From Gallionellaceae bacterium (GTDB lineage: Bacteria; Pseudomonadota; Gammaproteobacteria; Burkholderiales; Thiobacillaceae): a stretch of DNA of 64,000 bases. The stretch covers positions 62,001 through 126,000 of the forward strand of contig JAQTLN010000010.1 in NCBI GenBank assembly GCA_028714875.1. Reading direction: 5' to 3'. Position numbers and translations under genes: made by a program. Each line of letters starts with the position of its first letter. The stretch's first letter is position 1. Below are positions 1-64,000 of this stretch, in pieces. The notes beneath the pieces were generated by a model. The model made no database searches. It saw only the letters and a program-made list of their open reading frames with translations, and was not told the DNA's origin.

Positions 1-188
1 AGATCGCCCTTGATGTCGGACATGAAGCAGGGCACGCCGATGTTGGAAAACTGCTCCGCCAGGGTTTGCAGCGTCACCGTCTTGCCGGTGCCGGTGGCGC
101 CGGTGATGAGGCCGTGGCGGCTGGCCATCCCCGGCAGCAGGAAAATCTCGGTGTGGTCGTTCTGGGCGATCAGCAAGGGGGCGGTCAT
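1..188 (-). CDS. HerA-like (DUF853/YjgR type) ATPase, N-terminal part, cut by window edge
   Basis: Only the first 62 or so codons are present; the gene runs off the left edge. The start is the ATG whose complement lies at 186-188. The visible protein begins [10 protein letters not shown] and has a clear Walker A loop, GATGTGKT, near residues 30-37, followed by a beta strand ending in DIKGD. This arrangement of a short N-terminal strand segment, early P-loop and MSDIKGD is typical of the DUF853/YjgR branch of HerA-FtsK ATPases, which are presumed DNA-translocating or NTP-driven motor proteins of unknown role. The family assignment is fairly firm; function is not. Confidence 0.75.
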
Positions 189-248
189 GGCGCGCTCACG
201 GGAATGAAAGACGCCGGATTATCCCGGATTCCGCGAGCACGCTTGTTA

Positions 249-314
249 TAGCGCCGGCTTCCAGCCGGCTCGTTCGTCTGATCAGAAGTACGAAGCCGGC
301 TGGAAGCCGGCGCT
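249..314. repeat. Palindromic intergenic repeat (REP-like), copy 1
   Basis: Two arms of about 23 nt (AGCGCCGGCTTCCAGCCGGC and its complement) enclose a short loop containing CTGATCAGAAG. A second copy with changed arms but the same loop core lies at 61436-61501. It sits between the divergent herA-like gene and pcm and could form a strong hairpin. Confidence 0.8.
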
Positions 315-348
315 ACAGCGCGCGGCTGTGGCCTAAAGTGGAAGTGTC

Positions 349-1041
349 ATGAGAGAAGCCGTAATGCCATCACCAGAAATGCAAGTCCTGTTGGATGAAA
401 TCCGCGCCGAGGTGCGCGAAACCTGGCAATACACCGGCCGCGCGGCGCTCTCCGAGCATGTGTTGCAAGCCTTCGCCGAAGTGCCGCGCCACGCCTTCCT
501 GCCCGATATTCTCCGCCCCGCCGCCTACGCCAACCGCCCGTTGCCCATCGGCCATGAGCAGACCATTTCGCAGCCCTACATCGTCGCCTTGATGACCGAT
601 CTGCTCGACCCGCAAGTGGACGACATCGTCCTGGAAATCGGCACCGGCTCCGGCTATCAGGCGGCGCTGCTGGCGAAGCTGGTCAAGCGGGTGTACTCGC
701 TGGAAATAGTCACCGCGCTGGCCGATACGGCGCGGGAACGCCTGCAACGCCTGGGCTACGGCAACGTCGAAGTACGTCAGGGTGATGGTCATGTCGGCTG
801 GCCGGAACACGCGCCCTATGACGGCATCATCGTCACCGCCGCCGCGCCCGATATTCCAGCGGCGCTGATCGAGCAACTCAAACCCGGCGGCCGCCTGATC
901 ATTCCGGTCGGCGACCGTTACAGCGGCCAGGAATTGTTCCTGATCGAAAAAAACCGTCACGGCGGAACGAGCCGTAAAAGTATCCTCCCGGTTATATTCG
1001 TACCGCTGACCGGAGCCGCGCCAACAAAACGGCCGCCATGA
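349..1041 (+). CDS. pcm: Protein-L-isoaspartate O-methyltransferase
   Basis: This 230-residue protein matches the PCMT family, which uses S-adenosylmethionine to methylate isoaspartyl residues in damaged proteins so they can revert to aspartate. Visible signatures are the RHAFLP segment near residue 44, the PIGHEQTISQPYIVA stretch near 65-80, and the SAM-binding LEIGTGSGYQAA motif near 95-106. The C-terminal PGGRLIIPVG segment is also typical. The ATG at 349 gives the full frame; a second in-frame ATG at 364 is equally plausible, and neither has a strong ribosome binding site. The C-terminus after PVIFVPL is short and proline-rich. It is followed by the ribosome-associated protein gene on the same strand. 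Confidence 0.93.
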   Translation: MREAVMPSPEMQVLLDEIRAEVRETWQYTGRAALSEHVLQAFAEVPRHAFLPDILRPAAYANRPLPIGHEQTISQPYIVALMTDLLDPQVDDIVLEIGTGSGYQAALLAKLVKRVYSLEIVTALADTARERLQRLGYGNVEVRQGDGHVGWPEHAPYDGIIVTAAAPDIPAALIEQLKPGGRLIIPVGDRYSGQELFLIEKNRHGGTSRKSILPVIFVPLTGAAPTKRPP

Positions 1042-1110
1042 TTCAAATGGGGAGGCGGCAGAACCGGCCTGGGAGAACGGGCCGGACTCATCAACTTTGG
1101 AGCATTGACC

Positions 1111-1506
1111 ATGCGTATCCCACTCGAAGTCACCTTCCGCCACATGGAGCCCTCGGCCGCCGCCGAAGCGCGTATCGCGGAAAAAGTCGCCAAGCTGGAA
1201 CAGTTCTACAGCGACCTCACTCGTTGCCATGTCACCGTCGAAGCCCCGCATGAGCATCACCGCAAGGGCAAGCTGTTTCACGTCAACATCGACCTGACCC
1301 TGCCCGGCGCCGAATTGCTGGTCACACGCGGCCATAACCATCAGAGCCACGCGCATGAAGATGTCTACGTCGCCATCCGCGACGCTTTCGATGCCGCCAA
1401 GCGGCGCCTGGACGACTACGCGCGGCAGCAGCGCGGTGACGTCAAGCACCACGTTCCCCCGGAAGTGCTGTTGGATGTTCCGCTGGGCGAGGCCATGCCG
1501 GAATGA
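1111..1506 (+). CDS. HPF/RaiA-family ribosome hibernation protein
   Basis: A 131-residue protein beginning MRIPLEVTFRHMEPS. It shows the beta-alpha-beta fold pattern of the sigma-54 modulation/S30EA family: an initial strand with FRHM, a helix with RIAEKVAKLEQFY, and later a helix AHEDVYVAIRDAFDAAKRRLDDYARQQRG. Such proteins bind the small ribosomal subunit in stationary phase. The ATG at 1111 is preferred over the upstream TTG at 1105 because GGAG lies about eight bases before it. It is of the short type, lacking the long C-terminal dimerisation domain. Its stop overlaps the next start in an ATGA arrangement, so the two genes are probably translationally coupled. Confidence 0.85.
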   Translation: MRIPLEVTFRHMEPSAAAEARIAEKVAKLEQFYSDLTRCHVTVEAPHEHHRKGKLFHVNIDLTLPGAELLVTRGHNHQSHAHEDVYVAIRDAFDAAKRRLDDYARQQRGDVKHHVPPEVLLDVPLGEAMPE

Positions 1507-2087
1507 GCGGCATGCCGCGCATCCTGGTCTTCGCCGGCAGTACACGGCGCGAGTCGGTCAACCGACGCCTCGCCCGTGTGGCGGCGGCACAGATCGCCGC
1601 CACCGGCGCCCAGGCCACCCTCCTGGAACTCGCCGATTTCCCTCTGCCGCTCTACAACGGCGACCTCGAAGCCGATTCCGGCTTGCCGGACAACGCTTTG
1701 AAATTGAAGGAAATCTTCATCGCCCACGAGGCCTTCGTCGTGGTTTCACCGGAATACAACAGCTCCATCCCGCCGCTGCTGAAAAACACTATCGACTGGG
1801 TCTCGCGCCCCTTGCCTGAGCAAACCGGCTATGTGCCGTTCAGCGGCAAGCCCGCCGCGCTGCTCAGTGCCTCGCCGGGATTCCTCGGCGGCATGCGTGG
1901 CCTGCGCCACCTGCGCGAAGTGCTCACCGAATTGCAGATGATCGTGCTGCCGAAACAGGTGTCGCTCCCAGGCGCCAACAAAGCCTTCGACAGCGAGGGT
2001 CAACTGAGCGACCCCGCCACCAACCGCCGTCTGGGTGAACTGGTGGGGGAGTTGCTGGCGATGGCGGGGCGGCTGGCGGCTAAATAG
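1503..2087 (+). CDS. NAD(P)H-dependent FMN reductase family protein
   Basis: This 194-residue flavodoxin-fold protein has the FMN phosphate-binding segment VFAGSTRRESVNRRLA near residues 9-24 and the flavin-contacting SPEYNSSIPPLLKNTIDWVSR motif near 80-100. It also has the KPAALLSASPGFLGGMRG segment seen in NADPH-dependent FMN and azo/quinone reductases. It probably reduces flavin or quinone substrates in the cytosol. It overlaps the preceding hibernation-factor gene by four bases (ATGA). A palindromic repeat begins immediately after the TAG stop. Confidence 0.88.
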   Translation: MSGMPRILVFAGSTRRESVNRRLARVAAAQIAATGAQATLLELADFPLPLYNGDLEADSGLPDNALKLKEIFIAHEAFVVVSPEYNSSIPPLLKNTIDWVSRPLPEQTGYVPFSGKPAALLSASPGFLGGMRGLRHLREVLTELQMIVLPKQVSLPGANKAFDSEGQLSDPATNRRLGELVGELLAMAGRLAAK

Positions 2088-2244
2088 TCCCCCCTTTGCC
2101 AAAGGGGGGCAGGGGGGATTTCTGAGGCGGCTGCTCAGGCAAACGTCGCTAAATCCCCCTCAATCCCCCTTTGAAAAAGGGGGAAGCCGCTCGCCCAGGC
2201 CCCCTCCGGAAATCCCCCCCAGCCCCCCTTTGGTAAAGGGGGGA
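2088..2244. repeat. G/C-rich palindromic intergenic repeat, copy A
   Basis: It has blocks of the form CCCCCCTTTGCCAAAGGGGG followed by GGGGGGATTTCTGAGGCGGC, then a second and a third CCCCCTTT..AAAGGGGG palindrome. The interior GATTTCTGAGGCGGCT...AACGTCGCTAAATCC matches the copy at 48025-48123 almost exactly. It lies between the convergent FMN reductase and SNF2 genes and could act as a two-way terminator. Confidence 0.85.
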
Positions 2245-2258
2245 GTCCGCGCCCTCCG

Positions 2259-5200
2259 CTATTCCCCCCGCATCAACGCGATCAAATCATCGGTAGACGG
2301 CAGTGCCGTGGTCTCCTCGCCGGAGAGCACGCCTTCGGCCAGGGCGCGTTTGTCGTGGTGCAGGTCGACGATGCGCTCTTCGATCGTGCCCTTGCCGACC
2401 AGGCGGTACACCGTCACCGGGCGCAACTGACCCATGCGGTGGGCGCGGCCCATGGCCTGATCCTCGGCGGCGGGGTTCCACCAGGGGTCGGTGATGACCA
2501 CGTAATCGGCGGCGGTGAGGTTGAGGCCGAAGCCTCCGGCTTTCAGGCTGATTAAAAACAAATCGCCCTCGCCGGCCTGGAAGGCGGCGACGCGGCGGGT
2601 GCGCTCGGCCGCCGGAGTGGCGCCGTCGAGGTATTGATAAGGGATGCCGGCGGTGTCCAGCGGCGCGCGCAACAGGGTGAGGAAATCGACGAACTGGCTG
2701 AATACCAGCGCCTTGTGGCCGTTGTCGGCGAGTTCGGCGGCCAGTTCCGCGAAGGCCAGCACCTTGGCGCCGGGCAGTTTGATTCCCGGGGTGGTCAGGC
2801 GCGGGTCGCAGGCGGCGCGGCGCAAGCGGGTGAGCTGGGCGAGGATGTTCATCCGCGCCTCGCCCGGCGCGCCGCTGGCCAGCGCCTGCCCGGCCTCTTC
2901 CAAAGCCTGCCGGCGCAGCGCCTCATAATGCGCGGCTTCCGCCGCTTCCGGCTCGATCAGCAAGGCCAGTTCAGTGCGTGGCGGCAGTTCCTGCAAGACT
3001 TCCGATTTGGTTCGCCGCAGCACGAAGGGGGCGATCAGGCGGCGCAGCAGGTGTTGCGCCTCGCGCGAACGGTTGCGCTCGATGGGCGTGGCGAAGCGTT
3101 CGTTGAAGCGGCTCAAACTGCCGAGTAGGCCGGGGTTGGAAAACCGCATGATCGACCAGAGTTCCGCCAGACGGTTTTCCACCGGCGTGCCGGACAGCGC
3201 CAGGCGGAAATCGGCGTCCAGCTCGAACACCGCTTGCGAACGTTTGGCGGCGGCGTTCTTGATCGCCTGCGCCTCGTCGGCGATCAAGGTGTGCCAGACG
3301 CGGCCGGCGAAACGCTCCTTCGCCTGGAGCACCAGGGTGTAGGAGACGATCACCACGTCCATCGGCCCGGCTTCGCTGACCAGCGTATCTCGGTCCCCTT
3401 CGCCATAGATTTGCGCGTTGAGGCTGGGCGCGAAGCGGCGGGTTTCCGCCAGCCAGTTGCCGCACACAGAGGTGGGGGCGATGACCAGCGCCGGACCCTT
3501 GCCGCCGCGCGCCAGCATCACGGCCAGGGCTTGCAGGGTCTTGCCCAAGCCCATGTCGTCGGCCAGGCAACCGCCGAGGCCGGCGGCGGCCAGGCGCATC
3601 GCCCACTGGTAGCCGTCTTCCTGATACGGGCGCAATTCCGCTTGCAGGCTTTTCGGCAGCTTCGGCGTTTCGCTTTGAGCGGCGCGCAGGCGTTCGATCG
3701 CGGCGCGGAATTTGCCGTCGCTTTTCACTTCCATGCCATCGAGGGCGTCGTCCAGCCAGGATGCGGCGATCTGCGGAATGCGCGCGCCGTGCTTGTCCAT
3801 CTCCACCACGGCGGCGAGGTCGGCGAGCCTATCCTTGAGGCTCTGCGTGAGCGCGGCATAGACGCCATCGCCCATCGGGATGAAACGGCTCTTCTGGCGG
3901 GCGGCGTCGAGCAGCGCGGTAAAGGCCAGCACCAGGCCGTCGTCCAGCGTGGCCTGACCACCGACGCGGAACCAGTCGCGCTCGCTGTTGACCTGCAAAC
4001 CCAATTGAGCGGCATCGACGCGCAGCACCCGCACCGGCTTGCCCTTGGGCCACTCCACCGCCGCCACGGCGGGCAAGCCAGGCAGAATTTCCACCATTGC
4101 CAGCGCTTGTTCCGGGTCGCTCACCAGCCATTCGCAGGCGCCATCCGGCGCGTCGAGGAAGGGCAGTGCGTCGAGCACGGCGTTCAGGTGCGCGCGTTCC
4201 GTGTCGAGGTCGCGTTTCGTGCCCACCGTCTCGGCGCCGATGGCGGCCATGATGCGATTGCGACCGCCGGCCGGTGGCAGACGCGGGCCTTCCGTGCCCA
4301 GCGGGGTGACCACCAGGCGCAGCAACAAGTCCTCGCCGGAGGGCGACAGTTCCGCGTGCAAACGGCTTTCCGGCGCCACTTCGCGCGTGGCCTGGGCGCT
4401 GTCGGCGTGCACCTGGAAATGCCGCGCCAGGACTTCCAGCGATTGCTTCAACTCTTCCTGCGCCTGCGCCGGCACGGCAAAGCGGCCGGAGACCAGTTGC
4501 GCCGCGCGGCGTTGCGCGGCGCTGAGACGAATCACCTGGAAACGCTGCGGCGATTCCTGCACCACGCTGATCAGGCGCAGCGCTTCCGCCTCGCGGCGTG
4601 CGTCGGCGTCGGCGTCGGCGTAATAGACATATTCGCCACCCGTCTCCGGGTGCGGCGCGGGCGTTACCCGCATACGGTAGTGCTCGCCGTCGCGCACCAC
4701 TTCCAGGGTCGGCGTGCCTTCCACCAGTTCGACCAGGCGATCCGGCGCTTCCGCCAGCACCACGGCGGGGTGGCCGATCAGGGCGACGATGGCGGCGGCG
4801 CGGTCGAGGTTGAAACGTTTCGCGTAGGCGCGATCCTGTTTGACGGCGCGCGCCACCTTGGCGTCCCAGGGCGGCAGTCGTTCGTTGCCGGCCAGTTTGC
4901 CGAGGCTGAGTCCCTTCGCCTTGCCCCAGCCGCGCGGGCCGCGCTTCTGTTCCAGCGGCGTGATGTCGAGCAGGGCATTGTCCTTGCCCAATGACAGCGC
5001 CCAGAGGATGCGCGCGGATTCCGCTTCGGCGGCGCTGCCCGCGCCTTCTCCGGCCAGGGCTTGCAGCGCGGCGAGCACCTCGCGCCACTGCTCGCCGCGA
5101 CCGGCGACAAAGAAGCCGGCCGGCGGATCGTTGCCGCGCAGCACTTCCAGCGCCGCTTCCGCCTGGCCCGCCAGCCAGTCGAGCTTGCAGCGCAACAAAT

Positions 5201-6404
5201 GGTTGCGCGTCGCCATGGCGATGTCCTCGACGGTCTTGCCGCGCTTGTCGTTCATCCCCAACGCCTCCGGCCCCAGCCAGGCCGCCAGCAACAAGCGCCA
5301 GAGGTCGCGCCAATCCGGACTCGGCTTGTAGTTGCTGATGCCGGAAAGGAAGGCATCGGCATCGACCGGCGCATCGCCCAGGCGCACCGAGATGGCATGC
5401 GCCCACAGACCCCAGTCGTCATAAGGGCTGGGCTCGCGCTTGCCGGCTTCGCCGATGCAAAATTTGCGCGCCAGCTCCAGGTGCTTGGGCGTCTGCTGCG
5501 CGATCAGCGCCAACGGGTAGCGCCAGATCAGCGCCTCGGGAAAGATGCGTTTGCGCGCGCCGACCTCGACCTGGCGCAACTTGATCGCGGCCTCGAAGCC
5601 CTGTTGCGCCTCCGGGTAGCGCCCCTGCTGAACCAGGAGCGCGGCGCGCAAAGCCTGGGCGCCGGCGTTGTTCATGCCTTCCAGCGCAAGTTGCGCGCGC
5701 GCGGCGTCGCCACGCTGCAAAAAAAGATCGGCCAGCGCCAGGCGCAAGCCCACCGGCAGGGTGGCGGCATCGGTATCGAAAAGCGCCACCGCCAGCTCAC
5801 AAGGCGCGGCCATATCCAGGCGCCAGTACGCGACCGACAGCGTCACCGCGCGGTACAGCAAATCCCACCGTGTCTCCGGCTCGATACGCGCGAAGCTGGC
5901 GGCATCGAAGCCATCGAAGATCGCCTCGTGGACCGCTGTGTCGTAATCGCGCCCGCCGTTCCGGATCGCCCCGGCGATGGCCTTGCACTCCTCCGCCGGC
6001 ATGCCGCTCAACAGCGCCAGGCGCAGCAGCGCCACCGTGCCGGCATGGCTCACCGGCCAGTAGTAACTCCGCCGATCACCCTGATAACCCACAAACGGAA
6101 ACAACGCCGCGCGCAGCGCATCGCCGGAATGGGCGCCGAGCAGATGGCGATAAAGCGGAACCCGCAGCTTGTCGTGCAGACGCACATAGCCATTGGGCAT
6201 GTCGAGCAGCAAGCCATGCCCGTGCAAATCCTTGAAAGCGGTCTTCACGTCCTCCGCCGTGAACGCGCGGCCATCGCCCCGCTTCAGCCCAAGCGGGCGC
6301 AGCAGGTTGTAGACATCGGTGCGTGGCCGCCAAGTCCACAACAAAGCCTGCGCCAGGGCGATGTTGAAGGTATCGGGGGAGAGGGTGACGGTGGGGGAGG
6401 ACAT
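2259..6404 (-). CDS. Large SNF2-family DEAD/DEAH-box helicase-like ATPase
   Basis: A protein of about 1381 residues from the ATG complement at 6402-6404 (MSSPTVTLSPDTFN). The first 900 or so residues resemble no domain I recognise. The C-terminal third is a SNF2 motor: motif I ADDMGLGKT near residue 950, motif II as DEAQ rather than DEAH near 1041, motif III LSGTPVENRLAELWS, and helicase-C motifs including LKAGGFGLNLTAADYV and QAMGRAHRMGQ. Such proteins remodel protein-DNA complexes using ATP. The frame stays open upstream of 6404, but those codons look non-coding, and the duplicated fragment at 7315-7638 begins with the same MSSPTVTLSP, supporting this start. No clear ribosome binding site is visible. 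Confidence 0.88.
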   Translation of the reverse strand: MSSPTVTLSPDTFNIALAQALLWTWRPRTDVYNLLRPLGLKRGDGRAFTAEDVKTAFKDLHGHGLLLDMPNGYVRLHDKLRVPLYRHLLGAHSGDALRAALFPFVGYQGDRRSYYWPVSHAGTVALLRLALLSGMPAEECKAIAGAIRNGGRDYDTAVHEAIFDGFDAASFARIEPETRWDLLYRAVTLSVAYWRLDMAAPCELAVALFDTDAATLPVGLRLALADLFLQRGDAARAQLALEGMNNAGAQALRAALLVQQGRYPEAQQGFEAAIKLRQVEVGARKRIFPEALIWRYPLALIAQQTPKHLELARKFCIGEAGKREPSPYDDWGLWAHAISVRLGDAPVDADAFLSGISNYKPSPDWRDLWRLLLAAWLGPEALGMNDKRGKTVEDIAMATRNHLLRCKLDWLAGQAEAALEVLRGNDPPAGFFVAGRGEQWREVLAALQALAGEGAGSAAEAESARILWALSLGKDNALLDITPLEQKRGPRGWGKAKGLSLGKLAGNERLPPWDAKVARAVKQDRAYAKRFNLDRAAAIVALIGHPAVVLAEAPDRLVELVEGTPTLEVVRDGEHYRMRVTPAPHPETGGEYVYYADADADARREAEALRLISVVQESPQRFQVIRLSAAQRRAAQLVSGRFAVPAQAQEELKQSLEVLARHFQVHADSAQATREVAPESRLHAELSPSGEDLLLRLVVTPLGTEGPRLPPAGGRNRIMAAIGAETVGTKRDLDTERAHLNAVLDALPFLDAPDGACEWLVSDPEQALAMVEILPGLPAVAAVEWPKGKPVRVLRVDAAQLGLQVNSERDWFRVGGQATLDDGLVLAFTALLDAARQKSRFIPMGDGVYAALTQSLKDRLADLAAVVEMDKHGARIPQIAASWLDDALDGMEVKSDGKFRAAIERLRAAQSETPKLPKSLQAELRPYQEDGYQWAMRLAAAGLGGCLADDMGLGKTLQALAVMLARGGKGPALVIAPTSVCGNWLAETRRFAPSLNAQIYGEGDRDTLVSEAGPMDVVIVSYTLVLQAKERFAGRVWHTLIADEAQAIKNAAAKRSQAVFELDADFRLALSGTPVENRLAELWSIMRFSNPGLLGSLSRFNERFATPIERNRSREAQHLLRRLIAPFVLRRTKSEVLQELPPRTELALLIEPEAAEAAHYEALRRQALEEAGQALASGAPGEARMNILAQLTRLRRAACDPRLTTPGIKLPGAKVLAFAELAAELADNGHKALVFSQFVDFLTLLRAPLDTAGIPYQYLDGATPAAERTRRVAAFQAGEGDLFLISLKAGGFGLNLTAADYVVITDPWWNPAAEDQAMGRAHRMGQLRPVTVYRLVGKGTIEERIVDLHHDKRALAEGVLSGEETTALPSTDDLIALMRGE

Positions 6405-6500
6405 GGGCGGGGGTGAGTAGTTGGAATCGGGCGGGTTCTGCACGCAATGACGCCGCGCTTTTAATGACAGGCAGTTACCAGATCGTGGTGATCTCGAACT
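6081..6500. repeat. Direct repeat, left copy (helicase 5' end plus vapC 3' remnant)
   Basis: This stretch covers the first roughly 108 codons of the SNF2 gene and upstream DNA with the sequence ACAGGCAGTTACCAGATCGT. It is closely matched in the same orientation by 7315-7728. The upstream end (6471-6500) corresponds to the last codons of the vapC gene at 7699-8085, so here it is a stranded vapC 3' remnant. The AbrB/VapC module at 6611-7191 lies exactly between the two copies. Confidence 0.8.
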
Positions 6501-6610
6501 GTAAATGGGGTCGGGAGAGTATGACCCTGTTCTCCCTCGCCATCGATCCAACCATCGTCATGCGCAATAACGATCGACTAAACTAGCCGCTCCATTAACA
6601 GGAGCAAAAC

Positions 6611-6817
6611 ATGCAAGCTGTGACGGTATCACCCAAATTTCAGGTGGTCATTCCACTCGCCGTGCGTAAATCGCTCGCTATCGAACCGGGCAACAAAATG
6701 CAGGTTATCGCCTACGAGGGGCGCATCGAGTTGATTCCTGTCATGCCACCACAATCCCTGCGCGGGTTTCTCCAGGGCATAGCGACCGATGTCCCACGTG
6801 ATGAGGATCGCGTATGA
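6611..6817 (+). CDS. AbrB/MazE-type (VapB-like) antitoxin
   Basis: A 68-residue protein starting MQAVTVSPKFQVVIPLAVRK. The KFQVVIP...VRKSLAIEPGNKMQV pattern is the swapped-hairpin SpoVT/AbrB DNA-binding fold of VapB and MazE antitoxins; the remaining C-terminal tail would bind the toxin. GGAG lies six bases before the ATG. Its stop overlaps the start of the PIN-domain toxin gene (ATGA), the usual antitoxin-first arrangement with translational coupling. It probably autoregulates the pair. Confidence 0.88.
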   Translation: MQAVTVSPKFQVVIPLAVRKSLAIEPGNKMQVIAYEGRIELIPVMPPQSLRGFLQGIATDVPRDEDRV

Positions 6818-7191
6818 ACCTGGTGGATTCCTGTGGCTGGCTGGAATATTTCGCCGATGCAGCCAATGCCGATTTCTTTGCCGCCGCCATAGAAGACACT
6901 GACCAACTCATCGTCCCCAGCATCTGCCTTTATGAAGTCTTCAAACGGGTGCTCCAGCAACGCGGGGAACAGGATGCCTTGCGCGCCGTCGCCCTGATGC
7001 AACAGGCAACGGTGATCGAGATCGACGGCCGGCTGGCGCTGAGCGCGGCTCGCCTATCCACGGATTACAAGCTCCCCATGGCAGACAGCCTCATCCTGGC
7101 TAGCGGGCGAATGCAAAACGCCACGATCTGGACGCAAGACAGCCATTTCGAAGGACTCGCGGGGGTTCGCTACATCAGCAAACCGGCCTGA
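6814..7191 (+). CDS. PIN-domain toxin (VapC family)
   Basis: A 125-residue PIN-domain protein, the ribonuclease partner of the preceding antitoxin. The acidic residues expected to hold the metal ions are visible: D5 in NLVDS, E41 in LYEVFK, D91 in MADSLI and D109 in TQDSHF. VapC toxins generally cut tRNA or rRNA when freed from their antitoxin. The module is flanked by direct repeats of about 415 bp derived from the adjacent helicase and vapC genes, so it may have been inserted there or may be lost by recombination. Confidence 0.9.
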   Translation: MNLVDSCGWLEYFADAANADFFAAAIEDTDQLIVPSICLYEVFKRVLQQRGEQDALRAVALMQQATVIEIDGRLALSAARLSTDYKLPMADSLILASGRMQNATIWTQDSHFEGLAGVRYISKPA

Positions 7192-7237
7192 CCGCCTGCC
7201 AGTCAGGCAAGACACGTTTGCCGCGAGGCGCACCTTA

Positions 7238-7314
7238 CCGTAGGGCGGAAAAGCGGCCTTATCGCGCCTTCCGCCGTGGTTTGTCGGAAGACGCCGGCTT
7301 TTTCGACCTACGGG
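7238..7314. repeat. Palindromic intergenic repeats
   Basis: Contains an imperfect inverted repeat (TAGGGCGGAAAAGCG...CGCCTTCCGCC) followed by GACGCCGGCTTTTTCGACCTACGG. The last part recurs at 12478-12501 inside the broken hicB gene, so this is a dispersed element rather than unique DNA. Confidence 0.55.
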
Positions 7315-7638
7315 CTGATAACCCACGAACGGAAACGGCGCCGCGCGCGGCGCATCGCCGGAATAGGTATCGAGCAGGTGGCGATACAACGGAACCCGCA
7401 ACTTGTCATGCAGGCGCACATAGCCATTGGGCATATCGAGCAGCAGACCATGCCCGTGCAAATCCTTGAAAGCGGTCTTCACGTCCTCCGCCGTGAACGC
7501 GCGGCCTTCGCCCCGCTTCAGCCCGAGCGGGCACAGCAGGTTGTAGGCATCGGTGCGCGAGCGCCAAGTCCACAGCAAGGCCAGCACCAGAGCGATGTTG
7601 AAAGTGTTGGGGGAGAGGGTGACGGTGGGGGAGGACAT
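7315..7638 (-). pseudogene. Truncated duplicate of the SNF2 helicase 5' end
   Basis: The complement from 7638 reads MSSPTVTLSPNTFNIAL and continues with close similarity to residues 1 to about 108 of the helicase at 2259-6404. The similarity ends at FVGYQ, where repeat DNA begins. About nine tenths of the protein is missing, so this is a non-functional fragment. Similarity also continues upstream into the vapC 3' end, showing that the whole junction was duplicated. Confidence 0.85.
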
Positions 7639-7728
7639 GGGCGGGTGGAATAGCGCGGGTTTTGCGCGCAATCGCACCGCGCTTTTAATAACAGGCAGTT
7701 ACCAAATCGTGGTGATCTCGAACTGCTT
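7315..7728. repeat. Direct repeat, right copy
   Basis: Matches 6081-6500 in the same orientation, with scattered substitutions and a small deletion near 7646. It includes the helicase fragment and the last codons of the vapC gene at 7699-8085, where the vapC reading frame is intact. Confidence 0.8.
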
Positions 7729-8085
7729 GAAGGCGGGGTCAAGTGTCAGCAGGGGCAGCGATTCGATCTCCGCTTGCGCCGCCAACATCCTGTCGAACGG
7801 GTCGCGATGCGCTGCATGATAGGTACCGGCGCGTAGGCCATGGCGATACGAAACCGGCAGGTGGGTAAAGCCATCAGCAGCCACCAATTCCTCGAAGCGA
7901 ATCACCGCTTCAGCCGCTTCTTCCAGTTTCCCGAGACGATGTTTAGTGGCGATCTCCCAGGCGCTGGCGGCACTGACCAGAATTTCATTATCGGCGTCGC
8001 CGATCAATGCGCGAGCTTTGGTCGAGAGGCGGGCGTCGTCGGTAAACCACCAGAGCAAGGCATGGGTATCAAGCAACAGTCTCAT
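7699..8085 (-). CDS. PIN-domain toxin (VapC family), partner of Phd-type antitoxin
   Basis: A 128-residue PIN protein starting MRLLLDTHALLWWFTDD, of the subgroup that pairs with Phd/YefM antitoxins. Likely metal-binding residues are D6, E44 in SAWEIATK, D95 and D98 in HRDPFDRM, and D116 in TLDPAF. The gene starts inside the last codons of the antitoxin gene (ATGA overlap). Its last codons lie in the segment duplicated at 6471-6500. Expected activity is RNA cleavage when the antitoxin is degraded. Confidence 0.9.
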   Translation of the reverse strand: MRLLLDTHALLWWFTDDARLSTKARALIGDADNEILVSAASAWEIATKHRLGKLEEAAEAVIRFEELVAADGFTHLPVSYRHGLRAGTYHAAHRDPFDRMLAAQAEIESLPLLTLDPAFKQFEITTIW

Positions 8086-8366
8086 CCGCCGCCTCGCTTG
8101 CTGCCTTGGTTGGCACCTTGGTTGTCACATTGGTTGCCACATTCCCAGGCTTGTAACTCTTCCTCAGGTAGCGGTTCAAAGAAGGTCTCGCCCACACGGC
8201 CGGCCAAGCGGCCAGGACGGCGGCTGGGCGCTTCATCGCGAATCGGCACCATCCGCGCATAAGCCTTACCCGCCTTGGCCAGAATGATCTCCTCACCTGC
8301 ATGAACCCGTTCCAGTAAACGGGATAAATGGGTTTTCGCTTCGTGGACATTGATGGTGGCGGTCAT
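8082..8366 (-). CDS. Phd/YefM-type antitoxin with a repeat-derived C-terminal tail
   Basis: A 94-residue protein starting MTATINVHEAKTHLSRLLERV, the standard Phd/YefM N-terminal DNA-binding fold, followed by GEEIILAKAGKAYARMVPI. The C-terminal LPEEELQAWE looks like the normal end of such antitoxins. After it come about 19 extra residues rich in Asn, Gln and Gly, encoded by three 12-bp tandem repeats at 8104-8139. The tail may be neutral or may alter stability. The gene overlaps the vapC start. A low-GC promoter-like stretch lies upstream at 8400-8450. Confidence 0.87.
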   Translation of the reverse strand: MTATINVHEAKTHLSRLLERVHAGEEIILAKAGKAYARMVPIRDEAPSRRPGRLAGRVGETFFEPLPEEELQAWECGNQCDNQGANQGSKRGGG

Positions 8367-8533
8367 GGGCCGGACTCACTGTTGGTGAAATTCGGACAAA
8401 CTTAGTCCAGTGACTTGGTCATGTCAATATTGCATTTCACACTACGTTCTACTCTCAGGCGCAAGCCAACACTCATGCACCTTACCCAGGTTAAGCGGGA
8501 GGATTTGCCATGCGGCGCCGAGGATGGCTGGCT

Positions 8534-10552
8534 TTAGGGTTTCGGCGGCGGCACCAAGTCCAGATAACGCTTGCCGGCCAGGCGGTAGAGCTTGTGTTGG
8601 GCTTCGGCCCAGAAGGTTTGGTCGGCGCGGAGGCCGGGATTGGCGTCCAGAGTTCGCAGCGCCTGCGCCATCTGATCCGCCAGCATAACCAGATCCTTTT
8701 CATGGCCCGGCGTGGTGCGAGACAGGATGGCAGCGGCCAGCAGCAGGTCGTCGCCGAGATAAGGGGAGGCGGCCATGCCCGCACGCCACCAATCCAGGGC
8801 TTCCCCATTCGTCATCGCGAAGCTGCCGGCGTAGTAATAGGAAAGCCCGTGGCGTGCGTTGCAATCCAGGTTGCGCGCGACGATGGCCTGGCCACGCGCG
8901 CGAAGTGTCGCATCCAGCGGCCCCTGAACAATGAGCGCCAGCGCGTCATTGGCATAGGGCAGATAACAAGGGGCGCGCTGCATGCCTGACTCCATGCGCG
9001 ATAAAGCTTCACTGCGCATCGGGTGGCTGCCTCCCGAGAACAGATCCGCATCCGTCAGTTCCAGACCCATCACTTGCTGCGGTGTGGGGTGGAAGGGCGC
9101 TATCACCGATAGCCAATAGGCCACGTCATAGCGCGGATAGGCGATATCCAGCTTCAGCAGCGCTTTCTGGATCGGCTTTGCCTGGCCCAACAAGCCTTCC
9201 ACCGCCACTTGCCCTATAAGCAGCCAGCCCAGAATCAAGGCATAGCCAACCGCGGCGAGGCGGATGGCGCGGGCGTGCTCACTTGAGCGCGCAACCTCCC
9301 CCCTTTTCCAAAGGGGGGCCGGGGGGGATTTGTTCTTGGCCGCAGCGTCATCCATACCGAATAAATCCTCCCCCCGCCCCCCTTTGGAAAAGGGGGGGGC
9401 CAGGCGCGCCAGATACAGGCCGACCAACAAACTTACCAGTGCGAAGAAGAACAGGAAATTGACCAGCGCATGCAGCAGGATGGCGGCGATGGCGGCCAGG
9501 TAGCCCATGCGTTCCAGCGCCGCCGTAGGATGTGGTGAGGAACGAACCGCATCAATTGCAGCCCTCTTGCGCACTACCCGCCACATCTGCCAGGCCACCC
9601 AGGCCGCCAGCCCCAGCATCAGCAGCAACATCGGCAACCCCGCCTCCTGCCAGAGTTGCAGATAGTCGTTATGCACCCAGCCGCCCGCCGTGCCGGCCTC
9701 GTCGGCGCAGCGGTAGCGCGGATAAAGCAGGCGGAAGGTGCCCAGGCCGGTACCCAGCCAGGGGTGATCCTGAATCATCAACCAGGCCGATTGCAGCAAC
9801 ATCAGGCGCGGCGGGTCGCCGCCCTGCAAGGTATCCGCCAGACGCCCCACCACGGAAAGCCAACCGACCGCGAAGGCGGCGAGGTAAGCCACCAAGACCA
9901 CGGTCACCAGCAGGGCCAGCTTGCGTTTGAATTCCGGGTGTTTGCGTGCCAGCCAGAGCAACGGCGGCAGCACCAACAGCAAGGCCAGCGCGGCCCCGCG
10001 TGAAGCGGTGAGGAAGGCGATGAACGCCACTCCCGCCAGCAACGCCAAATGCCCGGCACGCCGCCAGGGCGCTTGACTGGCGAGATCGGCCGCCAGATAG
10101 CGCGCCAGGATGGGCAGCAGCAGCAGATTGAGCACGGCGGCATAGGTGTTGGGGCCGTTGAACGGCCCCTGGGGTTTGCCGGTGAAGGTATTGGGGCCTT
10201 GCAGCAGGCCCCAGAGAATCAGGATCAGGAGGAGCGCGGGTAGGCCATAGTCCAGCAGCCGCGCCAGTTGACCGCGTTGATGCAGCGCCAAGCCAGCTAA
10301 CCAGCCGAGAGGCAGGCAGATCAGCACCGCCGCCTGCGGCAGGGATAGCCCCGGAGACTGGCTCCAGGCGAGCGTGGCGGGCAACCAGAACAGCCAGCCG
10401 AGTAGGAGTCAGGGCAAAGTGCCCCCCGTGAAAGCCCGTTCCCGCCATATCGCGGCTAGCGCTGCCGGCAGCAGGAGCAGCGCCGCCAGAGAAGAAAAGG
10501 GCGCGAAGATGGCCGCAGTGAGAGGCAGGGCAACAGGGAACCAGATGGTCAT
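8534..10552 (-). pseudogene. O-antigen ligase/PglL-like pilin glycosyltransferase, interrupted by an in-frame TGA
   Basis: Read from the ATG complement at 10550-10552 the frame gives MTIWFPVALPLTAAIFAPFS, a plausible first membrane helix. It meets TGA at 10409-10411 after 47 codons and then stays open to 8534. The downstream part has about ten membrane helices and the Wzy-C type GLGTFRLLYPRY...WVHNDYLQLWQEAG region near 9680-9760. It ends with a C-terminal soluble domain. Such enzymes transfer lipid-linked glycans, and next to pilA a pilin O-oligosaccharyltransferase is likely. A G/C-rich repeat is inserted in frame at 9296-9401. The gene may be dead, may restart at the TTG complement at 10384, or the TGA may be a sequencing error. 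Confidence 0.7.
9296..9401. repeat. G/C-rich palindromic repeat, copy B, inside a coding frame
   Basis: Two CCCCCTTT..AAAGGGGG palindromes flank a central segment, as in the intergenic copies. Here the repeat lies inside the ligase-like gene and is read in frame as roughly 35 residues (starting APPFSKGGRGEDLFG) between two membrane regions. Its length keeps the frame open. Confidence 0.85.
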
Positions 10553-10566
10553 ATTGGAACGGGCAG

Positions 10567-10593
10567 AAAAACGCCGGCTGGAAGCCGGCGTTT
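10567..10593 (-). terminator. Hairpin terminator downstream of pilA
   Basis: The stem AACGCCGGC / GCCGGCGTT with loop TGGAA is flanked by A-runs and T-runs. It lies about 50 bases beyond the pilin stop on the minus strand, consistent with intrinsic termination, though the U-tract is short. Confidence 0.55.
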
Positions 10594-10644
10594 GTCGGGG
10601 CAGGGGGAATAACCGTGGTCTATCCCCCGTTTCTCAGTTATGAG

Positions 10645-11127
10645 TTAGCAAATAGCAGCAGCTACGCAGGTGCCAGATTTAGCCCACTGAATAGGCGACC
10701 CTACAGCAGCAGCTGTGCCGGTGAGAATATAGGTTTCACCGTTAAGGCCACCTGTCGAGATAGCCGTCATAGTGATTTTTACAGTAAGTGCACCACCGTC
10801 TGAAAATACGCCAGAGCCGGCTTTAACATAACCCGCATCTGCTGTAGTCATAGCGGGCACGCCACCTACCTCACTACCAGCCGTAGCATTGTCGCATTTG
10901 GCAGTTGCCAAAGTTCCTTCTTGCTGGAAACAGGTCTCCGCACCTAGCTTGAATGGGGCGACAGCAGAAACTACTTCACTGAACTTGGCTTTTTTCGTGT
11001 AGCTCTGATAACTCGGCACCGCAATCGCCGCCAGAATGCCGATGATGGCGACAACGATCAGCAGTTCGATCAGGGTGAAGCCGGACTGGCTGGGTGCGCG
11101 GGAGAGCCGCTGAGAGAGTTGTTTCAT
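10645..11127 (-). CDS. pilA: Type IV major pilin (PilA/PilE type)
   Basis: A 160-residue prepilin. The leader [16 protein letters not shown] is cut after Gly by prepilin peptidase, and the mature protein begins [20 protein letters not shown] with the invariant Glu at position 5 and the long hydrophobic helix. Cysteines occur in ETCFQQ, AKCDN, GTCVAAA and the final Cys, giving possible disulfide loops including one at the C-terminus. AGGAG lies eight bases before the ATG. Pilins form the type IV pilus fibre used in twitching, adhesion and DNA uptake. The downstream ligase-like gene suggests this pilin is or was glycosylated. Confidence 0.93.
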
Positions 11128-11204
11128 GGTTTGCTCCTGGTATCGAGAGTGAGGGTTCAAGCCCGCCGCCGGAAAAACCCGTTTCGGCATGGTGCAATCC
11201 AATA

Positions 11205-11220
11205 AGCGGGAACCATGCCA
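11205..11220 (-). promoter_or_regulatory. Candidate sigma-54 promoter of pilA
   Basis: The complement reads TGGCATGGTTCCCGCT, with the GG and GC pairs at the exact spacing of the -24/-12 consensus and three mismatches elsewhere. It lies about 80 bases before the pilA start, where pilA of other proteobacteria is known to have a sigma-54 promoter. The remaining DNA up to 11510 shows no gene. Confidence 0.4.
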
Positions 11221-11510
11221 TGCTCGCCTATCCGCCTCCACCCGTGTGCATCTCACTGTTTATACAGGGAGACTGCCGCGCGCCGCGATCCCCTTCGTCT
11301 TCAAGTGCCATCCCGCACCTGACGTTTTTCGTCACCTGGTTGCCGCAAATGGGCATCCCGATCAGGCGTCACGCCAACCGTTCATGGCCGGATAGCCCGC
11401 GCCATCTCGCGTGCGGTGAATGGAGTTGGACACGATAACGCTACATAGGGCCCAATGTCGTTAAGCCGTGCTAAGGTATTACCTGTTATTACCTATGGAC
11501 GAGAGAAGTC

Positions 11511-11801
11511 ATGACTGCCGCCGCCATCCGTCCCACGACGATCAAGATTGACCAGAGCACCAAGGAACGCATGAAGCGACTTGCGGAGGTGCGTAACCGT
11601 ACCCCGCACTGGATGATTCTGGAAGCCATCCGCCAGTACGTGGACAGGGAGGAAAAGCGCGACGCGCTCCGGCGGGACGCCATCGACGCTTGGAGGGAGT
11701 GTCAGGAAACCGGTTTGCATGTGACCGGGGACGAGGTGATCACATGGCTTGATACCTGGGGCGAAGAAAACGAGAGCGTTGCGCCCGTATGTCACGAGTG
11801 A
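11511..11801 (+). CDS. Ribbon-helix-helix antitoxin of a ParE-type module
   Basis: A 96-residue protein. The N-terminal part TTIKIDQSTKERMKRLAEVRNRTPHWMILEAIRQYVDREE has the beta strand, helix, turn and helix of CopG/MetJ-type repressors, with TPHWMI as the turn. The C-terminal part ending in TWLDTWGEENE would be the toxin-binding helix. It overlaps the following toxin gene by 13 bases. Upstream a short direct repeat, ATTACCTGTTATTACCTAT, could be an operator for autoregulation. Confidence 0.85.
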   Translation: MTAAAIRPTTIKIDQSTKERMKRLAEVRNRTPHWMILEAIRQYVDREEKRDALRRDAIDAWRECQETGLHVTGDEVITWLDTWGEENESVAPVCHE

Positions 11802-12076
11802 AATTTGCGCCATCCGCGCTGCGTGACCTGAAGCGATTGCGCGAGTTCTTGCGCCCAAAGAATCCCGCAGCGGCAAAGCGTGCCGCTGTTGCCATCACCA
11901 AGGCCGTTCAGGTTCTTGGTCAGTATCCGCGGATAGGTAGGCCAGCCGATGACATGGAGCCTGAATACCGGGAGTTGCCGATCGACTTTGGCGACAGCGG
12001 CTATGTTGCGCTGTACCGCTACGAGGGTGATCTTGTCACCGTCCTGGCTCTGCGGCATCAGAAGGCGGTCGGGTAA
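11789..12076 (+). CDS. RelE/ParE-family toxin
   Basis: A 95-residue basic protein with the RelE/ParE layout: MSRVKFAPSALRDLKRLREFL, helix NPAAAKRAAVAITKAVQVLGQYPRIGRP, then strands YRELPIDFGDSGYVALYRYEGDLVTVLALRHQKAVG. The late R-Y and ALRHQKA segments match ParE proteins more than ribosome-dependent RelE enzymes. ParE toxins block DNA gyrase; RelE types cut mRNA, and the sequence alone does not fully separate these. It overlaps the antitoxin gene. Its stop is followed directly by a fragment of a hicA gene. Confidence 0.87.
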   Translation: MSRVKFAPSALRDLKRLREFLRPKNPAAAKRAAVAITKAVQVLGQYPRIGRPADDMEPEYRELPIDFGDSGYVALYRYEGDLVTVLALRHQKAVG

Positions 12077-12084
12077 ACGGCGTG

Positions 12085-12153
12085 GTGTGCCGTAATTTTG
12101 GCGAGGGTCTGGTCTCCGCCTTGCGGCGGCAAACCGGCGTGAAACTGAGATAA
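12085..12153 (+). pseudogene. hicA remnant (C-terminal codons only)
   Basis: Frame 12085-12153 encodes VCRNFGEGLVSALRRQTG and ends VKLR before TAA. The part GEGLVSALRRQTGVK resembles the C-terminal helix of HicA mRNA interferases, in which a G-x-G-L-V-x-A-(I/L) helix precedes the end. The double-stranded-RNA-binding core and catalytic His are absent. It sits ten bases before the hicB start, exactly where hicA is expected. Too short for certainty. Confidence 0.5.
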
Positions 12154-12162
12154 GGAAGAACC

Positions 12163-12549
12163 ATGGGTATTCGCTACCCCGCCACCAACGAGCAGCAGGA
12201 CACCGGCTTTTTCGTCCAGTTCGTCGATTTGCCGGATACCTTCACTGAAGGCGTTACGGTCGAAGAGGCGCTGTTCAACGCGGCTGAAGCTTTGTCGGCC
12301 ATGCTGGTGGATTGGCACCTGGATCAGGAGCAGGTCCTACCGGAAGCCAGCGTGGGTTTGACGGGAGCGCACTATATTGCCCCCGATGCCAAGACGCAGG
12401 CCGCGCTGCTGGCACGTCGCGCGCGCGGAAGCCGCCCCTTGAGCGAAGTGGCGCGGGCCATGCAAACTTCATGGCCGCCGGCTTTTCCGACCTACGGGCT
12501 GGACAGGACAGGCACATGGGATGTGGTGAAGCCCAAACCGTCGTATTGA
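12163..12549 (+). pseudogene. HicB-type antitoxin with its C-terminal DNA-binding part overwritten
   Basis: The first 80 or so residues are a good HicB RNase-H-like fold: MGIRYPATNEQQDTGFFVQF, then DLPDTFTEGVTVEEALFNAAEALSAML. Residues from 85 onward begin the usual helix-turn-helix (KTQAALLARR and LSEVARAMQTSW). After SW the sequence switches to PPAFPTYGLDRTGTW, encoded by a dispersed repeat also seen near 7290-7318, and the second half of the helix-turn-helix is missing. With the toxin gene reduced to a fragment, this module is probably dead. AAGGAA gives a good ribosome binding site, so a protein may still be made. Confidence 0.7.
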
Positions 12550-12563
12550 TACGAAACAACGCG

Positions 12564-13451
12564 ATGCAACTCGACCTCTTTCTTCACAGCCGTGAAGTCA
12601 TACTGCGCAACGACGCCCTCGCCGCCATCCAGGAACGGCATGTACAAGAAGGCCGGGCGGCGCTGGCGAAGCTCGCGGCGGAATATCCTGGCGACACCTT
12701 CCTGGCCCCGCTCGAAATTCTGCTGCACGCCATGGAATATCCCCCAAGCCGCTGTACCCGCGCCGATGCGGTTCTGGCGGGGAAGGCGCAACTCGAAACC
12801 ATCGTTCTACCTGTGGCGGAGCGGCTCATGCCCGCCACCCAGGCTGGCGCCTGGATCGCCGGCGAATGGGAAATTCTGGCCGAAGCCGCCGCCGGCCTGG
12901 CTTACACCCCCACCGCCTCGTCAGCCTATGTGGCCCCCCTGTACCTGAAAGCCGGCGTTTGGAGCGCGGCTGAAGCCGCCGTACTAGCCATCCCCTCCTG
13001 GCGCCGCATTCCCCAGCCACTCGCCTGGATGGCCGAAGCCCACCTGGCTCAGTTCGGCATGGCGGACGCCTGGCCCTTGCTCATTGAACTGGCTTGGCTC
13101 GACCCCGCCGCTTTCGACACCCTCGCCCGCCGCCGGAAAGAGCCCATCCTCGAACGCCAGCTGCACAACTTCGACGCGGACTTCGAGAACGAAACCGGCA
13201 ACGCGCGGGACAGCCACATCCACCCCGCCGCCTGGTTCCCGGCCTGGTGCCTGATCGTCGAACCCGGCCTGATTCCGCTCCTGCGCGAGGCCCAGCCCGG
13301 CCAGGGCCAGAACCCGGAGCGCGCCGCCCGTTTGCTGCTGGACATCCACGCCCTGGAAAAACAGGGCGCCCAGTCTCGCTTGCTGGAACAACGCAAGGCC
13401 CTGCGCCAACTCCATCCCGGCCTGTTCGCGCGCTACATGCGGACACGCTGA
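12564..13451 (+). CDS. Conserved-looking hypothetical protein, helical-repeat type
   Basis: A 295-residue protein beginning MQLDLFLHSREVILRNDALA. I do not recognise its family. It is mainly helical, with Ala- and Leu-rich segments spaced like TPR or similar repeats (AALAKLAAEYPGDTFLAPLEILLHAM; AWIAGEWEILAEAAAGLAY). The C-terminal part has a Trp/Pro-rich stretch HPAAWFPAWCLIVEPGLIPLL and a final basic helix. No signal peptide or membrane segment is visible, so it should be cytosolic. The ATG at 12564 was chosen because codons before it belong to the overlapping hicB remnant. Codon usage looks native. Confidence 0.7.
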   Translation: MQLDLFLHSREVILRNDALAAIQERHVQEGRAALAKLAAEYPGDTFLAPLEILLHAMEYPPSRCTRADAVLAGKAQLETIVLPVAERLMPATQAGAWIAGEWEILAEAAAGLAYTPTASSAYVAPLYLKAGVWSAAEAAVLAIPSWRRIPQPLAWMAEAHLAQFGMADAWPLLIELAWLDPAAFDTLARRRKEPILERQLHNFDADFENETGNARDSHIHPAAWFPAWCLIVEPGLIPLLREAQPGQGQNPERAARLLLDIHALEKQGAQSRLLEQRKALRQLHPGLFARYMRTR

Positions 13452-13478
13452 CTCTATCCGGCGCGCATGGGCTGGACG

Positions 13479-13607
13479 GGCAACCCCCGGATTCCGCTAC
13501 GCTGCATCCGGGCTACGTGGGCTTTTCCAACCTGCGTGACCGCACATCACCGTGGGAGCGGGCTTGCCCGCGATAGCTGATGTCTATCGCGGGGCAAGCC
13601 CGTGCTT
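13479..13607. repeat. Two adjacent palindromic repeats
   Basis: The first (about 13479-13522) has CCCCCGGATTCCGCT paired with GCATCCGGGCTACG. The second (13553-13607) has GAGCGGGCTTGCCCGCGATAG paired with CTATCGCGGGGCAAGCCCGT, a long near-perfect stem. Both are typical of dispersed REP-like elements and could end transcription of the upstream gene. Confidence 0.7.
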
Positions 13608-13702
13608 ACTCCTCATGCCGCACGCTGAACAGAATCTGGAGCTTGCATCCCTTGGGTACAGGTCTTACGATTCTTACCAGGTAATACCACTGAGAGGGCA
13701 GT

Positions 13703-13936
13703 ATGGAAGCCACCACCGTCACCAGCAAGGGCCAGGTCACCATCCCCCAGGCATTGCGGCAAGAACTGGGCATCAGGCAGGGTAGCCGAATCGAATTTTC
13801 ACGGGTGGATGACCACCTGGAAATGCGCGTGATGCACACCCCGGAAGCCCCTTCAGTCAGCGGTTACGGCCTGCTCAAGAGTCGGCGCGCGGCGGTTCCG
13901 GTGGATTTTGACCCGGCCAGCCTGCTGAAGCCATGA
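13703..13936 (+). CDS. AbrB-type (VapB-like) antitoxin
   Basis: A 77-residue protein starting MEATTVTSKGQVTIPQALRQ. TVTSKGQVTIP...LRQELGIRQGSRIEF is a textbook SpoVT/AbrB domain. The C-terminal SGYGLLKSRRAAVPVDFDPASLL is the toxin-embracing tail. It overlaps the next gene by four bases. GAGAGGGCAGT upstream provides a moderate ribosome binding site. Confidence 0.9.
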   Translation: MEATTVTSKGQVTIPQALRQELGIRQGSRIEFSRVDDHLEMRVMHTPEAPSVSGYGLLKSRRAAVPVDFDPASLLKP

Positions 13937-14358
13937 TCGGCCTGGATACCAATGTCCTGGCGCGTTACTACATCCAGGACGAAGCCGATGCCGAAGCTCA
14001 GGCCCAGCATGAGGCGGCTCGGAGTTTGGTTGAGTCGGGCAAGCCTCTGATGGTCTGCAAGACCGTGCTGTTGGAACTGGAATGGGTCATGCGCGGCTAC
14101 TACGGCTTTACCGCCGATGAAATTGCCGGGGCATTCAGTCATCTACTGGCCTTGGAGCATGTCCGTATCGAAGATCGGGCGAGTGTGACGCAGGCTCTGT
14201 CCCACATGGCCGGCGGGCTGGATTTCGCGGATGCCCTGCATCTGGCGGCTTATCGGGAATGCGTCGAGATGGCCTCGTTTGATGACCGGAAGTTCGCTCA
14301 TCGCGCGCAACGGCTCAATCTTGCGCCAAGGGTGTTTATACCTAGAAACGGCAGTTGA
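13933..14358 (+). CDS. PIN-domain toxin (VapC family), C-terminus inside an inverted-repeat element
   Basis: A 141-residue PIN-domain protein starting MIGLDTNVLARYYIQDEADA. Likely catalytic acidic residues are D5, E50 (LELEW), D100 (FADALH) and D117-D118 (FDDRKF). It pairs with the preceding AbrB-type antitoxin. The last codons, encoding PRNGS and the stop, lie within the left terminal inverted repeat of the 14341-14574 element. The original C-terminus may therefore have been replaced by a few residues when that element arrived. Confidence 0.9.
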   Translation: MIGLDTNVLARYYIQDEADAEAQAQHEAARSLVESGKPLMVCKTVLLELEWVMRGYYGFTADEIAGAFSHLLALEHVRIEDRASVTQALSHMAGGLDFADALHLAAYRECVEMASFDDRKFAHRAQRLNLAPRVFIPRNGS

Positions 14359-14574
14359 CCGCTCCCAACCCTCCGAAATCTCGCATGGATGTTGACCTGA
14401 GTGCCTTCGATTACCCTCACCGCGTGGGTGAGTCCACTACGCGCCCGCTGGCACGTTCGGGCGGGCGTCTGGCTTTGTCGCTCCTCCTTGCTGGCCCCGG
14501 CCAGCAGCGTCGTCGCTTCGCGCCAGCCACCCGCCCGAACGCACCATCGGGCGCGTCCAACTGCCGTTTCTAGG
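14341..14574. mobile_element. Candidate MITE-like element with 17-bp perfect terminal inverted repeats
   Basis: CCTAGAAACGGCAGTTG at 14341-14357 is the exact reverse complement of CAACTGCCGTTTCTAGG at 14558-14574. A second, inner inverted repeat pairs GCGCCCGCTGGCACGTTCGG (from about 14444) with the segment ending CCGAACGCACCATCGGGCGC (to about 14554). The centre has GCTGGCCCCGGCCAGC. No transposase frame is present. The whole unit could fold as one long branched hairpin. It overlaps the vapC stop and ends just before the hdrB terminator. Confidence 0.6.
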
Positions 14575-14594
14575 TTGTGCCGAGGTGAGAAAGT

Positions 14595-14621
14595 AAAACG
14601 GGCGCCGCGGCGCCCGTTTTT
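14595..14621 (-). terminator. Intrinsic terminator of the qmo-hdr operon
   Basis: A perfect GC-rich stem ACGGGCGCC/GGCGCCCGT flanked by A-run and T-run lies 18 bases past the hdrB stop on the minus strand. Confidence 0.85.
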
Positions 14622-14639
14622 CAGTGCATCAAGTTCGCC

Positions 14640-15536
14640 TTACTTGCCCGCGAACTCTTCCAGCTTCCTCGCCCGTACCACGTTGCCGTCGAGCGCGGCT
14701 TCCTTGGCGGAGCCGCCGTAGGCGAGGGTCATCAACTGCGAGTAGTAGAGCACCGGGATGTCGAACTTGGTGCCGTACTTTTTGTTGATCGAGCCCTGAT
14801 ACACCTCGACGTTGGCTTGGCACAGGGGGCAGGGGGTGACGATCATTTCGGCGCCGCCGTCGTAGGCCGCTTCGATGATGTCCTTGATCTGCGCCTGGGC
14901 TTTTTCCGGCTCGGAGAATGCGAGGGCACCGCCGCAGCAGGTGACTTTCTGGTCGTAGGGGACGGCTTCGCCACCGACGGTTTCGATCAGCTTGTCGAGA
15001 TACATGGGGTTCTCGAACGACTCGCCACTGATGCCGAAGGGGCGGTTGGTCTGGCAGCCGACATACCCCGCGAACTTCATGCCGTTCAGTGGCTTTTTCA
15101 CGGGTTTCTTCAGCTCGTCGTAGCCGAGGTCTTCGATCAGCACTTCCACCATGTGCTTGATCTCGGGGATGACTTTGATCTGCAAGCCAGCTTCTTTCAG
15201 CGCGAGCTGGGTGTCGGCCATCAGCCCGGAGTTGTGCTCCAGGCGTTCCTTGGATTCGCGCGAACCGAGCCAGCAAGCGGCACAGGTGGCGACGATGTCC
15301 TGGCCGGGCAGGTTCTCTTCGGCCAGGGCGAAGTTGCGCGCGTTCATGGCGATGCGCGGCAGTTCGCCGGATTCGGCGTAGCTGACGGAAGCGCCGCAGC
15401 AGTTCCAGTCCGGAATCTCGGTCATCTTGATGTCCAGCGTCTTGCACATGGACTCGACCGAGGTCAGGTAGTTGGAGGCCGAGGCGCCCTTCTGGGACGA
15501 ACAGCCGGGGTAGAAAGCGTATTCCTTGCGTGCCAT
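14640..15536 (-). CDS. hdrB: Heterodisulfide reductase subunit B-like protein (HdrB)
   Basis: A 298-residue protein with two CCG domains: C12, C46-C47, C85 and C88, then C161, C200-C201, C236 and C239. In HdrB these bind the unusual non-cubane [4Fe-4S] clusters that handle disulfide or electron-transfer chemistry. It is the last gene of a tight operon after qmoA, qmoB and hdrC. AAGGAG lies eight bases before the ATG at 15534-15536. In Gram-positive sulfate reducers HdrBC replaces the membrane subunit QmoC; the same arrangement here suggests that HdrCB complete a Qmo-type complex. It has no membrane segment. Confidence 0.9.
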   Translation of the reverse strand: MARKEYAFYPGCSSQKGASASNYLTSVESMCKTLDIKMTEIPDWNCCGASVSYAESGELPRIAMNARNFALAEENLPGQDIVATCAACWLGSRESKERLEHNSGLMADTQLALKEAGLQIKVIPEIKHMVEVLIEDLGYDELKKPVKKPLNGMKFAGYVGCQTNRPFGISGESFENPMYLDKLIETVGGEAVPYDQKVTCCGGALAFSEPEKAQAQIKDIIEAAYDGGAEMIVTPCPLCQANVEVYQGSINKKYGTKFDIPVLYYSQLMTLAYGGSAKEAALDGNVVRARKLEEFAGK

Positions 15537-15546
15537 ATTTTTCTCC

Positions 15547-16185
15547 TTACGCTTCAGCTTTTTCGGCTTTGCGCTTGGCTTCCAGTTCATTCGCCTTGGC
15601 GAGCATGGCGTGGATGCCCTTGATGTCTTTGCACTTGTGGGCGATGCCGACGGCTTCGAGCAGGTTGAGGCGCTTGGCCTTGACCAGGCCGAGGGCGACG
15701 CTCTGCATTTCCATCGCCTTCTTGATGCCGGAACCGATGCCGTCCTTGAAGTACAGGGACTGGGTCAGCTTGACTTCGTTGACGCGGCCGGTCTTGGTGC
15801 AGTTATCCCAGAAGGTCTTGGAAAGGTGCTGGGTCGGCTGGTTCTTGGGCGACTGGCCGATGCGGTAGGCATATTCGGCGATGCCGTGCATGACGTGGGT
15901 GACCGGCACCTTGCGCGGGCAGCGCACGTAGCAGTTGTAGCAGGAGGTGCACATCCACATGGAGTTGGATTTCAGCACTTCATCGCGCTTGCCGGCGCGA
16001 ATCATCATGAACAGTTCCTGCGGCGGGTGGTCCCAGCCGGCCTGGAAGTTGGTGGGGCAGGAGCCGGAACAGAGGCCGCACTGCATGCACATCTTGACCC
16101 ACTCGCCCATTTCGGCCTGTTCCTCGATTTCTTTGAGGAAGTTGTTCTGGTACTTGGCCGCCATCTTTTGATTGAGATCGCTCAT
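15547..16185 (-). CDS. hdrC: Heterodisulfide reductase subunit C-like ferredoxin protein (HdrC)
   Basis: A 212-residue iron-sulfur protein. Two [4Fe-4S] motifs are visible: CMQCGLCSGSCP near residues 33-44 and CTSCYNCYVRCP near 79-90. The C-terminal half is helical and lysine-rich, longer than minimal HdrC. It would pass electrons between the flavin subunits QmoA/QmoB and HdrB. AGGAGAAG lies before the ATG. Ten bases separate it from hdrB and fifteen from qmoB. Confidence 0.9.
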   Translation of the reverse strand: MSDLNQKMAAKYQNNFLKEIEEQAEMGEWVKMCMQCGLCSGSCPTNFQAGWDHPPQELFMMIRAGKRDEVLKSNSMWMCTSCYNCYVRCPRKVPVTHVMHGIAEYAYRIGQSPKNQPTQHLSKTFWDNCTKTGRVNEVKLTQSLYFKDGIGSGIKKAMEMQSVALGLVKAKRLNLLEAVGIAHKCKDIKGIHAMLAKANELEAKRKAEKAEA

Positions 16186-16200
16186 CTGTCTTCTCCTGGC

Positions 16201-18456
16201 TTAGAAGCCCTTGAACGGGGAGGGCGGGAAGGACTTGATCAAGGCCGCATAGTCGTTGATCTTCTGCGGCAGGGTGGCGATGTCGGTGATCGCCACTTCC
16301 AGATCCATGACCCGTTCAGTTTCCAGGTTCATGCCCTTGAGGGTGTCGCCCACCTTGGACAGGCGGTAGCGGCCGAGTTCAGAGCCTTTAACGAAGTGGC
16401 ACTGGTACTCCTCGCCGTGCTTGCAGCCCATCAGCATGACGCCGTCGTAGCCGCCATTGAGCGCGTCGGTGATCCAGATGGTGTTGACCGAACCGAGGCA
16501 ACGAATCGGGATGACGCGCACGAAGGGGTCGTATTCGTGGCGGTTCATGGCGGCCATGTCGAGCGCCGGGTAGGCGTCGTTCTCGCAGGCGAGGATCAGG
16601 ATGCGCGGCTTCTCGGCGAATTCGTCGGGTACGTCCACGGCCTTGATCTGGCTGCCGACGGTGTTGACCGAGTAGTTCTCGAAGGAGATCACGCGCACCG
16701 GGCAGGCGCCCATGCAGGTGCCGCAACGGCGGCAACGCGACTCGTTGAATAGCGGGAAGCGTTTTGCGTCCTCGTCGATGGCGCCGAACGGGCATTCCAC
16801 CGTGCAACGCTTGCACTGGGTGCAGCCTTCCAGACGCACGGTCGGGAACGACAGATCGCCGGCGCGCGGGTGGGCCGCCTTGCCGAGACCGGCATTTTCC
16901 ATCGCCTGGATCGCCTTCATGGCGGCACCGGTGGCGTCTTCCTGCGCTTGCGCGATGTCCATCGGGCGGCGCACCGGGCCGGCGGTGTACATGGCGGTAC
17001 GGCGGGTTTCATACGGGAAGCAGATGAAATGCGAGTCGTTGAAGCCGTGCTTGAAGTGCGGCACGTCCGGGCCCTGGCGGTAGGTCAGGTTGAGCACGGA
17101 TTTGGACATCAATTCGACGACATGCTGCTTGGCGCCTTCATCGCCGCCTTCGGCGACGCGGTTGGCCTCGGACAACTGGTCGAGGTCGGGACCGCTGGTG
17201 GGCACCATGCCGGTGGCCAGCACGACCAGATCGGCCTGGGTGTCGACTTCCTCGTTCAGGATCAGGTCCTTGAACTTGACCGAGCAGGCATTGCCGGCGG
17301 CGGACACGTCGGAAACCACGCCCTTGGAGAAGATCACGCCCTTGTTCTGCGCGGAACGGTAGAAGTCTTCGCCGTTGCCGGGGGTGCGCAGGTCGGTGAA
17401 CAGCACCACAGTGTCGATATCGGGGTTGCTGTCCTTGAAGTACATGGCCTGCTTGATGCTGGTGTTGCAGCAGAAGCCGGAGCAGTAGGGCAGGTGAGTG
17501 CCGCTGTTGTCACGCTGGCCGGCGCACTGCACGAACACGACCTTGTTGACCGGCTGGCCGTCGGACGGGCGGCAGATCGGCTTGCCGGCGGCCGCGGCGG
17601 CGCTCGCCAGGGCTTCGAGGCCGGCCTGATCGACCACATTGGGCGATTTGCCGTAGCCGAGTTCGGGCAACTTGTTGGCGTCATACAGGGTGAAGCCGGT
17701 TGCCTGGACGATGGCGCCGATGTCTTCATTGGCCACGCTGCCTGATTCGATGGCGATCTCGACCTTGAAGCGGCCGGGGGCGCCGTCGGTCTTGGCGATG
17801 GTGGCGTTGAGGTAGACCTTGATGTTGGAGTCGGCCTCGATGCGGGCGACCATGTCGCTCACGCCGTTGTCTTCCGGCGCCTTGAACGGCTCACGGGTGG
17901 GCACGCGCTTGTGCAGCTTGGCGGCCCAGCCACCGAGGGCGCCGGTCTTCTCGACCAGGACGACCTTGTAGCCGGCCTTGGAGGATTCCAGCGCGGAGGT
18001 CATGCCGGAAATGCCGCCACCGACCACCAGCAGGGTTTTCACCGCGCCGGTGTTCTGGTTGCCTTGCGGTACCTGCATGGCTTTGACTTCGGCGCAGGCC
18101 ATGCGGACGTAGTCTTCCGCCATGTCCTGGGTGGTTTCACGCGCCGCGTCGGTATCGGGACGAATCCAGATCACACCTTCACGCAGGTTGCCGCGCGAGA
18201 CGGCGATGGTGGGGAAGTTGAACGCATCGGTCTTGGCCCGGCGCGAGCAGGCGCAGAGGGCGGCGTGGGTGACGCCTTCGTTGTCGATGTCGTTCTGTAT
18301 CAGCGCCACGCCTTCGGCGGAACAGAGGAAGTCGTGCTCGCGCACGATGTTCATCTTGCCGGATTTGGTGGCGGCTTTCACGAGGGCGTCGGTATCCAGA
18401 CGGGTACCGATCTCACAGCCCTTGCAGATATATGCAGCGGTCTTTACGTCAGCCAT
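16201..18456 (-). CDS. qmoB: QmoB-type HdrA-like flavin/iron-sulfur subunit
   Basis: A 751-residue HdrA-like protein. An N-terminal region with CKGCEIG and CSAEG/CACS cysteines precedes an FAD-binding fold starting LLVVGGGISGMTSALE near residue 143. A middle part has QCAGQRD and CSGFCC. Two ferredoxin motifs follow, CTQCKRCTVECP and CRRCGTCMGACP. The C-terminal MvhD-like domain contains ACENDAYPALD, RCLGSVNTIWI and MGCKHGEEYQCH. This order (HdrA + ferredoxin + MvhD-like) and length are those of QmoB, which exchanges electrons with APS reductase in sulfur metabolism. GGAGG lies upstream, within the qmoA end; the intergenic gap is three bases. Confidence 0.9.
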   Translation of the reverse strand: MADVKTAAYICKGCEIGTRLDTDALVKAATKSGKMNIVREHDFLCSAEGVALIQNDIDNEGVTHAALCACSRRAKTDAFNFPTIAVSRGNLREGVIWIRPDTDAARETTQDMAEDYVRMACAEVKAMQVPQGNQNTGAVKTLLVVGGGISGMTSALESSKAGYKVVLVEKTGALGGWAAKLHKRVPTREPFKAPEDNGVSDMVARIEADSNIKVYLNATIAKTDGAPGRFKVEIAIESGSVANEDIGAIVQATGFTLYDANKLPELGYGKSPNVVDQAGLEALASAAAAAGKPICRPSDGQPVNKVVFVQCAGQRDNSGTHLPYCSGFCCNTSIKQAMYFKDSNPDIDTVVLFTDLRTPGNGEDFYRSAQNKGVIFSKGVVSDVSAAGNACSVKFKDLILNEEVDTQADLVVLATGMVPTSGPDLDQLSEANRVAEGGDEGAKQHVVELMSKSVLNLTYRQGPDVPHFKHGFNDSHFICFPYETRRTAMYTAGPVRRPMDIAQAQEDATGAAMKAIQAMENAGLGKAAHPRAGDLSFPTVRLEGCTQCKRCTVECPFGAIDEDAKRFPLFNESRCRRCGTCMGACPVRVISFENYSVNTVGSQIKAVDVPDEFAEKPRILILACENDAYPALDMAAMNRHEYDPFVRVIPIRCLGSVNTIWITDALNGGYDGVMLMGCKHGEEYQCHFVKGSELGRYRLSKVGDTLKGMNLETERVMDLEVAITDIATLPQKINDYAALIKSFPPSPFKGF

Positions 18457-18459
18457 GTC

Positions 18460-19743
18460 TTAAACCTCCGCACGGGCAACTTTGTTGACGACCTGGATGG
18501 CGCGCAGCGCGGCGGCGGTCGCGCTTTGCACGGAGCGGTTCACATCCAGCGCATTGGTGGCGCAGCCGGCGCCGAAGATGCCGGCGTTGGCGGGGTCGGC
18601 CATGATGAAGCCGGAAGAGTCGGACATCACCTCGGCGGGGATGTCGATTCCCTTCACGGACGGCTCCATGCCCACAGCCAGTACCACGAGATCGTGGGCG
18701 GTGGCGTAGCGCTTGTAACCTTCGACGTTGACGCCGTTGCAGACCGGGTTGCCTTCCTTGTCCTGGGTGATGCGGGCGACCTTGGACTTCACGAAGGACA
18801 CGTTCGGATTGGCTTGTACCTTCTGGTAGAAGTCCTCGAAACGGTCGATGGCGCGAATGTCGATGTAATAGATGGTGGACTTGCCGGCGTCACCGAAAGC
18901 TTCCTGCACATAATGGGTTTGCTTGAGCGAACCCATGCAGCAGAAGCGCGAGCAATGGCGCAGATGGTTTTCGTCACGCGAACCGGCGCACTGGATGAAG
19001 GCGACGTTCTTGGCTTCCTTGCCGTCAGACGGGCGCAGGATCTTGCCGCCGGTGGGGCCGTGCGGGTCGGCCAGGCGCTCGAATTCGACGTTGGTGATGA
19101 CGTTGGGGAAGCGGTCGTAGCCGTAATAAACGATCTTCTCGGCGGCGTAGGGCTGCCAGCCGGTGGCCCAGACGATGGCGCCAGCATTAAGGCTGATGAC
19201 TTCTTCCTTGTCGTCCAGATTCACCGCGTCGTACTTGCAGGCGGCCTTTGCGCGGTCGGCGTCGGCGGTGCCGATGATGGACGGGTCGATCACGTAGCGC
19301 TGCGGGTAGGCCATGCTGGACGGCAGGTAGGCCGCCTTGATCTTGCCCAGGTTGTAGTTGAAGGCGTCGTCGATCTCGGTCTGAACCGCCTTGCCGCATT
19401 CGCCGCAGGCCGTGCAGTTGGAGTTCACATAGCGCGGCTTCAGCTTCACGGAGACGCTGTAAGCGCCCTTGGTGCCGGAGATGCCGGTCACTTCCGCGAG
19501 GGTGAGTACCTGGATGCGCGGGTTCGCCTTCAAACGGCGCAGATTGATTTCCAGGCCGCAGGTGGGATGGCACATTTTGGGGAAATAACGGTAGAGCTGA
19601 ACGGTACGGCCGCCCAGGTACGGGTTACTTTCCACCAGCACGACTTGCTTCCCGGTTTCGGCCGCTTCCAGAGCGGCTGTCATGCCGGAAATGCCGCCGC
19701 CCACGACCAGAATGGTCTGGTTGGTCGCCACTACAGACGTCAT
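18460..19743 (-). CDS. qmoA: QmoA-type HdrA-like flavoprotein
   Basis: A 427-residue HdrA-like flavoprotein, first gene of the operon. The FAD-binding motif ILVVGGGISGMTAALEAAE is at residues 11-29, followed by NPYLGGRTVQLYRYFPKMCHPTCGLEIN. Cysteine motifs CTACGECGK, QCAGSRDENHLRHCSRFCC and a C-terminal GAGCATNALDV segment are typical of QmoA. The ATG complement at 19741-19743 has GGAGG seven bases upstream. It lacks the ferredoxin and MvhD extensions of QmoB. It should dimerise or stack with QmoB in a complex linking a cytoplasmic sulfur enzyme to the respiratory chain. aprAB is not in the window. Confidence 0.9.
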   Translation of the reverse strand: MTSVVATNQTILVVGGGISGMTAALEAAETGKQVVLVESNPYLGGRTVQLYRYFPKMCHPTCGLEINLRRLKANPRIQVLTLAEVTGISGTKGAYSVSVKLKPRYVNSNCTACGECGKAVQTEIDDAFNYNLGKIKAAYLPSSMAYPQRYVIDPSIIGTADADRAKAACKYDAVNLDDKEEVISLNAGAIVWATGWQPYAAEKIVYYGYDRFPNVITNVEFERLADPHGPTGGKILRPSDGKEAKNVAFIQCAGSRDENHLRHCSRFCCMGSLKQTHYVQEAFGDAGKSTIYYIDIRAIDRFEDFYQKVQANPNVSFVKSKVARITQDKEGNPVCNGVNVEGYKRYATAHDLVVLAVGMEPSVKGIDIPAEVMSDSSGFIMADPANAGIFGAGCATNALDVNRSVQSATAAALRAIQVVNKVARAEV

Positions 19744-20103
19744 GTATCGCCTCCGATGGGTGAGGATTTGCAACTTGGCTTGAAAAAACGGCATGGCGAC
19801 GCCAGATGGTGACCGCCGCCAAAAATAGGCGCGAATGGTACTCGCAAAGCCCCCACCCTCGCGATATTGGTTTAATCGAAAGTTCTTATGAACGAATAGA
19901 CTGGGACTATCTGAGGGAGAGGCCGGGGTATCGGACAGACCGGTGGCTCGCGGGGTGGGGCGACGTGATCGGCGTCGGGCATGGTGAGGTTGCGGCGGCG
20001 AGCCGCGAATGCCTTGATGCGTTGCTTGAACTTTCCCGCATGGCACGCGCGACCGGGGCGCCACAAGGTATTCGTGGCGCGTTCTATCTGCCCGATGCGT
20101 CAC
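19744..20103. other. Intergenic region upstream of qmoA
   Basis: Open frames here show no recognisable protein features. AT-richer DNA at 19858-19900 (TTTAATCGAAAGTTCTTATG) is the likeliest place for the qmo operon promoter on the minus strand. I see no confident -35/-10 pair, repeat or terminator. Confidence 0.4.
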
Positions 20104-21588
20104 TCAGAAGCTGTAACGCACTTCCGAGTAAACGCGGTCTTTGCTATCGAATTGGCCGAACAGCCCGGTTCCGCCAAAAACATCCGCTCCGAATACGGCC
20201 CGCCAGTTTCCGTCAAGCCGCCAGGTAAGCTTGAGTTGGGCGAGCCAGTCGTTCCGGTCGAGGCTGCGAATCAGCAGGATCTTGGGCTCCAGCTTGGGGT
20301 GCAGGGCTTGAGTGCTGAACATGACCGAGACACCGCTCTCTGTCGTGTCCTGGTACAAATCCGGATCATGATTGGGGAACCAGCGCTGATAGAACTGCAA
20401 ATTGAAACGGGTTTCCTCGGGAAAGCTCCACTCCAATCCGATGATGTAATCGAGCATGTCCTGTTTGACCAGCCCATCCACATCACTGGCTCTGTTTACA
20501 TAGGATTGCTTGCCTTTCGTGTAGACCGCCTCCGATTTCAGGACCAGGGGACCAAGATCTTTTCCCAGTGTCGCGCCTATCTGAAGGATTCTGTCGTGCA
20601 TCGGCCGGTAGGCGATGGTCGTGGGCGCGACCAGTTGCCGAGAGAAGGCGGCGGCGGGGTCCTGGGTGCTATAGACGAATCCGGATACATCCCATCCCGA
20701 GGTAATTTGTGAGAGCCGGATGCCATAGGCTGAATTTTTGAGCTGTGTCGGCTTTTCTTCTTCCGCGATATATGAGGTCACACCTGGAAGACTGGGCGGT
20801 GTGAAGGGGTAGAACTCCGCGCCCGGCTTGCCGATGTTTTCGTAGGTCATGTAGGGAATCACGACGGCTTCGGCATGGAAATCGCCGGAAAAATATTCAG
20901 CGCGTCCCGCCCATTGCGGAATGCGCAATATGTCGAATTCCGGGAGCGCAAGTTCTCTCAGATCTTTCGCCGACACGACATCCGCGAAAAACAACCCGAC
21001 CATTTCTCCCCAGATGATGTGCTGGCGGCCCAGGCGGAAGTCCCAGCCACCCCCGGGAAAGTCGATGTAGGCCTCGCGGATGCTGGCTTCCAGGCGTTGG
21101 TTATCTTTTACCTGTGCGTTGTAATAATTACCGAGGTCATAAATGGGGTCATAAATGAAACGCCCACCTAGCTTCCAGGCAAGGCCGCCGTCCGTATTTC
21201 CGGTTGTGGCCAGGTCAAGGGTGTTCCTGAATTTCGACCAGTGTCCGGGCTTTCCATAGGTGTAGGCCAGGTCATTCTGATAGAAGCCGGTAATTATGGT
21301 CGGGTTCGCCGCGTTTCTCTTTTCGCGGCCTTCCGGGCTGGACGTCAGGCGGGTCAGTGAGGGAAGTTGATCCGCTCCCGGCGGCGCCTTGATCGGCCCA
21401 CGTGCTTCATTGGAGGGTGCCGCTGATTCGCCAACAGGTTTGAATAAGCCATCCAGGGATTGCGGCTTGGCGGCGGCGTCGCTCTGCGCATGGGCGGAAG
21501 TGGCGGCGGCAAGCAAAATATAAATCCATATTGCTGGTTGCTTGTGTATGCCGGGTCGCGCCATGCCGGCGTTATTTCCGTGAGACAT
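20104..21588 (-). CDS. DUF1302-type outer-membrane beta-barrel protein
   Basis: A 494-residue protein. A signal peptide (AIWIYILLAAATSAHAQ) is followed by a Pro/Ala-rich linker and many alternating strands rich in aromatic residues. Signatures include GFYQNDLAYTYGKPGHWSK, LRLGRQHIIWGE (FRLGRQHIIWGEMVGLFFADVV) and a C-terminal Phe (SEVRYSF) for Bam recognition. This matches the DUF1302 family of outer-membrane proteins often encoded beside lipid or hydrophobic-compound exporters. It follows the LolD-like ATPase by 13 bases, so they form an operon. The ATG at 21588 is preferred over an upstream GTG or ATG for its position after GGGGC. Confidence 0.8.
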   Translation of the reverse strand: MSHGNNAGMARPGIHKQPAIWIYILLAAATSAHAQSDAAAKPQSLDGLFKPVGESAAPSNEARGPIKAPPGADQLPSLTRLTSSPEGREKRNAANPTIITGFYQNDLAYTYGKPGHWSKFRNTLDLATTGNTDGGLAWKLGGRFIYDPIYDLGNYYNAQVKDNQRLEASIREAYIDFPGGGWDFRLGRQHIIWGEMVGLFFADVVSAKDLRELALPEFDILRIPQWAGRAEYFSGDFHAEAVVIPYMTYENIGKPGAEFYPFTPPSLPGVTSYIAEEEKPTQLKNSAYGIRLSQITSGWDVSGFVYSTQDPAAAFSRQLVAPTTIAYRPMHDRILQIGATLGKDLGPLVLKSEAVYTKGKQSYVNRASDVDGLVKQDMLDYIIGLEWSFPEETRFNLQFYQRWFPNHDPDLYQDTTESGVSVMFSTQALHPKLEPKILLIRSLDRNDWLAQLKLTWRLDGNWRAVFGADVFGGTGLFGQFDSKDRVYSEVRYSF

Positions 21589-21601
21589 TGCCCCTATTTC
21601 C

Positions 21602-22288
21602 TTATGTGACGATCTGTCCATCGCTCAATTCGATTACCCGGTTAGCCATTTCCATAACACGTGGATCATGGGTGGAAAAGATAAACGTCGTGCCTTCCCG
21701 CTGGTTCAACTCACGCATCAACTTGAGTATCTCCTCGCCGGTTTTGCGATCCAGGTTGGCGGTGGGTTCGTCGGCGAGAATGATCTTGGGTTTGGTCGCG
21801 AGGGCGCGCGCGATGGCCACGCGCTGCCGTTGCCCACCGCTCAATTCGTTGGGCCGGTGGCGACCGAAACGCTCCAGGCCGACCACCCGCAAAGCGTGTT
21901 CGACCCGTTCTCGCCGGCTCTCTTTGTTCATGTGCTTTTGCTGTGTGAGGGGATATTCGACATTTTCCCAAGCGGACAGCACAGGTAGCAGGTTGAATGT
22001 CTGGAACACAAAGCCAAGGGTGTTCAGCCTCAGATCCGCGAGCGCATCAGCGGTTTTGTCGCTGACATCCTGTCCCTGTACGCGAATGGCGCCCGAGCTT
22101 GGTGTGTCGATGCAGCCGATCATATTCAACAGGGTCGATTTTCCGCTGCCGGACGGCCCGGCCAGAGCCAGGAACTCACCCTGGTAGACCGTGAGCGTGA
22201 CATCTTGCAGCGCGGTCACCTTCTGCTTGCCCAGCGCGTATACCTTGCTCACCCCTTGCACTTCCACGACGACTTGTTGGTCGGACAT
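21602..22288 (-). CDS. LolD/MacB-type ABC transporter ATPase
   Basis: A 228-residue ABC ATPase with Walker A GPSGSGKST near residue 42, Q-loop FQTFNLLP, signature LSGGQRQR near 144, Walker B IILADEPTANLD and switch His in FSTHD. The LNTLGFVFQTFNLLPVLSAWENVE and ANLDRKTGE features are those of the LolD/MacB/FtsE-like group that drives type VII ABC (mechanotransmission) systems. It should power the two FtsX-type permeases at 23346-25797. The ATG at 22288 is chosen over the GTG six bases upstream because GGAG sits eight bases before it. Confidence 0.9.
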   Translation of the reverse strand: MSDQQVVVEVQGVSKVYALGKQKVTALQDVTLTVYQGEFLALAGPSGSGKSTLLNMIGCIDTPSSGAIRVQGQDVSDKTADALADLRLNTLGFVFQTFNLLPVLSAWENVEYPLTQQKHMNKESRRERVEHALRVVGLERFGRHRPNELSGGQRQRVAIARALATKPKIILADEPTANLDRKTGEEILKLMRELNQREGTTFIFSTHDPRVMEMANRVIELSDGQIVT

Positions 22289-22534
22289 GGCCACTGCTCC
22301 GCGTCAATTTCAGGTTGGTCGTAGCCGGACGCGATGCCGCCAAGGGTTCATCACGTCTTTCTTGCTTGCCGCATCTTAAAGGATAAACGGCCTGTTTCTT
22401 GCGCCCTCCGACGCGCATCCGGGGGCGGGGCCAGACCAATACAGGCCGGAGCTGGCTCGAACCGGGCAATATAATGGGGAACGACCACGCTCCTTCGCGG
22501 TCACCTTTTTCCGCCCTCAAATTGAATGGAGATC

Positions 22535-23326
22535 ATGATGACGACTCTGCCCACGATGTCGCGGCGGCGCGGTATTTACCTGTTAGGCGCGCTGCTGGTA
22601 TCACTTTCCTGGGGTGGACCCGCCGCCGCGGAGGATGTCGATGGCAAGCCCGAGTTTGCCCGGGAAGTGCTCGCCAAAGCGGATCGGATCAGGTTCCCGG
22701 ACGACGGCTTTCAGGTGGATGTCTTGATTACCACGACGGCGCCGGATAGCGAGCCTGAGCAGCGGTCTTATCGGATTCTGTCGAAGGGGAATAGCCAGAC
22801 GCTGGTACAGACCACCGCGCCGGCGGTGGATCGCAATCAGATTCTGTTGATGCGGGATCGTGATCTATGGGCCTTCCTGCCCAATCTGTCGCAGCCGATC
22901 CGCTTGCCGCTGTCGCAGCGGCTGACCGGCCAGGTGGCCAACGGTGATCTGGCGCGCGCGAATTTCGCGGGAGATTACACGCCGAAGATACTGCGCACGG
23001 AAAAGATCGACGGGGAAACGCATTACGTGCTGGAACTTGCCGCGATCGACAACTGGGTCACCTACAGCCGGGTTCTCTACTGGGTCAATGCCAAGAACAG
23101 CCATCCTTACAAGGCCGAGTTCTACGCTTTGTCGGGCCGTCTTCTGAAGGTCTGCCACTACCAGAAATTCAAGCGCATGGGCGGTGGCATACGCCCCAGT
23201 GAGCTTGTGATCGATGATGCCTTGCGCGCGGGCAACCGGTCGCTACTCGAATACTCCAACATGGCCGAGCGCGACCTTGAGGACAAGATATTTGCCAAGG
23301 ACTATCTGAAGAAACTGAGCCGCTGA
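22535..23326 (+). CDS. LolA-like outer-membrane lipoprotein-sorting family protein
   Basis: A 263-residue exported protein with a signal peptide (RRRGIYLLGALLVSLSWGGPAAA). The body AREVLAKADRIRFPDDGFQVDVLITT, SYRILSKGNSQTLVQ, NQILLMRDRDLWAFLPNLSQPIRLPLSQRLTGQVANGDLARANFAGDY and YSRVLYWVNAKNSHPYKAEFYALSG matches periplasmic lipoprotein-sorting family proteins (LolA fold). Such proteins carry lipophilic cargo across the periplasm. It is divergent from the LolD gene and convergent with the permeases; all would act in one export route. Several ATGs are close together (22526, 22535, 22538); GGAG favours 22535 or 22538. Confidence 0.85.
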   Translation: MMTTLPTMSRRRGIYLLGALLVSLSWGGPAAAEDVDGKPEFAREVLAKADRIRFPDDGFQVDVLITTTAPDSEPEQRSYRILSKGNSQTLVQTTAPAVDRNQILLMRDRDLWAFLPNLSQPIRLPLSQRLTGQVANGDLARANFAGDYTPKILRTEKIDGETHYVLELAAIDNWVTYSRVLYWVNAKNSHPYKAEFYALSGRLLKVCHYQKFKRMGGGIRPSELVIDDALRAGNRSLLEYSNMAERDLEDKIFAKDYLKKLSR

Positions 23327-23345
23327 TCCGTTACCTGGACCGGCA

Positions 23346-24557
23346 TCAGATGTTGTGCCGCAGCGCGTCGACGACCTCTAGTTTGGCGGCGCGACGCCCC
23401 GGCAAGATGGCCGCCAGTACGGCGGCCGCCGACCCGGTGAGCATGGCTAGAAGCAGTACCCAGGGAACGATGCGGATACTGGCGGTGTAATCGGCGTTGG
23501 AGCCGGGCGGCGGTGGCATGGGAATGCCCACACTCGAAATCGCCGCGGCGAGAGCCACGCCAACGACGACCCCGGCCACCCCACCCAGCAGGCCAAGCAA
23601 CGCATATTCCTGCATGATCAGTTGGAACAATTTTCGGCGGCGCTGGCCCAGCGCCAGCATGGTTCCGAATTCGCCGGTGCGCTCGTAGACGGCCATATTG
23701 ACCGTGCTCGCGACACTGAGAACCAGCATGACCATGATGATGAACTGCAAAGCGCCGAACTGGCGGCGATAGAGCGCCACGGTCTTTTCATAGAACTCCG
23801 CCAGTTCATGCCACGGTTTGACCTGGAAGCCGAGGGGGCCAAGCTTGGCCCTGGCGGCACTGACGACCTGATCGGTGGCGCTCGTGTCATCCAGCGATAC
23901 GACGATGCTGTGGATGGCGCGCGTATAGAGCAGTTCCTGCGCCGCGGCCTGCGGAATCCTGACGGCGCGGTCGTCGTACTCCTTGAAGAAGGTGCGGAAT
24001 ACGCCGATCACCTGAAATTCCAGTGAGTTCAGCGCGCCTTCCGGGGTGCTGACCAACAGCGTGATATAGCCGCCCGGGCGCAAATGCAGCGCGGCGGCGA
24101 CCCCTTCGCCGACGACCACGCCATAGGCATCGGAATCCTTGAGCTGACGCCCCGCGACGATCGTGGTCGCGCTGCCGAAACTGGCCTCCTTGTCGGACTC
24201 GATGCCTTCGCCCATCACCGGCAAATCGGCGCGGCCGTTGTTGGCCAGTCCGGAGAAATTGACCCGCGTCATCACGTTTTTGACGTGAGGAAGCGACTTG
24301 AGCGCCGCCACGACCGGCTGCGTATCGGAGATCAGGTAACGCGAGGGTTCGCGTTTGCCATATTCGAGATAGCCCTTGCGGTAAACCTGCATATGGCCAA
24401 TGCGGGAGTGGATCGTGGCTTCGCTCAACTGGATGAAGACATCTTCGACAAAGCCGCCGCTGACGATGATCGCGGCGACACCCGAGATGATCGCGGCCAG
24501 GGTCAACGCGGTGCGCAATCGGTTTCTGAAGATGTTGCGAAAGGCGAGCTTGAGCAT
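23346..24557 (-). CDS. FtsX-type ABC permease (MacB/LolC-E class), second of a pair
   Basis: A 403-residue permease with the type VII ABC layout: one N-terminal membrane helix (RTALTLAAIISGVAAIIVSGG), a large periplasmic domain of about 230 residues, and three C-terminal helices. The last region includes VYERTGEFGTMLALGQRRRK, the coupling-helix area typical of FtsX domains, and ends DALRHNI. It is strikingly similar in layout to its neighbour at 24574-25797, which also ends NALRHNI. The two overlap in function as a heterodimer energised by the LolD-like ATPase. It is separated from the neighbour by 16 bases. Confidence 0.9.
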   Translation of the reverse strand: MLKLAFRNIFRNRLRTALTLAAIISGVAAIIVSGGFVEDVFIQLSEATIHSRIGHMQVYRKGYLEYGKREPSRYLISDTQPVVAALKSLPHVKNVMTRVNFSGLANNGRADLPVMGEGIESDKEASFGSATTIVAGRQLKDSDAYGVVVGEGVAAALHLRPGGYITLLVSTPEGALNSLEFQVIGVFRTFFKEYDDRAVRIPQAAAQELLYTRAIHSIVVSLDDTSATDQVVSAARAKLGPLGFQVKPWHELAEFYEKTVALYRRQFGALQFIIMVMLVLSVASTVNMAVYERTGEFGTMLALGQRRRKLFQLIMQEYALLGLLGGVAGVVVGVALAAAISSVGIPMPPPPGSNADYTASIRIVPWVLLLAMLTGSAAAVLAAILPGRRAAKLEVVDALRHNI

Positions 24558-24573
24558 GGTCTGTCTATCTGGA

Positions 24574-25797
24574 CTAGATGTTGTGTCTGAGCGCGTTGAT
24601 GATCTGCATACGCGATGCCATCCAGGCTGGATAGAGGCCCGCCAGCAAAGTCGTGACCAAGGCCAGGCTGAAGGCGCTGAGCAGGAGATCCCAACTGACC
24701 CGTATCGCGCCCAGATAGCCTTCTTCCATGCCCGGGGGCGGGGGCATCGGGATGCCGACGTAGGAGATCAGTTCCGCCAGTCCGTAACCCAGCACCACGC
24801 CGAGCAGCCCACCTATCAATCCCAGCAGCAGACTCTCGGTGGCGAACAATTGCATGATCTTCTTTCGCTTGAAACCGATGGCCAGCAGCGTGCCGATTTC
24901 ACCGGTGCGTTCCAGCACCCCCATGACCAGCATATTGGAAATGCTCAAGACGATGATGCAGCCGATGATCAGCCTGAGCACGCCCATTTGCTGGGCGAAC
25001 AGGGTGACGGTCTTGTTGTAGAAATCCGCGCGCTCATACCAGGGCACGAATTCCAGTCCGCTTGATTGGGACGGGTACAGGGCGCGGAAACGTGACAGGA
25101 AATGGTCGGTTCGCTCCGTTTCGTCGAGCAGCACCAGCCAGGTATGCGCGCCGTCGGCGCGCAACAATGATTGCGCGAGCCCGATGGGCAGGCGCAGGGC
25201 GGAATCGTCATAGGTCTGATTGGCGGTAATGAACACACCGGCCACCGTGGCTTCGACGCCATTGACGCCACCACTGGATGGGCTCGCCAGCAGCGCGACC
25301 GTGGCCCCCGGCTCGACCCCGAGATTGCGCGCCAGGCCGCGCCCGAGGACGACCTCCTTCGCGTTCGCGCTGGACAGGTTTTTCCCGGCCACGATGCGGA
25401 ATGCCTTGCTGAGATCGGCCTCCTTGGCCGGATCGACGCCATCGGCCAGAAAAGAGACCGTGGTATCGCCATGGCTGACCAGACCGTTGACCGAAAGACG
25501 TGGCGCGACCAGTTTGACGCCGGCGGTGGACTCGATGGCTTGTCGCTGCGGCAGGGAACCGGGTAGCAGGTACTGGAAGGGATTGGCCGCGCCCGCCTTG
25601 AAGTAGCCTGGCCGCACCACCTGGATGTGGCCCAGTTGCGACTGGATGGTGCCTTCCCGCATCGCCCAGAAAATCCACTGGACGAAGCCTTCCGCCAATA
25701 TCATCGAGATCACGCCAACCGACACGATCGACAAGGCTATCGCCGCGCGGCGCTTGTTACGCCCTAGATTGCGGGCGGCTACGAATAAGTTGGCCAT
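24574..25797 (-). CDS. FtsX-type ABC permease (MacB/LolC-E class), first of a pair
   Basis: A 407-residue permease paralogous to the downstream gene. It has an N-terminal helix (AAIALSIVSVGVISMILAEGFV), a periplasmic domain, then three helices with LERTGEIGTLLAIGFKRKK and GLIGGLLGVVLGYGLAELIS. Both copies carry the loop YVGIPMPPPPG or SVGIPMPPPPG between the last helices, which is a useful family mark. It starts close to the divergent glycosyltransferase gene at 25861, so the intervening 63 bases must hold promoters for both directions. Cargo is unknown. Confidence 0.9.
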   Translation of the reverse strand: MANLFVAARNLGRNKRRAAIALSIVSVGVISMILAEGFVQWIFWAMREGTIQSQLGHIQVVRPGYFKAGAANPFQYLLPGSLPQRQAIESTAGVKLVAPRLSVNGLVSHGDTTVSFLADGVDPAKEADLSKAFRIVAGKNLSSANAKEVVLGRGLARNLGVEPGATVALLASPSSGGVNGVEATVAGVFITANQTYDDSALRLPIGLAQSLLRADGAHTWLVLLDETERTDHFLSRFRALYPSQSSGLEFVPWYERADFYNKTVTLFAQQMGVLRLIIGCIIVLSISNMLVMGVLERTGEIGTLLAIGFKRKKIMQLFATESLLLGLIGGLLGVVLGYGLAELISYVGIPMPPPPGMEEGYLGAIRVSWDLLLSAFSLALVTTLLAGLYPAWMASRMQIINALRHNI

Positions 25798-25860
25798 GAT
25801 CCTTCACATGTAACAGAATTTATTCATGTCTACGCCGACGTATTGCCTGGAGCAGGTTTG

Positions 25861-27075
25861 ATGCCACCCACGGAACGCCCGGTCATTCTACTCGTCGCGG
25901 AAGCGGTGACACTTGCGCATTTCGCGCGTATCGCGACGCTGGCGCGGGCGCTGGATACGGACGCCTACCGGGTCGTGGTTGCCAGCGACCCACGCTTTTC
26001 CGCGCTGGACGGCGATGCGCCACTTACGCTTCAGACGATTTCATCCATCGCCACGCAAGCGTTCGCCACCGCGCTGGTCAAGGGTAAGCCGGTCTACAGC
26101 AGCGAGACCTTGACCCGCTATGTCGAGGAAGATCTGGCGCTGATCGACCGGGTAAAACCGGATCTGGTGATTGGTGATTTCCGCTTGTCGCTCGCGGTGA
26201 GCGCGCCGTTGCGCCGAGTGCCCTACGTCTCGGTGGTCAATGGCTACTGGAGCCCCTATGCCGATACCGCCTATCCGGTGCCGGATTTGCCTGTGACACG
26301 CCTGCTTGGCGTCGGGATCGCGCAGCGGGTGTTCGACCTGGTTCGGCCGTTGGCATTTGCCAGCCATGCCGCGCCCTTGAACCGCGTCCGCCGCAAGTTC
26401 GGCTTGCCGTCACTGGGGCGTGATTTGCGGACGGCCTACACCTGGGGCGACTACACGCTGTACGCGGACATTCCCGAAGTCACCCCGACGCGCGGCTTGC
26501 CGCCCAACCATCGTTATCTCGGCCCCGTCTTGTGGTCCACCCAGACCCCCCTGCCGGATTGGTGGGAACGCCTGCCGCGAGACAAGCCGATCGTGTGTTT
26601 CACCCTGGGTAGCTCGGGCAAGGCCGATTTTTTGCCCGCCGCGCTCAAGGCGTTGGCGCGATTGCCTATCACCCTGATTGTCGCCACGGTCGGCAGGGTG
26701 GTGCTGCCCGCGCTGCCGGACAACGTATTCCAGGCTGACTATCTGCCTATGGAAGCCGCGCTTCGGCGCTCGCAATTATTGATATGCAACGGCGGTAGTC
26801 TGACCACCTACCAGGCTCTCGCCGGTGGCGTGCCGGTCATCGGCGTTTGCTCGAACCTGGACCAGCTGTTGAACATGACAGCCATCGCGCGCCTGGGTTG
26901 CGGCGTCATGCTGCGCGCCGGAGGACTGGCGCCCGCCACTTTGCGCGAAACGGCCAAGGCGGTGCTGGCGGTGCCGGCATATACGCAAGCAGCCGCCCGC
27001 ATGGGTCAGGTGCTCGAACAGTACGACAGCAAGCAGCGCTTCCGCGACACCGTGTCGGAACTGCTGGGAAAATAG
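25861..27075 (+). CDS. GT1-family (UGT/MGT-like) glycosyltransferase
   Basis: A 404-residue GT-B fold enzyme starting MPPTERPVILLVAEAVTLAH. The N-terminal His in VTLAHFARIATLARAL corresponds to the catalytic His of many UDP-glycosyltransferases. The C-terminal donor-binding region contains VCFTLGSSGKADFLPAALKALARL and LLICNGGSLTTYQALAGGVPVIGVCSNLDQLLN, with NGG in place of the usual HGG. Such enzymes glycosylate small lipophilic acceptors. A TTG upstream at 25843 is also in frame, but the ATG at 25861 after an AGG-containing leader is more likely. It is paralogous to the enzyme at 29408-30616. Confidence 0.88.
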   Translation: MPPTERPVILLVAEAVTLAHFARIATLARALDTDAYRVVVASDPRFSALDGDAPLTLQTISSIATQAFATALVKGKPVYSSETLTRYVEEDLALIDRVKPDLVIGDFRLSLAVSAPLRRVPYVSVVNGYWSPYADTAYPVPDLPVTRLLGVGIAQRVFDLVRPLAFASHAAPLNRVRRKFGLPSLGRDLRTAYTWGDYTLYADIPEVTPTRGLPPNHRYLGPVLWSTQTPLPDWWERLPRDKPIVCFTLGSSGKADFLPAALKALARLPITLIVATVGRVVLPALPDNVFQADYLPMEAALRRSQLLICNGGSLTTYQALAGGVPVIGVCSNLDQLLNMTAIARLGCGVMLRAGGLAPATLRETAKAVLAVPAYTQAAARMGQVLEQYDSKQRFRDTVSELLGK

Positions 27076-27115
27076 CCGCACCTTCATAAGTTGAACAATC
27101 GAAGAGGAGTCCATC

Positions 27116-27772
27116 ATGCGAACCATCAACGCGAAACAAGTCTCGCTGTTCTTTCTCATGCTGGGTGTCATTGCCATCCTCTGTCTCGCCACAACCTGGT
27201 GGACACTGGGGAGAGTGCCTCTCGGCGATTTTCGCGGTGTGATCCTGGTTGGGGCGGGCGTCGTGTTCTTCTATCTCTATGCTTTCGCCGTCTACCGCCT
27301 GTTCCTGCACTTCATGCCGCTGAGCGAGGGTGAACTGCCTGAAGGGTCGCGGGAAGAATTCGCCGCCCAGGTGAACATCCTGTTCTATCTGCTGCTGTTC
27401 AATAGTTTGATTCGCACTCACTTCCTTCCTGTGCCCTTGATGCGACTTGTCTATCAGGCGCTAGGCACGCGCATGGGGCCAAACACCTATAGCGCCGGTG
27501 TCATCCTGGACCCGCCCCTGACCGAATTCGGCGCGAACTGCATTATCGGCCACGATGCCGTGCTGTTCAGCCACGCCATCGAGGGGCGCCATTTCGCGTT
27601 ATCCAGAATCCGTGCCGGAGACAACGTCACCATCGGCGCCACGGCGGTCGTCATGTCCGGGGTGACCATCGGCGACGGCGCCATCATCTCGGCAGGTTCG
27701 GTCGTGCTAAAGGACACCACAATTGGTGTCAATGAAGTCTGGGGCGGCGTGCCGGCAAAGCGCCTCAAGTAA
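27116..27772 (+). CDS. Membrane-anchored hexapeptide-repeat acyltransferase
   Basis: A 218-residue protein. Residues 10-30 and 40-62 form two membrane helices, and a third hydrophobic stretch lies at about 85-95. The C-terminal third has left-handed beta-helix hexapeptides (TEFGANCIIGHDAVLFSHAIEG, IRAGDNVTIGATAVVMSGVTIGDGAIISAGSVVLKDTTIG) ending NEVWGGVPAKRLK, as in bacterial O-acetyl or acyltransferases. His in GHDAVLF and SHAI may be catalytic. GAGGAG precedes the ATG. It follows the glycosyltransferase by 40 bases and probably shares its transcript, suggesting acyl decoration of a glycosylated product. Confidence 0.82.
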   Translation: MRTINAKQVSLFFLMLGVIAILCLATTWWTLGRVPLGDFRGVILVGAGVVFFYLYAFAVYRLFLHFMPLSEGELPEGSREEFAAQVNILFYLLLFNSLIRTHFLPVPLMRLVYQALGTRMGPNTYSAGVILDPPLTEFGANCIIGHDAVLFSHAIEGRHFALSRIRAGDNVTIGATAVVMSGVTIGDGAIISAGSVVLKDTTIGVNEVWGGVPAKRLK

Positions 27773-28008
27773 TACTGTCGATGGTTTTTACATGGTGGAA
27801 AACCCGGTCTTGTTGCCGCGGAAACAATCACTTAAGTGTGATTCACGGCAGCGTGAAGCGGGCTGGCTAGCCCCAATGGCTCACCACATTGGAACGATCA
27901 ACCTTCTGGCGGCAGGGATGTCGGATATTTTTACAGTCGCGCATCTGGCGCCGCTTGAATTTCCTGATGTGACCTGTAACCAATTGTTTTGTTGGTTTAT
28001 TTTGTACT

Positions 28009-28024
28009 TGGCACAGTACCTGCT
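28009..28024 (+). promoter_or_regulatory. Sigma-54 (-24/-12) promoter of the PEP-CTERM gene
   Basis: TGGCACAGTACCTGCT matches the sigma-54 consensus TGGCACR-N4-TTGCW with one mismatch. It lies 95 bases before the PEP-CTERM start. PEP-CTERM genes in floc-forming betaproteobacteria are known to be controlled by RpoN with the PrsK/PrsR two-component system. The rest of 27773-28118 has no recognisable gene; it is AT-rich, as expected for an upstream activator region. Confidence 0.7.
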
Positions 28025-28118
28025 TTAGATAACGCAAGTAGATGTACATGATTCAACACAATGGTTAGGCAGGTGGCCTTACCGTTTGAAGCGAAACGAA
28101 CCGAACTGGAGAAAGATC

Positions 28119-29168
28119 ATGAAACTGAAGCAAACTACACTAGCGGCCGCCATCGCCACCGTTCTCGCTATTGGCGCGTCTGGTCAGGCATCCGCGGATG
28201 TCTACGCGGGCTCCCGCCTCGAAGTCAAAGATTTCGTCCTCCAGTTTGTACCCACGGGGCCGATCAATCCTGGTGACATCGTGGTCAATGGCTACTCCTT
28301 TACCGCGAACTCCAACGCGAACCTGAATGGCGGTAACACCACTGGTAACGCGGACTGCAGCACGATTGGAACGCCTTGCGGCAGCGTTGCGCCCGTGCTG
28401 ACTTCCGTGGCCAATGCTCCGGGAAGCTCGCCGCTGCGTACTGCGGGCGATTTCACCTTCTTCGGCCCGAGCACCGGTCTGACCTATTCGAACGCGGGCG
28501 CACAGATTTATCAGGCGGAACTGGCAACGGCTACCCCTACGATAACAAGTCAGATTTCCGAGGTTGAGATTGCGCGCAATGGCAAGGGTGACTCCAATAC
28601 CAACGTGGGCTCACAGACCACTCTGGTCTTCACCTTCACAATTACCGGCACCACGACGGCCAACATGAATCTGTCGTTCATGGCTGATCCGGACATGTTC
28701 CTCAAAGTGAACACACCCGGCCTGGTCTCAGTCCTGGGCACCGCGTCGATTAGCAGCAGCCTTGAGCTGACTGGTGACAATGGTGTAGGTCTGACTTGGG
28801 CGCCTAATGGCATTACCTCGGGCATACAGGCGTTCGATTTTCCGAGTTCCTGTACCAACCTCACCTCATGTACCGAGACTGCCGACACCGCCAACCTCAA
28901 CCTGACCAAGAGTCTGCCCAATGTTAATGGTTCATCGAATGGCTACAGCGATAACCGTACTTCGGGAGGCACGCTCTCTCCTGACCTGGGTTGGCAAACC
29001 TTTGGCATCTCTATCGTGGGTTTGACCGCTGGTAACTACACCCTGGCCTTGACTTCCACGACTACGGCCCGTGCGGAACAAGCCGTACCGGAACCCGGCA
29101 TCCTTGCGCTCCTCGGCATTGGTCTGCTTGGCTTGGGCACCATGAACCGTCGTCGCCGCAACGCCTGA
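28119..29168 (+). CDS. PEP-CTERM sorting-signal surface protein
   Basis: A 349-residue exported protein. It has an N-terminal signal peptide (MKLKQTTLAAAIATVLAIGA) and a Thr/Ser/Asn-rich body of beta-strand character. The C-terminal sorting signal has VPEP, a hydrophobic helix (ILALLGIGLLGLG) and a basic tail (NRRRRNA). Exosortase recognises PEP and cleaves there, releasing the protein to the surface or matrix. Cysteine pairs (DCSTIGTPCG; SSCTNLTSC) could form disulfides. GGAG lies eight bases before the ATG. It has its own sigma-54-type promoter and terminator, so it is a single-gene unit. No exosortase gene is in the window. Confidence 0.92.
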   Translation: MKLKQTTLAAAIATVLAIGASGQASADVYAGSRLEVKDFVLQFVPTGPINPGDIVVNGYSFTANSNANLNGGNTTGNADCSTIGTPCGSVAPVLTSVANAPGSSPLRTAGDFTFFGPSTGLTYSNAGAQIYQAELATATPTITSQISEVEIARNGKGDSNTNVGSQTTLVFTFTITGTTTANMNLSFMADPDMFLKVNTPGLVSVLGTASISSSLELTGDNGVGLTWAPNGITSGIQAFDFPSSCTNLTSCTETADTANLNLTKSLPNVNGSSNGYSDNRTSGGTLSPDLGWQTFGISIVGLTAGNYTLALTSTTTARAEQAVPEPGILALLGIGLLGLGTMNRRRRNA

Positions 29169-29181
29169 GCGACTCACGAAT

Positions 29182-29212
29182 AAAAAAGGGGCGCGATTTG
29201 CGCCCCTTTTTT
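29182..29212 (+). terminator. Intrinsic terminator of the PEP-CTERM gene
   Basis: The stem GGGGCGC/GCGCCCC with an A-run before and TTTTTT after begins about 14 bases past the stop. Confidence 0.9.
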
Positions 29213-29240
29213 ATGGTGCGCCCGGCAGGGCGCACTTACT

Positions 29241-29338
29241 TGGAGGTGAAGGTCCTCTACTCGCCCGACAAGGGGGAAGTGAACCGCACGTACGGTGGTG
29301 TGAGAGGGAGACGGAGGTACCTTCGCCCCGACTCGATT
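29241..29338 (+). other. Possible degraded 3' end of a group II intron
   Basis: The segment GAACCGCACGTACGGTGGTG followed by TGAGAGGGAGACGGAGGTAC and CTTCGCCCCGACTCGATTGT resembles the domain V/VI end of bacterial group II introns (the GTACGGT...GAGAGGG...CGACTCGA pattern). Domain V appears shortened, and no reverse transcriptase frame is nearby, so this would be a dead fragment. Confidence 0.4.
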
Positions 29339-29407
29339 GTGAGTTCATTCAGCATTACTTGACTGCGTAGTAAACGGGCAAGATATGCCCGGCGAAATGC
29401 TTCTTTC

Positions 29408-30616
29408 TTAGAGCCAGTTCTCGATGGTATCCGCCGCGAGTGCCGCGCCATTCCATGATTTAAGCAATGGAATATATTCCGAGGCAGCTTGCTGGTAAGT
29501 GGGCGTTCTCAGGACATCCGCCACCGCCTGGACCAGCTTCCCCATACCCTGGCGGCGAAGTTGCTTGAGAGTCATGGCTTGACCCAGACCCAATTGCTGG
29601 ATGCGTTTTCCCCCATAATGCTGCTCAGCGTGAGTGGCGACGACTACACAGGGCAATCCATATGAAAGCGCTTGATATAAAGTGCCATTGCCGCCGTGAC
29701 AACAAACCAGGTCACAGTGAGGCAGAAGTGCATCGGTGTTGATATATTGTTCAAGAAATACGCCGTCGGGGACATCTTGTCGGCCCACGACATCCGTGGC
29801 GCCTGTAGCGACTACGATCTGTATTCCGCGTCGAGTCAGAATATCGAGATGGACTACCAACTCATCTAATCCTTCGCTGCCCAATGTTAAGTAAACAGTG
29901 GGTCGCTCGGGGTCTAATCGATCAAGACAGGTGGGAGGGGGAAGTGTGTTGCGCCAAGTAATCGGGCCAATGAAGCGCATGTGGGCCGGCAAGTGCTCCG
30001 CTGGGTTGAATTCAGGGACATCCGCGAGAAAGCTGAGATTCCCCTCCTCATGCTGGTAGCTATATAACTGGCCTAATCCCATCCGCTTCCGGATATTATT
30101 CAGATCTCCCATCACCACACGATCATAAACTTGTCGCTCAATCGCATTTTCGATATGGTCAGCTAGAGTTAATCCAGGTATGGGAAATCTGCCCGCCATC
30201 TGGACATAGCTTAAAAAGGGAATGCGTCTGTAGTTGCTCATGTGTACATTAAGCACAGCAGCTGTTCTCAGTCCTGCTTTTTCTGCTGAGGTTCGCGCCG
30301 TGGGGCGATTATCCAGGAGTACCAACTCTGGTTGGAACTCGGCATAGAGCGCTAATTCAGCCTCGATAAAATACTCAAGTTCCTCGGTCCGATATAACTC
30401 CCAAAGTTTCTGCGTTCGTACCGCGCGAACAACCTGTTCAACCGTGATGTAAGGAAGTTCACGGGTGGCGAACCCGTCCAATTCGGCGATTTGCAAGTAC
30501 TTGCCATGCCCGGCAAAGAGAATTTCGTGACCTTTTTTCCGCAAAATCTTGGCGATTTCGAGAAGACGCGAAACATGCGCCAGAGCATGCGCATTGGGTA
30601 TGGCAAGAATTCTCAT
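29408..30616 (-). CDS. GT1-family (UGT/MGT-like) glycosyltransferase
   Basis: A 402-residue GT-B enzyme starting MRILAIPNAHALAHVSRLLE. The N-terminal His (AHALAHVSR) and the C-terminal donor-site block CDLVCCHGGNGTLYQALSYG followed by LPCVVVATHAEQHYGGKRI are clear UGT/MGT features, here with the classical HGG. It is related to the enzyme at 25861-27075 but more canonical. The start overlaps the prsT stop (TGATG), so it is translationally coupled to prsT and probably serves the same exosortase-associated polysaccharide or lipid pathway. The acceptor is unknown. Confidence 0.88.
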   Translation of the reverse strand: MRILAIPNAHALAHVSRLLEIAKILRKKGHEILFAGHGKYLQIAELDGFATRELPYITVEQVVRAVRTQKLWELYRTEELEYFIEAELALYAEFQPELVLLDNRPTARTSAEKAGLRTAAVLNVHMSNYRRIPFLSYVQMAGRFPIPGLTLADHIENAIERQVYDRVVMGDLNNIRKRMGLGQLYSYQHEEGNLSFLADVPEFNPAEHLPAHMRFIGPITWRNTLPPPTCLDRLDPERPTVYLTLGSEGLDELVVHLDILTRRGIQIVVATGATDVVGRQDVPDGVFLEQYINTDALLPHCDLVCCHGGNGTLYQALSYGLPCVVVATHAEQHYGGKRIQQLGLGQAMTLKQLRRQGMGKLVQAVADVLRTPTYQQAASEYIPLLKSWNGAALAADTIENWL

Positions 30617-33408
30617 CAACGCGCCTTGGAGCCAAGAGAGTCCAGCAGAGTCCTGGCCTCCTTGGCTTGGGAAGTGCCTTTTGCGATGAGGTCATCAAGA
30701 AGCTTGCGTGCTTGGGGGATGCGCTGTTGACGTAAAAGAACTTGCCCAAGATGGAGTTGAATGAGCGGCTCACGCGGCGCCAAATGAAAAGCTTCCTGAA
30801 GCAGACGTTCTGCATTGGCTGATTCCCCCCTCTTTAGTAAAAGCATCGCGAGCGTGTCTTTCACATAGGGATCCTTGGCTGCCAGAGTATGGGCATCCTG
30901 CGCATATTTGATCGCTAGGTTAAGGTCGCTATCTTGAGTGAGCCAGGCGAGGTTATTAAGCGAAGCTACGTGGCCAGGGTAATACTCGACAATTTTTGCA
31001 TAAACAGTTCTAGCCTCGTTGTTATTGCTCTGGCTGAGATAGGCGCCTGCTAGATGAAGAAGCATGTCGAGATCCTTGGGATACTTGCCAAGCCAGCTCT
31101 GCATGCCTTTGATTGACTTGTCATACTCCTTTTGCGCCCATTGCGCACGCGCAAGCAAAATCGCAACTTCTGAATTCGGGGTCATATTGAATACGCTAGA
31201 AAGTGCGCGTTCGGCTTCAGCGAATTTTCCAGTCACCAAGTAATGCCATCCCGCGATGCCTAGTGTTTCCGGGCGATTGGGGAAGTCCTGTTTGAGTTTG
31301 TCTAATGCTTGCTGAGCTTTGTCGAGCTGTCTGGCTTGGACCAACACCTTGATCTCGGCGATTCTCGCTGGTAAATAGCGCGAGTTAAGCTTGAGCGCAT
31401 GCTCAACCTCCTTACGTGCTTCTGAAATATTTCCAGCTCTAGCCAGGCTCTCGCCATGGTAAAAATAAGCTGCCGCTGAGTTTGGCGCAATTTGTTTCCA
31501 CCTTTCGAATGTTTTCTGCGCTGTAAGTGTATCTCCTGTCAGCATCAATGCTTTGCCACGTAATTCAAGCAAGGAGGGCATGCTTGTTAATTTCTCTTCT
31601 GAAATTCCTTGGGTTAGCGTCAACACATTCTGTAACTGACGCTTGTTCAAGTATTCTGAAGCAAGTCTTGCTCGAACCGCCAATGAGTTTGGGGTGCTCT
31701 GCAATGTTTGCTCCAAAAATGGCATGGCAATTGCTACGTTACCAAGTCGAGTAGCTATATCAGCTAGCTGTAACACGGCAAGTTGATCCGTGGGAGTGTT
31801 CTTCAGGTAGGAGAGCAAGATATCCTGCGCTCGCTTTGGATTTCCGGTATTTGCTTCAATCGTGGCTAGTGCTCTTGTTGCTGAAGGATCATTGGCTTGG
31901 CGTTTTAATACATTTTCCAATTCTGGCTTTGCCTTGTTCCATTGGCCAGCCAGCATATAGATTGCAGCTACCAAGTTGCCGGGTTCGATTGTATTCGGGT
32001 ACGCTGCTTGGAGCTTTCTAGCTTTATCTAGCGCAATGTTGAGGTGTTTGTCACGCACGGCCTCCAGCGCCAGCAAGAGTTGCACCCGGTAGGCGTCGTT
32101 AGACTCGTGCTTGCTGCTGAGTTGTTCTTCATTAAGTGATTGCCCAGCTAGCAATCTGGAAACCATAAGCTGATTCCTGGTGAACGTGGATTGCGGAGCC
32201 AACGCCACGGCCTTCGTCGCATATTGGAGTCCTTTGGCGTTGCTGCCTTGAGACATGGATAAGTCGGTAAGCATGTTGAGTACATCTACATCATTGGGTG
32301 CTAGCGCTAACGCTTTGTTGAGTGTTGCGGAGGCAGAGGGATAATCCAACTGGTTGAGGTAAATTGCTGAGATTAGTTTCTGTATTCTTAATGAATTCGG
32401 CACGGCAAGTAATACCTGCTGCGCGTTGGCAAGCGCCTTCTCCATTTGACCTGTTAGATAATATGATGATGCCAGGAAAAGCCTGCCAAGAATGGAGTTG
32501 GGCTCGACAGCAAGGCTTGACTCAAATGATTCCGCAGCTTTGTTGTATTGTTTTTGTGAAAAATATAAGCGGCCTGCAACATAGTTAACATATGGGTGGT
32601 TGCTGTAGCCCTGCCCTCTAATTTCCACAATATCCTGCTTGGCTGCGTCAAGCTTTCCGGCTAGAACACGTACAAATGCGCGTTTGGCGCTGTCCAGCGC
32701 TAAATAATGGCGAAATTCTATTGCTTTAGAAAATGCTTCGTCCGCGGCGGCAAGGTTGTCTTGCGCCAGATCCAAGTCGCCTTTTGCGCTCCAGACGTCT
32801 GGTGATTTTGGCGCGGATTTAACAGCTAATGCGATCCATCGTTGTGCCTCTGTATACTCTTTCTGGTACCCATGCATGGCAGCCATTCCAACCAGTGCAA
32901 TAGCCGAGTCGGGCTCAACCTTGAGTGCTTCATTCAAAACCTGTTTGGCTTCTTCAAACTGGCCTTTCAACACCAGTGCCTGACCTCGGAGACCAAGAAG
33001 CGTCGCTTTCTCTTCGGCAGTTGGCATGCCAGGCAGTGTATCGGTCTCCTTTAAAACTCGGTCAAGATCCCCTTGTTGCAGAATTGTCGCGACCAGGAAA
33101 GGCTGCACTTCATTTTTTGGTGCATCAAGAGCGACAGCCTTGCGTGCCTCCTTTTCAGCCCCCGCAAAATCACCTAACTCTCGAATGGCCTTTGCACGCA
33201 TCCAGCGTGCCTCCATGGATTTCGGATTCTTGGTGACTGCGTTGGCTAGTTCAATGGAGGCTGCCTTGTAATTTCCTTTGAGCATAAATGCGTTGGCCCT
33301 GGAAATGTGCTCTTCTACTGTGTAGTTGTGCCCACAACCGGAAATAAAAAACACAAGGATAAGTGCTGACAATATTTGTGAGTACTTTTTCGCTGAGCGG
33401 TTCCGCAT
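30616..33408 (-). CDS. prsT: PEP-CTERM system TPR-repeat lipoprotein PrsT
   Basis: A 930-residue lipoprotein. The leader ends in a lipobox (ILVFFISGCGHN), and nearly the whole mature protein is TPR repeats (for example NYKAASIELANAVTKNPKSMEARWMRA and QYNKAAESFESSLAVEPNSILGRLFLA), about twenty or more units. Length, lipobox and TPR content match PrsT, the TPR protein that accompanies exosortases in Gram-negative bacteria, where it is thought to scaffold polysaccharide or PEP-CTERM export. Codon use is notably more AT-rich than the surrounding genes, a possible sign of different evolutionary history. The downstream glycosyltransferase start overlaps its stop. Confidence 0.9.
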   Translation of the reverse strand: MRNRSAKKYSQILSALILVFFISGCGHNYTVEEHISRANAFMLKGNYKAASIELANAVTKNPKSMEARWMRAKAIRELGDFAGAEKEARKAVALDAPKNEVQPFLVATILQQGDLDRVLKETDTLPGMPTAEEKATLLGLRGQALVLKGQFEEAKQVLNEALKVEPDSAIALVGMAAMHGYQKEYTEAQRWIALAVKSAPKSPDVWSAKGDLDLAQDNLAAADEAFSKAIEFRHYLALDSAKRAFVRVLAGKLDAAKQDIVEIRGQGYSNHPYVNYVAGRLYFSQKQYNKAAESFESSLAVEPNSILGRLFLASSYYLTGQMEKALANAQQVLLAVPNSLRIQKLISAIYLNQLDYPSASATLNKALALAPNDVDVLNMLTDLSMSQGSNAKGLQYATKAVALAPQSTFTRNQLMVSRLLAGQSLNEEQLSSKHESNDAYRVQLLLALEAVRDKHLNIALDKARKLQAAYPNTIEPGNLVAAIYMLAGQWNKAKPELENVLKRQANDPSATRALATIEANTGNPKRAQDILLSYLKNTPTDQLAVLQLADIATRLGNVAIAMPFLEQTLQSTPNSLAVRARLASEYLNKRQLQNVLTLTQGISEEKLTSMPSLLELRGKALMLTGDTLTAQKTFERWKQIAPNSAAAYFYHGESLARAGNISEARKEVEHALKLNSRYLPARIAEIKVLVQARQLDKAQQALDKLKQDFPNRPETLGIAGWHYLVTGKFAEAERALSSVFNMTPNSEVAILLARAQWAQKEYDKSIKGMQSWLGKYPKDLDMLLHLAGAYLSQSNNNEARTVYAKIVEYYPGHVASLNNLAWLTQDSDLNLAIKYAQDAHTLAAKDPYVKDTLAMLLLKRGESANAERLLQEAFHLAPREPLIQLHLGQVLLRQQRIPQARKLLDDLIAKGTSQAKEARTLLDSLGSKAR

Positions 33409-33693
33409 AAGTGATATCCTTAATTATGAGACAAGTGATTAGCCTGACATGCTTCGCGAACGGCAAAAGGCTCATCGTAGGGCGATTAGGTGCTGATCGG
33501 GAAGAAATAATGAATTATCCCGTTGCCAGAATTTTTCGTCCTTGTTTGTTGGGCCATAAAACCTATTCCGAATTCATGTGCGGACCCTATTAATTTCTAC
33601 GCAACCGTGAATGCATTTTTTGAGTTATCAAGTCGACAGAGGCTGTCGCACCCTCTACAAGACTGCTCACTCAACCGTCCTCCTGGCATCGGA
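33409..33693. other. Intergenic region between prsT and the ThiF-like gene
   Basis: Both flanking genes are on the minus strand. I see no convincing gene. The AT-rich part nearest prsT (33409-33620) is the likely prsT promoter zone. No sigma-54 consensus was found here on the minus strand. Confidence 0.4.
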
Positions 33694-34554
33694 CTATATA
33701 CCAAGCTGGTTTCTTGCTATTGCTATTGCAAGGCGATTGATTGGGTGACGATTGCCGCCCGGCCGCCAGGTGTGGGCAGTGCGATTGCGGTAGCTATCGA
33801 ACTGAATGCCATGTGGCGCGGCCCAGACCTTGCCGCGTCCGAGCAATATTTTGAGCGCTTCGCTTGCCGCCACGCCGGCGCAGAGTGAGCAGGCCATCAC
33901 GGTCGACGGCCCCTTGCGGGCCGCGAGGTTGACTCGCGTTTCATCGGCCAGATAGGGGCGATGCAACAGCGCGGGCGCCAGGCCGATCAGGAAGCGCACG
34001 GCCTTTTCCATTTCCGGCTTGCCTTCGAGTTGAAAATATTCCTCGAAACTCATGCCTCCAGGCATGAAGTTGAGGAGGGCGGCACTCATGCCAAGAGGGG
34101 CGACGGTTGTTGCCGGAATGCGCTTCTCAGAACAGTAACGAAACATGTCCTCTCGCGCGCGAAAAGCAAAGAAGTCGAGCCCATCCACATAGAGGTCGAC
34201 CCCCGCCATGAATTCGTCAAGGTTCTCGGCATGGACACCTTGCGGAAAAATCTTGATGTCGCAGTCCGGGTTGATATCTCGCGCCATCCGCGCCAGTGTC
34301 TCTGCCTTGTGCTGATCCAGGCTGCTCATGGTGGCGCCAGCCTGGCGATTGAAATTGGCCAGCTCGAAGGTATCGAGATCGGCGATATGAAAATGTTGGA
34401 TGCCGAGACGCGCCAGGGTCAAAAGATGAAAACCACCGACGCCTCCCATGCCGGCGATGGCCACCCGCTTTTCTGAGAGTTGTTGCTGCTCGGCTTCGGT
34501 AACCCAGCCAATGTTCCGGGAAAATGCGGTGGCGTAATCGAAGATGGCGGTCAT
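33694..34554 (-). CDS. ThiF/MoeB/E1-like adenylyltransferase
   Basis: A 286-residue E1-like protein. The nucleotide-binding motif AGMGGVGG is near residues 34-41. ADLDTFELANFNRQ follows near 57-70 with the conserved Asp, Asn and Arg. HKAETLARMARDINPDCDI and VDGLDFFAFRAREDM supply the remaining adenylation-site residues. MACSLCAGVAASEALKIL holds the only close Cys pair. E1-like enzymes adenylate the C-terminus of a ubiquitin-like carrier or another carboxylate. No ubiquitin-like or sulfur-carrier gene is nearby. Its stop is six bases from the acyltransferase-like gene that precedes it, so the two are one transcript. Confidence 0.85.
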   Translation of the reverse strand: MTAIFDYATAFSRNIGWVTEAEQQQLSEKRVAIAGMGGVGGFHLLTLARLGIQHFHIADLDTFELANFNRQAGATMSSLDQHKAETLARMARDINPDCDIKIFPQGVHAENLDEFMAGVDLYVDGLDFFAFRAREDMFRYCSEKRIPATTVAPLGMSAALLNFMPGGMSFEEYFQLEGKPEMEKAVRFLIGLAPALLHRPYLADETRVNLAARKGPSTVMACSLCAGVAASEALKILLGRGKVWAAPHGIQFDSYRNRTAHTWRPGGNRHPINRLAIAIARNQLGI

Positions 34555-34560
34555 TGGCGA

Positions 34561-35349
34561 TTATTTGGGTTCAGCGCGTAGCAAACGGTCGGTGATGCGC
34601 GCCTCTTCCTGAGGTGGAAAAAAGTAGGGATAGAGTGTTCTGTCCTGCTTGGCGAGTTCATGTTGCCCCGCGACTTCCGCGACCTTCTTTTCCACCTCCA
34701 CCAGGTCCAGCCAGAGCAGTACCGCCGGCGCATGGACACGTGGACACATGCGCTCACTGCCGATCTCCTTGAACCCAAGCATTCTTTTGTAAAAAGCGGC
34801 GTGGGTGGGGTTGACCTCGATCACAGCATCCGAGTAGCGCCATAGTTTGCGCAGGTAAATGTATGAAACATTGAACATGGCGGCCAGGAAGCGCTTCGAG
34901 GTCAGCTTGGTGTCCAGCGCAAATTTCGTAATTTCGGCCACGGTGCACCCACGCGCGCGCAGCATGTCTATTTCGGCTTTATAGAGTTCATCCGCCATCA
35001 GCCCGTTGCCCACGTCGAAACCGAGAGTCTGTGTGCCGATGACTTGTTCTCCCTGGTAGGTCGCCAGGGTAATGCTGTCCGGGCAACTGTTCGATCCAGG
35101 GCCACCAGCGCCATGGTAGCCCACTTCGCCATAGCGTTTTTCCACGAAAAACTTGGCATCTCGTGTGCGTTCGTCATTGTGTGCCAGACGGATCTTGAAC
35201 TGATCCTCGCGGGTAACCTGACCGCTTGGTTCGGGCGCGTGTTCACCTACCTGCCCTCCTACCTCACGCAGTCGGGGAGGCGACTCAAAGGCCACGATAG
35301 TCTTCGCCCAACTCCGGCTCGCGGTCTTGAAGCGATCCATTATTCCCAT
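34561..35349 (-). CDS. GNAT-fold acyltransferase of the FeeM / exosortase-associated type
   Basis: A 262-residue protein. From residue 50 the pattern FKIRLAHNDERTRDAKFFVEKRYGEVGYH resembles the autoinducer-synthase/FeeM branch of the GNAT fold. ITLATYQGEQVIGTQTLGFD, GLMADELYKAEIDMLRARG, EITKFALD and AAFYKRMLGFKEIG complete it. These enzymes take acyl groups from acyl carrier protein and make N-acyl amino acids or homoserine lactones. A related family accompanies exosortase loci. GGGGGAG lies eight bases before the ATG at 35349. It is the first gene of a pair with the E1-like gene, which suggests joint synthesis of an acylated small molecule. Confidence 0.75.
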   Translation of the reverse strand: MGIMDRFKTASRSWAKTIVAFESPPRLREVGGQVGEHAPEPSGQVTREDQFKIRLAHNDERTRDAKFFVEKRYGEVGYHGAGGPGSNSCPDSITLATYQGEQVIGTQTLGFDVGNGLMADELYKAEIDMLRARGCTVAEITKFALDTKLTSKRFLAAMFNVSYIYLRKLWRYSDAVIEVNPTHAAFYKRMLGFKEIGSERMCPRVHAPAVLLWLDLVEVEKKVAEVAGQHELAKQDRTLYPYFFPPQEEARITDRLLRAEPK

Positions 35350-35474
35350 TGATACGGCTCCCCCATCACGGCGTTAGATGAAATGATTGTGTGCAATCGA
35401 AATATGCCTTACGGAGTATAGGGTTCAATCAATGCGGCCTCAAACAGGGGCGCACATATCGATACAATATACCT

Positions 35475-36209
35475 ATGAAGATCGAACTGCTTACTAGCGA
35501 GGACGCCGACCGTTACCTGGTGCGGCACTCCGTCGAGATCGAGCGCGTTCTGCGCGATGTGATGCAGGACAGGGCCATCGTCGCGGCCTATGGGGAGAAT
35601 GGCAAGGACTTCCTCCTGACCTCCATCGTCGCCGTCGAGCCCAAGGAGAACGCCATTTATCTGGGTTATGGTCCGGACGAGAGAATGAACGCCCAACTCC
35701 TGGAAGCGCACAACGCCACCTTCGCCACCACGCACAACCAGGTACGTGTGCAGTTTTCCTGCAAGCGCATCGAGCGTGTCACCTATGGTCACGAGCCGGC
35801 ATTCCGAGTCGCGATGCCAACTGAACTGCTGCGCTTGCAGCGGCGCGAGTATTACCGGCTGGTCACTTCCGTGGTCAACCCGGTTAAATGCATGATCAAT
35901 ACCGAGGCCGGTATGCTGGAAGCGCTGGTGGTGGACATCAGCATAGGCGGGGTGGGCATCCTGGCCTACCAGGAAAGCGGTGAGCTGACCGCGGGTGAGA
36001 CCTATCACGGTTGTCGGATTTCCCTGCCGGGTTCCGGCGAGTTCGCGTTGAGCCTCGCCGTGTGCACCACTTTTGAAATCACGTTGAAGAATGGTCGCCA
36101 CACCCACCGCGCGGGTTGCCAGTTCATCGATTTGCCGCCCAGCGTGGAAACCGAGATCCAGCGCTACATCATCCGCGTCGATCGTGAGCGCCGGACACGT
36201 TATATCTAA
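35475..36209 (+). CDS. YcgR-like c-di-GMP-binding flagellar brake protein
   Basis: A 244-residue protein with an N-terminal YcgR domain (residues 1-110) and a C-terminal PilZ domain. The c-di-GMP contacts RREYYR near residues 120-125 and DISIGGVG near 155-162 are present. Such proteins slow flagellar rotation or change surface behaviour when c-di-GMP is high. The frame is open upstream to 35391, but the ATG at 35475 matches the usual family start. It is divergent from the acyltransferase-like gene and convergent with hemB, 11 bases away. The diguanylate cyclase at 45351 could supply its ligand. Confidence 0.9.
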   Translation: MKIELLTSEDADRYLVRHSVEIERVLRDVMQDRAIVAAYGENGKDFLLTSIVAVEPKENAIYLGYGPDERMNAQLLEAHNATFATTHNQVRVQFSCKRIERVTYGHEPAFRVAMPTELLRLQRREYYRLVTSVVNPVKCMINTEAGMLEALVVDISIGGVGILAYQESGELTAGETYHGCRISLPGSGEFALSLAVCTTFEITLKNGRHTHRAGCQFIDLPPSVETEIQRYIIRVDRERRTRYI

Positions 36210-36220
36210 TCAGCCTGGTT

Positions 36221-37288
<1,068 letters not shown>

Positions 37289-37309
37289 TCACCTTGTTGG
37301 CTTAATACA

Positions 37310-37329
37310 AAAGACGAATCGTTTCGTCT
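37310..37329 (-). terminator. Intrinsic terminator downstream of yihA
   Basis: On the minus strand AGACGAAACGATTCGTCT forms a short stem followed by TTT. It lies about 40 bases after the yihA stop and before hemB. Confidence 0.6.
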
Positions 37330-37367
37330 CCCGCTTTTCCTCCCTGAGCGGGTGCCTTGATGCAATA

Positions 37368-38006
37368 TCAAGGCGAACTTTCCCCGGTCTCTTCCTCTTC
37401 CCCTTGGGCCGGGGCTTTTTTTGTCACCCCCAGCCAGCCGCGCACCACCGCTTCCGCCTCTTCGACACCGACACGTTTGGGGCTGGAGAATAATTGCACC
37501 GTGGCATTGAAACCGGCTTCGAGCAGGTCCGCGCTCACCTGACGCAGGACCGGCAAGGCCTGGCTGCGTGACAGCTTGTCGCTCTTCGAGAGCAACACGT
37601 GCACTGGCCGACCGGAGGGGCGAAACCAGTCCAGCAGGGAACGATCCAGGTCCGTGAGCGGGTGGCGGATGTCCATGATCAGGATCAGACCGGCCAGTTG
37701 CGGGCGACGACCGAGATAACCCCCGATCAACGCCTGCCAGACGTGTTTCTGATCCTTGGGTGCGCGCGCATAACCGTAGCCGGGCAGATCGACCAGATAG
37801 CGACTTTCTTCCACACGGAAAAAGTTGAGATGTTGCGTGCGTCCCGGCATCTTGCTCACGAAGGCAAGTCGCTTGTGGTTACACAAGGTATTGATGGCGC
37901 TGGATTTTCCGGCGTTGGAGCGCCCCGCGAAGGCAACTTCGGCAAAGCTGTCGGCGGGGAGTTCGCGCAATTGCGCGATAGTCGTAAAGAAGGCGGCGTT
38001 GAGCAT
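37368..38006 (-). CDS. yihA: Ribosome biogenesis GTPase YihA/YsxC (EngB)
   Basis: A 212-residue GTPase with G1 GRSNAGKSS near residue 30, G3 DLPGYG near 75, and G4 LLSKSDK near 140. It has the family's KMPGRTQHLNFF switch segment. EngB-type GTPases assist late large-subunit ribosome assembly. The start at MLNAAFFTTIAQLREL (38006) is the usual family start, although no strong ribosome binding site is visible; an upstream in-frame ATG at 38060 is possible. The acidic C-terminal tail GEEEETGESSP is a local feature. It is divergent from cytochrome c4. Confidence 0.95.
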   Translation of the reverse strand: MLNAAFFTTIAQLRELPADSFAEVAFAGRSNAGKSSAINTLCNHKRLAFVSKMPGRTQHLNFFRVEESRYLVDLPGYGYARAPKDQKHVWQALIGGYLGRRPQLAGLILIMDIRHPLTDLDRSLLDWFRPSGRPVHVLLSKSDKLSRSQALPVLRQVSADLLEAGFNATVQLFSSPKRVGVEEAEAVVRGWLGVTKKAPAQGEEEETGESSP

Positions 38007-38127
38007 GGCAGTATGTGGTGGCCCGATAGTGGCCCGGTAACCCGCTCGAAAGGCTGGCATGATAGCAAACAGGCCGCTAAAATGCCGCGATTTCCCAGCC
38101 GTCAACCCGTATTCAGGAGCCTCAACC

Positions 38128-38766
38128 ATGAAACTTCACGCGCTTGTCACCGGCTTGCTGTTTGCCGCTACGTTTGGAGCCAATAGCTGGGCCAATACGC
38201 CCGCGCCGGCCCCTACCGCCAAAGGCGATGCCGCCAAGGCGCAGAAGATCGTCAATGATGTCTGTGCCGCCTGCCACACCTCCGACGGCAACAGCACCAA
38301 CCCCTCCTATCCTGCTTTGGCGGGTCAGTCCTACGAGTACATCGCCAAGCAATTGCACGAATTCAAGACCGGCGCGCGCAAGAACGCCATCATGGCGCCC
38401 AATGTCGCCCATCTTTCCGAAGACGACATGCTCAACCTGGCCGCCTACTTCAGCGCCCAGCAGCCCAAGCCGCGCCAGGCCAAGGACGCCAGCCTGATCG
38501 CCGCGGGCCAGAAGATCTACAAGGGCGGCAATGCCGGCAGCGGCGTTCCCGCCTGTGCTTCCTGCCATGGCCCCAGCGGCGCCGGCATCCCGGTCCAGTT
38601 CCCGCGTCTGGCCGGCCAGCATTCCAAGTATGTGCTGTCCCAGCTCAAGAACTTCCGCAGCGGTGACCGCAGCAACGATGGCGGCAAGATGATGCAGGTC
38701 ATCGCCAAGAAGCTGACCGATCAGGAAATGAAAACCGTGGCCGAATACGTCAACGGCCTGCGCTGA
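38128..38766 (+). CDS. Diheme cytochrome c4
   Basis: A 212-residue exported cytochrome. The signal peptide MKLHALVTGLLFAATFGANSWA is followed by two similar domains, each with one haem: CAACH near residue 48 and CASCH near 142. Distal methionines are likely in APNVAHLSEDDM (preceded by NAIMAP) and in GGKMMQVI. Cytochromes c4 carry electrons in the periplasm to terminal oxidases or denitrification enzymes. AGGAG lies nine bases before the ATG. It has its own terminator. It is divergent from yihA, an arrangement common in betaproteobacteria. Confidence 0.93.
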   Translation: MKLHALVTGLLFAATFGANSWANTPAPAPTAKGDAAKAQKIVNDVCAACHTSDGNSTNPSYPALAGQSYEYIAKQLHEFKTGARKNAIMAPNVAHLSEDDMLNLAAYFSAQQPKPRQAKDASLIAAGQKIYKGGNAGSGVPACASCHGPSGAGIPVQFPRLAGQHSKYVLSQLKNFRSGDRSNDGGKMMQVIAKKLTDQEMKTVAEYVNGLR

Positions 38767-38784
38767 TACTTATCTTCCCTGACG

Positions 38785-38811
38785 ACGGCCCGCCTCGCGC
38801 GGGCCGTTTTC
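38785..38811 (+). terminator. Intrinsic terminator after cytochrome c4
   Basis: The stem ACGGCCCGC/GCGGGCCGT followed by TTTC ends about four bases before the rep start. Confidence 0.85.
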
Positions 38812-38815
38812 ATTT

Positions 38816-40816
38816 ATGACCGCCCCCAACCTCTCCGACCTCAACCCGCAACAGCGCGAAGCCGTTAAATATCTCGACGGCCCCTTGCTGGTGCTGGCCG
38901 GCGCCGGTTCCGGCAAGACTCGGGTCATCACCCGCAAGATCGCCTATCTCGTCACCGAGTGCGGCATCGACGCCCGTCATATCGCCGCCATCACCTTCAC
39001 CAACAAGGCGGCGCGGGAAATGCGCGAACGGGTGGGCGAACTGCTCCCCGGAAAGCAGGGCAAGGGACTCACAGTTTCCACCTTCCACTCACTCGGCCTG
39101 CAAATCCTGCGCCATGAAGCGCGTCGCATCGGCTACAAGCCGCGCTTCTCGGTGCTCGATGCCGCCGACGCGCAGCAGATCCTCTCCGACATCCTGAAAA
39201 CCACCGACAAGAGTAGCCTGCGCCAGGCGGCCGCCGTGGTGTCCAACTGGAAGAACGCCCTGCTACCGCCCGGCGCCGCGCTAAAAGCCGCCGGCGATGA
39301 AGTCGAGCGCCAATACGCCGCCGCCTACCAGGCCTATCAGGACACCTTGCGCGCCTATCAGGCGATGGATTTCGACGATCTCATCCGCCTGCCGGTGCAA
39401 CTATTCCAGGAACATCCCGAGGCGCTTTCCACCTGGCAAGGCCGCCTGCGCTACCTGCTGGTGGACGAGTACCAGGACACCAACGGCGCCCAGTACGCCA
39501 TGATGAAGTTGCTCGCCGGCCCCGCTGGCCGTTTCACGGCGGTGGGCGATGACGACCAGGCCATCTATGCCTGGCGCGGCGCCGACGTGGAAAACCTGCG
39601 TCGTCTCGGGCAGGACTATCCCGCCCTGAAAATCATTCCGCTTACGCAGAACTACCGCTCCAGCCAGCGCATTTTGGCCGCCGCCAACAGTGTCATCCGC
39701 AACAACCCGCGCCTCCACGAAAAGAACCTGTGGAGCGAACACGGCCTGGGCGACCACATCGAACTGGTGCAATGTCGCGATGATCGCCACGAAGCGGAGA
39801 CTGTCGCCTTGCGTATTTCCGCGCACAAGTTCGAATACCGCACCCGCTTCGCCGATTACGCCATCCTCTATCGCGGCAACCACCAGGCCCGCTTGTTCGA
39901 GGAGGCATTACGTGAAGCCAAGATTCCCTATGTGCTCTCCGGCGGGCAATCGTTCTTCGACAAGGCCGAGATCAAGGATCTTTCCGCCTACATGCGCCTG
40001 ATCGCCAACCCGGACGACGACCCCGCCTTCATCCGCGCGGCCACCACGCCCAAGCGTGGTGTCGGTGTGGCAACCCTGGAAAAACTTGGCGACCATGCCG
40101 GACAACGCCACATCAGCCTGTTCACGGCCGCTTTCGAGTCGGGATTCCAGGCCCATTTGCCACCCCGGCAACTGGAACCTTTGCTGACCTTCTGCGACTT
40201 CATCAGCCGCATCGCCGAACGCGCGGAAAAGGAGGCGGCCGGCAAACTGCTGGAAGAACTGCTTGCCGCGATTCACTACGAGGAATGGCTGTACGACTCG
40301 GAAGACGAGCGCGCCGCTCGCGCCAAGTGGGCGAACGTGCGTGAATTCGTCGACTGGCTGACCAGCAAAGGTGAAGAAGACGGCAAGACGCTGATCGAAC
40401 TCACCCAGACCATCACCCTGATGAACCTCCTGGAAGGGCGCAAGGACGAAGCGCCCGATGCGGTCCGCCTCTCCACCCTGCACGCAGCCAAGGGTCTGGA
40501 ATATCCCCACGTCTACCTGGTTGGCGTGGAAGAGGAAATCCTGCCGCATCGGGAATGCCTGGAAGGGCCGCGCCTGGAAGAAGAGCGCCGCCTGATGTAC
40601 GTCGGCATCACCCGCGCGCGCCGCGGCCTGGTCATCACCTGGTGCGGCAAACGCAAACGCGGCGGCGAAATGGTGGTGTGTGAGCCATCGCGCTTCTTGA
40701 GTGAAATCGACCAGAACGAAATCAAACGCGCCGGCGCTCCGCAAACGGCCGGTGGAGATGTCAGAGAAGAAGGGCGGCGCCGGCTATCCGCGCTGAAAGC
40801 CATGCTGGGAAAATAA
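38816..40816 (+). CDS. rep: ATP-dependent DNA helicase Rep
   Basis: A 666-residue superfamily 1 helicase. All motifs are visible: Q and motif I LAGAGSGKTRV near residue 30, Ia TFTNKAAREM, II LLVDEYQDTN, III GDDDQAIYAWRGA, IV LTQNYRS, V LSTLHAAKGLEYPHVYLVG and VI RRLMYVGITRAR. Length and the start LSDLNPQQREAVKYLDGPLLVLAGAG are those of Rep rather than UvrD or PcrA. It unwinds DNA 3'-5' and helps replication forks pass proteins. The ATG follows the cytochrome c4 terminator directly, with no strong ribosome binding site. Confidence 0.94.
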   Translation: MTAPNLSDLNPQQREAVKYLDGPLLVLAGAGSGKTRVITRKIAYLVTECGIDARHIAAITFTNKAAREMRERVGELLPGKQGKGLTVSTFHSLGLQILRHEARRIGYKPRFSVLDAADAQQILSDILKTTDKSSLRQAAAVVSNWKNALLPPGAALKAAGDEVERQYAAAYQAYQDTLRAYQAMDFDDLIRLPVQLFQEHPEALSTWQGRLRYLLVDEYQDTNGAQYAMMKLLAGPAGRFTAVGDDDQAIYAWRGADVENLRRLGQDYPALKIIPLTQNYRSSQRILAAANSVIRNNPRLHEKNLWSEHGLGDHIELVQCRDDRHEAETVALRISAHKFEYRTRFADYAILYRGNHQARLFEEALREAKIPYVLSGGQSFFDKAEIKDLSAYMRLIANPDDDPAFIRAATTPKRGVGVATLEKLGDHAGQRHISLFTAAFESGFQAHLPPRQLEPLLTFCDFISRIAERAEKEAAGKLLEELLAAIHYEEWLYDSEDERAARAKWANVREFVDWLTSKGEEDGKTLIELTQTITLMNLLEGRKDEAPDAVRLSTLHAAKGLEYPHVYLVGVEEEILPHRECLEGPRLEEERRLMYVGITRARRGLVITWCGKRKRGGEMVVCEPSRFLSEIDQNEIKRAGAPQTAGGDVREEGRRRLSALKAMLGK

Positions 40817-40853
40817 AAAACGCGGCAAGGGGCAAACCCCCTGCCGCGTTTTT
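40815..40853 (+). terminator. Strong terminator after rep (probably bidirectional)
   Basis: The stem AACGCGGCAAGGGG / CCCCCTGCCGCGTT is flanked by an A-run and a T-run, between the convergent rep and cytochrome genes. Confidence 0.92.
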
Positions 40854-40871
40854 CACGCGTGCCGGAAAAGC

Positions 40872-41678
40872 TTACTTCGCGGCGGCTTTGGCCGGCGCGC
40901 TCGGGGCAGCGGCGGCCTTCGCCTCGGCCACCATGTAATCCACCGCCACCTTGGCGTCGGCATCCGACAGTTTCTCGTTGCCGCCCTTGGCCGGGCCACC
41001 GAAGCTGCCCTTGATCGCCGCGTTATACAGGTACGCCTTGCCTTCCTTGAGCAGCGGTGCCCAAGCCTTGGCATCGTTCAGCTTTTGCGCGCCGGTCACG
41101 CCCGTGTCATGGCAGGAAGCGCAGTTGTCGGCATAAACCACCTTACCGCGTGCCAGATCAGCGGCGCTGGGCTCGGGTTCTTTCTTCAGGACCGGCTGGA
41201 AATTCGCCCCGGCGGCATTGGTCATGTGCACGATAGCGCGCGCCACTTCAAGATCGGATAGATCGGGGTCGCCACCACGCGCCGGCATCTTGTTGAAACC
41301 ATTGGTCGCATGGCTGAGCAGTGTTTCATAACCTTGAGCGATCCGCTTGCCCCAGGCCGCCTTCTCCTTGAACTTGGGTGAACCCAGTGCGCCGGATTCA
41401 TGGCAGCCGGAGCAAACCTCGGCATAAACCGCCTCGCCGGTGCGTTCGATGTGCGGCGCGTTAGGGTCGACCGCCACGGAAACACCGAAAGACTGAATAC
41501 GCTCGCGCACCGCCTTGTCAGCCATGGGAGCGGCATCAGGAGCCCCCAATCCGGCCCGCACCCCCAATACAAGCATCACGATAAGAAAAATCGTCAAGCC
41601 CGGCGCGAACAAGCCGCCCAGCGTAGCCAGCAGAAAATCCTTAGGCGTGGTTTTGGTCATTTCGATGTGATCGGACAT
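40872..41678 (-). CDS. Membrane-anchored diheme cytochrome c5-type protein
   Basis: A 268-residue protein. A single membrane anchor (GGLFAPGLTIFLIVMLVLGVRAGL, residues 20-43) is followed by two c5-like domains with CSGCH near 89 and CASCH near 189. Likely Met ligands lie in NKMPARGG and in the second domain near FGGPAKGG, where no obvious Met is seen. The Ala/Pro/Lys-rich tail is low complexity. It should pass electrons at the outer face of the inner membrane, possibly for the sulfur-oxidising chain. It is preceded on the minus strand by about 185 bases shared with the tRNA gene's upstream region. Confidence 0.88.
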   Translation of the reverse strand: MSDHIEMTKTTPKDFLLATLGGLFAPGLTIFLIVMLVLGVRAGLGAPDAAPMADKAVRERIQSFGVSVAVDPNAPHIERTGEAVYAEVCSGCHESGALGSPKFKEKAAWGKRIAQGYETLLSHATNGFNKMPARGGDPDLSDLEVARAIVHMTNAAGANFQPVLKKEPEPSAADLARGKVVYADNCASCHDTGVTGAQKLNDAKAWAPLLKEGKAYLYNAAIKGSFGGPAKGGNEKLSDADAKVAVDYMVAEAKAAAAPSAPAKAAAK

Positions 41679-41864
41679 GGCGAACTCTCGGCCTGTTCAA
41701 GTTGGGAAACCGCGCGATTATAGGTGCAACGCCCTGCCGACTGAAAGGTTGCTGTGCTATCCTGCGCGGCCATTGCTTCACCGGAAAGATGCAGCCCCGC
41801 GAAATCGGTCGCATCGGCCCCGTGAAGACAACTGACCTCTGGTCTCCAAGCAGTTCAAGACAAC

Positions 41865-41941
41865 GCGGTCGTAGCTCAGATGGATAGAGTATCGGCCTCC
41901 GAAGCCGAGGGTCGTGGGTTCGAGTCCCGCCGACCGCGCCA
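41865..41941 (+). tRNA. tRNA-Arg (anticodon CCG)
   Basis: A complete cloverleaf of 77 nt: acceptor GCGGTCG/CGACCGC, D-arm with AGCTCAGATGGATAGAGT, anticodon stem TCGGC/GCCGA with loop CTCCGAA (anticodon CCG, reading CGG), T-arm GTGGGTTCGAGTCCCGC, discriminator G and encoded CCA. Confidence 0.97.
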
Positions 41942-42795
41942 AACATCCCTTAGTAACCTACTGTTTTAACAGCGGGTTTCTGAGTAGGCCATCAACACAT
42001 CACTTCCTGCCAGTCATCCCCGCTTAGGTTTCAGGGTGACTCACGGGTGGCCTTGAGTGCCCTCGATGAAATGTTCCGGATGTTCTCCGGTAGGCCATCG
42101 AGACACTCAAGGATCGCCCTTGCGGTATCGATGGTCAGGCCACCTTCCTTGCCTTCCCTTGAAAGCCTTGCCAACGGTTTCATCTCTCCAACCTGTCCCA
42201 GCCACAGGCTGCCAGGGAAAGTCTCATGGAGTGTTTTGGCATCCTCGTGTCCCACCGTGAGAACACCTTCCGGTCAGTGGTTGGAATGGCCTTCCTGATG
42301 GAACTACGCCCAACTGCTTGGTAGATCGTGTGGATGCGGTAAGCCAGCAAAGTCTGACTCATGGTCAACCCCGTCCTTTCCTTGATCCACGTGGCCTGTT
42401 GAGGAACAGGGTTGGTGACAGCCAGCGCAGCCACGTTGTCGCAGTCCTGGAACTCGTTCAGCCCATGGCTCAGCGTAGGAATCTTGACCGCATTCCCAGG
42501 CAAGGAAGGGGAGCCGGCGTCGTACCCATAACGACTTCAAACATAATCGGGCCGGAGCAATAGCATCGCTCCGTGCGCCAGCGTACCTATCGAGCGAACC
42601 TATTTCGAGCGCTGCCTGTGTGTGCCAGCGTACAGATAGCCTTCGGAAAGGCGGTGATGATCAGGCACCTACTTGGAATAGACGTAATGTCTATTCCGGC
42701 TGTGGCGCCTGATCTTCTGTTGTCGGCCCCGCCAGCGCCGTCCCCGCCAGCGCCGTCCCCTCCGGATCATCGCCCCCTTTTTTTGGAACTCAACC
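41942..42795. other. Non-coding or decayed region after tRNA-Arg
   Basis: No intact recognisable gene is present. On the minus strand, open stretches at about 42180-42503 and 42031-42255 overlap in two frames (for example KERTGLTMSQTLLAYRIHTI and, in the other frame, GLTIDTARAILECLDGLPEN). They could be one frameshifted gene remnant of unknown family. No integrase or copy of the tRNA end was found. A 15-bp repeat CCCCGCCAGCGCCGT occurs twice at about 42727-42757, just before the histidine kinase gene. Confidence 0.4.
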
Positions 42796-45354
42796 ATGCC
42801 TGAAACAGGAAACCCGCCCACTCTTGCCGACGCCGCTGGAAAGGTGGAAGGCAGCACGGAAGCGCGGCGCCAGGTCACGTTGCTGAAAACGGGCGCTTTG
42901 CAGAATGCGATCCTCAACAGCGCCAACTTTTCGAGTATTGCCACCGACGAAAAGGGCGTTATTCAAATATTCAATGTCGGCGCGGAACGCATGCTGGGCT
43001 ACGCGGCCGCCGATGTCCTGAACAAGATCACCCCGGCTGACATTTCCGATCCGCGAGAAGTGATCGCGCGCGCCAAGGCGTTGAGCGCCGAACTGGGAAC
43101 CCCGATTGCGCCGGGCTTCGAGGCCTTGGTGTTCAAAGCCTCGCGCGGCATCGAGGACATCTACGAGCTGACCTACATCCGCAAGGATGGCAGCCGCTTT
43201 CCGGCTGTCGTGTCGGTCACCGCGCTGCGCGACGATCAACGCGCCATCATCGGTTATCTATTGATCGGCACCGACAACACCGCGCGCAAGCAGATCGAGG
43301 CAGAGCGACAGCATTTACTCGAGGTTCAGGAGGAAACGAATAAACACCTGCAGCGGACCAACGTCACGCTACAGATCAGCGAGGAAAGGCTTGCCGTTAC
43401 GCTCAACTCCATTGGTGATGCGGTGATCGCCACCGATGCCGAAGGGCGTGTGACGCTCCTGAACCCCTTGGCGCAAAAGCTCACCGGTTGGACGCAGGCG
43501 GCAGCCACCGGTCGCCCGGTGGACGAGATTTTTCACATCATCAACAAGGAAACCCGTCGCCCCTCCACCATCCCGGTGATCGATACTTTGGCGCATGGCA
43601 CGATCCAAGGCCTGGCCAACCACACCGTACTGATTGCACGCGATGGCAGCGAGTGCGATATCGCCGACAGTTGCGCACCGATTCGCGACCGCGACGGTCA
43701 GGTGATCGGCGCCGTGTTGGTGTTCCGCGATGTCACCGGGGAATATGCCGTGCAGCAAGCTTTGCGCGACCAGCAGTTCTACACACGCTCGCTCATTGAA
43801 TCCAATATCGACGCGCTGATGACAACCGATCCGGCCGGCATCATTACCGACGTCAACCAACAGATGGAAGCACTCACCGGTTGCACGCGAGACGAGTTGA
43901 TCGGCACGCCCTTCAAACGTTATTTCACCGACCCGGAGCGGGCCGAGGCAGGCATCAAGCGGGTGCTGAGCGAAAAGAAAGTGACCGACTACGAACTCAC
44001 CGCGAACCACAAGCGCAACGGGGAAACGGTGGTGTCCTACAACGCGGCCACCTTCTACAGCGCTGATGGCAAGCTACAGGGCGTGTTCGCCGCCGCGCGC
44101 GATGTCACCGAGCGCAAACGCCTGGACCAGGTGCTGCTGGACAAGAACACTGAACTGGAAAGCGCCAAATTGGTGGCGGAAAAAGCCAACCTCGCCAAGT
44201 CGAATTTCCTTTCCAGCATGAGCCATGAGTTGCGCACTCCGCTCAATGCCATCCTCGGCTTCGCCCAGTTGTTGGAGGCCGGTTCACCGCCACCCACGGA
44301 CACTCAGGTGGTCAGGCTGAACCAGATCATCAAAGCAGGCTGGTATCTACTGGAGTTGATCAACGAGATCCTTGATCTCGCGGTGATCGAGTCCGGCAAG
44401 TTATCGCTGTCGCGAGAAGCGGTGTCACTGACCGAGGTCATGCGCGAATGCCAGGCCATGATCGAACCGCAGGCGCAACAGCGCGGCATCCATATGAACT
44501 TTCTTCCATGCGACAACACCTGGTTTATCAATGCCGATCAAATCCGAATAAAGCAGGTGCTGATCAATCTGCTTTCCAATGCGATCAAATACAACCGCGC
44601 GCATGGAACCGTGGTGGTGGCATGCACCGCCATCACGCCGGAACGCATACGCATCAGCATCAAAGACAGCGGTATGGGGTTGACCGCGGAAAAAATGGCG
44701 CAGCTATTTCAGCCGTTCAACCGGCTCGGACAAGAGATGGGCAGCGAAGAAGGGACGGGGATCGGCCTGGTGGTCGCCAAGCAACTGGTCGAACTGATGG
44801 GCGGCGGCATCGGTGTGGAAAGCACGGTCGGGATGGGCAGCGAATTCTGGATTGAAATGATCAGGGACGTGATGCCGCAGCTTGCCGCCGGCAATACCAT
44901 ACCCACGGAATCTTCGCCGCAAGCCCAGGGAAACGCGGTGCGGCGTACGCTCCTCTATGTGGAAGACAATCCGGCCAACCTGATGCTGGTCGAGCAAATC
45001 ATCGAGGACCACCCGCATATACGTCTGCTGAGCGCGAACGAAGGCAATCTCGGCATCGCGCTGACGCGCGCGCATCACCCGGATGTGATCCTGATGGACA
45101 TCAATCTGCCTGGCATCAGCGGCTTTCAAATGCTGCAAATCCTGCGTGAAGATCCGTTGACGGCACGCATTCCGGTGCTCGCCATCAGTGCCAATGCCAT
45201 GCCGCGCGATATTGAGAAGGGCCTGGAGGCAGGGTTTTTCCGCTATCTCACCAAGCCGATCAAGGTCAACGAATTCCTGGTGGCGCTGGATGAGGCGCTG
45301 GCGCTCACGGAAACGGAATCAGACGGCGCGGTGACGCCGGAACCCGCATCATGA
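42796..45354 (+). CDS. Hybrid sensor histidine kinase with three PAS domains and a receiver
   Basis: An 852-residue protein without membrane segments. Three PAS domains occupy roughly 40-160, 200-315 and 330-445. A HisKA domain follows, with phospho-accepting His477 in SHELRTPLNA. The HATPase domain has N-box NLLSNAIKYN, GMGL and GTGIGL. The C-terminal receiver has phospho-acceptor Asp768 in LMDINLPG and Lys in LTKPIK. It senses a cytoplasmic signal, perhaps redox or a ligand, and passes phosphate through its receiver. It overlaps the next gene by four bases (ATGA), starting a four-gene signalling operon with no separate phosphotransfer protein. Confidence 0.92.
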   Translation: MPETGNPPTLADAAGKVEGSTEARRQVTLLKTGALQNAILNSANFSSIATDEKGVIQIFNVGAERMLGYAAADVLNKITPADISDPREVIARAKALSAELGTPIAPGFEALVFKASRGIEDIYELTYIRKDGSRFPAVVSVTALRDDQRAIIGYLLIGTDNTARKQIEAERQHLLEVQEETNKHLQRTNVTLQISEERLAVTLNSIGDAVIATDAEGRVTLLNPLAQKLTGWTQAAATGRPVDEIFHIINKETRRPSTIPVIDTLAHGTIQGLANHTVLIARDGSECDIADSCAPIRDRDGQVIGAVLVFRDVTGEYAVQQALRDQQFYTRSLIESNIDALMTTDPAGIITDVNQQMEALTGCTRDELIGTPFKRYFTDPERAEAGIKRVLSEKKVTDYELTANHKRNGETVVSYNAATFYSADGKLQGVFAAARDVTERKRLDQVLLDKNTELESAKLVAEKANLAKSNFLSSMSHELRTPLNAILGFAQLLEAGSPPPTDTQVVRLNQIIKAGWYLLELINEILDLAVIESGKLSLSREAVSLTEVMRECQAMIEPQAQQRGIHMNFLPCDNTWFINADQIRIKQVLINLLSNAIKYNRAHGTVVVACTAITPERIRISIKDSGMGLTAEKMAQLFQPFNRLGQEMGSEEGTGIGLVVAKQLVELMGGGIGVESTVGMGSEFWIEMIRDVMPQLAAGNTIPTESSPQAQGNAVRRTLLYVEDNPANLMLVEQIIEDHPHIRLLSANEGNLGIALTRAHHPDVILMDINLPGISGFQMLQILREDPLTARIPVLAISANAMPRDIEKGLEAGFFRYLTKPIKVNEFLVALDEALALTETESDGAVTPEPAS

Positions 45355-46307
45355 TCAGCCCCGACGATATGCTTGCCGCCAGTATCCTGATCGTGGATGA
45401 CAAGGAAGCCAATGTGCTGTTGCTGGAGGAAATGCTGCGTGATGCCGGCTATCGCGGCATTGCGTCGACCATGGACCCGGAAGCCGTTTGTGAACTGCAT
45501 CGCGCTCATCACTACGACCTGATTGTGCTCGATCTGAAGATGCCAGGCATGGACGGCTTTCAGGTCATGGAAGGCCTGAAGGAAATCGAAGCCGATGGCT
45601 ACCTTCCCGTGCTCGTGATGACGGCCGAACCGGGCCACAAAGTGCAGGCGCTGGCCGCCGGCGCGAAAGACTTCATCAGCAAACCATTCGACTTGATGGA
45701 AGCCAAGGTACGCATTCACAACCTGCTGGAAGTGCGCTTGTTGTACAAGCAACTGGAGGAATACAGCCGTGCGCTGGAATCCCTGGCGCTGCATGACTCG
45801 CTGACCGGGCTACCGAATAGACGGCTTTTGTTTGACCGGCTTGAGTTGTCCATCGCCCATGCACACAGGAACAACAGCACGATGGCGGTGATGTATCTGG
45901 ATCTGGACGGGTTCAAGCAGATCAATGACACCTTGGGGCACGATGCGGGCGACGCGCTGCTGGGTATGGTCGCCGCGCGCCTGGAGGCCGCGGTACGGCA
46001 AGAGGACACGGTCGCGCGCATGGGGGGCGACGAATTCGTGATCGGCTTGTGGGAAATAAGCCATGCCGACGCCGCGGCCAAGTTGGCGTCAAAAGTAATC
46101 CAGGCAGTGTCACGCCCCTATCGCATTCAAGACCGCGGCGTGAGCGTGACCGCCAGCGTCGGGGTCGGTATCTATCCCCTGCATGGGGAGGATGTGGAAA
46201 CGCTGATGAAGAGCGCGGATCTGGCCTTGTATGAGGCCAAGCGTTCAGGCAAGGGCGACTACCGTATCGCGGCGCGCGGCGACCTGTCAGCGATGGCGCA
46301 GGGTTGA
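45351..46307 (+). CDS. Response regulator with GGDEF diguanylate cyclase output
   Basis: A 318-residue protein: an N-terminal receiver with phospho-acceptor Asp61 in LIVLDLKMPG, Lys111 in ISKPFD, and a C-terminal GGDEF domain. The active-site GGDEF is at residues 225-229 and an inhibitory RQED (RxxD I-site) lies five residues before it, so it should make c-di-GMP and be product-inhibited. The likely phosphate donor is the hybrid kinase upstream, which it overlaps. The YcgR-like protein at 35475 is a possible local reader of the c-di-GMP made. Confidence 0.94.
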   Translation: MISPDDMLAASILIVDDKEANVLLLEEMLRDAGYRGIASTMDPEAVCELHRAHHYDLIVLDLKMPGMDGFQVMEGLKEIEADGYLPVLVMTAEPGHKVQALAAGAKDFISKPFDLMEAKVRIHNLLEVRLLYKQLEEYSRALESLALHDSLTGLPNRRLLFDRLELSIAHAHRNNSTMAVMYLDLDGFKQINDTLGHDAGDALLGMVAARLEAAVRQEDTVARMGGDEFVIGLWEISHADAAAKLASKVIQAVSRPYRIQDRGVSVTASVGVGIYPLHGEDVETLMKSADLALYEAKRSGKGDYRIAARGDLSAMAQG

Positions 46308-46364
46308 CGTAAGTTGCCCGCACAGGATTGGGGCTCAGCAAGTGAACGAACGAGGACAAAGACA

Positions 46365-47213
46365 ATGATTAGCGAACAAGAAATTCTCAACGCCCATGTT
46401 CTGATCGTGGACGACCAGGAAGCCAATGTGCAGTTGCTGGAGGATTTGCTGCGTGAAGCCGGCTACCAGAACGTGGACGCGACCATGAATCCGCACGAAG
46501 TCTGCGCGCTGCATCGCAATATCCACTACGACCTGATCCTGCTCGACCTGCAGATGCCCGGCATGGATGGATTCCAGGTGATGGAAGGCCTCAAGACCAA
46601 CGATGCGGACGGCTACCTGCCGGTGCTGGTGATCACCGCCCAACCTGGCCACAAGCTGCACGCCCTGCAGGCCGGCGCCAGGGACTTCATCAGCAAGCCG
46701 TTCGATCTGGTCGAAGTCAGGACGCGCATCCGCAACATGCTGGAAGTGCGCCTGTTGTACAAAAAACTCGAGGACTACAACCAGGAGCTGGAACAGACGG
46801 TGCGGGAACGGACCGCCCAACTGCGCGAGAGCGAAGCGCGCTATCGCAGCCTCACCGAGCTGGCCTCCGACTGGTACTGGGAGCAGGACGAGAACATGCA
46901 CTTCACCAAGGTTTCCGGCCCGGTTCTGGAAATGCTCGGCATCCAGGTGGACGGCCTGGCGGGCGATGTCGGTACGGTTCAGGCGGCAGGCTGGAATGAG
47001 TCGGAGCGGAAGATCCTGCAGGCGACCATCGCCACCCGCCAACCCTTCCTGGATTTCCTTTTCAGCCGTGTCAACGCCGATGGCTCGAAACAACAGTTCC
47101 GGGTGAGTGGCGAGCCGATGTTCACCCAATCCTGTCGCTTCATTGGTTATCGCGGAATCGGCGTGGAAGTCACCAGCAAGGAATTGACGCTCAGTGATGT
47201 CCACATCCTCTAG
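46365..47213 (+). CDS. Response regulator with PAS output
   Basis: A 282-residue protein whose receiver (Asp61 in LILLDLQMPG) closely resembles that of the preceding gene, including MDGFQVMEGLK and GHKLHALQAGARDFISKPFDL, so the two arose by duplication. A coiled-coil linker (KLEDYNQELEQTVRERTAQLRESEARYRSL) leads to a PAS-like domain at 170-275 (ELASDWYWEQDENMHFTKVS). No DNA-binding or enzymatic domain is present, so it may act by protein contact. The frame ends 17 bases inside the next gene. The ATG at 46365 follows GAGGAC. Confidence 0.88.
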   Translation: MISEQEILNAHVLIVDDQEANVQLLEDLLREAGYQNVDATMNPHEVCALHRNIHYDLILLDLQMPGMDGFQVMEGLKTNDADGYLPVLVITAQPGHKLHALQAGARDFISKPFDLVEVRTRIRNMLEVRLLYKKLEDYNQELEQTVRERTAQLRESEARYRSLTELASDWYWEQDENMHFTKVSGPVLEMLGIQVDGLAGDVGTVQAAGWNESERKILQATIATRQPFLDFLFSRVNADGSKQQFRVSGEPMFTQSCRFIGYRGIGVEVTSKELTLSDVHIL

Positions 47214-47940
47214 CCCGAATCAGAACCATCTTCTCGCCGCCCTGCCCACGGTGGAATTCGAGTCCTTGGCCGCGCATCTGGAACTGGTCACGTTGCCGCT
47301 CGGTGAAATGCTCTACGAACCCGGCGGCCAGATGCGGCACGCCTTTTTCCCCACCAGCGCCATCGTCTCGCTGCATTACGTCATGGCGGATGGCGCTTCG
47401 GCCGAATCCGCCGGAGTGGGCAATGAGGGCGTTGTCGGTGTTTCGCTGTTCATGGGTGGGAATACCACGCCCAGCGCGGCCGTGGTGCAAACCGCCGGCC
47501 ACGCCTACCGCCTGGAGAGCCGCAAGCTGGTTGAGGAATTTAATCGCGCCGGTCTGATGCAGCGTTTGATGCTGCGCTACACCCAGGCGCTGATGACCCA
47601 GATGGCGCAGACCGCGGCCTGCAATCGGCATCATTCGGTGGAACAGCAACTCTGCCGCTGGTTGTTGTTGACGCTCGATCGCATGGCGACGAACGAGTTG
47701 GTTATGACCCAGGAATTGATCGCCAGCATGCTCGGCGTGCGCCGCGAAGGCATTACCGAGGCCGCCGGCAATTTGCAGCGCGCGGGGGTGATCAGTTACC
47801 GCCGTGGCCACATCGCCGTGCTCGATCGCCACGGCCTGGAGGCGCGCGTCTGCGAATGCTATGCGGTGGTCAAGACGGAACTGAAGCGACTGCTGTCCGA
47901 CGTGCGCTATCGCCAGGGCACAGATGCCGGCGGCCACTGA
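47197..47940 (+). CDS. Crp/Fnr-like transcription regulator, paralogue 1
   Basis: A 247-residue regulator. The cupin-like sensor part contains LPLGEMLYEPGGQMRHAFFPTSAIVSL, an atypical Crp N-domain with RH-x-FFP, and GVVGVSLFMGG. The C-terminal winged helix contains VMTQELIASMLGVRREGITEAAGNLQRAGVI, a good helix-turn-helix. It lacks the Fnr iron-sulfur cysteines and the Crp cAMP-binding motif in full. It overlaps the REC-PAS gene, so it is probably the output of this operon. It is very similar to the proteins at 49947 and, less so, at 50947. A GTG directly before the ATG is an alternative start. Confidence 0.87.
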   Translation: MSTSSSPNQNHLLAALPTVEFESLAAHLELVTLPLGEMLYEPGGQMRHAFFPTSAIVSLHYVMADGASAESAGVGNEGVVGVSLFMGGNTTPSAAVVQTAGHAYRLESRKLVEEFNRAGLMQRLMLRYTQALMTQMAQTAACNRHHSVEQQLCRWLLLTLDRMATNELVMTQELIASMLGVRREGITEAAGNLQRAGVISYRRGHIAVLDRHGLEARVCECYAVVKTELKRLLSDVRYRQGTDAGGH

Positions 47941-48024
47941 AGGCGCCCGAACGCAGCAGCGGGTGCGTAGCGGGTTATCGAAGGCGCTTTTCTCGTGAAC
48001 TGATGATGCGGTTGGCGCGGCGGT

Positions 48025-48123
48025 TCCCCCCTTTACCAAAGGGGGGTTAGGGGGGATTTCTGAGGCGGCTACTCAGGCAAACGTCGCTAAATCCACCTCG
48101 GTCCCCCTTTGAAAAAGGGGGAA
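48025..48123. repeat. G/C-rich palindromic intergenic repeat, copy C
   Basis: CCCCCCTTTACCAAAGGGGG, then GGGGGGATTTCTGAGGCGGC, then CCCCCTTTGAAAAAGGGGG. The interior is nearly identical to the copy at 2088-2244. DNA to its right (to about 48160) matches, in reverse complement, DNA to the left of the copy at 53579-53680. Confidence 0.88.
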
Positions 48124-48249
48124 GTCACGTACCCATCGGCTTTCGCGCCTATCACGAGCCAACGCACAAAACACCTTGTCGAAGCCACGAACGCCACTAT
48201 CCCAGAGGCTTTTCGAGGATAAGTAAGCGGTCAACCGCCGTTTCCAGAA

Positions 48250-48462
48250 TCAATACTTGCCGCTGTCGGTGTTGTTGCCTTTGGCTGTGTCCTGGATGTT
48301 TTCACCCACTTGCTCAATCTTCTGCCCGGTCTTTTCCATCGCGTCGTCGACCTTCTTGCCGGCCACTTCCATCGGGCCTTCCTGCTTCTGGCAACCGGGT
48401 AGCGCGATGAGCAAAACACTGACGGCCAGGCCAGCGCCGAGGATTGTTCCGAATTTCGTCAT
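48250..48462 (-). CDS. Small lipoprotein with amphipathic helix, paralogue of 52123
   Basis: A 70-residue lipoprotein: MTKFGTILGAGLAVSVLLIA then lipobox LPGC and QKQEGPMEVAGKKVDDAMEK. The rest is a charged helix with heptad-like repeats and ends NNTDSGKY. It is clearly related to the protein at 52123-52350 (PGCQKKEGPAERAGKELD). AGGAG lies before the ATG. Function unknown; such proteins are usually envelope-stress linked. Confidence 0.8.
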   Translation of the reverse strand: MTKFGTILGAGLAVSVLLIALPGCQKQEGPMEVAGKKVDDAMEKTGQKIEQVGENIQDTAKGNNTDSGKY

Positions 48463-48548
48463 GGGATTCTCCTGTTGATCCGCGCGCGCGCGGTGGTGGT
48501 CTCGCGCCACGCTGACCAGGCTGGTCGGCGCGGTGCGCGGGCCATCAA

Positions 48549-48758
48549 TCACTTCCCGACTTCGTGGCCGATCACACCGCCAACGGCGGCGCCGCCCACG
48601 GTTCCGACCGTGCTGCCGCCGGTCAGAATGGCACCGCCAACTGCGCCGACTCCGGCGCCGATGGCGGTGTTCTTGTCCTGCGCGGACATCCCGGCACAAC
48701 CACCAAGCAACATGGCTGCGACAGCGGCACTGAGTGTGAATTTCTGCATGGATTTCAT
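48549..48758 (-). CDS. Glycine-zipper lipoprotein (OsmB-like)
   Basis: A 69-residue lipoprotein with lipobox LLGGCAG and a Gly-zipper segment AIGAGVGAVGGAILTGGSTV followed by GTVGGAAVGGVIGHEVG. Gly-zipper helices associate in membranes, and OsmB-like lipoproteins respond to osmotic stress. Two Met start positions are close (MKSM), with AGAGGTAATC upstream. Confidence 0.82.
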   Translation of the reverse strand: MKSMQKFTLSAAVAAMLLGGCAGMSAQDKNTAIGAGVGAVGGAILTGGSTVGTVGGAAVGGVIGHEVGK

Positions 48759-48815
48759 TTGATTACCTCTATCTGAATATGGTCCTCCCGGTACGGCGTA
48801 CCGGGCGGTTTCGAC

Positions 48816-49397
48816 TTACGACTTACCAAAGTGCGCTTTGGCTTGATTCACACAAACCTCTTTTGCACCACCAGTCAGAGCGTCGCACTTTTCCTTCGCC
48901 ACCTTGTATCGGGCATCCAGCGTGTCCGCCGCGGCGTCCTTCCGGGCTTCGCTGATCTCGCTCCTGGCGGTGGCCGTCGCGGCCGAGGTCTTCAGTTCAG
49001 CCTTGGCGCCGGCCTTGACGCTGGTCTGCGCGGCCTTCGCCTCCTTCACGCAAACATCTTTCACGTTGCCGGCCACGTCGTCGCACTTTTCATTGGCCAC
49101 CGCATAGTCGGCATCCGCCTTGGCGACGCGCGCCAGGTAGTGGTTCTTCCGGGTGGGCTTGTAGCTGGCTTCGAGTTCGGCCAGGGCGACTTTTTCCTGG
49201 CCCTTGGCCTCGGCCGCGCAAATATCGTTCAGGTTGCCGGCCAACGGCGCGCAGTTCGCCTTGCTTGCCTTGTACTCGAGCGCAATCTTGTCCTTGCCGG
49301 CCTTGTAGTCGGATTTGGAAATACCTTCCGCCATCGCGCCGGCGTTTACCGTCATGCCGAGTGCCAGCAGGAGAATGTTGATATTGAAAGTTTTCAT
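48816..49397 (-). CDS. Exported protein with three Cys-pair helical repeats
   Basis: A 193-residue protein. The signal peptide (MKTFNINILLLALGMTVNAGAMA) is followed by a Lys/Ala-rich helical body. Three similar units carry spaced cysteines: CAPLAGNLNDIC, CDDVAGNVKDVC and CDALTGGAKEVC, each preceded by a charged helix (YKASKAN, YAVANEK, YKVAKEK). Each pair is eleven residues apart and may form a disulfide capping a helical hairpin. I do not recognise a named family or function. It lies with small lipoprotein genes of likely envelope-stress function. Confidence 0.75.
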   Translation of the reverse strand: MKTFNINILLLALGMTVNAGAMAEGISKSDYKAGKDKIALEYKASKANCAPLAGNLNDICAAEAKGQEKVALAELEASYKPTRKNHYLARVAKADADYAVANEKCDDVAGNVKDVCVKEAKAAQTSVKAGAKAELKTSAATATARSEISEARKDAAADTLDARYKVAKEKCDALTGGAKEVCVNQAKAHFGKS

Positions 49398-49946
49398 TTT
49401 TTGATCCTGAGGTAACGAGATTGGGGTGAGGTTCGGCAGGTCATGCCGGACCCTTTTCTCTTCGCCAGGAACGCGTTGCCTGCGACCTTCGCTGGTCGCC
49501 GCGCGGCGGACATTGCATTTGGCTCCGATGCTTCAATATTGAAGAGCAGGTTTGGCGCCGTCTGTCTGCTGACGCACATAGACGATCGAATATCCACGCG
49601 GCCGCCATCGGGAATCGCTGGGGTTCAACGAATTCCTCGTGCTCGGCCTTCCCGCCCTGGCCTACGCGGCGGTGCTACCCGGCTAAGGAAACGCTGATTA
49701 TTTATTTCGTCACCCCGGCGAAAGCTGGGGTCCAGGTTATTGATTTCACTGGATTCCGGCCCCGGATAAGTGCATTCCGGGGTGACGTGCTATCGCCGGA
49801 ATGACGTCACCGCATTTATTCAGCGCCTTCCTAAAGAAATTCCTTACGTGGGTGTATCGACGCTGGCCTATGATCGGAGCGCTAACTCATTCGATGCAGG
49901 CCCGCCGGAAAGGTCATTGCCCGTATCCGATACTTCGAGATCACTC
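49398..49946. other. Intergenic region with a dispersed palindromic repeat
   Basis: No supported gene. An inverted repeat at 49708-49786 pairs CGTCACCCCGGCGAAAGCTGG with CCGGGGTGACG. Just before it, TAAGGAAACGCTGATT recurs at 53518 as TAAGGAAGCGCTGATT. The last 100 bases should contain the promoter of the regulator at 49947. Confidence 0.55.
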
Positions 49947-50669
49947 ATGCTCAGCAACCATGTCCCCCCCCCGCAGAACCACCTGCTTGCCGCGCTGCCG
50001 CCTGAGGAGTACGCGCACCTCTCGGCGCAACTGGAACTGGTTCCGATGCCGCTCGGCGAAACGGTTTGCGAGCCTGGCATGCCGATGCGCCACGTCTATT
50101 TCCCCACCACCTGCATCGTCTCCCTGCTCTATGTCATGGAGGATGGCGCCTCGGCCGAGATTGCCGTGGTCGGTAACGAAGGCCTCGTCGGCGTTTCCCT
50201 GTTCATGGGTGGAGAAACCACAACCAGCCAGGCCGTGGTGCAAAGCGCTGGCCACGCCTACCGCTTGAAGGGGCCGCTGTTGAAGGCAGAGTTCTTTCGC
50301 GCCGGCCCGATGCAGCGTCTCCTTCTTCGCTACACCCAGGCATTGCTGACCCAGATGGCGCAGACGGCGGTGTGCAACCGGCATCATTCCCTGGACCAGC
50401 AACTCTGCCGCTGGCTGCTCCTCAGCCTCGACCGCCTCCCATCGAACGAATTGGTCATGACTCAGGAACTGATCGCCAACATGCTCGGGGTGCGCCGCGA
50501 GGGGGTCACTGAGGCCGCCGGCAACCTGCATCGGGCCGGCCTGATCGACTACCGCCGCGGCCACATCACCGTGCTCGACCGCAAGGGCTTGGAGGCTCGG
50601 GTGTGCGAGTGCTATGCGGTGGTCAAGAAGGAGAATGATCGCTTGCTCTCGGCCTCACGGTTTCACTGA
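49947..50669 (+). CDS. Crp/Fnr-like transcription regulator, paralogue 2
   Basis: A 240-residue regulator starting MLSNHVPPPQNHLLAALPPE. It matches the protein at 47197 along its whole length, including MPLGETVCEPGMPMRHVYFP, GLVGVSLFMGGETT, RHHSLDQQLCRWLL and the helix-turn-helix VMTQELIANMLGVRREGVTEAAG. It stands alone, flanked by palindromic repeats, so it is a likely duplicate moved with or between those repeats. The frame is open upstream to 49770, but those codons lie in repeat DNA. The signal it senses is unknown. Confidence 0.87.
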   Translation: MLSNHVPPPQNHLLAALPPEEYAHLSAQLELVPMPLGETVCEPGMPMRHVYFPTTCIVSLLYVMEDGASAEIAVVGNEGLVGVSLFMGGETTTSQAVVQSAGHAYRLKGPLLKAEFFRAGPMQRLLLRYTQALLTQMAQTAVCNRHHSLDQQLCRWLLLSLDRLPSNELVMTQELIANMLGVRREGVTEAAGNLHRAGLIDYRRGHITVLDRKGLEARVCECYAVVKKENDRLLSASRFH

Positions 50670-50694
50670 TCAGTGGTTGCGATTCGAGCGGGGA

Positions 50695-50795
50695 TCCCCC
50701 CCTTTATCAAAGGGGGGCAGGGGGGATTTCTGAGGCGGCGGCCAAGTCCCTGCTTATACCCTTCGGTACCTTGATCCCCCTTTGACAAAGGGGGA
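50695..50795. repeat. G/C-rich palindromic intergenic repeat, copy D
   Basis: CCCCCCTTTATCAAAGGGGG, then GGGGGGATTTCTGAGGCGGC, and at the right CCCCCTTTGACAAAGGGGG, with a distinct middle part (CCCTGCTTATACCCTTCGG). It separates Crp-like paralogues 2 and 3. Confidence 0.85.
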
Positions 50796-50946
50796 GGCCA
50801 TTCCCTCGGGCGCTTGCTCAGCGATAACCGCGTACCCCAACCGCCATGCGCGTTATGTGCGCTAGCGTCCAGACGAGTGGTGAATATCGCCGCAGCCTGT
50901 GAAGCGCCCGTCTCGGGCCGCCTTCGCCCCCACCCGGAGAGTTCAC

Positions 50947-51654
50947 GTGCCACGCGCCCAGCCAGCTCCAGTTGCCAATCGTCTTCTTGCCGCCTTGCCG
51001 CGCAAGGATCGCCAGCGTTTCGTGGCGGGTTGCGCGGAAGTCGAACTGGTGTTCGCCGAAGTCCTGGCCGAACCCGGTGAACGCATTCGCCATGTCTACT
51101 TCCCAACGCAAAGCTTCATTTCCCTGGTCGCGCCTATTGAGGGTCGCCCCGGCCTGGAGGTGGGCATGGTCGGCGACGAGGGCATGCTCGGAATATCGCT
51201 CATCCTCGGCGTGGACGTTTCCCCGTTGCACGCCTTGGTGCAGGGTGCTGGCCCGGCGCTGCGGATGAGCGCCACGCCGTTTCGCCACGAGCTCGAACTG
51301 AGCCCGGCGCTGCAACGCCTGCTTCGGCGCTACCTTCATGTCTTGATGACACAACTCGCGCAAACAGCCGCCTGCACCCGCTTCCATCTGGTGGAGGCGC
51401 GCCTCGCCCGCTGGCTCTTGATGACGCGGGATCGAGCGCATTCGGACGAGTTTCGTCTCACCCATGAATTCCTGGCCTACATGCTGGGCGTGCGCCGCGT
51501 TGGTGTCACCAAGGCCGCGGCCGCGCTGCAACTGCGCAAATTGATCGGTTATCACCGCGGTGACATCACGATTCTCGACAGCGCCGGCCTGGAAGCGGTT
51601 TCCTGCGGGTGCTATGCGGCCGACAAAACGACTTACACCGGGATGCTGGGGTAA
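50947..51654 (+). CDS. Crp/Fnr-like transcription regulator, paralogue 3 (divergent)
   Basis: A 235-residue regulator, best started at the GTG at 50947 because GGAGA lies seven bases before it. It shares the layout of paralogues 1 and 2 ([61 protein letters not shown]) but is much more divergent. The helix-turn-helix differs in the recognition helix, suggesting different DNA targets. It also lacks iron-sulfur cysteines of the Fnr type. Function unknown. Confidence 0.83.
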
Positions 51655-51861
51655 CCGTGTTCTACCGTGTGCCGTTACTTCGCTCATATTGTTCGCCAGC
51701 GCACAGAGCGCGCCCGCAAAAAAGTGGATCGTCGCGCTGGACGAAACACCGTTTTATTCCCCCGGGCCGGCGTCATGACTCAAATTGTTGCCACGGCTGA
51801 TTACAGGCTTTCGGCGGTATGACAGATCGGTTTTTATTCAGCTTTCTAAGGAGTACGAAAA

Positions 51862-52008
51862 ATGCTCGGAACCATTGCGGTTGTGTTGATCATCCTCTGG
51901 CTGCTCGGCCTGGTTTCCTCATACACCATGGGCGGGTTCATTCACATTCTCCTGGTCGTTGCCGTGGTGATGATATTGCTGCGGGTCATTCAGGGCCGCC
52001 GTCTGTGA
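51862..52008 (+). CDS. Tiny two-helix membrane protein (lmo0937/DUF5670 type)
   Basis: A 48-residue protein reading MLGTIAVVLIILWLLGLVSS, then YTMGGFIHILLVVAVVMILL and RVIQGRRL. Two hydrophobic helices are joined by a YTMGGFIH turn, matching the lmo0937-type family of tiny membrane proteins often found in stress loci. AAGGAG lies 12 bases before the ATG. Confidence 0.85.
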   Translation: MLGTIAVVLIILWLLGLVSSYTMGGFIHILLVVAVVMILLRVIQGRRL

Positions 52009-52122
52009 CGAGCCGGAAAATGCTTATGCGGCGCGGGGAACAATAGCCGTTCGGAAAGTCCAAAACACTGAAACTCGCCATGCCCATGGCGGGGCTTGTT
52101 CAATCGCATCAAGGAGATGGAA

Positions 52123-52350
52123 ATGATGAAACTCGGAAAAATTGTCGGCGCGGTCGTGGTCATGAGCGCGTTGCTGGTAGTCCTGCCCGGATGCCAGAAG
52201 AAGGAAGGTCCGGCGGAGCGAGCCGGCAAGGAACTCGATATGGCGGTAGAGAAAGCGGGCAACGAAGTCGACAAGGCTGCGGCGAAGGTCGGCGAGCAGG
52301 TGGAAAAAGCCGGTGACAAGATCCAGGACGCGGCCAAGGGCAATCAGTAG
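52123..52350 (+). CDS. Small lipoprotein with amphipathic helix, paralogue of 48250
   Basis: A 75-residue lipoprotein: MMKLGKIVGAVVVMSALLVV followed by lipobox LPGC, then a charged helix with repeated VEKAG and VDKAA heptads (KAGNEVDKAAAKVGEQVEKAGDKI), ending AAKGNQ. AAGGAG lies six bases before the ATG. It is similar to the 48250-48462 protein in both the lipobox region and the helix. It may be a spacer or stress lipoprotein in the outer membrane; function unknown. Confidence 0.8.
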   Translation: MMKLGKIVGAVVVMSALLVVLPGCQKKEGPAERAGKELDMAVEKAGNEVDKAAAKVGEQVEKAGDKIQDAAKGNQ

Positions 52351-52383
52351 TACCCGTTCCATTGAACGCCGAGGTTTCGCGCG

Positions 52384-53463
52384 ATGCCCACGGAACAACG
52401 TCTACGGCAATTCGTGCAACTGGCCGCCCTCGGCATCGTTGTCGTCGGCTGCTACCAGGTTCTGCTCCCGTTCATACCCGCCATCCTGTTCGCGGTGGTG
52501 GTGTGCATTTCGACCTGGCCACTTTATGAGCGGCTGCGATGCTCCTTGGGGGGCAGATCCACCCTGGCGGCACTGGTGATGGTGCTGCTGTTGGTGGTGC
52601 TGGTGATCGGGCCGTCGGCCTTGCTGGCCGCCCGACTCACAAACAACGTGACGAGCATCGTCGAGGCGGCCAGGACTTTGCTGGAAAATGGGCCTATCCA
52701 TGCGCCGGCCTGGCTCAAGGACATCCCCATTGTCGGCGCGCAACTCGACGACTACTGGCAAGGGTTGGCCAGCGGCCGGGAAGAGGCGGCGGCGCTGTTC
52801 CACGGCCTGCTGGAACCGGCCAAGGATTTCCTCCTGATTGCCGGCAAAGCCATCGGTCAAAGCCTGCTGCAGATGACCTTTGCCGTATTCATCGGTTTCT
52901 TTTTATTTCGCGACGGTGACGCCCTGGTGGAGACACTGCGATTCGGGCTGGACAGGCTCGCCGGGCCTATCGGCACCGATATGCTGGCAACCATCCGCGG
53001 CACCGTGGCGGGCGTCGTACATGGCATTTTCGGCACGGCGCTGGCGCAGGCCCTGGTCGCCTGGATCGGATTCCTCATCGCCGGCGTACCGGGCGCCTTC
53101 CTGCTTGCGGTCGCCACCTTTTTTCTTTCCATGGTCCCAGTCGGTCCACCGCTGATCTGGGGCGGTGCAACTTTCTGGCTGTTCAATCAGGGCAACACGG
53201 GCTGGGCGATTTTCATGGTCCTGTGGGGCTTCTTTGCTATCAGCAGCATCGACAACTTCGTCAAACCCTACCTGATCAGCCTCGGTAGCGGTTTGCCCCT
53301 GCTCCTGATCGTGCTGGGCGTGTTTGGGGGTGTAGTCGCCTTCGGCTTCATCGGCATCTTTATCGGCCCGCCGCTGCTCGCGCTTGGCCTGACCCTGGTG
53401 CGGTTGTGGACGACAGCGCCAGCGGCGGAGGCCGAGGCTTCCGCCACGGAGCCATCCTCCTAA
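52384..53463 (+). CDS. AI-2E/PerM family membrane transporter
   Basis: A 359-residue protein with about seven or eight membrane helices. There is an N-terminal pair (LAALGIVVVGCYQVLLPFIPAILFAVVVC), a soluble segment with NGPIHAPAWLKDIPIVGAQLDDYW, then helices including FAVFIGFFLFRDGDAL, FLIAGVPGAFLLAVATFFLSMVPVGPPLIWG and DNFVKPYLISLGSGLPLLLIVLGVFGGVVAFGFIGIFIGPPLLALG. The last stretch is diagnostic for the AI-2E/PerM family, proposed exporters of autoinducer-2 and other solutes or ion antiporters. It starts 33 bases after the small lipoprotein and may share its transcript. Confidence 0.88.
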   Translation: MPTEQRLRQFVQLAALGIVVVGCYQVLLPFIPAILFAVVVCISTWPLYERLRCSLGGRSTLAALVMVLLLVVLVIGPSALLAARLTNNVTSIVEAARTLLENGPIHAPAWLKDIPIVGAQLDDYWQGLASGREEAAALFHGLLEPAKDFLLIAGKAIGQSLLQMTFAVFIGFFLFRDGDALVETLRFGLDRLAGPIGTDMLATIRGTVAGVVHGIFGTALAQALVAWIGFLIAGVPGAFLLAVATFFLSMVPVGPPLIWGGATFWLFNQGNTGWAIFMVLWGFFAISSIDNFVKPYLISLGSGLPLLLIVLGVFGGVVAFGFIGIFIGPPLLALGLTLVRLWTTAPAAEAEASATEPSS

Positions 53464-53578
53464 TCGGGCGGTCATCGCTTCGCTCAACCCAGCTATCAGC
53501 TGCCAGTAACGCCCTGCTAAGGAAGCGCTGATTTCGCGTTACCTGGTGATATGCGCGAAAGCCGATGGCAACGTGGCC

Positions 53579-53680
53579 TCCCCCTTTTTCAAAGGGGGAA
53601 TGAGGGGGATTTCTCCAGGGGTTGTGCCAGTTCAAGCGTCCGAAAATCCCCCCTAACCCCCCTTTGAAAAAGGGGGGGAC
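53579..53680. repeat. G/C-rich palindromic intergenic repeat, copy E
   Basis: CCCCCTTTTTCAAAGGGGG, a GGGGGATTTC block, a middle TCCAGGGGTTGTGCCAG part, then CCCCCCTTTGAAAAAGGGGG. DNA to its left (GCGCGAAAGCCGATGG..ACGTG) is the reverse complement of DNA to the right of copy C at 48025-48123, so the true mobile unit is longer than the palindromes. TAAGGAAGCGCTGATT lies just upstream at 53518. Confidence 0.85.
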
Positions 53681-53852
53681 CTGTTCCCCGACTTCATCAA
53701 CGGCTAACGAGAAAAGTGCCTTCCCTAAGTGTGTTGCCGCACAGACTGCCCTCCCCATGCCCGGATAACCTGCCAAGTGAAGACCTGAAGTCAGTGCCGT
53801 TTTGCTTGATAGCCATTGGCTCCAGCGCTCGTTATCGAACTGGAGAGCGATC

Positions 53853-54929
53853 ATGCGTAATCGACTAATTGTGCTGTGTTTGATGCTGGGCACGGTGGTT
53901 CCGGCTTCGGCGCAGGTGAGCGTCCGCATCGGGTTTCCCAACGTGAACATCGGAATCAACCTGCCGCTCTATCCGGAACTCGAACCGATACCGGGCTACC
54001 CGGTTTACTACGCGCCACGGCTGGATTCCAACTACTTCTTCTACGATGGCATGTACTGGGTCTACCAGCGGGATAGCTGGTATGCGAGCTCCTGGTACAA
54101 CGGGCCATGGGCGCTGGTGGACCAGGAGGCCGTGCCGCTGTTTGTCCTGCGCATCCCCGTGCGCTATTACCGGCAACCGCCCGTGTACTTCCGCGACTGG
54201 CAGTTGGATGCGCCGCCACGCTGGGGTAATTTCTGGGGATATGGATGGGCGCAACGTCGCAGCGGCTGGGACCGCTGGGACCACCACTCGGCCCCCGCGC
54301 CCGCGCCTCTACCGATCTATCAGCGGCAATATTCCGGTGACCGTTATCCCCGATGGGAGCAGCAACAGAGGCTGCATGAGCAGAGTTACCGTTACCAACC
54401 GCAAGATCCCGTGGTACGCCAACAGTATCAGGGGCAGCGAGTGCAACGCGCGCCCGAACCGCCTCAGCGCGGAACGCCGGGAGCGCGGGAGGAGAGACAT
54501 CCCGCGCCGCAGGATGCCCAGCGCCACAACCCATACCTGCCGCAAGTGCCGGAGCAGCAGCGCGAGCCGAGGGAGAGACATTCTGGAGCGCGCGAGGAGC
54601 AGCGTTTCAACCCCTACCTGGCACCCCCATCGGTGCAGCAGCGCGCGTCCGCCCCTCCTGTTCAATCACCGCAAGAACGCGAAAAAACCCCGCAGCGGCC
54701 AGCGCCGAACCCGGCCCCGCCGCAAAGGAGTGGCCCGCCTGTCCAGCAGCAAAGTCAGCCGCGCCAGCAAGACGCCGCCCAGCATCAGCCGCCGGAACGC
54801 GATGCACACGGCCAAGGGCCGGCGCCACAGGGCAAAGGGGCTCCGCGCTCATCGGAGAAGGAAGAGCGGTCTGGACAGGAAAAAGGTCGCGACCGGGATG
54901 ATGACCGGGGCCAGGGCCAGCAGCGCTAA
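53853..54929 (+). CDS. Exported protein with low-complexity Gln/Pro/Arg-rich tail
   Basis: A 358-residue protein. The signal peptide (MRNRLIVLCLMLGTVVPASA) is followed by a compact aromatic-rich domain of about 125 residues (GYPVYYAPRLDSNYFFYDGM, YWVYQRDSWYASSWYNGPW). After about residue 150 the sequence is disordered, rich in Gln, Pro, Arg and Glu, with repeats such as RHNPYLPQVP and RFNPYLAPP. The N-terminal domain resembles uncharacterised exported proteins common in Gram-negative stress loci. The NPYLP motif recurs in the crystallin-like protein at 61749, which may reflect a shared partner. GGAG precedes the ATG. Confidence 0.78.
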   Translation: MRNRLIVLCLMLGTVVPASAQVSVRIGFPNVNIGINLPLYPELEPIPGYPVYYAPRLDSNYFFYDGMYWVYQRDSWYASSWYNGPWALVDQEAVPLFVLRIPVRYYRQPPVYFRDWQLDAPPRWGNFWGYGWAQRRSGWDRWDHHSAPAPAPLPIYQRQYSGDRYPRWEQQQRLHEQSYRYQPQDPVVRQQYQGQRVQRAPEPPQRGTPGAREERHPAPQDAQRHNPYLPQVPEQQREPRERHSGAREEQRFNPYLAPPSVQQRASAPPVQSPQEREKTPQRPAPNPAPPQRSGPPVQQQSQPRQQDAAQHQPPERDAHGQGPAPQGKGAPRSSEKEERSGQEKGRDRDDDRGQGQQR

Positions 54930-54934
54930 CGCCA

Positions 54935-54960
54935 CGACGACCAAAGTCCGACAGGCTGCT
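54935..54960. repeat. Solo end of the 57283-57447 MITE-like element
   Basis: CGACGACCAAAGTCCGACAG and GCTGCT at 54935-54960 are the exact reverse complement of the left end of the element at 57283. Only the end is present; this is a remnant or an alternative target. Confidence 0.8.
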
Positions 54961-55042
54961 AGCGTCATGACAGCCGCTTGACCATTTAGACGCCCTGGCC
55001 CGCGAGGGGCAGGGTCTTGTTAGCCAAATGAAAGGAATCATC

Positions 55043-55465
55043 ATGAAACGTTTGTTCTTCGCCTTAGCCCTAGCCGCCTCCGCCGCGCCGGTACTCGCCG
55101 CCGACGTTGGCGTATCCATCAACATCGGCCAACCCGGCTTTTATGGCCGTATCGATATCGGTGACTTTCCGCAGCCGCAAGTTGTCTATCGGCAACCGGT
55201 GGTAATCGAACGAGTCGTGGTTGCCCGCCCGCCGGTCTACCTGCACGTCCGCCCTGGCCATGAGAAGAATTGGCGCAAACACTGCCGTGAGTACAACGCC
55301 TGTGGCGAGCGGGTCTACTTCGTGCGGGACAACTGGTACCAACAAGACTACGTGCCGCGTTACCAGGAGCGTCATGGTGACCGCCGTGACAAGCACGAGG
55401 ACAAGCATCATGGGAATGGCAATGATCGCCATAACGACAATCGCGACCATGATCGCAATCGCTGA
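55043..55465 (+). CDS. Exported His/Asp-rich small protein
   Basis: A 140-residue protein. The signal peptide (MKRLFFALALAASAAPVLAA) is followed by VGVSINIGQPGFYGRIDIGD, YRQPVVIERVVV and RPPVYLHVRPGHEKNWRKHC, a pattern seen in uncharacterised exported proteins. The last 30 residues are mostly His, Asp, Arg and Asn (DKHEDKHHGNGNDRHND), suggesting metal binding. AAAGGA lies six bases before the ATG at 55043, preferred over an ATG 15 bases upstream. It is one of two adjacent His-rich exported proteins. Confidence 0.75.
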   Translation: MKRLFFALALAASAAPVLAADVGVSINIGQPGFYGRIDIGDFPQPQVVYRQPVVIERVVVARPPVYLHVRPGHEKNWRKHCREYNACGERVYFVRDNWYQQDYVPRYQERHGDRRDKHEDKHHGNGNDRHNDNRDHDRNR

Positions 55466-55566
55466 GTCATGGGCTTGACCGCTCTCTTTGCACAAGCCCC
55501 TCCGCAATATCGCGTTGGTGGATGTGCCGATCCCTCTGTGGATCATTTATTTACAAAGGATGTGTC

Positions 55567-55761
55567 ATGAAAAAACTATTGCTGATTGCAAGTTTGATGA
55601 TGGTGGGTTTGAGTGGCTGTTATGTCGTGCCACACGATCGGGGTCACGATGACGGCTATCGGAATGACCGGGATCATCATCGAGATGACGATAGAAAAGG
55701 CCACGATGACCGTGAGGACCGTCGCGGAGGCGGTTATGGCGGCCATGACGGGTATCACTGA
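55567..55761 (+). CDS. Small His/Asp/Arg-rich lipoprotein
   Basis: A 64-residue lipoprotein: MKKLLLIASLMMVGLSGCYV followed by 45 residues made largely of His, Asp, Arg and Gly (HDRGHDDGYRNDRDHHRDDD). It likely binds divalent metal or anions in the periplasm. AAAGGA precedes the ATG. It lies about 100 bases after another His-rich exported protein gene. No family is assigned. Confidence 0.75.
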   Translation: MKKLLLIASLMMVGLSGCYVVPHDRGHDDGYRNDRDHHRDDDRKGHDDREDRRGGGYGGHDGYH

Positions 55762-55803
55762 GTCGCTCCGGGGTCGATGAGCAACGATTAGGGAGAAACG
55801 AAG

Positions 55804-56691
55804 TTGGCATGGCTGACGCGGTGGTTGTTTTTCTTGGTAGCGCTTTCCGGCGCCGGGGGGATATTTGCCTCCGTGCCGGACACGCAATCCGCCGCATCAC
55901 TCCACGCGCAATACGCGTCCTTGGGTAAACGGCTCCATCACAACCCGTTTCTACGAACGCTTTCCCTCGACTCTTTCGAATCCGCCCACGACCTGAAAGG
56001 CGACATCTACGCCGTGGTCGATTACCCGTTTGCCACCGTCAGTGCGGCTCTCAGCGGGTCCGAGCAATGGTGTGAGGTACTCATCCTGCATCTCAATACC
56101 AAGTACTGCCATGCCATGAGCGAAGGGGCCGGCACCATACTGGCGGTCAGCATCGGCAAGAAATCCCCGCAATCCCTCGACGATGCCTATTCCATGGAAT
56201 TTTCCTATCGTGTCGCCGCGACGACACCGAGCTACCTGGATATCCGGCTCGACGCGGAGAAGGGACCGCTGAGCACCAGCGACTATCGCATCCAGTTGGA
56301 AGCCACTCCGGTCGAAAATGGTCGGACCTTTCTGCATCTCACCTATTCCTATGCTTACGGTTTCGCCGGGCGGCTCGCCATGAAAAGCTACCTGGCCACA
56401 ATCGGAAGCGACAAGGTGGGATTCACCGTTATCGGCAGGCAACCCAACGGGCAGCCCGAATATATCGGTGGCGTGCGGGGCTTGGTGGAACGCAACACCA
56501 TGCGCTACTACCTTGCAATCGATGCCTTTCTCGGTGCTTATTCCGCACCGCCTTCTTTGCAGCTCGAAAAACGCCTGCAAAGCTGGTTCGCCGCAACGGA
56601 GCAATATCCCCGCCAATTGCGAGAGTTAGGCAAATCCGATTATTTGAATATGAAACGAAGTGAATATTCTCGGCAGCAACAATTACATTGA
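55804..56691 (+). CDS. Exported protein of unknown function
   Basis: A 295-residue exported protein. TTG at 55804 is the best start, with AGGGAGA eight bases upstream; no in-frame ATG lies nearby. The signal peptide (WLFFLVALSGAGGIFASVPD) precedes a mature domain. Segments such as DLKGDIYAVVDYPFATVSAALSGSEQWCEVLILHLNTKYC and RTFLHLTYSYAYGFAGRLAMKSYLATIGSDKVGFT resemble a START/SRPBCC-like fold with a conserved pair of Cys. I cannot name it. It precedes a PAQR-family gene on the same strand. Confidence 0.75.
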   Translation: MAWLTRWLFFLVALSGAGGIFASVPDTQSAASLHAQYASLGKRLHHNPFLRTLSLDSFESAHDLKGDIYAVVDYPFATVSAALSGSEQWCEVLILHLNTKYCHAMSEGAGTILAVSIGKKSPQSLDDAYSMEFSYRVAATTPSYLDIRLDAEKGPLSTSDYRIQLEATPVENGRTFLHLTYSYAYGFAGRLAMKSYLATIGSDKVGFTVIGRQPNGQPEYIGGVRGLVERNTMRYYLAIDAFLGAYSAPPSLQLEKRLQSWFAATEQYPRQLRELGKSDYLNMKRSEYSRQQQLH

Positions 56692-56749
56692 TGCGTAGCG
56701 CAATGCGCCATGGCGGTGCGGGGTGATCTACAGAGGCACTGCCCAGCAC

Positions 56750-57541
56750 ATGGACCACGGAGAGAAATTCAACGCTTTGACTCACCTCGTCGGGGCTGTT
56801 CTGGCGCTTGTCGGAAGCGTCGTTCTCATCGTACTGGCCGCGCGGAACGGTGATCCGTGGCAGGTGGTGAGCGTTTCGATCTACGGCGTGACGCTGGTGC
56901 TGCTTTACAGCTTCTCCACGCTCTACCACAGCCTCCACGGGCACGCCAAAAGCATCCTGCGCAAGCTGGACCATCTCAGCATCTATCTACTCATCGCCGG
57001 CAGCTACACCCCGTTCTGCCTGGTGACGCTGCGCGGTCCCTGGGGCTGGTCGCTGCTCGGGGTCGTGTGGGGGCTCGCGGTGCTCGGTTGCCTGCATGAG
57101 TTGAGGCCGCGCGGCGGCGCGCGAATTCTGTCCGTGGTGCTCTATGTCGTGATGGGATGGGTGGTCCTGGTGGCCTTGGTTCCACTCCTGCATGCGTTGG
57201 GGTCGGCCGGGTTCACCTGGCTCGCCGTCGGCGGACTGTTCTACACGGTGGGCATCGCCTTCTATGCGCTCGGCAGCCGTCAAGCAGCCTGTCGGACTTT
57301 GGTCGTCGATAGCGAAAAGCGACCCCGGCGACGTCAGTTTTTGTCGGATTCGCCGCCTCATAGTCGAACTATGGGGCAAGAAGCCGGGGAAAAATGGGCC
57401 GTCGCGGTCGCTTTGCAGCCGACGATTTCAAAGTCCGACAGGCTGCTAGCCCACTCGCACGGCATCTGGCACTTGTTCGTCATCGCCGGCAGCGCCGCAC
57501 ATTACTTCGTGATCCTGCGCTATGTGCTGGGCGGGGCCTAG
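56750..57541 (+). CDS. Hemolysin III / PAQR-family membrane protein disrupted in frame by a MITE
   Basis: A 263-residue protein. Features of the bacterial PAQR family are clear: GEKFNALTHLVGAVLALVGS with the N-terminal Glu and His, LVLLYSFSTLYHSLHGHAKS, LRKLDHLSIYLLIAGSYTPFC, and near the end LAHSHGIWHLFVIAGSAAHYF. Between FYALGSR and LAHSHG lie 55 extra residues encoded by a 165-bp element (57283-57447) whose length keeps the frame. The insert falls in the loop before the last helix, so the protein may still fold. The ATG at 56750 is preferred; a GTG at 56723 is also in frame. Such proteins are possible metal-dependent hydrolases of membrane lipids. Confidence 0.85.
   Translation: MDHGEKFNALTHLVGAVLALVGSVVLIVLAARNGDPWQVVSVSIYGVTLVLLYSFSTLYHSLHGHAKSILRKLDHLSIYLLIAGSYTPFCLVTLRGPWGWSLLGVVWGLAVLGCLHELRPRGGARILSVVLYVVMGWVVLVALVPLLHALGSAGFTWLAVGGLFYTVGIAFYALGSRQAACRTLVVDSEKRPRRRQFLSDSPPHSRTMGQEAGEKWAVAVALQPTISKSDRLLAHSHGIWHLFVIAGSAAHYFVILRYVLGGA
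57283..57447. mobile_element. 165-bp MITE-like element inside a coding frame
   Basis: AGCAGCCTGTCGGACTTT at the left end is the exact reverse complement of AAAGTCCGACAGGCTGCT at the right end. The similarity continues imperfectly to about 40 bp. The length is 165, a multiple of three, and no stop occurs in the host frame. A solo end is at 54935-54960. There is no transposase inside, and clear target-site duplication could not be settled by eye. Confidence 0.85.
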
Positions 57542-57556
57542 TGTCGCGAACCAGAC

Positions 57557-57637
57557 GTAGGGTGTGGTGAGCGCAGCGAACCGCACCATGCAATGCGACC
57601 GTACTTGATGCGGTTCGCAGCGCTCACCACATCCTAC
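57557..57637. repeat. Palindromic repeat after the PAQR gene
   Basis: GTAGGGTGTGGTGAGCGCAG on the left pairs with CTGCGAACCGCATC-type sequence on the right (GCGCTCACCACATCCTAC). This is a long hairpin of about 30 bp arms, a dispersed REP-like unit that could end the PAQR transcript. Confidence 0.8.
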
Positions 57638-57877
57638 AAACCATCCAGTCAATGTGACTGGCTACCAGGTGCGCCTGCCGAGTGTTGCAAACGGTAGGTC
57701 CGGGGAGCCACCTCCCGGAGCGACGGTCGAAGCCTGTCTTCCTTGCGGTGGGGCTTGTGTACGGCAACGCACAGACCAATCCGGTCTGCCGGCGCATGTT
57801 TGAAACAGGTGGTGCTTAAGACGGCATTTGCCGGCTTCTGCACCGATTTTTGATCCGGTTTTTGTAAAGGAGTCACC

Positions 57878-58030
57878 ATGTTCAAACGAGTTTTCATGAC
57901 ACTACTCACGCTGCTATCCATTGTCGGCGCTGCCGCGACAGTTACTGGCTGCAACACGATGGAAGGCGCGGGAAAGGATGTTCAGCAGGCTGGACAAGCC
58001 ATCAAGAGCGAGGCGAATGAGCACAGGTAA
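57878..58030 (+). CDS. Entericidin-type small lipoprotein
   Basis: A 50-residue lipoprotein. It begins MFKRVFMTLLTLLSIVGA and its lipobox ends GCNTMEGAGKDVQQAGQAIK. The CNT-x-x-G-x-GKD pattern matches entericidin A/B antidote- or toxin-type lipoproteins, which in enterics are linked to stationary-phase lysis. AAAGGAG lies before the ATG. No paired entericidin gene is visible nearby. Confidence 0.9.
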   Translation: MFKRVFMTLLTLLSIVGAAATVTGCNTMEGAGKDVQQAGQAIKSEANEHR

Positions 58031-58123
58031 TCTTCCCACCTGACCCGTTTGCGTCATTCACCCGAGACAGCAGGAATGGCCGAAGCTCTTCGGCCATTCC
58101 TCTGACAGACAAGGATCAGACGC

Positions 58124-58642
58124 ATGAACGACGCTAGCAAATCCTGTCCGGTCTGTGGCGAAACCATCAAGGCCGCCGCCATCAAGTGCCGTTTCTGCAA
58201 TACCGATCTGGCGGCTTTCGCGGCAACGCGCGAGTCCGAGCATGAAAAGCTGTTGTTCTCCGGCCACCCCGCCGTCCTTTATAGCGCCTGGCAATGGGTT
58301 GCCGTGATGCTGACACTCGGCATCGCCCTGGCCTTCTTCTGGCTGAAAAGCCTCGCCACGACCTACGAGATCACCACGCAGCGAATCAGGATCGAGCGCG
58401 GCATTCTGTCGAAAATAAAGGACAGCATCGAACTATTCCGCATCGATCACTTCGATTTGCACAAGCCGCTGGGAATGAGGCTCGCGGGTTACTGTCTGCT
58501 GCATCTGCGCGCATCGGACGCCAGTTTTGCAACCGTGAGCCTCTATGGCATCCCGAATCTGGAGCAGCTTGCCGATACGTTGCGCGAGGATACGTTGCGC
58601 GAGCGTACCAGACGGCGCGTGACCACTTTCGTGCAGGCGTAA
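58124..58642 (+). CDS. Zinc-ribbon plus bacterial PH-domain membrane protein
   Basis: A 172-residue protein. An N-terminal zinc ribbon (CPVCGETIKAAAIKCRFC) is followed by a membrane helix pair (WQWVAVMLTLGIALAFFWLKS) and a bacterial PH-2 domain (TTYEITTQRIRIERGILSKIKDSIELFRIDHFDL). Such proteins bind lipid or protein partners at the membrane. It lies next to the entericidin and, convergently, the cardiolipin-synthase-like gene. No enzymatic motif is seen. Confidence 0.85.
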   Translation: MNDASKSCPVCGETIKAAAIKCRFCNTDLAAFAATRESEHEKLLFSGHPAVLYSAWQWVAVMLTLGIALAFFWLKSLATTYEITTQRIRIERGILSKIKDSIELFRIDHFDLHKPLGMRLAGYCLLHLRASDASFATVSLYGIPNLEQLADTLREDTLRERTRRRVTTFVQA

Positions 58643-58704
58643 CCGCACATCCGGAATTCCGGGGTGTGTTCAAGGACACCTCCACAGGTGCCGGTGGTTC
58701 TCGC

Positions 58705-60138
58705 TTACAGCCAGTATTCCCAGATCCGGGCAAACAACTCCTTGAAGCGCAGCTTGAGCGGGCGGCGTTCCCACGCCTCCAGCGTGATCGCGTCGGATGC
58801 CGCCAGGTCTTTGTCGAACATGGTCTGCACCTGTTTGCCGAACTCCGATCCCAGTACTACCGCATTCAGCTCCTGGTTGTGCAGGAAGCTGCGCCAGTCC
58901 AGGTTGGTCGAGCCCACCGTGGCCCAGACGCCGTCGATCAGCGCCGTCTTGGAATGCAGGATCACCCCGCGCCGCTCGTAAATCTTCACCCCCGCGCGCA
59001 GCAGCCGCTCGTAGTAGCCGCGCCCGGCGTGGAACACCAGCCAGGAATCGGTGCTGCTGGGCAGGATCAGGACCACGCTGACACCACGCCGGGCGGCGGC
59101 TTCGAGTGCTTGCAGCAACTGCGGGTCGGGGGCGAAATACGCGTTGGTCAGGTGCACACTGGTCTCGGCGCTGCCTATGGCCGAGAGCAAGGTGGCATAG
59201 ATCAGGCTGAAGGGCTCGTCGGGCGAACTGCCGATCGCGCGCACCACCTCCCGGCCGGCGGTCACGGGGGGCGGGAAGTAGTTCTTCTCTTTTAGCGGCG
59301 CGCCCTTCTGGCTTTCCCAGGTGGCGAGGAACAGTTTCTGCAACTCGGCCACCACCGGTCCCTTCAGTTGCAGGTCGGTGTCGCGCCACGCCAGGTTGTT
59401 CTCGATCCCACCGTCGGGTTCGGTTTTGGGTTTGCTGCGCGAACCCGTTTTGAAAGAGCCGCCGGAGTAGACGCTGCTGATGTTGATGCCGCCGAGAAAT
59501 GCCGTGCTGCCGTCGACGACCAGAAGCTTGCGGTGATCGCGCTGGTTCAGCACCCATTCCTTGCGGGTTGCCAAGGGGTTGATGGGATTGAATTCGAGCA
59601 CTTCGACGCCGCTGTCAGTCAATTGCTGGAAAAAGGCCGTCGGAGTGTTCAGGGTGCCCACGCTGTCGCGGATGAGATTGACCTGTACGCCTTGCCGCTG
59701 CTTGTCCATCAGTGCCTGGGCGAAGCGTTGGCCGACCTCGTCGTCGTCGAGGATGTAGGTCTCCATATTGATGTGGTCCTGGGCCGCCAGGATGGATGCG
59801 TACATCGCCCGGTAGGTGGCCGGGCCGTCCTCGAGCAGCCGCACCTGATTGCCAGTGGTCAGCGGACTGCCGACGATGGCCTCTTCCACGGCTAAATGGC
59901 GCTCGAAGATGTCGGTGTCCTGGCCGCGGTGCTCCAGGCGTTTTAGGATTGCCTTGCTCTGTGCCGCCGATAGCGGGCCACGCGCCCCTTCCAGTTGCAC
60001 GGGAGGGCCGTGGTGTCGCGCCAGATCGGGCACGATGGTCGGCAGGCTGCTGCAACCGGCCAGGCCGAGCAGGCACACGGCCAAGCCAAGATACAGACGT
60101 GGAAGGCGGCGTGCCGGTCTCGGGGTCGATGCAAACAT
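58705..60138 (-). CDS. Phospholipase D-family cardiolipin synthase-like lipoprotein
   Basis: A 477-residue protein of the PLD family with two HKD motifs, HRKLLVVDG and HSKTALIDG. An N-terminal lipobox (LGLAVCLLGLAGCSS) predicts a lipoprotein anchor. The spacing and total length fit ClsC-type cardiolipin synthases, which join two phospholipids or use phosphatidylethanolamine. The ATG at 60138 has GGAG six bases upstream. Longer frames upstream are less supported. It is convergent with the PH-domain gene and precedes small exported protein genes. Being a lipoprotein, it should act at the periplasmic face. Confidence 0.9.
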   Translation of the reverse strand: MFASTPRPARRLPRLYLGLAVCLLGLAGCSSLPTIVPDLARHHGPPVQLEGARGPLSAAQSKAILKRLEHRGQDTDIFERHLAVEEAIVGSPLTTGNQVRLLEDGPATYRAMYASILAAQDHINMETYILDDDEVGQRFAQALMDKQRQGVQVNLIRDSVGTLNTPTAFFQQLTDSGVEVLEFNPINPLATRKEWVLNQRDHRKLLVVDGSTAFLGGINISSVYSGGSFKTGSRSKPKTEPDGGIENNLAWRDTDLQLKGPVVAELQKLFLATWESQKGAPLKEKNYFPPPVTAGREVVRAIGSSPDEPFSLIYATLLSAIGSAETSVHLTNAYFAPDPQLLQALEAAARRGVSVVLILPSSTDSWLVFHAGRGYYERLLRAGVKIYERRGVILHSKTALIDGVWATVGSTNLDWRSFLHNQELNAVVLGSEFGKQVQTMFDKDLAASDAITLEAWERRPLKLRFKELFARIWEYWL

Positions 60139-60199
60139 CAAGGCTCCATCAATGCACACACGCACGCTCGTGGCGGCACTGACAGCAGTGCTGCTCCCG

Positions 60200-60355
60200 T
60201 CACAGCCGTCCCATCAACAGCAGGACGATGACGATGATCACCACCAAGCCCAAACCGCCACTGGGCCCGTAGCCCCAACTCCTGCTATGCGGCCAGCTCG
60301 GAATGGCGCCGATCAGTAGCAGGATCAGAACGATCAACAGTATGGTTCCCAACAT
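60200..60355 (-). CDS. DUF3309-type small membrane protein
   Basis: A 51-residue protein, MLGTILLIVLILLLIGAIPS, then WPHSRSWGYGPSGGLGLVVI and IVIVLLLMGRL. The helix-turn-helix of membrane segments with the WGYGPSGGLG turn is the DUF3309 pattern. GAGGAG lies before the ATG. Confidence 0.9.
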   Translation of the reverse strand: MLGTILLIVLILLLIGAIPSWPHSRSWGYGPSGGLGLVVIIVIVLLLMGRL

Positions 60356-60376
60356 GGTGTTCTCCTCGATGTGAAA

Positions 60377-60679
60377 TCAGTTCGCCGGTTTGACGGGCGG
60401 TACCACGATAACTGTGGTGGCATCGCCGCTCTTGCCGGCCTCGCCCTGGCTACCCTCGTTGCCCTGGTAACCCTGCATGCCCCGATTGCCTTGCATGCCC
60501 TGTTCGCCCTGGTTACCCATCATGCCCTGGCCACCGGCTTCGCCCCGCGGACCCGCGGGGCCGGGTACCGCACTGGTCGTGGCGGGCACCGTGACCACGG
60601 TGGGTCGGTCACAAGCGGGCAGGCTCAGCACAGTAACCAGCGCGGCTGACAGCGTCACAAAAATCATTGAACGGTTCAT
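60377..60679 (-). CDS. Lipoprotein with collagen-like Gly-X-Y repeats
   Basis: A 100-residue lipoprotein. The leader MNRSMIFVTLSAALVTVLSL ends in lipobox LPAC, followed by a short Thr/Val-rich spacer. About sixteen Gly-X-Y triplets follow, from GPAGPRGEAGGQGMMGNQGE to NEGSQGEAGKSGD, and then a short tail ending PVKPAN. Collagen-like triplets can form triple helices and act as adhesive or spacer rods at the surface. AAAGGA lies six bases before the ATG. An open frame upstream to 60772 lacks support. Confidence 0.8.
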   Translation of the reverse strand: MNRSMIFVTLSAALVTVLSLPACDRPTVVTVPATTSAVPGPAGPRGEAGGQGMMGNQGEQGMQGNRGMQGYQGNEGSQGEAGKSGDATTVIVVPPVKPAN

Positions 60680-60779
60680 GGGGAATCCTTTGAAAATGGA
60701 AAAATCGGGCGCGAATGGCACTGCAACGTTCGCGCAACGAGCCGGCTCGACTGGGAATGTCGCCCTCGGCACATGAGCA

Positions 60780-61193
60780 AATTAAGTGAATCCCGGGCGT
60801 AGTTCAGTGCGCTGGCGAACACAGATGAAAACTTTCGCGGCGCACAGCCCCGCTTCCGTTCGTTTCAGTCCCGGTGATGGCCGATCCCGCCCGGCGCCTG
60901 TCTCGATAACTCACGGCTGAGCGGAAGTTGTAGGTCAGGTTGCGGTTTCATCGCTACCTGACGATCCACTGATTTTCTTGCTCTGTACGGCAGCGCACCG
61001 AAGCCGTCAGATCATGCGACTAGCCTCAATCCCGCATCCGGAATTTCCCCCGTAATCAGACCAGACGCTCTTCCTACACTTCCCGCCACTGCCCGCTGTG
61101 GCGCGCGGCGCGCGGATGGCGACAAGTAGGCACGGAGGAGGGATGCTCGATTGGCAATTCCGCCAGGCGGGTTACGAACAAAAGGAGTTGGAA
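60780..61193. other. Intergenic region before csbD
   Basis: I see no supported gene, strong hairpin or repeat here; short open frames have no family features. It must contain promoters for the collagen-like gene (leftward) and csbD (rightward), but I cannot place them with confidence. Confidence 0.4.
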
Positions 61194-61397
61194 ATGAACT
61201 GGGATATCGCTAAAGGCAACTGGAAACAGTTCAGGGGCAAAGTACAAGCACAGTGGGGCAAGCTGACCGACGATCACCTCGATGTGATTGCCGGCAAGCG
61301 TGACGAACTGGTGGGCAAGATCCAGGAGAGCTACGGCATCACCAAGGACGAAGCTGAGCAGCAGATCAAGGATTTTGAAGCGCGCAGCAAGGACTGA
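61194..61397 (+). CDS. CsbD-family stress protein
   Basis: A 67-residue hydrophilic protein, MNWDIAKGNWKQFRGKVQAQ, then WGKLTDDHLDVIAGKRDELVGKIQESYGITKDEAEQQI, matching the whole CsbD family. These are abundant general-stress proteins of unknown mechanism. AAAGGAG lies eight bases before the ATG. Confidence 0.95.
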   Translation: MNWDIAKGNWKQFRGKVQAQWGKLTDDHLDVIAGKRDELVGKIQESYGITKDEAEQQIKDFEARSKD

Positions 61398-61435
61398 CGT
61401 CCGGCGTCCTCTGGGAGACCGTTCGGCAGGCAAGT

Positions 61436-61501
61436 AGCGCCGGCGTCTCGCCGGCTTCGTGGGCCTGATCAGAAGGACGAAGCCGGCGAGATGCCGGCGC
61501 C
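61436..61501. repeat. Palindromic intergenic repeat (REP-like), copy 2
   Basis: AGCGCCGGCGTCTCGCCGGC and its complement flank a loop with CTGATCAGAAG, as in the copy at 249-314. The arms differ between the copies, but the changes are matched on both sides, keeping the stem paired. Confidence 0.8.
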
Positions 61502-61748
61502 ACATGAGGGGCCGCCTCTGTTGCCCTTTCCTGAAAAAAGCACATTCATGGCCAGTCCGGAATCAGGCCAGTGCACCCGTTCGTTTCATTCGTAGCGTCG
61601 AAGATGTAACAAGAGCTCGCTATGTTCGGGCCCGCACAGACCGCGACTGGATGGCGCTCCATCATGAGCACCTGACTACTTCGAACGGCGGGATCGGATA
61701 CCCACCCACCTTGGCTTCGGTAGTTGTTACTTCCAACAGGAGAAATTC

Positions 61749-62690
61749 ATGAATGCAATTTTGAGAAATGCGCTAACGGTGGCCGGTGTGATATTCGCCA
61801 CGCAGGCGGCCGCGGACGTCACCTTCTACGAACATGAAGACTTTAGAGGCCGGTCCTTCAACACCGAGCAACCTATCGCCAACTTCAAGCACTTCGGCTT
61901 CAATGACCGCGCTTCCTCGGTCGTGGTCGACCGCGACTGGTGGCAGGTTTGCGAAGATGCCCAGTTCGCCGGCCGCTGCGCCGTTCTGCGTCCGGGCCGC
62001 TATCCGTCGCTGGCCGCGATGGGTATGAACGACCGTATTTCATCGGTACGGATCATGGGCGGTAACGCGCGTGGCGATGACTACCGCAATATGGCGCCTC
62101 CTTTTGCGGACGAAGATCACCATCGTCACCACGACGAGCGCGGCAATCGCAATCCTTACCTGCCCGCGCCCGTCATGGCCGAGGAGCACCATTGGCGTCA
62201 CGATGAGCGCGGCTATGTCAATCCCTACCTGCCCGTCGCGTCCTACGACTACCAGCGGCGCTACAACGAGCGGACTTATGAGGCGAACGTCACTTCGGTA
62301 CGCGCGGTGGTCGGGCCGCCCGAGCAGCGCTGCTGGGTCGAGCGCGAACAAGTTGTGGAAGAACGTAAATCCAACGCGCCCGGTGCGATTGTCGGCGCCT
62401 TGATCGGCGGCATCCTTGGCCATCAGATCGGCGATGGCAGTGGCAAGGATCTCGCCACGGCCGGTGGCGCGGTCGCGGGAGCCGTGGTGGGCGCCAACAT
62501 CAATCGCAAGCAAAACGAACAGCAGGCATCCACCCAGGACGTCCAGCATTGCGCCAACACCGCGCGCCATGCCCGACCCGAATACTGGGATGTCACCTAC
62601 AACTTCCGCGGCCAGGAACATCGCATCCAGACCACCGACCGGCCGGGATCAACCGTGACCGTCAACGAGCGGGGCGAGCCCAGGGTGTAA
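61749..62690 (+). CDS. Exported beta/gamma-crystallin plus glycine-zipper fusion protein
   Basis: A 313-residue exported protein. A signal peptide (LRNALTVAGVIFATQAAA) precedes a beta/gamma-crystallin domain (DVTFYEHEDFRGRSFNTEQP, DRASSVVVDRDWWQVCEDAQFAGRCAVLRPGRYPSL). A linker has the repeated HHDERGNRNPYLP and RHDERGYVNPYLP. A glycine-zipper segment follows (APGAIVGALIGGILGHQIGDG, GAVAGAVVGANI), then a final domain with RPEYWDVTYNFRGQEHRIQ, as in SlyB-like or YMGG proteins. Crystallin folds in bacteria often bind calcium. The zipper should insert in the outer membrane. AGGAGA precedes the ATG. The fusion is unusual; the SlyB-like C-terminus alone is common. Confidence 0.85.
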   Translation: MNAILRNALTVAGVIFATQAAADVTFYEHEDFRGRSFNTEQPIANFKHFGFNDRASSVVVDRDWWQVCEDAQFAGRCAVLRPGRYPSLAAMGMNDRISSVRIMGGNARGDDYRNMAPPFADEDHHRHHDERGNRNPYLPAPVMAEEHHWRHDERGYVNPYLPVASYDYQRRYNERTYEANVTSVRAVVGPPEQRCWVEREQVVEERKSNAPGAIVGALIGGILGHQIGDGSGKDLATAGGAVAGAVVGANINRKQNEQQASTQDVQHCANTARHARPEYWDVTYNFRGQEHRIQTTDRPGSTVTVNERGEPRV

Positions 62691-62712
62691 CGCCTGGCCC
62701 ACCTGAAATGAC

Positions 62713-62736
62713 AAAGCGGCCCTTCGGGGCCGTTTT
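62713..62736 (+). terminator. Intrinsic terminator after the crystallin-zipper gene
   Basis: CGGCCC-TTCG-GGGCCG, flanked by AAA and TTTT, starts about 23 bases after the stop. Confidence 0.9.
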
Positions 62737-62905
62737 GCCGCGCCAGGCGAGTGGGCCATCCACCTGGTTCATGCGGGCTTCCCGATAGAGCCACTTGTGG
62801 CGCGTGCCGAAATTATTGCCTGCCTTATGTGCGACAGCGTACAGATCGATTTGCGGGATAGCGTGAGCATGTGAACTCCATAACCCGTTACAAGAAAGGA
62901 ATGAC

Positions 62906-63481
62906 ATGAAAAGCAAACTCGCGACAAGCTGTTTCGTCATCGGCTGTTTGCTCGGCCCCGTTATTGCCCATGCCGAGGATGCAGACGCAGATCGGTCACG
63001 CCCCATGACGTTCGTCAAGGACTCGGTCATCACGACCAAAATCAAGGCCAAGCTGGCTGAAGAAAAAATGCGTACTCTGCTGCATATCGGGGTCGATACC
63101 GACAGCAAGGGCGCGGTGGTGCTGAGCGGCAAAGCCAGAACCCAGGAAGCGGCGGACAAAGCGATTGCAATCGCGCAAGGAACCGAAGGCGTCACCTCGG
63201 TCACCAGCAAAATTGAAGTCAGCAATACAGATACGGACCGAGTACACCCCATGACGTTCGTCAAGGACTCGATCATCACGACCAAAATCAAGGCCAAGCT
63301 CGCCAAGGAAAAAATGCGTACTCTGCTGCATATCGGGGTCGATACCGACAGCAAAGGCACGGTGGTGCTGAGCGGCAACGTCAGAACCCAGGAAGTGGCG
63401 GACAAAGCGATTGCAATCGCGCAAGGAACCGAAGGCGTCACCTCGGTTATCAGCAAAATCAAAGTCAAAAAGGATGATTAG
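62906..63481 (+). CDS. Periplasmic protein with two near-identical BON domains
   Basis: A 191-residue exported protein: signal peptide (MKSKLATSCFVIGCLLGPVI to AHAED) and two BON domains. Each contains MTFVKDSVITTKIKAKLAEE or its close match and LHIGVDTDSKGAVVLSGKAR. The two units are 82 codons apart and differ at few positions, so the gene arose by a recent 246-bp tandem duplication. BON domains bind phospholipid surfaces; OsmY-like proteins respond to osmotic stress. AAAGGA lies before the ATG. Confidence 0.93.
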   Translation: MKSKLATSCFVIGCLLGPVIAHAEDADADRSRPMTFVKDSVITTKIKAKLAEEKMRTLLHIGVDTDSKGAVVLSGKARTQEAADKAIAIAQGTEGVTSVTSKIEVSNTDTDRVHPMTFVKDSIITTKIKAKLAKEKMRTLLHIGVDTDSKGTVVLSGNVRTQEVADKAIAIAQGTEGVTSVISKIKVKKDD

Positions 63482-63548
63482 GCTTCTGCTTGAAAGCGGG
63501 AGACCCAAGCTGATCCGGCCAAGTCCGGAACCCGGCTGATACCTGCGC

Positions 63549-63583
63549 GGACCGGCCTCGTTTCCCACAGGAGCGAGGCCGGT
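63549..63583 (+). terminator. Hairpin terminator after the BON gene
   Basis: GACCGGCCTCG pairs with CGAGGCCGGTC around a 12-base loop; a short T-rich stretch follows. Confidence 0.75.
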
Positions 63584-63792
63584 CTGCTATTTGAGCTTCC
63601 GAAATCACACCAACTCGTCGCGCAGCCATAGGCAGCGCTTCATCGAAGCGCCACCGCCGCAACGCACCTCATATGGCCGACCACTGAAACTGCTTGCCGT
63701 CGTGGCGCGGTCGAGAAAGTCTTCGCAGTTGTTGATCAATTGCACCGCCGCCATCAGTGAGCTTGATGGCATTGGACCGATCTGCCCGCGCT

Positions 63793-64000
63793 TCAAAAGC
63801 GATAGGCGAGGCCCGCGCTCGTGTAGTAATTCGAGTTGCGTTCCGCAAGTGGGCTCCGTGAGGCATCACCAAGCAGGTGTCGCGATTCCAGGTTGCCGAC
63901 CACAACCCAGTTCTTATTCAGGTCGACTGACCAAAGAACGCCGAAGCTGGCGAACAACCAGCCGCTTCCTCCACTGAACGCCGGCAAGCCGGTGGCGACA
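63793..64000 (-). CDS. MipA/OmpV-family outer-membrane protein, C-terminal part, cut by window edge
   Basis: About 69 C-terminal residues are visible; the gene runs off the right edge. They read as alternating strands (GWLFASFGVLWSVDLNKNWV, LLGDASRSPLAERNSNYYTS) and end AGLAYRF with the terminal Phe of outer-membrane barrels. The SPLAERNSNYYTSAGLAYRF ending fits the MipA/OmpV family. MipA proteins interact with peptidoglycan enzymes in enterics. Only moderate confidence is possible from this fragment. Confidence 0.7.
   Translation of the reverse strand, partial: VATGLPAFSGGSGWLFASFGVLWSVDLNKNWVVVGNLESRHLLGDASRSPLAERNSNYYTSAGLAYRF

What the first reader, a model, noticed from the sequence alone, without database searches (positions are those of the whole stretch)
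20104..35349. Possible undescribed acyl/glyco-lipid synthesis and export system next to an exosortase locus
Seen: LolD-like ATPase, two FtsX permeases sharing a GIPMPPPPG loop, a LolA-like periplasmic carrier and a DUF1302 barrel. These sit beside two GT1 glycosyltransferases, a membrane hexapeptide acyltransferase, a FeeM/autoinducer-like acyltransferase, an E1-like enzyme, a PEP-CTERM protein and PrsT. Known: LolA-fold and MacB-type parts move lipophilic cargo; FeeM-like enzymes make N-acyl amino acids; GT1 enzymes glycosylate lipophilic acceptors; PrsT accompanies exosortases. Inference: the block makes an acylated, glycosylated molecule and carries it through both membranes to the surface, perhaps to serve the PEP-CTERM matrix. 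I am not aware of this full set being described as one system.
Basis: partly seen in the sequence, partly recalled or inferred. Interest (0 to 1): 0.75.

Follow-up and report, generated by a model that had tools for sequence, protein, structure and literature searches.

The report
Exosortase-linked acyl-lipid synthesis and export locus
A recurring set of bacterial genes probably makes a fatty amino-acid-derived molecule and carries it across both membranes in bacteria that use the exosortase surface-protein system; both its product and its exporter are still untested.

Summary
Corrections: no exosortase lies in the window (the genome's only match is on another contig), and the LolA-like gene runs opposite to its neighbours. 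That divergent layout is real: 109 of 109 readable loci share it.

LolA-like orthologs lie within 20 kb of a FeeM-family gene in 25 of 31 loci of 149 relatives; paralogs in 0 of 19. The permease occurs in 30 of 30 ortholog genomes and 2 of 119 others. Of 80 named loci, 59 hold FeeM, the exosortase-associated acyltransferase or XrtA polysaccharide genes within about 10 kb; random stretches 1 of 40. Nine named loci hold the whole set.

The synthesis half resembles known acyl-oxazolone pathways; its third enzyme is on another contig here. The export half resembles LolCDE/LolA plus a DUF1302 barrel, like the AmeABCD exporter with an ABC pump instead of RND. The synthase-exosortase link was already published; the exporter link I met in none of my searches. 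Many exosortase+FeeM genomes (42 of 69) lack the exporter. Cargo is inferred, not shown.

The parts
20104..21621 (-). DUF1302 outer-membrane barrel, predicted export channel
   Evidence: PF06980 3e-15; model mean pLDDT 77, confident barrel from about residue 109 on, residues 207-232 under 50; among the 50 Foldseek rows shown the best query-normalised TM-scores are AlgE alginate exporter 0.48-0.51, the lowest E-values OmpF-type porins; present in 77 of 80 named loci
21602..22294 (-). ABC ATPase, LolD/MacB/DevA-like
   Evidence: PF00005 3.4e-36; LolD TIGR02211 223.8 bits, below its cut-off 307.75
22295..22525 (.). 231-bp gap between divergent ATPase and LolA-like genes
   Evidence: divergent in 109 of 109 readable loci, median spacing between the matches 150 bp
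22526..23326 (+). LolA-fold periplasmic carrier (PF17131)
   Evidence: close homolog of solved structure 3BUU (LolA superfamily protein NE2245), E 2.1e-84
23346..24557 (-). FtsX/LolC-E-type permease 1
24574..25797 (-). FtsX/LolC-E-type permease 2
   Evidence: model pLDDT 87.8; best PDB folds LolCDE permeases, TMq up to 0.69
25858..27075 (+). GT1 glycosyltransferase a (alternative start 25843)
   Evidence: PF06722 4.6e-18; GT-type gene in 14 of 18 named loci of this arrangement
27116..27772 (+). membrane hexapeptide-repeat acyltransferase
   Evidence: PF00132; 12 of 18 named loci of this arrangement
28086..29168 (+). EDSAP-1 family PEP-CTERM protein
   Evidence: NF041538 228.5 bits, cut-off 100
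29408..30619 (-). GT1 glycosyltransferase b, low GC3
30616..33408 (-). PrsT TPR protein with a lipobox-like N-terminus (a second, higher-scoring PrsT is on contig C2), low GC3
   Evidence: TIGR02917 538 bits against 747.8 for the C2 copy; N-terminus read, lipobox recalled; GC3
33694..34554 (-). ThiF-type adenylating enzyme, predicted oxazolone cyclase
   Evidence: NF006077, then PRK14851/PRK14852 fusion models; GxGGxG, NxNRQ, K83 and D124/D127 invariant or nearly so in 30 sequences
34561..35349 (-). FeeM-type N-acyl amino acid synthase
   Evidence: PF21926 1.3e-43; aligns with FeeM 2G0B; Glu139 in at least 90% of 34 sequences
35391..36209 (+). YcgR-like PilZN/PilZ protein, divergent from FeeM by 41 bp (possible c-di-GMP control)
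   Evidence: PF07317 2.7e-27

Best explanation
A modular locus of the XrtA/PEP-CTERM guild. FeeM joins a fatty acyl chain to an amino acid. The ThiF enzyme uses ATP to activate and cyclise it, probably to an acyl-oxazolone, with the desaturase (nitroreductase family) supplied from contig C2. The GT1 enzyme and the hexapeptide acyltransferase may decorate it. The LolCDE-like ABC pump then lifts the lipid from the inner membrane and hands it to the LolA-like carrier, which passes it to the DUF1302 barrel for release at the surface. Shown: the genes, their conservation and their linkage. Inferred from homology: each reaction, the cargo, the direction and the order.
For: Linkage: 25 of 31 orthologous LolA loci within 20 kb of a FeeM-family gene (22 by strong matches), 0 of 19 paralogous ones; named loci 59 of 80 with FeeM, TIGR03694 or XrtA polysaccharide genes against 1 of 40 random stretches and 0 of the 8 paralog loci fetched; nine named loci hold exporter + GT + hexapeptide + acyltransferase + ThiF + nitroreductase. 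Dispersed sets are still complete: of the 42 named loci without a local acyltransferase I searched the genomes of 20 (18 of them also without a local permease); all 20 encode two permease matches, adjacent in 19, and 19 of 20 a FeeM-family protein. On a FeeM tree the exporter label changes 15 times, at least 11 forced by starred branches, so the linkage is not one inherited arrangement. Chemistry: acyltransferase + ThiF + nitroreductase known from TyzA/B/C and TrzA/S. Transport precedent: AmeA (DUF1302) + AmeB (LolA superfamily) act with an RND pump in efflux; YbbAP, another Type VII ABC, is proposed to extract hydrophobic molecules (abstract). Perm2 fold is LolCDE-like.
Against: No product is known. 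42 of 69 exosortase+FeeM genomes have no exporter ortholog, and on the FeeM tree the exporter label is no more clustered than shuffled labels, so FeeM products do not in general need it. In Zoogloea-type loci ATPase and DUF1302 precede XrtA polysaccharide genes with no acyltransferase within 10 kb, which fits a polysaccharide-related cargo as well. The desaturase is not at this locus. 21 of 80 named loci show none of FeeM, TIGR03694 or XrtA polysaccharide genes within reach; some are on short contigs, 8 of the 21 have a PEP-CTERM-like ORF.
Confidence: 0.5

Rival explanations
1. A specialised Lol pathway: the pump and LolA-like carrier move lipid-anchored proteins of the exosortase guild (PrsT, or PEP-CTERM proteins if exosortase attaches them to a lipid) to the outer membrane; FeeM makes something else.
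For: Permease fold closest to LolCDE; LolA fold; PrsT here has a lipobox-like N-terminus (sequence); PrsT-type TPR genes in 22 of 30 and strict PEP-CTERM ORFs in 24 of 30 loci of relatives, against 1 of 40 and 3 of 40 random stretches.
Against: Permeases and ATPase fall far below the Lol equivalog cut-offs; the genome has its own LolC/E-type gene and LolA elsewhere; no long LolC-type Hook is seen in the Perm2 model; a porin-like barrel is an odd partner for folded lipoproteins (inference); TPR and PEP-CTERM genes also sit at FeeM loci of genomes without the exporter (13 of 20; 17 of 20).
Confidence: 0.17
2. The exporter serves the XrtA exopolysaccharide or its lipid carrier, and FeeM genes are neighbours only because both belong to the same regulon and genomic hot spot.
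For: 23 of 80 named loci have XrtA polysaccharide genes within about 10 kb, often as ATPase-DUF1302 followed on one strand by export, chain-length and kinase genes; the DUF1302 model resembles the alginate exporter AlgE.
Against: XrtA clusters already carry their own export protein (TIGR03027); LolA-fold carriers bind lipids rather than polysaccharide (general knowledge); FeeM or TIGR03694 is beside the exporter in 38 of 80 named loci.
Confidence: 0.18
3. An uptake or detoxification system for apolar compounds, unrelated to the biosynthetic genes.
For: AmeABCD uses DUF1302 and a LolA-superfamily protein for tolerance to monoterpenes.
Against: Repeated linkage to acyltransferase, ThiF, GT and exosortase-associated genes.
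Confidence: 0.07
4. Unrelated neighbours by chance.
For: Gene order differs between loci; the GTb-PrsT pair looks inserted.
Against: Controls 0 of 19, 0 of 8 and 1 of 40.
Confidence: 0.02

Closest known systems
TyzABC / TrzAS / OxzAB acyl-oxazolone pathways (PMC10404671: abstract and two sections; PMC12856293: abstract and passages; OxzAB known to me only through these two)
   Same: N-acyltransferase + ThiF-type cyclase + nitroreductase-family desaturase; the ThiF and nitroreductase genes here also match the models PRK14851, PRK14852 or PRK07877
   Different: FeeM subfamily, exosortase setting, possible decorating GT and hexapeptide enzymes, linked LolCDE-like exporter; desaturase on another contig in this genome
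N-acyl amino acid synthases linked to PEP-CTERM/exosortase (Craig et al. 2011; seen only as cited)
   Same: FeeM-type synthase beside PEP-CTERM genes
   Different: the citing passages that I saw mention no exporter, ThiF or glycosyltransferase; the paper itself is not held, so it may discuss them
AmeABCD monoterpene exporter, Castellaniella (PMC6394551: abstract and one passage)
   Same: DUF1302 outer-membrane protein + LolA-superfamily periplasmic protein
   Different: RND pump there, Type VII ABC pump here; PF17131 here, DUF1329 there
LolCDE-LolA
   Same: permease fold, LolD-like ATPase, LolA fold
   Different: below Lol cut-offs, no LolB family among the proteins scanned, DUF1302 barrel added, canonical Lol genes elsewhere in the genome
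Stieleriacine cluster, Stieleria maiorica (PMC7293339: passages)
   Same: N-acyl tyrosine product, PEP-CTERM gene in the proposed cluster
   Different: its putative transporters are not characterised; planctomycete

Membership tests
[quoted passage not shown]
   148.9 bits against 27
[quoted passage not shown]
   Glu139 aligns with a glutamate of 2G0B and is nearly invariant; PMC4897644 names FeeM Glu95, which by my count is residue 96 of the chain used
[quoted passage not shown]
   needs expression and mass spectrometry
Acyl-oxazolone (Oxz/Tyz) pathway | ThiF-type cyclase of the right subfamily | tested here: met
   PRK14851/PRK14852 are the next-best models after NF006077, both under their full-length cut-offs because this protein is not fused; nucleotide-site residues conserved. 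Cyclase activity itself untested
Acyl-oxazolone (Oxz/Tyz) pathway | nitroreductase-family desaturase at the locus | tested here: not met
   not at the window locus; a 355-aa homolog lies on C2; a separate or fused nitroreductase gene is at many related loci
Acyl-oxazolone (Oxz/Tyz) pathway | oxazolone product | not testable with these tools
   none
LolCDE-LolA | permeases and ATPase over equivalog cut-offs | tested here: not met
   106.8 and 110.3 against 362.45 bits; 223.8 against 307.75 bits
LolCDE-LolA | canonical LolA PF03548 | tested here: not met
   window protein matches PF17131 only; the genome's PF03548 matches are on C5 and C27
LolCDE-LolA | LolC Hook that binds LolA | tested here: inconclusive
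   short turn at that place in alignment and model; hook position partly recalled
AmeABCD-type exporter | DUF1302 protein with LolA-superfamily partner | tested here: met
AmeABCD-type exporter | RND inner-membrane pump | tested here: not met
   FtsX/MacB_PCD ABC permeases instead
XrtA/PEP-CTERM system | PEP-CTERM substrate and PrsT over cut-offs | tested here: met
XrtA/PEP-CTERM system | exosortase gene at the locus | tested here: not met
   only on C24 of the same genome; XrtA polysaccharide genes on C24, PrsK/PrsR/PrsT on C2

The most novel reading that the evidence does not exclude
The amino-acid-derived lipid made here is what exosortase joins to PEP-CTERM proteins, and the LolCDE-like pump, LolA-like carrier and DUF1302 barrel form the missing route by which these lipid-tagged proteins leave the inner membrane for the surface matrix.
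Probability: 0.08. Interest if true: 0.93.

Novelty: new variant of a known kind. Interest (0 to 1): 0.6.

Why it matters
[quoted passage not shown] A linked exporter and a predicted product class turn this into a direct knock-out and lipid-profiling experiment. The loci include record titles of floc- and biofilm-forming wastewater bacteria such as Zoogloea and Accumulibacter (their habit is general knowledge), where surface lipids and PEP-CTERM matrix could matter in practice. It also suggests an ABC counterpart of the RND-based AmeABCD design for moving apolar molecules.

Tried and rejected
Rejected: the idea that the block is simply the genome's Lol system. Rejected: chance neighbours. Considered: the GIPMPPPPG loop as a LolC-type Hook; the model puts it between helices three and four, so no. 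Led nowhere: a profile search of the DUF1302 alignment against PDB sequences gave 0 matches; the literature searches for NE2245 (0 papers) and for two of exosortase / lipoprotein-sorting protein / DUF1302 / LolA-like / FtsX (2 unrelated papers). My first named-set scan undercounted the ATPase because over-long LolA reading frames covered it on the other strand; I replaced it. My first ORF clustering was replaced, but the gene names were still used for choosing proteins to scan.

Limits of the counts: relatives are not independent; the 80 named loci are the best 80 of 319 by similarity, and 12 of them are the same contigs as relatives' loci by equal contig length; the 40 random stretches include short contigs (575 kb in all, against 1429 kb for the 80); only 8 of the 19 paralog loci were fetched; the FeeM tree used the quick method with several long branches, its exporter label is not more clustered than shuffles, and its 'none' label includes two genomes (G069, G072) whose exporter is on another contig; the strict PEP-CTERM filter is a home-made pattern from recall and two of its three control hits look spurious. 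The cut between LolA orthologs (31) and paralogs (19) was mine, by the E-value gap (3.7e-68 against 9.0e-38), as was the cut for 'strong' FeeM. In G149 the two permease matches are on different contigs.
Full report
What is there. On the - strand lie permease 2, permease 1, ABC ATPase and DUF1302 barrel; the LolA-like gene lies between permease 1 and ATPase on the + strand. GT a, the hexapeptide acyltransferase and the PEP-CTERM protein follow on +; GT b, PrsT, ThiF and FeeM on -; a PilZN/PilZ protein and hemB come next. The window belongs to a 4.08 Mb genome whose single PF09721 exosortase match is on another contig. The same genome holds XrtA polysaccharide genes on C24, and nitroreductase-family enzyme, PrsT, PrsR and PrsK genes on C2.

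Is the export block a unit? The LolA-like protein has orthologs in 30 of 149 genomes (own included; 31 loci, by my E-value cut) and weaker paralogs (19 loci). Permease matches below 1e-60 occur in all 30 and in 2 of the other 119. In 110 fetched ortholog loci (30 from relatives, 80 named, 12 of them shared), the ATPase is divergent from the LolA-like gene in all 109 where it could be read; DUF1302 is present in 28 of 30 and 77 of 80, a permease in 27 of 30 and 45 of 80. I searched the genomes of 20 named loci (of 42) that have no acyltransferase nearby, 18 of which also have no permease nearby: all 20 encode two permease matches, adjacent in 19 of 20, and 19 of 20 a FeeM-family protein.

Is it tied to acyl-lipid synthesis and exosortase? 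Within 20 kb of the LolA-like gene there is a FeeM-family gene in 25 of 31 ortholog loci (22 by strong matches, 3 by weak ones only) and in 0 of 19 paralog loci. The six misses are two 9-kb contigs of G029, G009 (3.6 kb from a contig start), G069, G072 and G054. The seven ortholog loci outside the window's own family (six families) are all positive, two of them (G094, G109) by weak matches only. In the named set 38 of 80 have FeeM or TIGR03694, the exosortase-associated acyltransferase, 23 of 80 have XrtA polysaccharide genes, and 59 of 80 have at least one of these, against 19 of 30 in relatives, 0 of 8 paralog loci and 1 of 40 random stretches of the same genomes. A strict PEP-CTERM pattern is found in 24 of 30, 38 of 80, 0 of 8 and 3 of 40. 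In many Zoogloea-type loci ATPase and DUF1302 run into the XrtA polysaccharide genes on one strand. At genome level 29 of 30 exporter genomes have an exosortase against 62 of 119 others; strong FeeM goes with exosortase in 69 of 71. LolA paralogs show a weaker association (16 of 18 against 75 of 131), so part of the genome-level signal is not specific. Against a strict dependence, 42 of 69 exosortase+FeeM genomes lack the exporter, and 20 fetched FeeM loci of genomes without it still carry ThiF (13), separate or fused nitroreductase (5 and 7), TPR/PrsT-type (13) and PEP-CTERM (17) genes. On a FeeM tree of 47 rows the label 'exporter at the locus' needs 15 changes, at least 11 forced, about what shuffled labels give: the partnership has formed or dissolved many times. 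The window's FeeM is 93% identical to that of G022, where no LolA-like match was found.

The window's own arrangement. Eighteen named loci have permease 1 directly beside the LolA-like gene, as here; 14 of 18 also hold a GT, 12 of 18 the hexapeptide enzyme, against 4 of 62 and 3 of 62 of the other named loci. Nine named loci hold all parts including acyltransferase, ThiF and nitroreductase: L110, L116, L117, L119, L120, L121, L122, L124, L173, among them records titled Sulfuricella, Candidatus Nitrotoga, Sulfuriferula and Methylocaldum.

How it most likely works. Synthesis is inferred from homology: TyzA, TyzB and TyzC make acyl-oxazolones by N-acylation, ATP-dependent ThiF cyclisation and flavin-dependent desaturation (PMC10404671: abstract, sections 5 and 11); TrzS fuses the last two (PMC12856293: abstract and passages). 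The window ThiF scores best on NF006077 and next on the fusion models PRK14851 and PRK14852. Export is inferred from structure: permease 2 folds like LolCDE permeases, the carrier is a close homolog of the LolA-fold structure 3BUU, and DUF1302 is predicted to be a large barrel, closest by query-normalised TM-score to AlgE among the rows shown. AmeABCD gives the precedent of DUF1302 plus LolA-superfamily partners in efflux. Direction, cargo and decoration are not shown.

Known and new. The FeeM-exosortase link is published and the oxazolone trio is published. These full-text searches showed me, in their listings, no paper describing this exporter as part of the exosortase guild: N-acyl amino acid + exosortase (17 papers), DUF1302 + LolA (1), two of FeeM / N-acyl / exosortase (20 of 31 listed), DUF1302 + outer membrane (8), exosortase + ABC transporter + PEP-CTERM + N-acyl (2), (2), two of PEP-CTERM / DUF1302 / LolCDE / LolA / N-acyl amino acid synthase / TIGR03694 (30 of 118 listed) and exosortase + oxazolone (1). 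They cover open-licence papers only, I opened seven papers in part, and the main 2011 paper is not held.

Verdict. A real, recurrent, modular locus; a new variant built from known kinds; cargo open.

Noticed in passing
window 14640-20103 (-): Genes like HdrB, HdrC and two HdrA/Qmo-type flavoproteins directly downstream of DUF1302; likely energy metabolism, not part of this system.
   Followed up: partly
window 29408-33408 (-): GTb and PrsT have GC3 0.50-0.52 against 0.65-0.80 for twelve neighbours: possible acquired pair; the genome has another, higher-scoring PrsT on C2.
   Followed up: partly
window 35391-36209 (+): YcgR-like PilZ protein divergent from FeeM by 41 bp; a metagenomic synthase with FeeM-like and PilZ-like domains in one protein is on record (PMC4897644), hinting at c-di-GMP control.
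   Followed up: partly
window 8534-10384 (-): Protein with weak similarity to the exosortase-associated O-glycosylation ligase model TIGR03097 (34 bits, cut-off 188).
   Followed up: no
window 7699-8085 (-) and 13933-14358 (+): Two small ORFs whose starts look like PIN-domain toxins (recalled, no search run).
   Followed up: no
L071 9500-14457 and L094 3687-10000, roughly: Some FeeM loci carry an AMP-binding enzyme, a fatty-acyl-reductase-like protein, a FAD oxidase and a family of about 363 aa without a Pfam match: a second possible tailoring set.
   Followed up: partly
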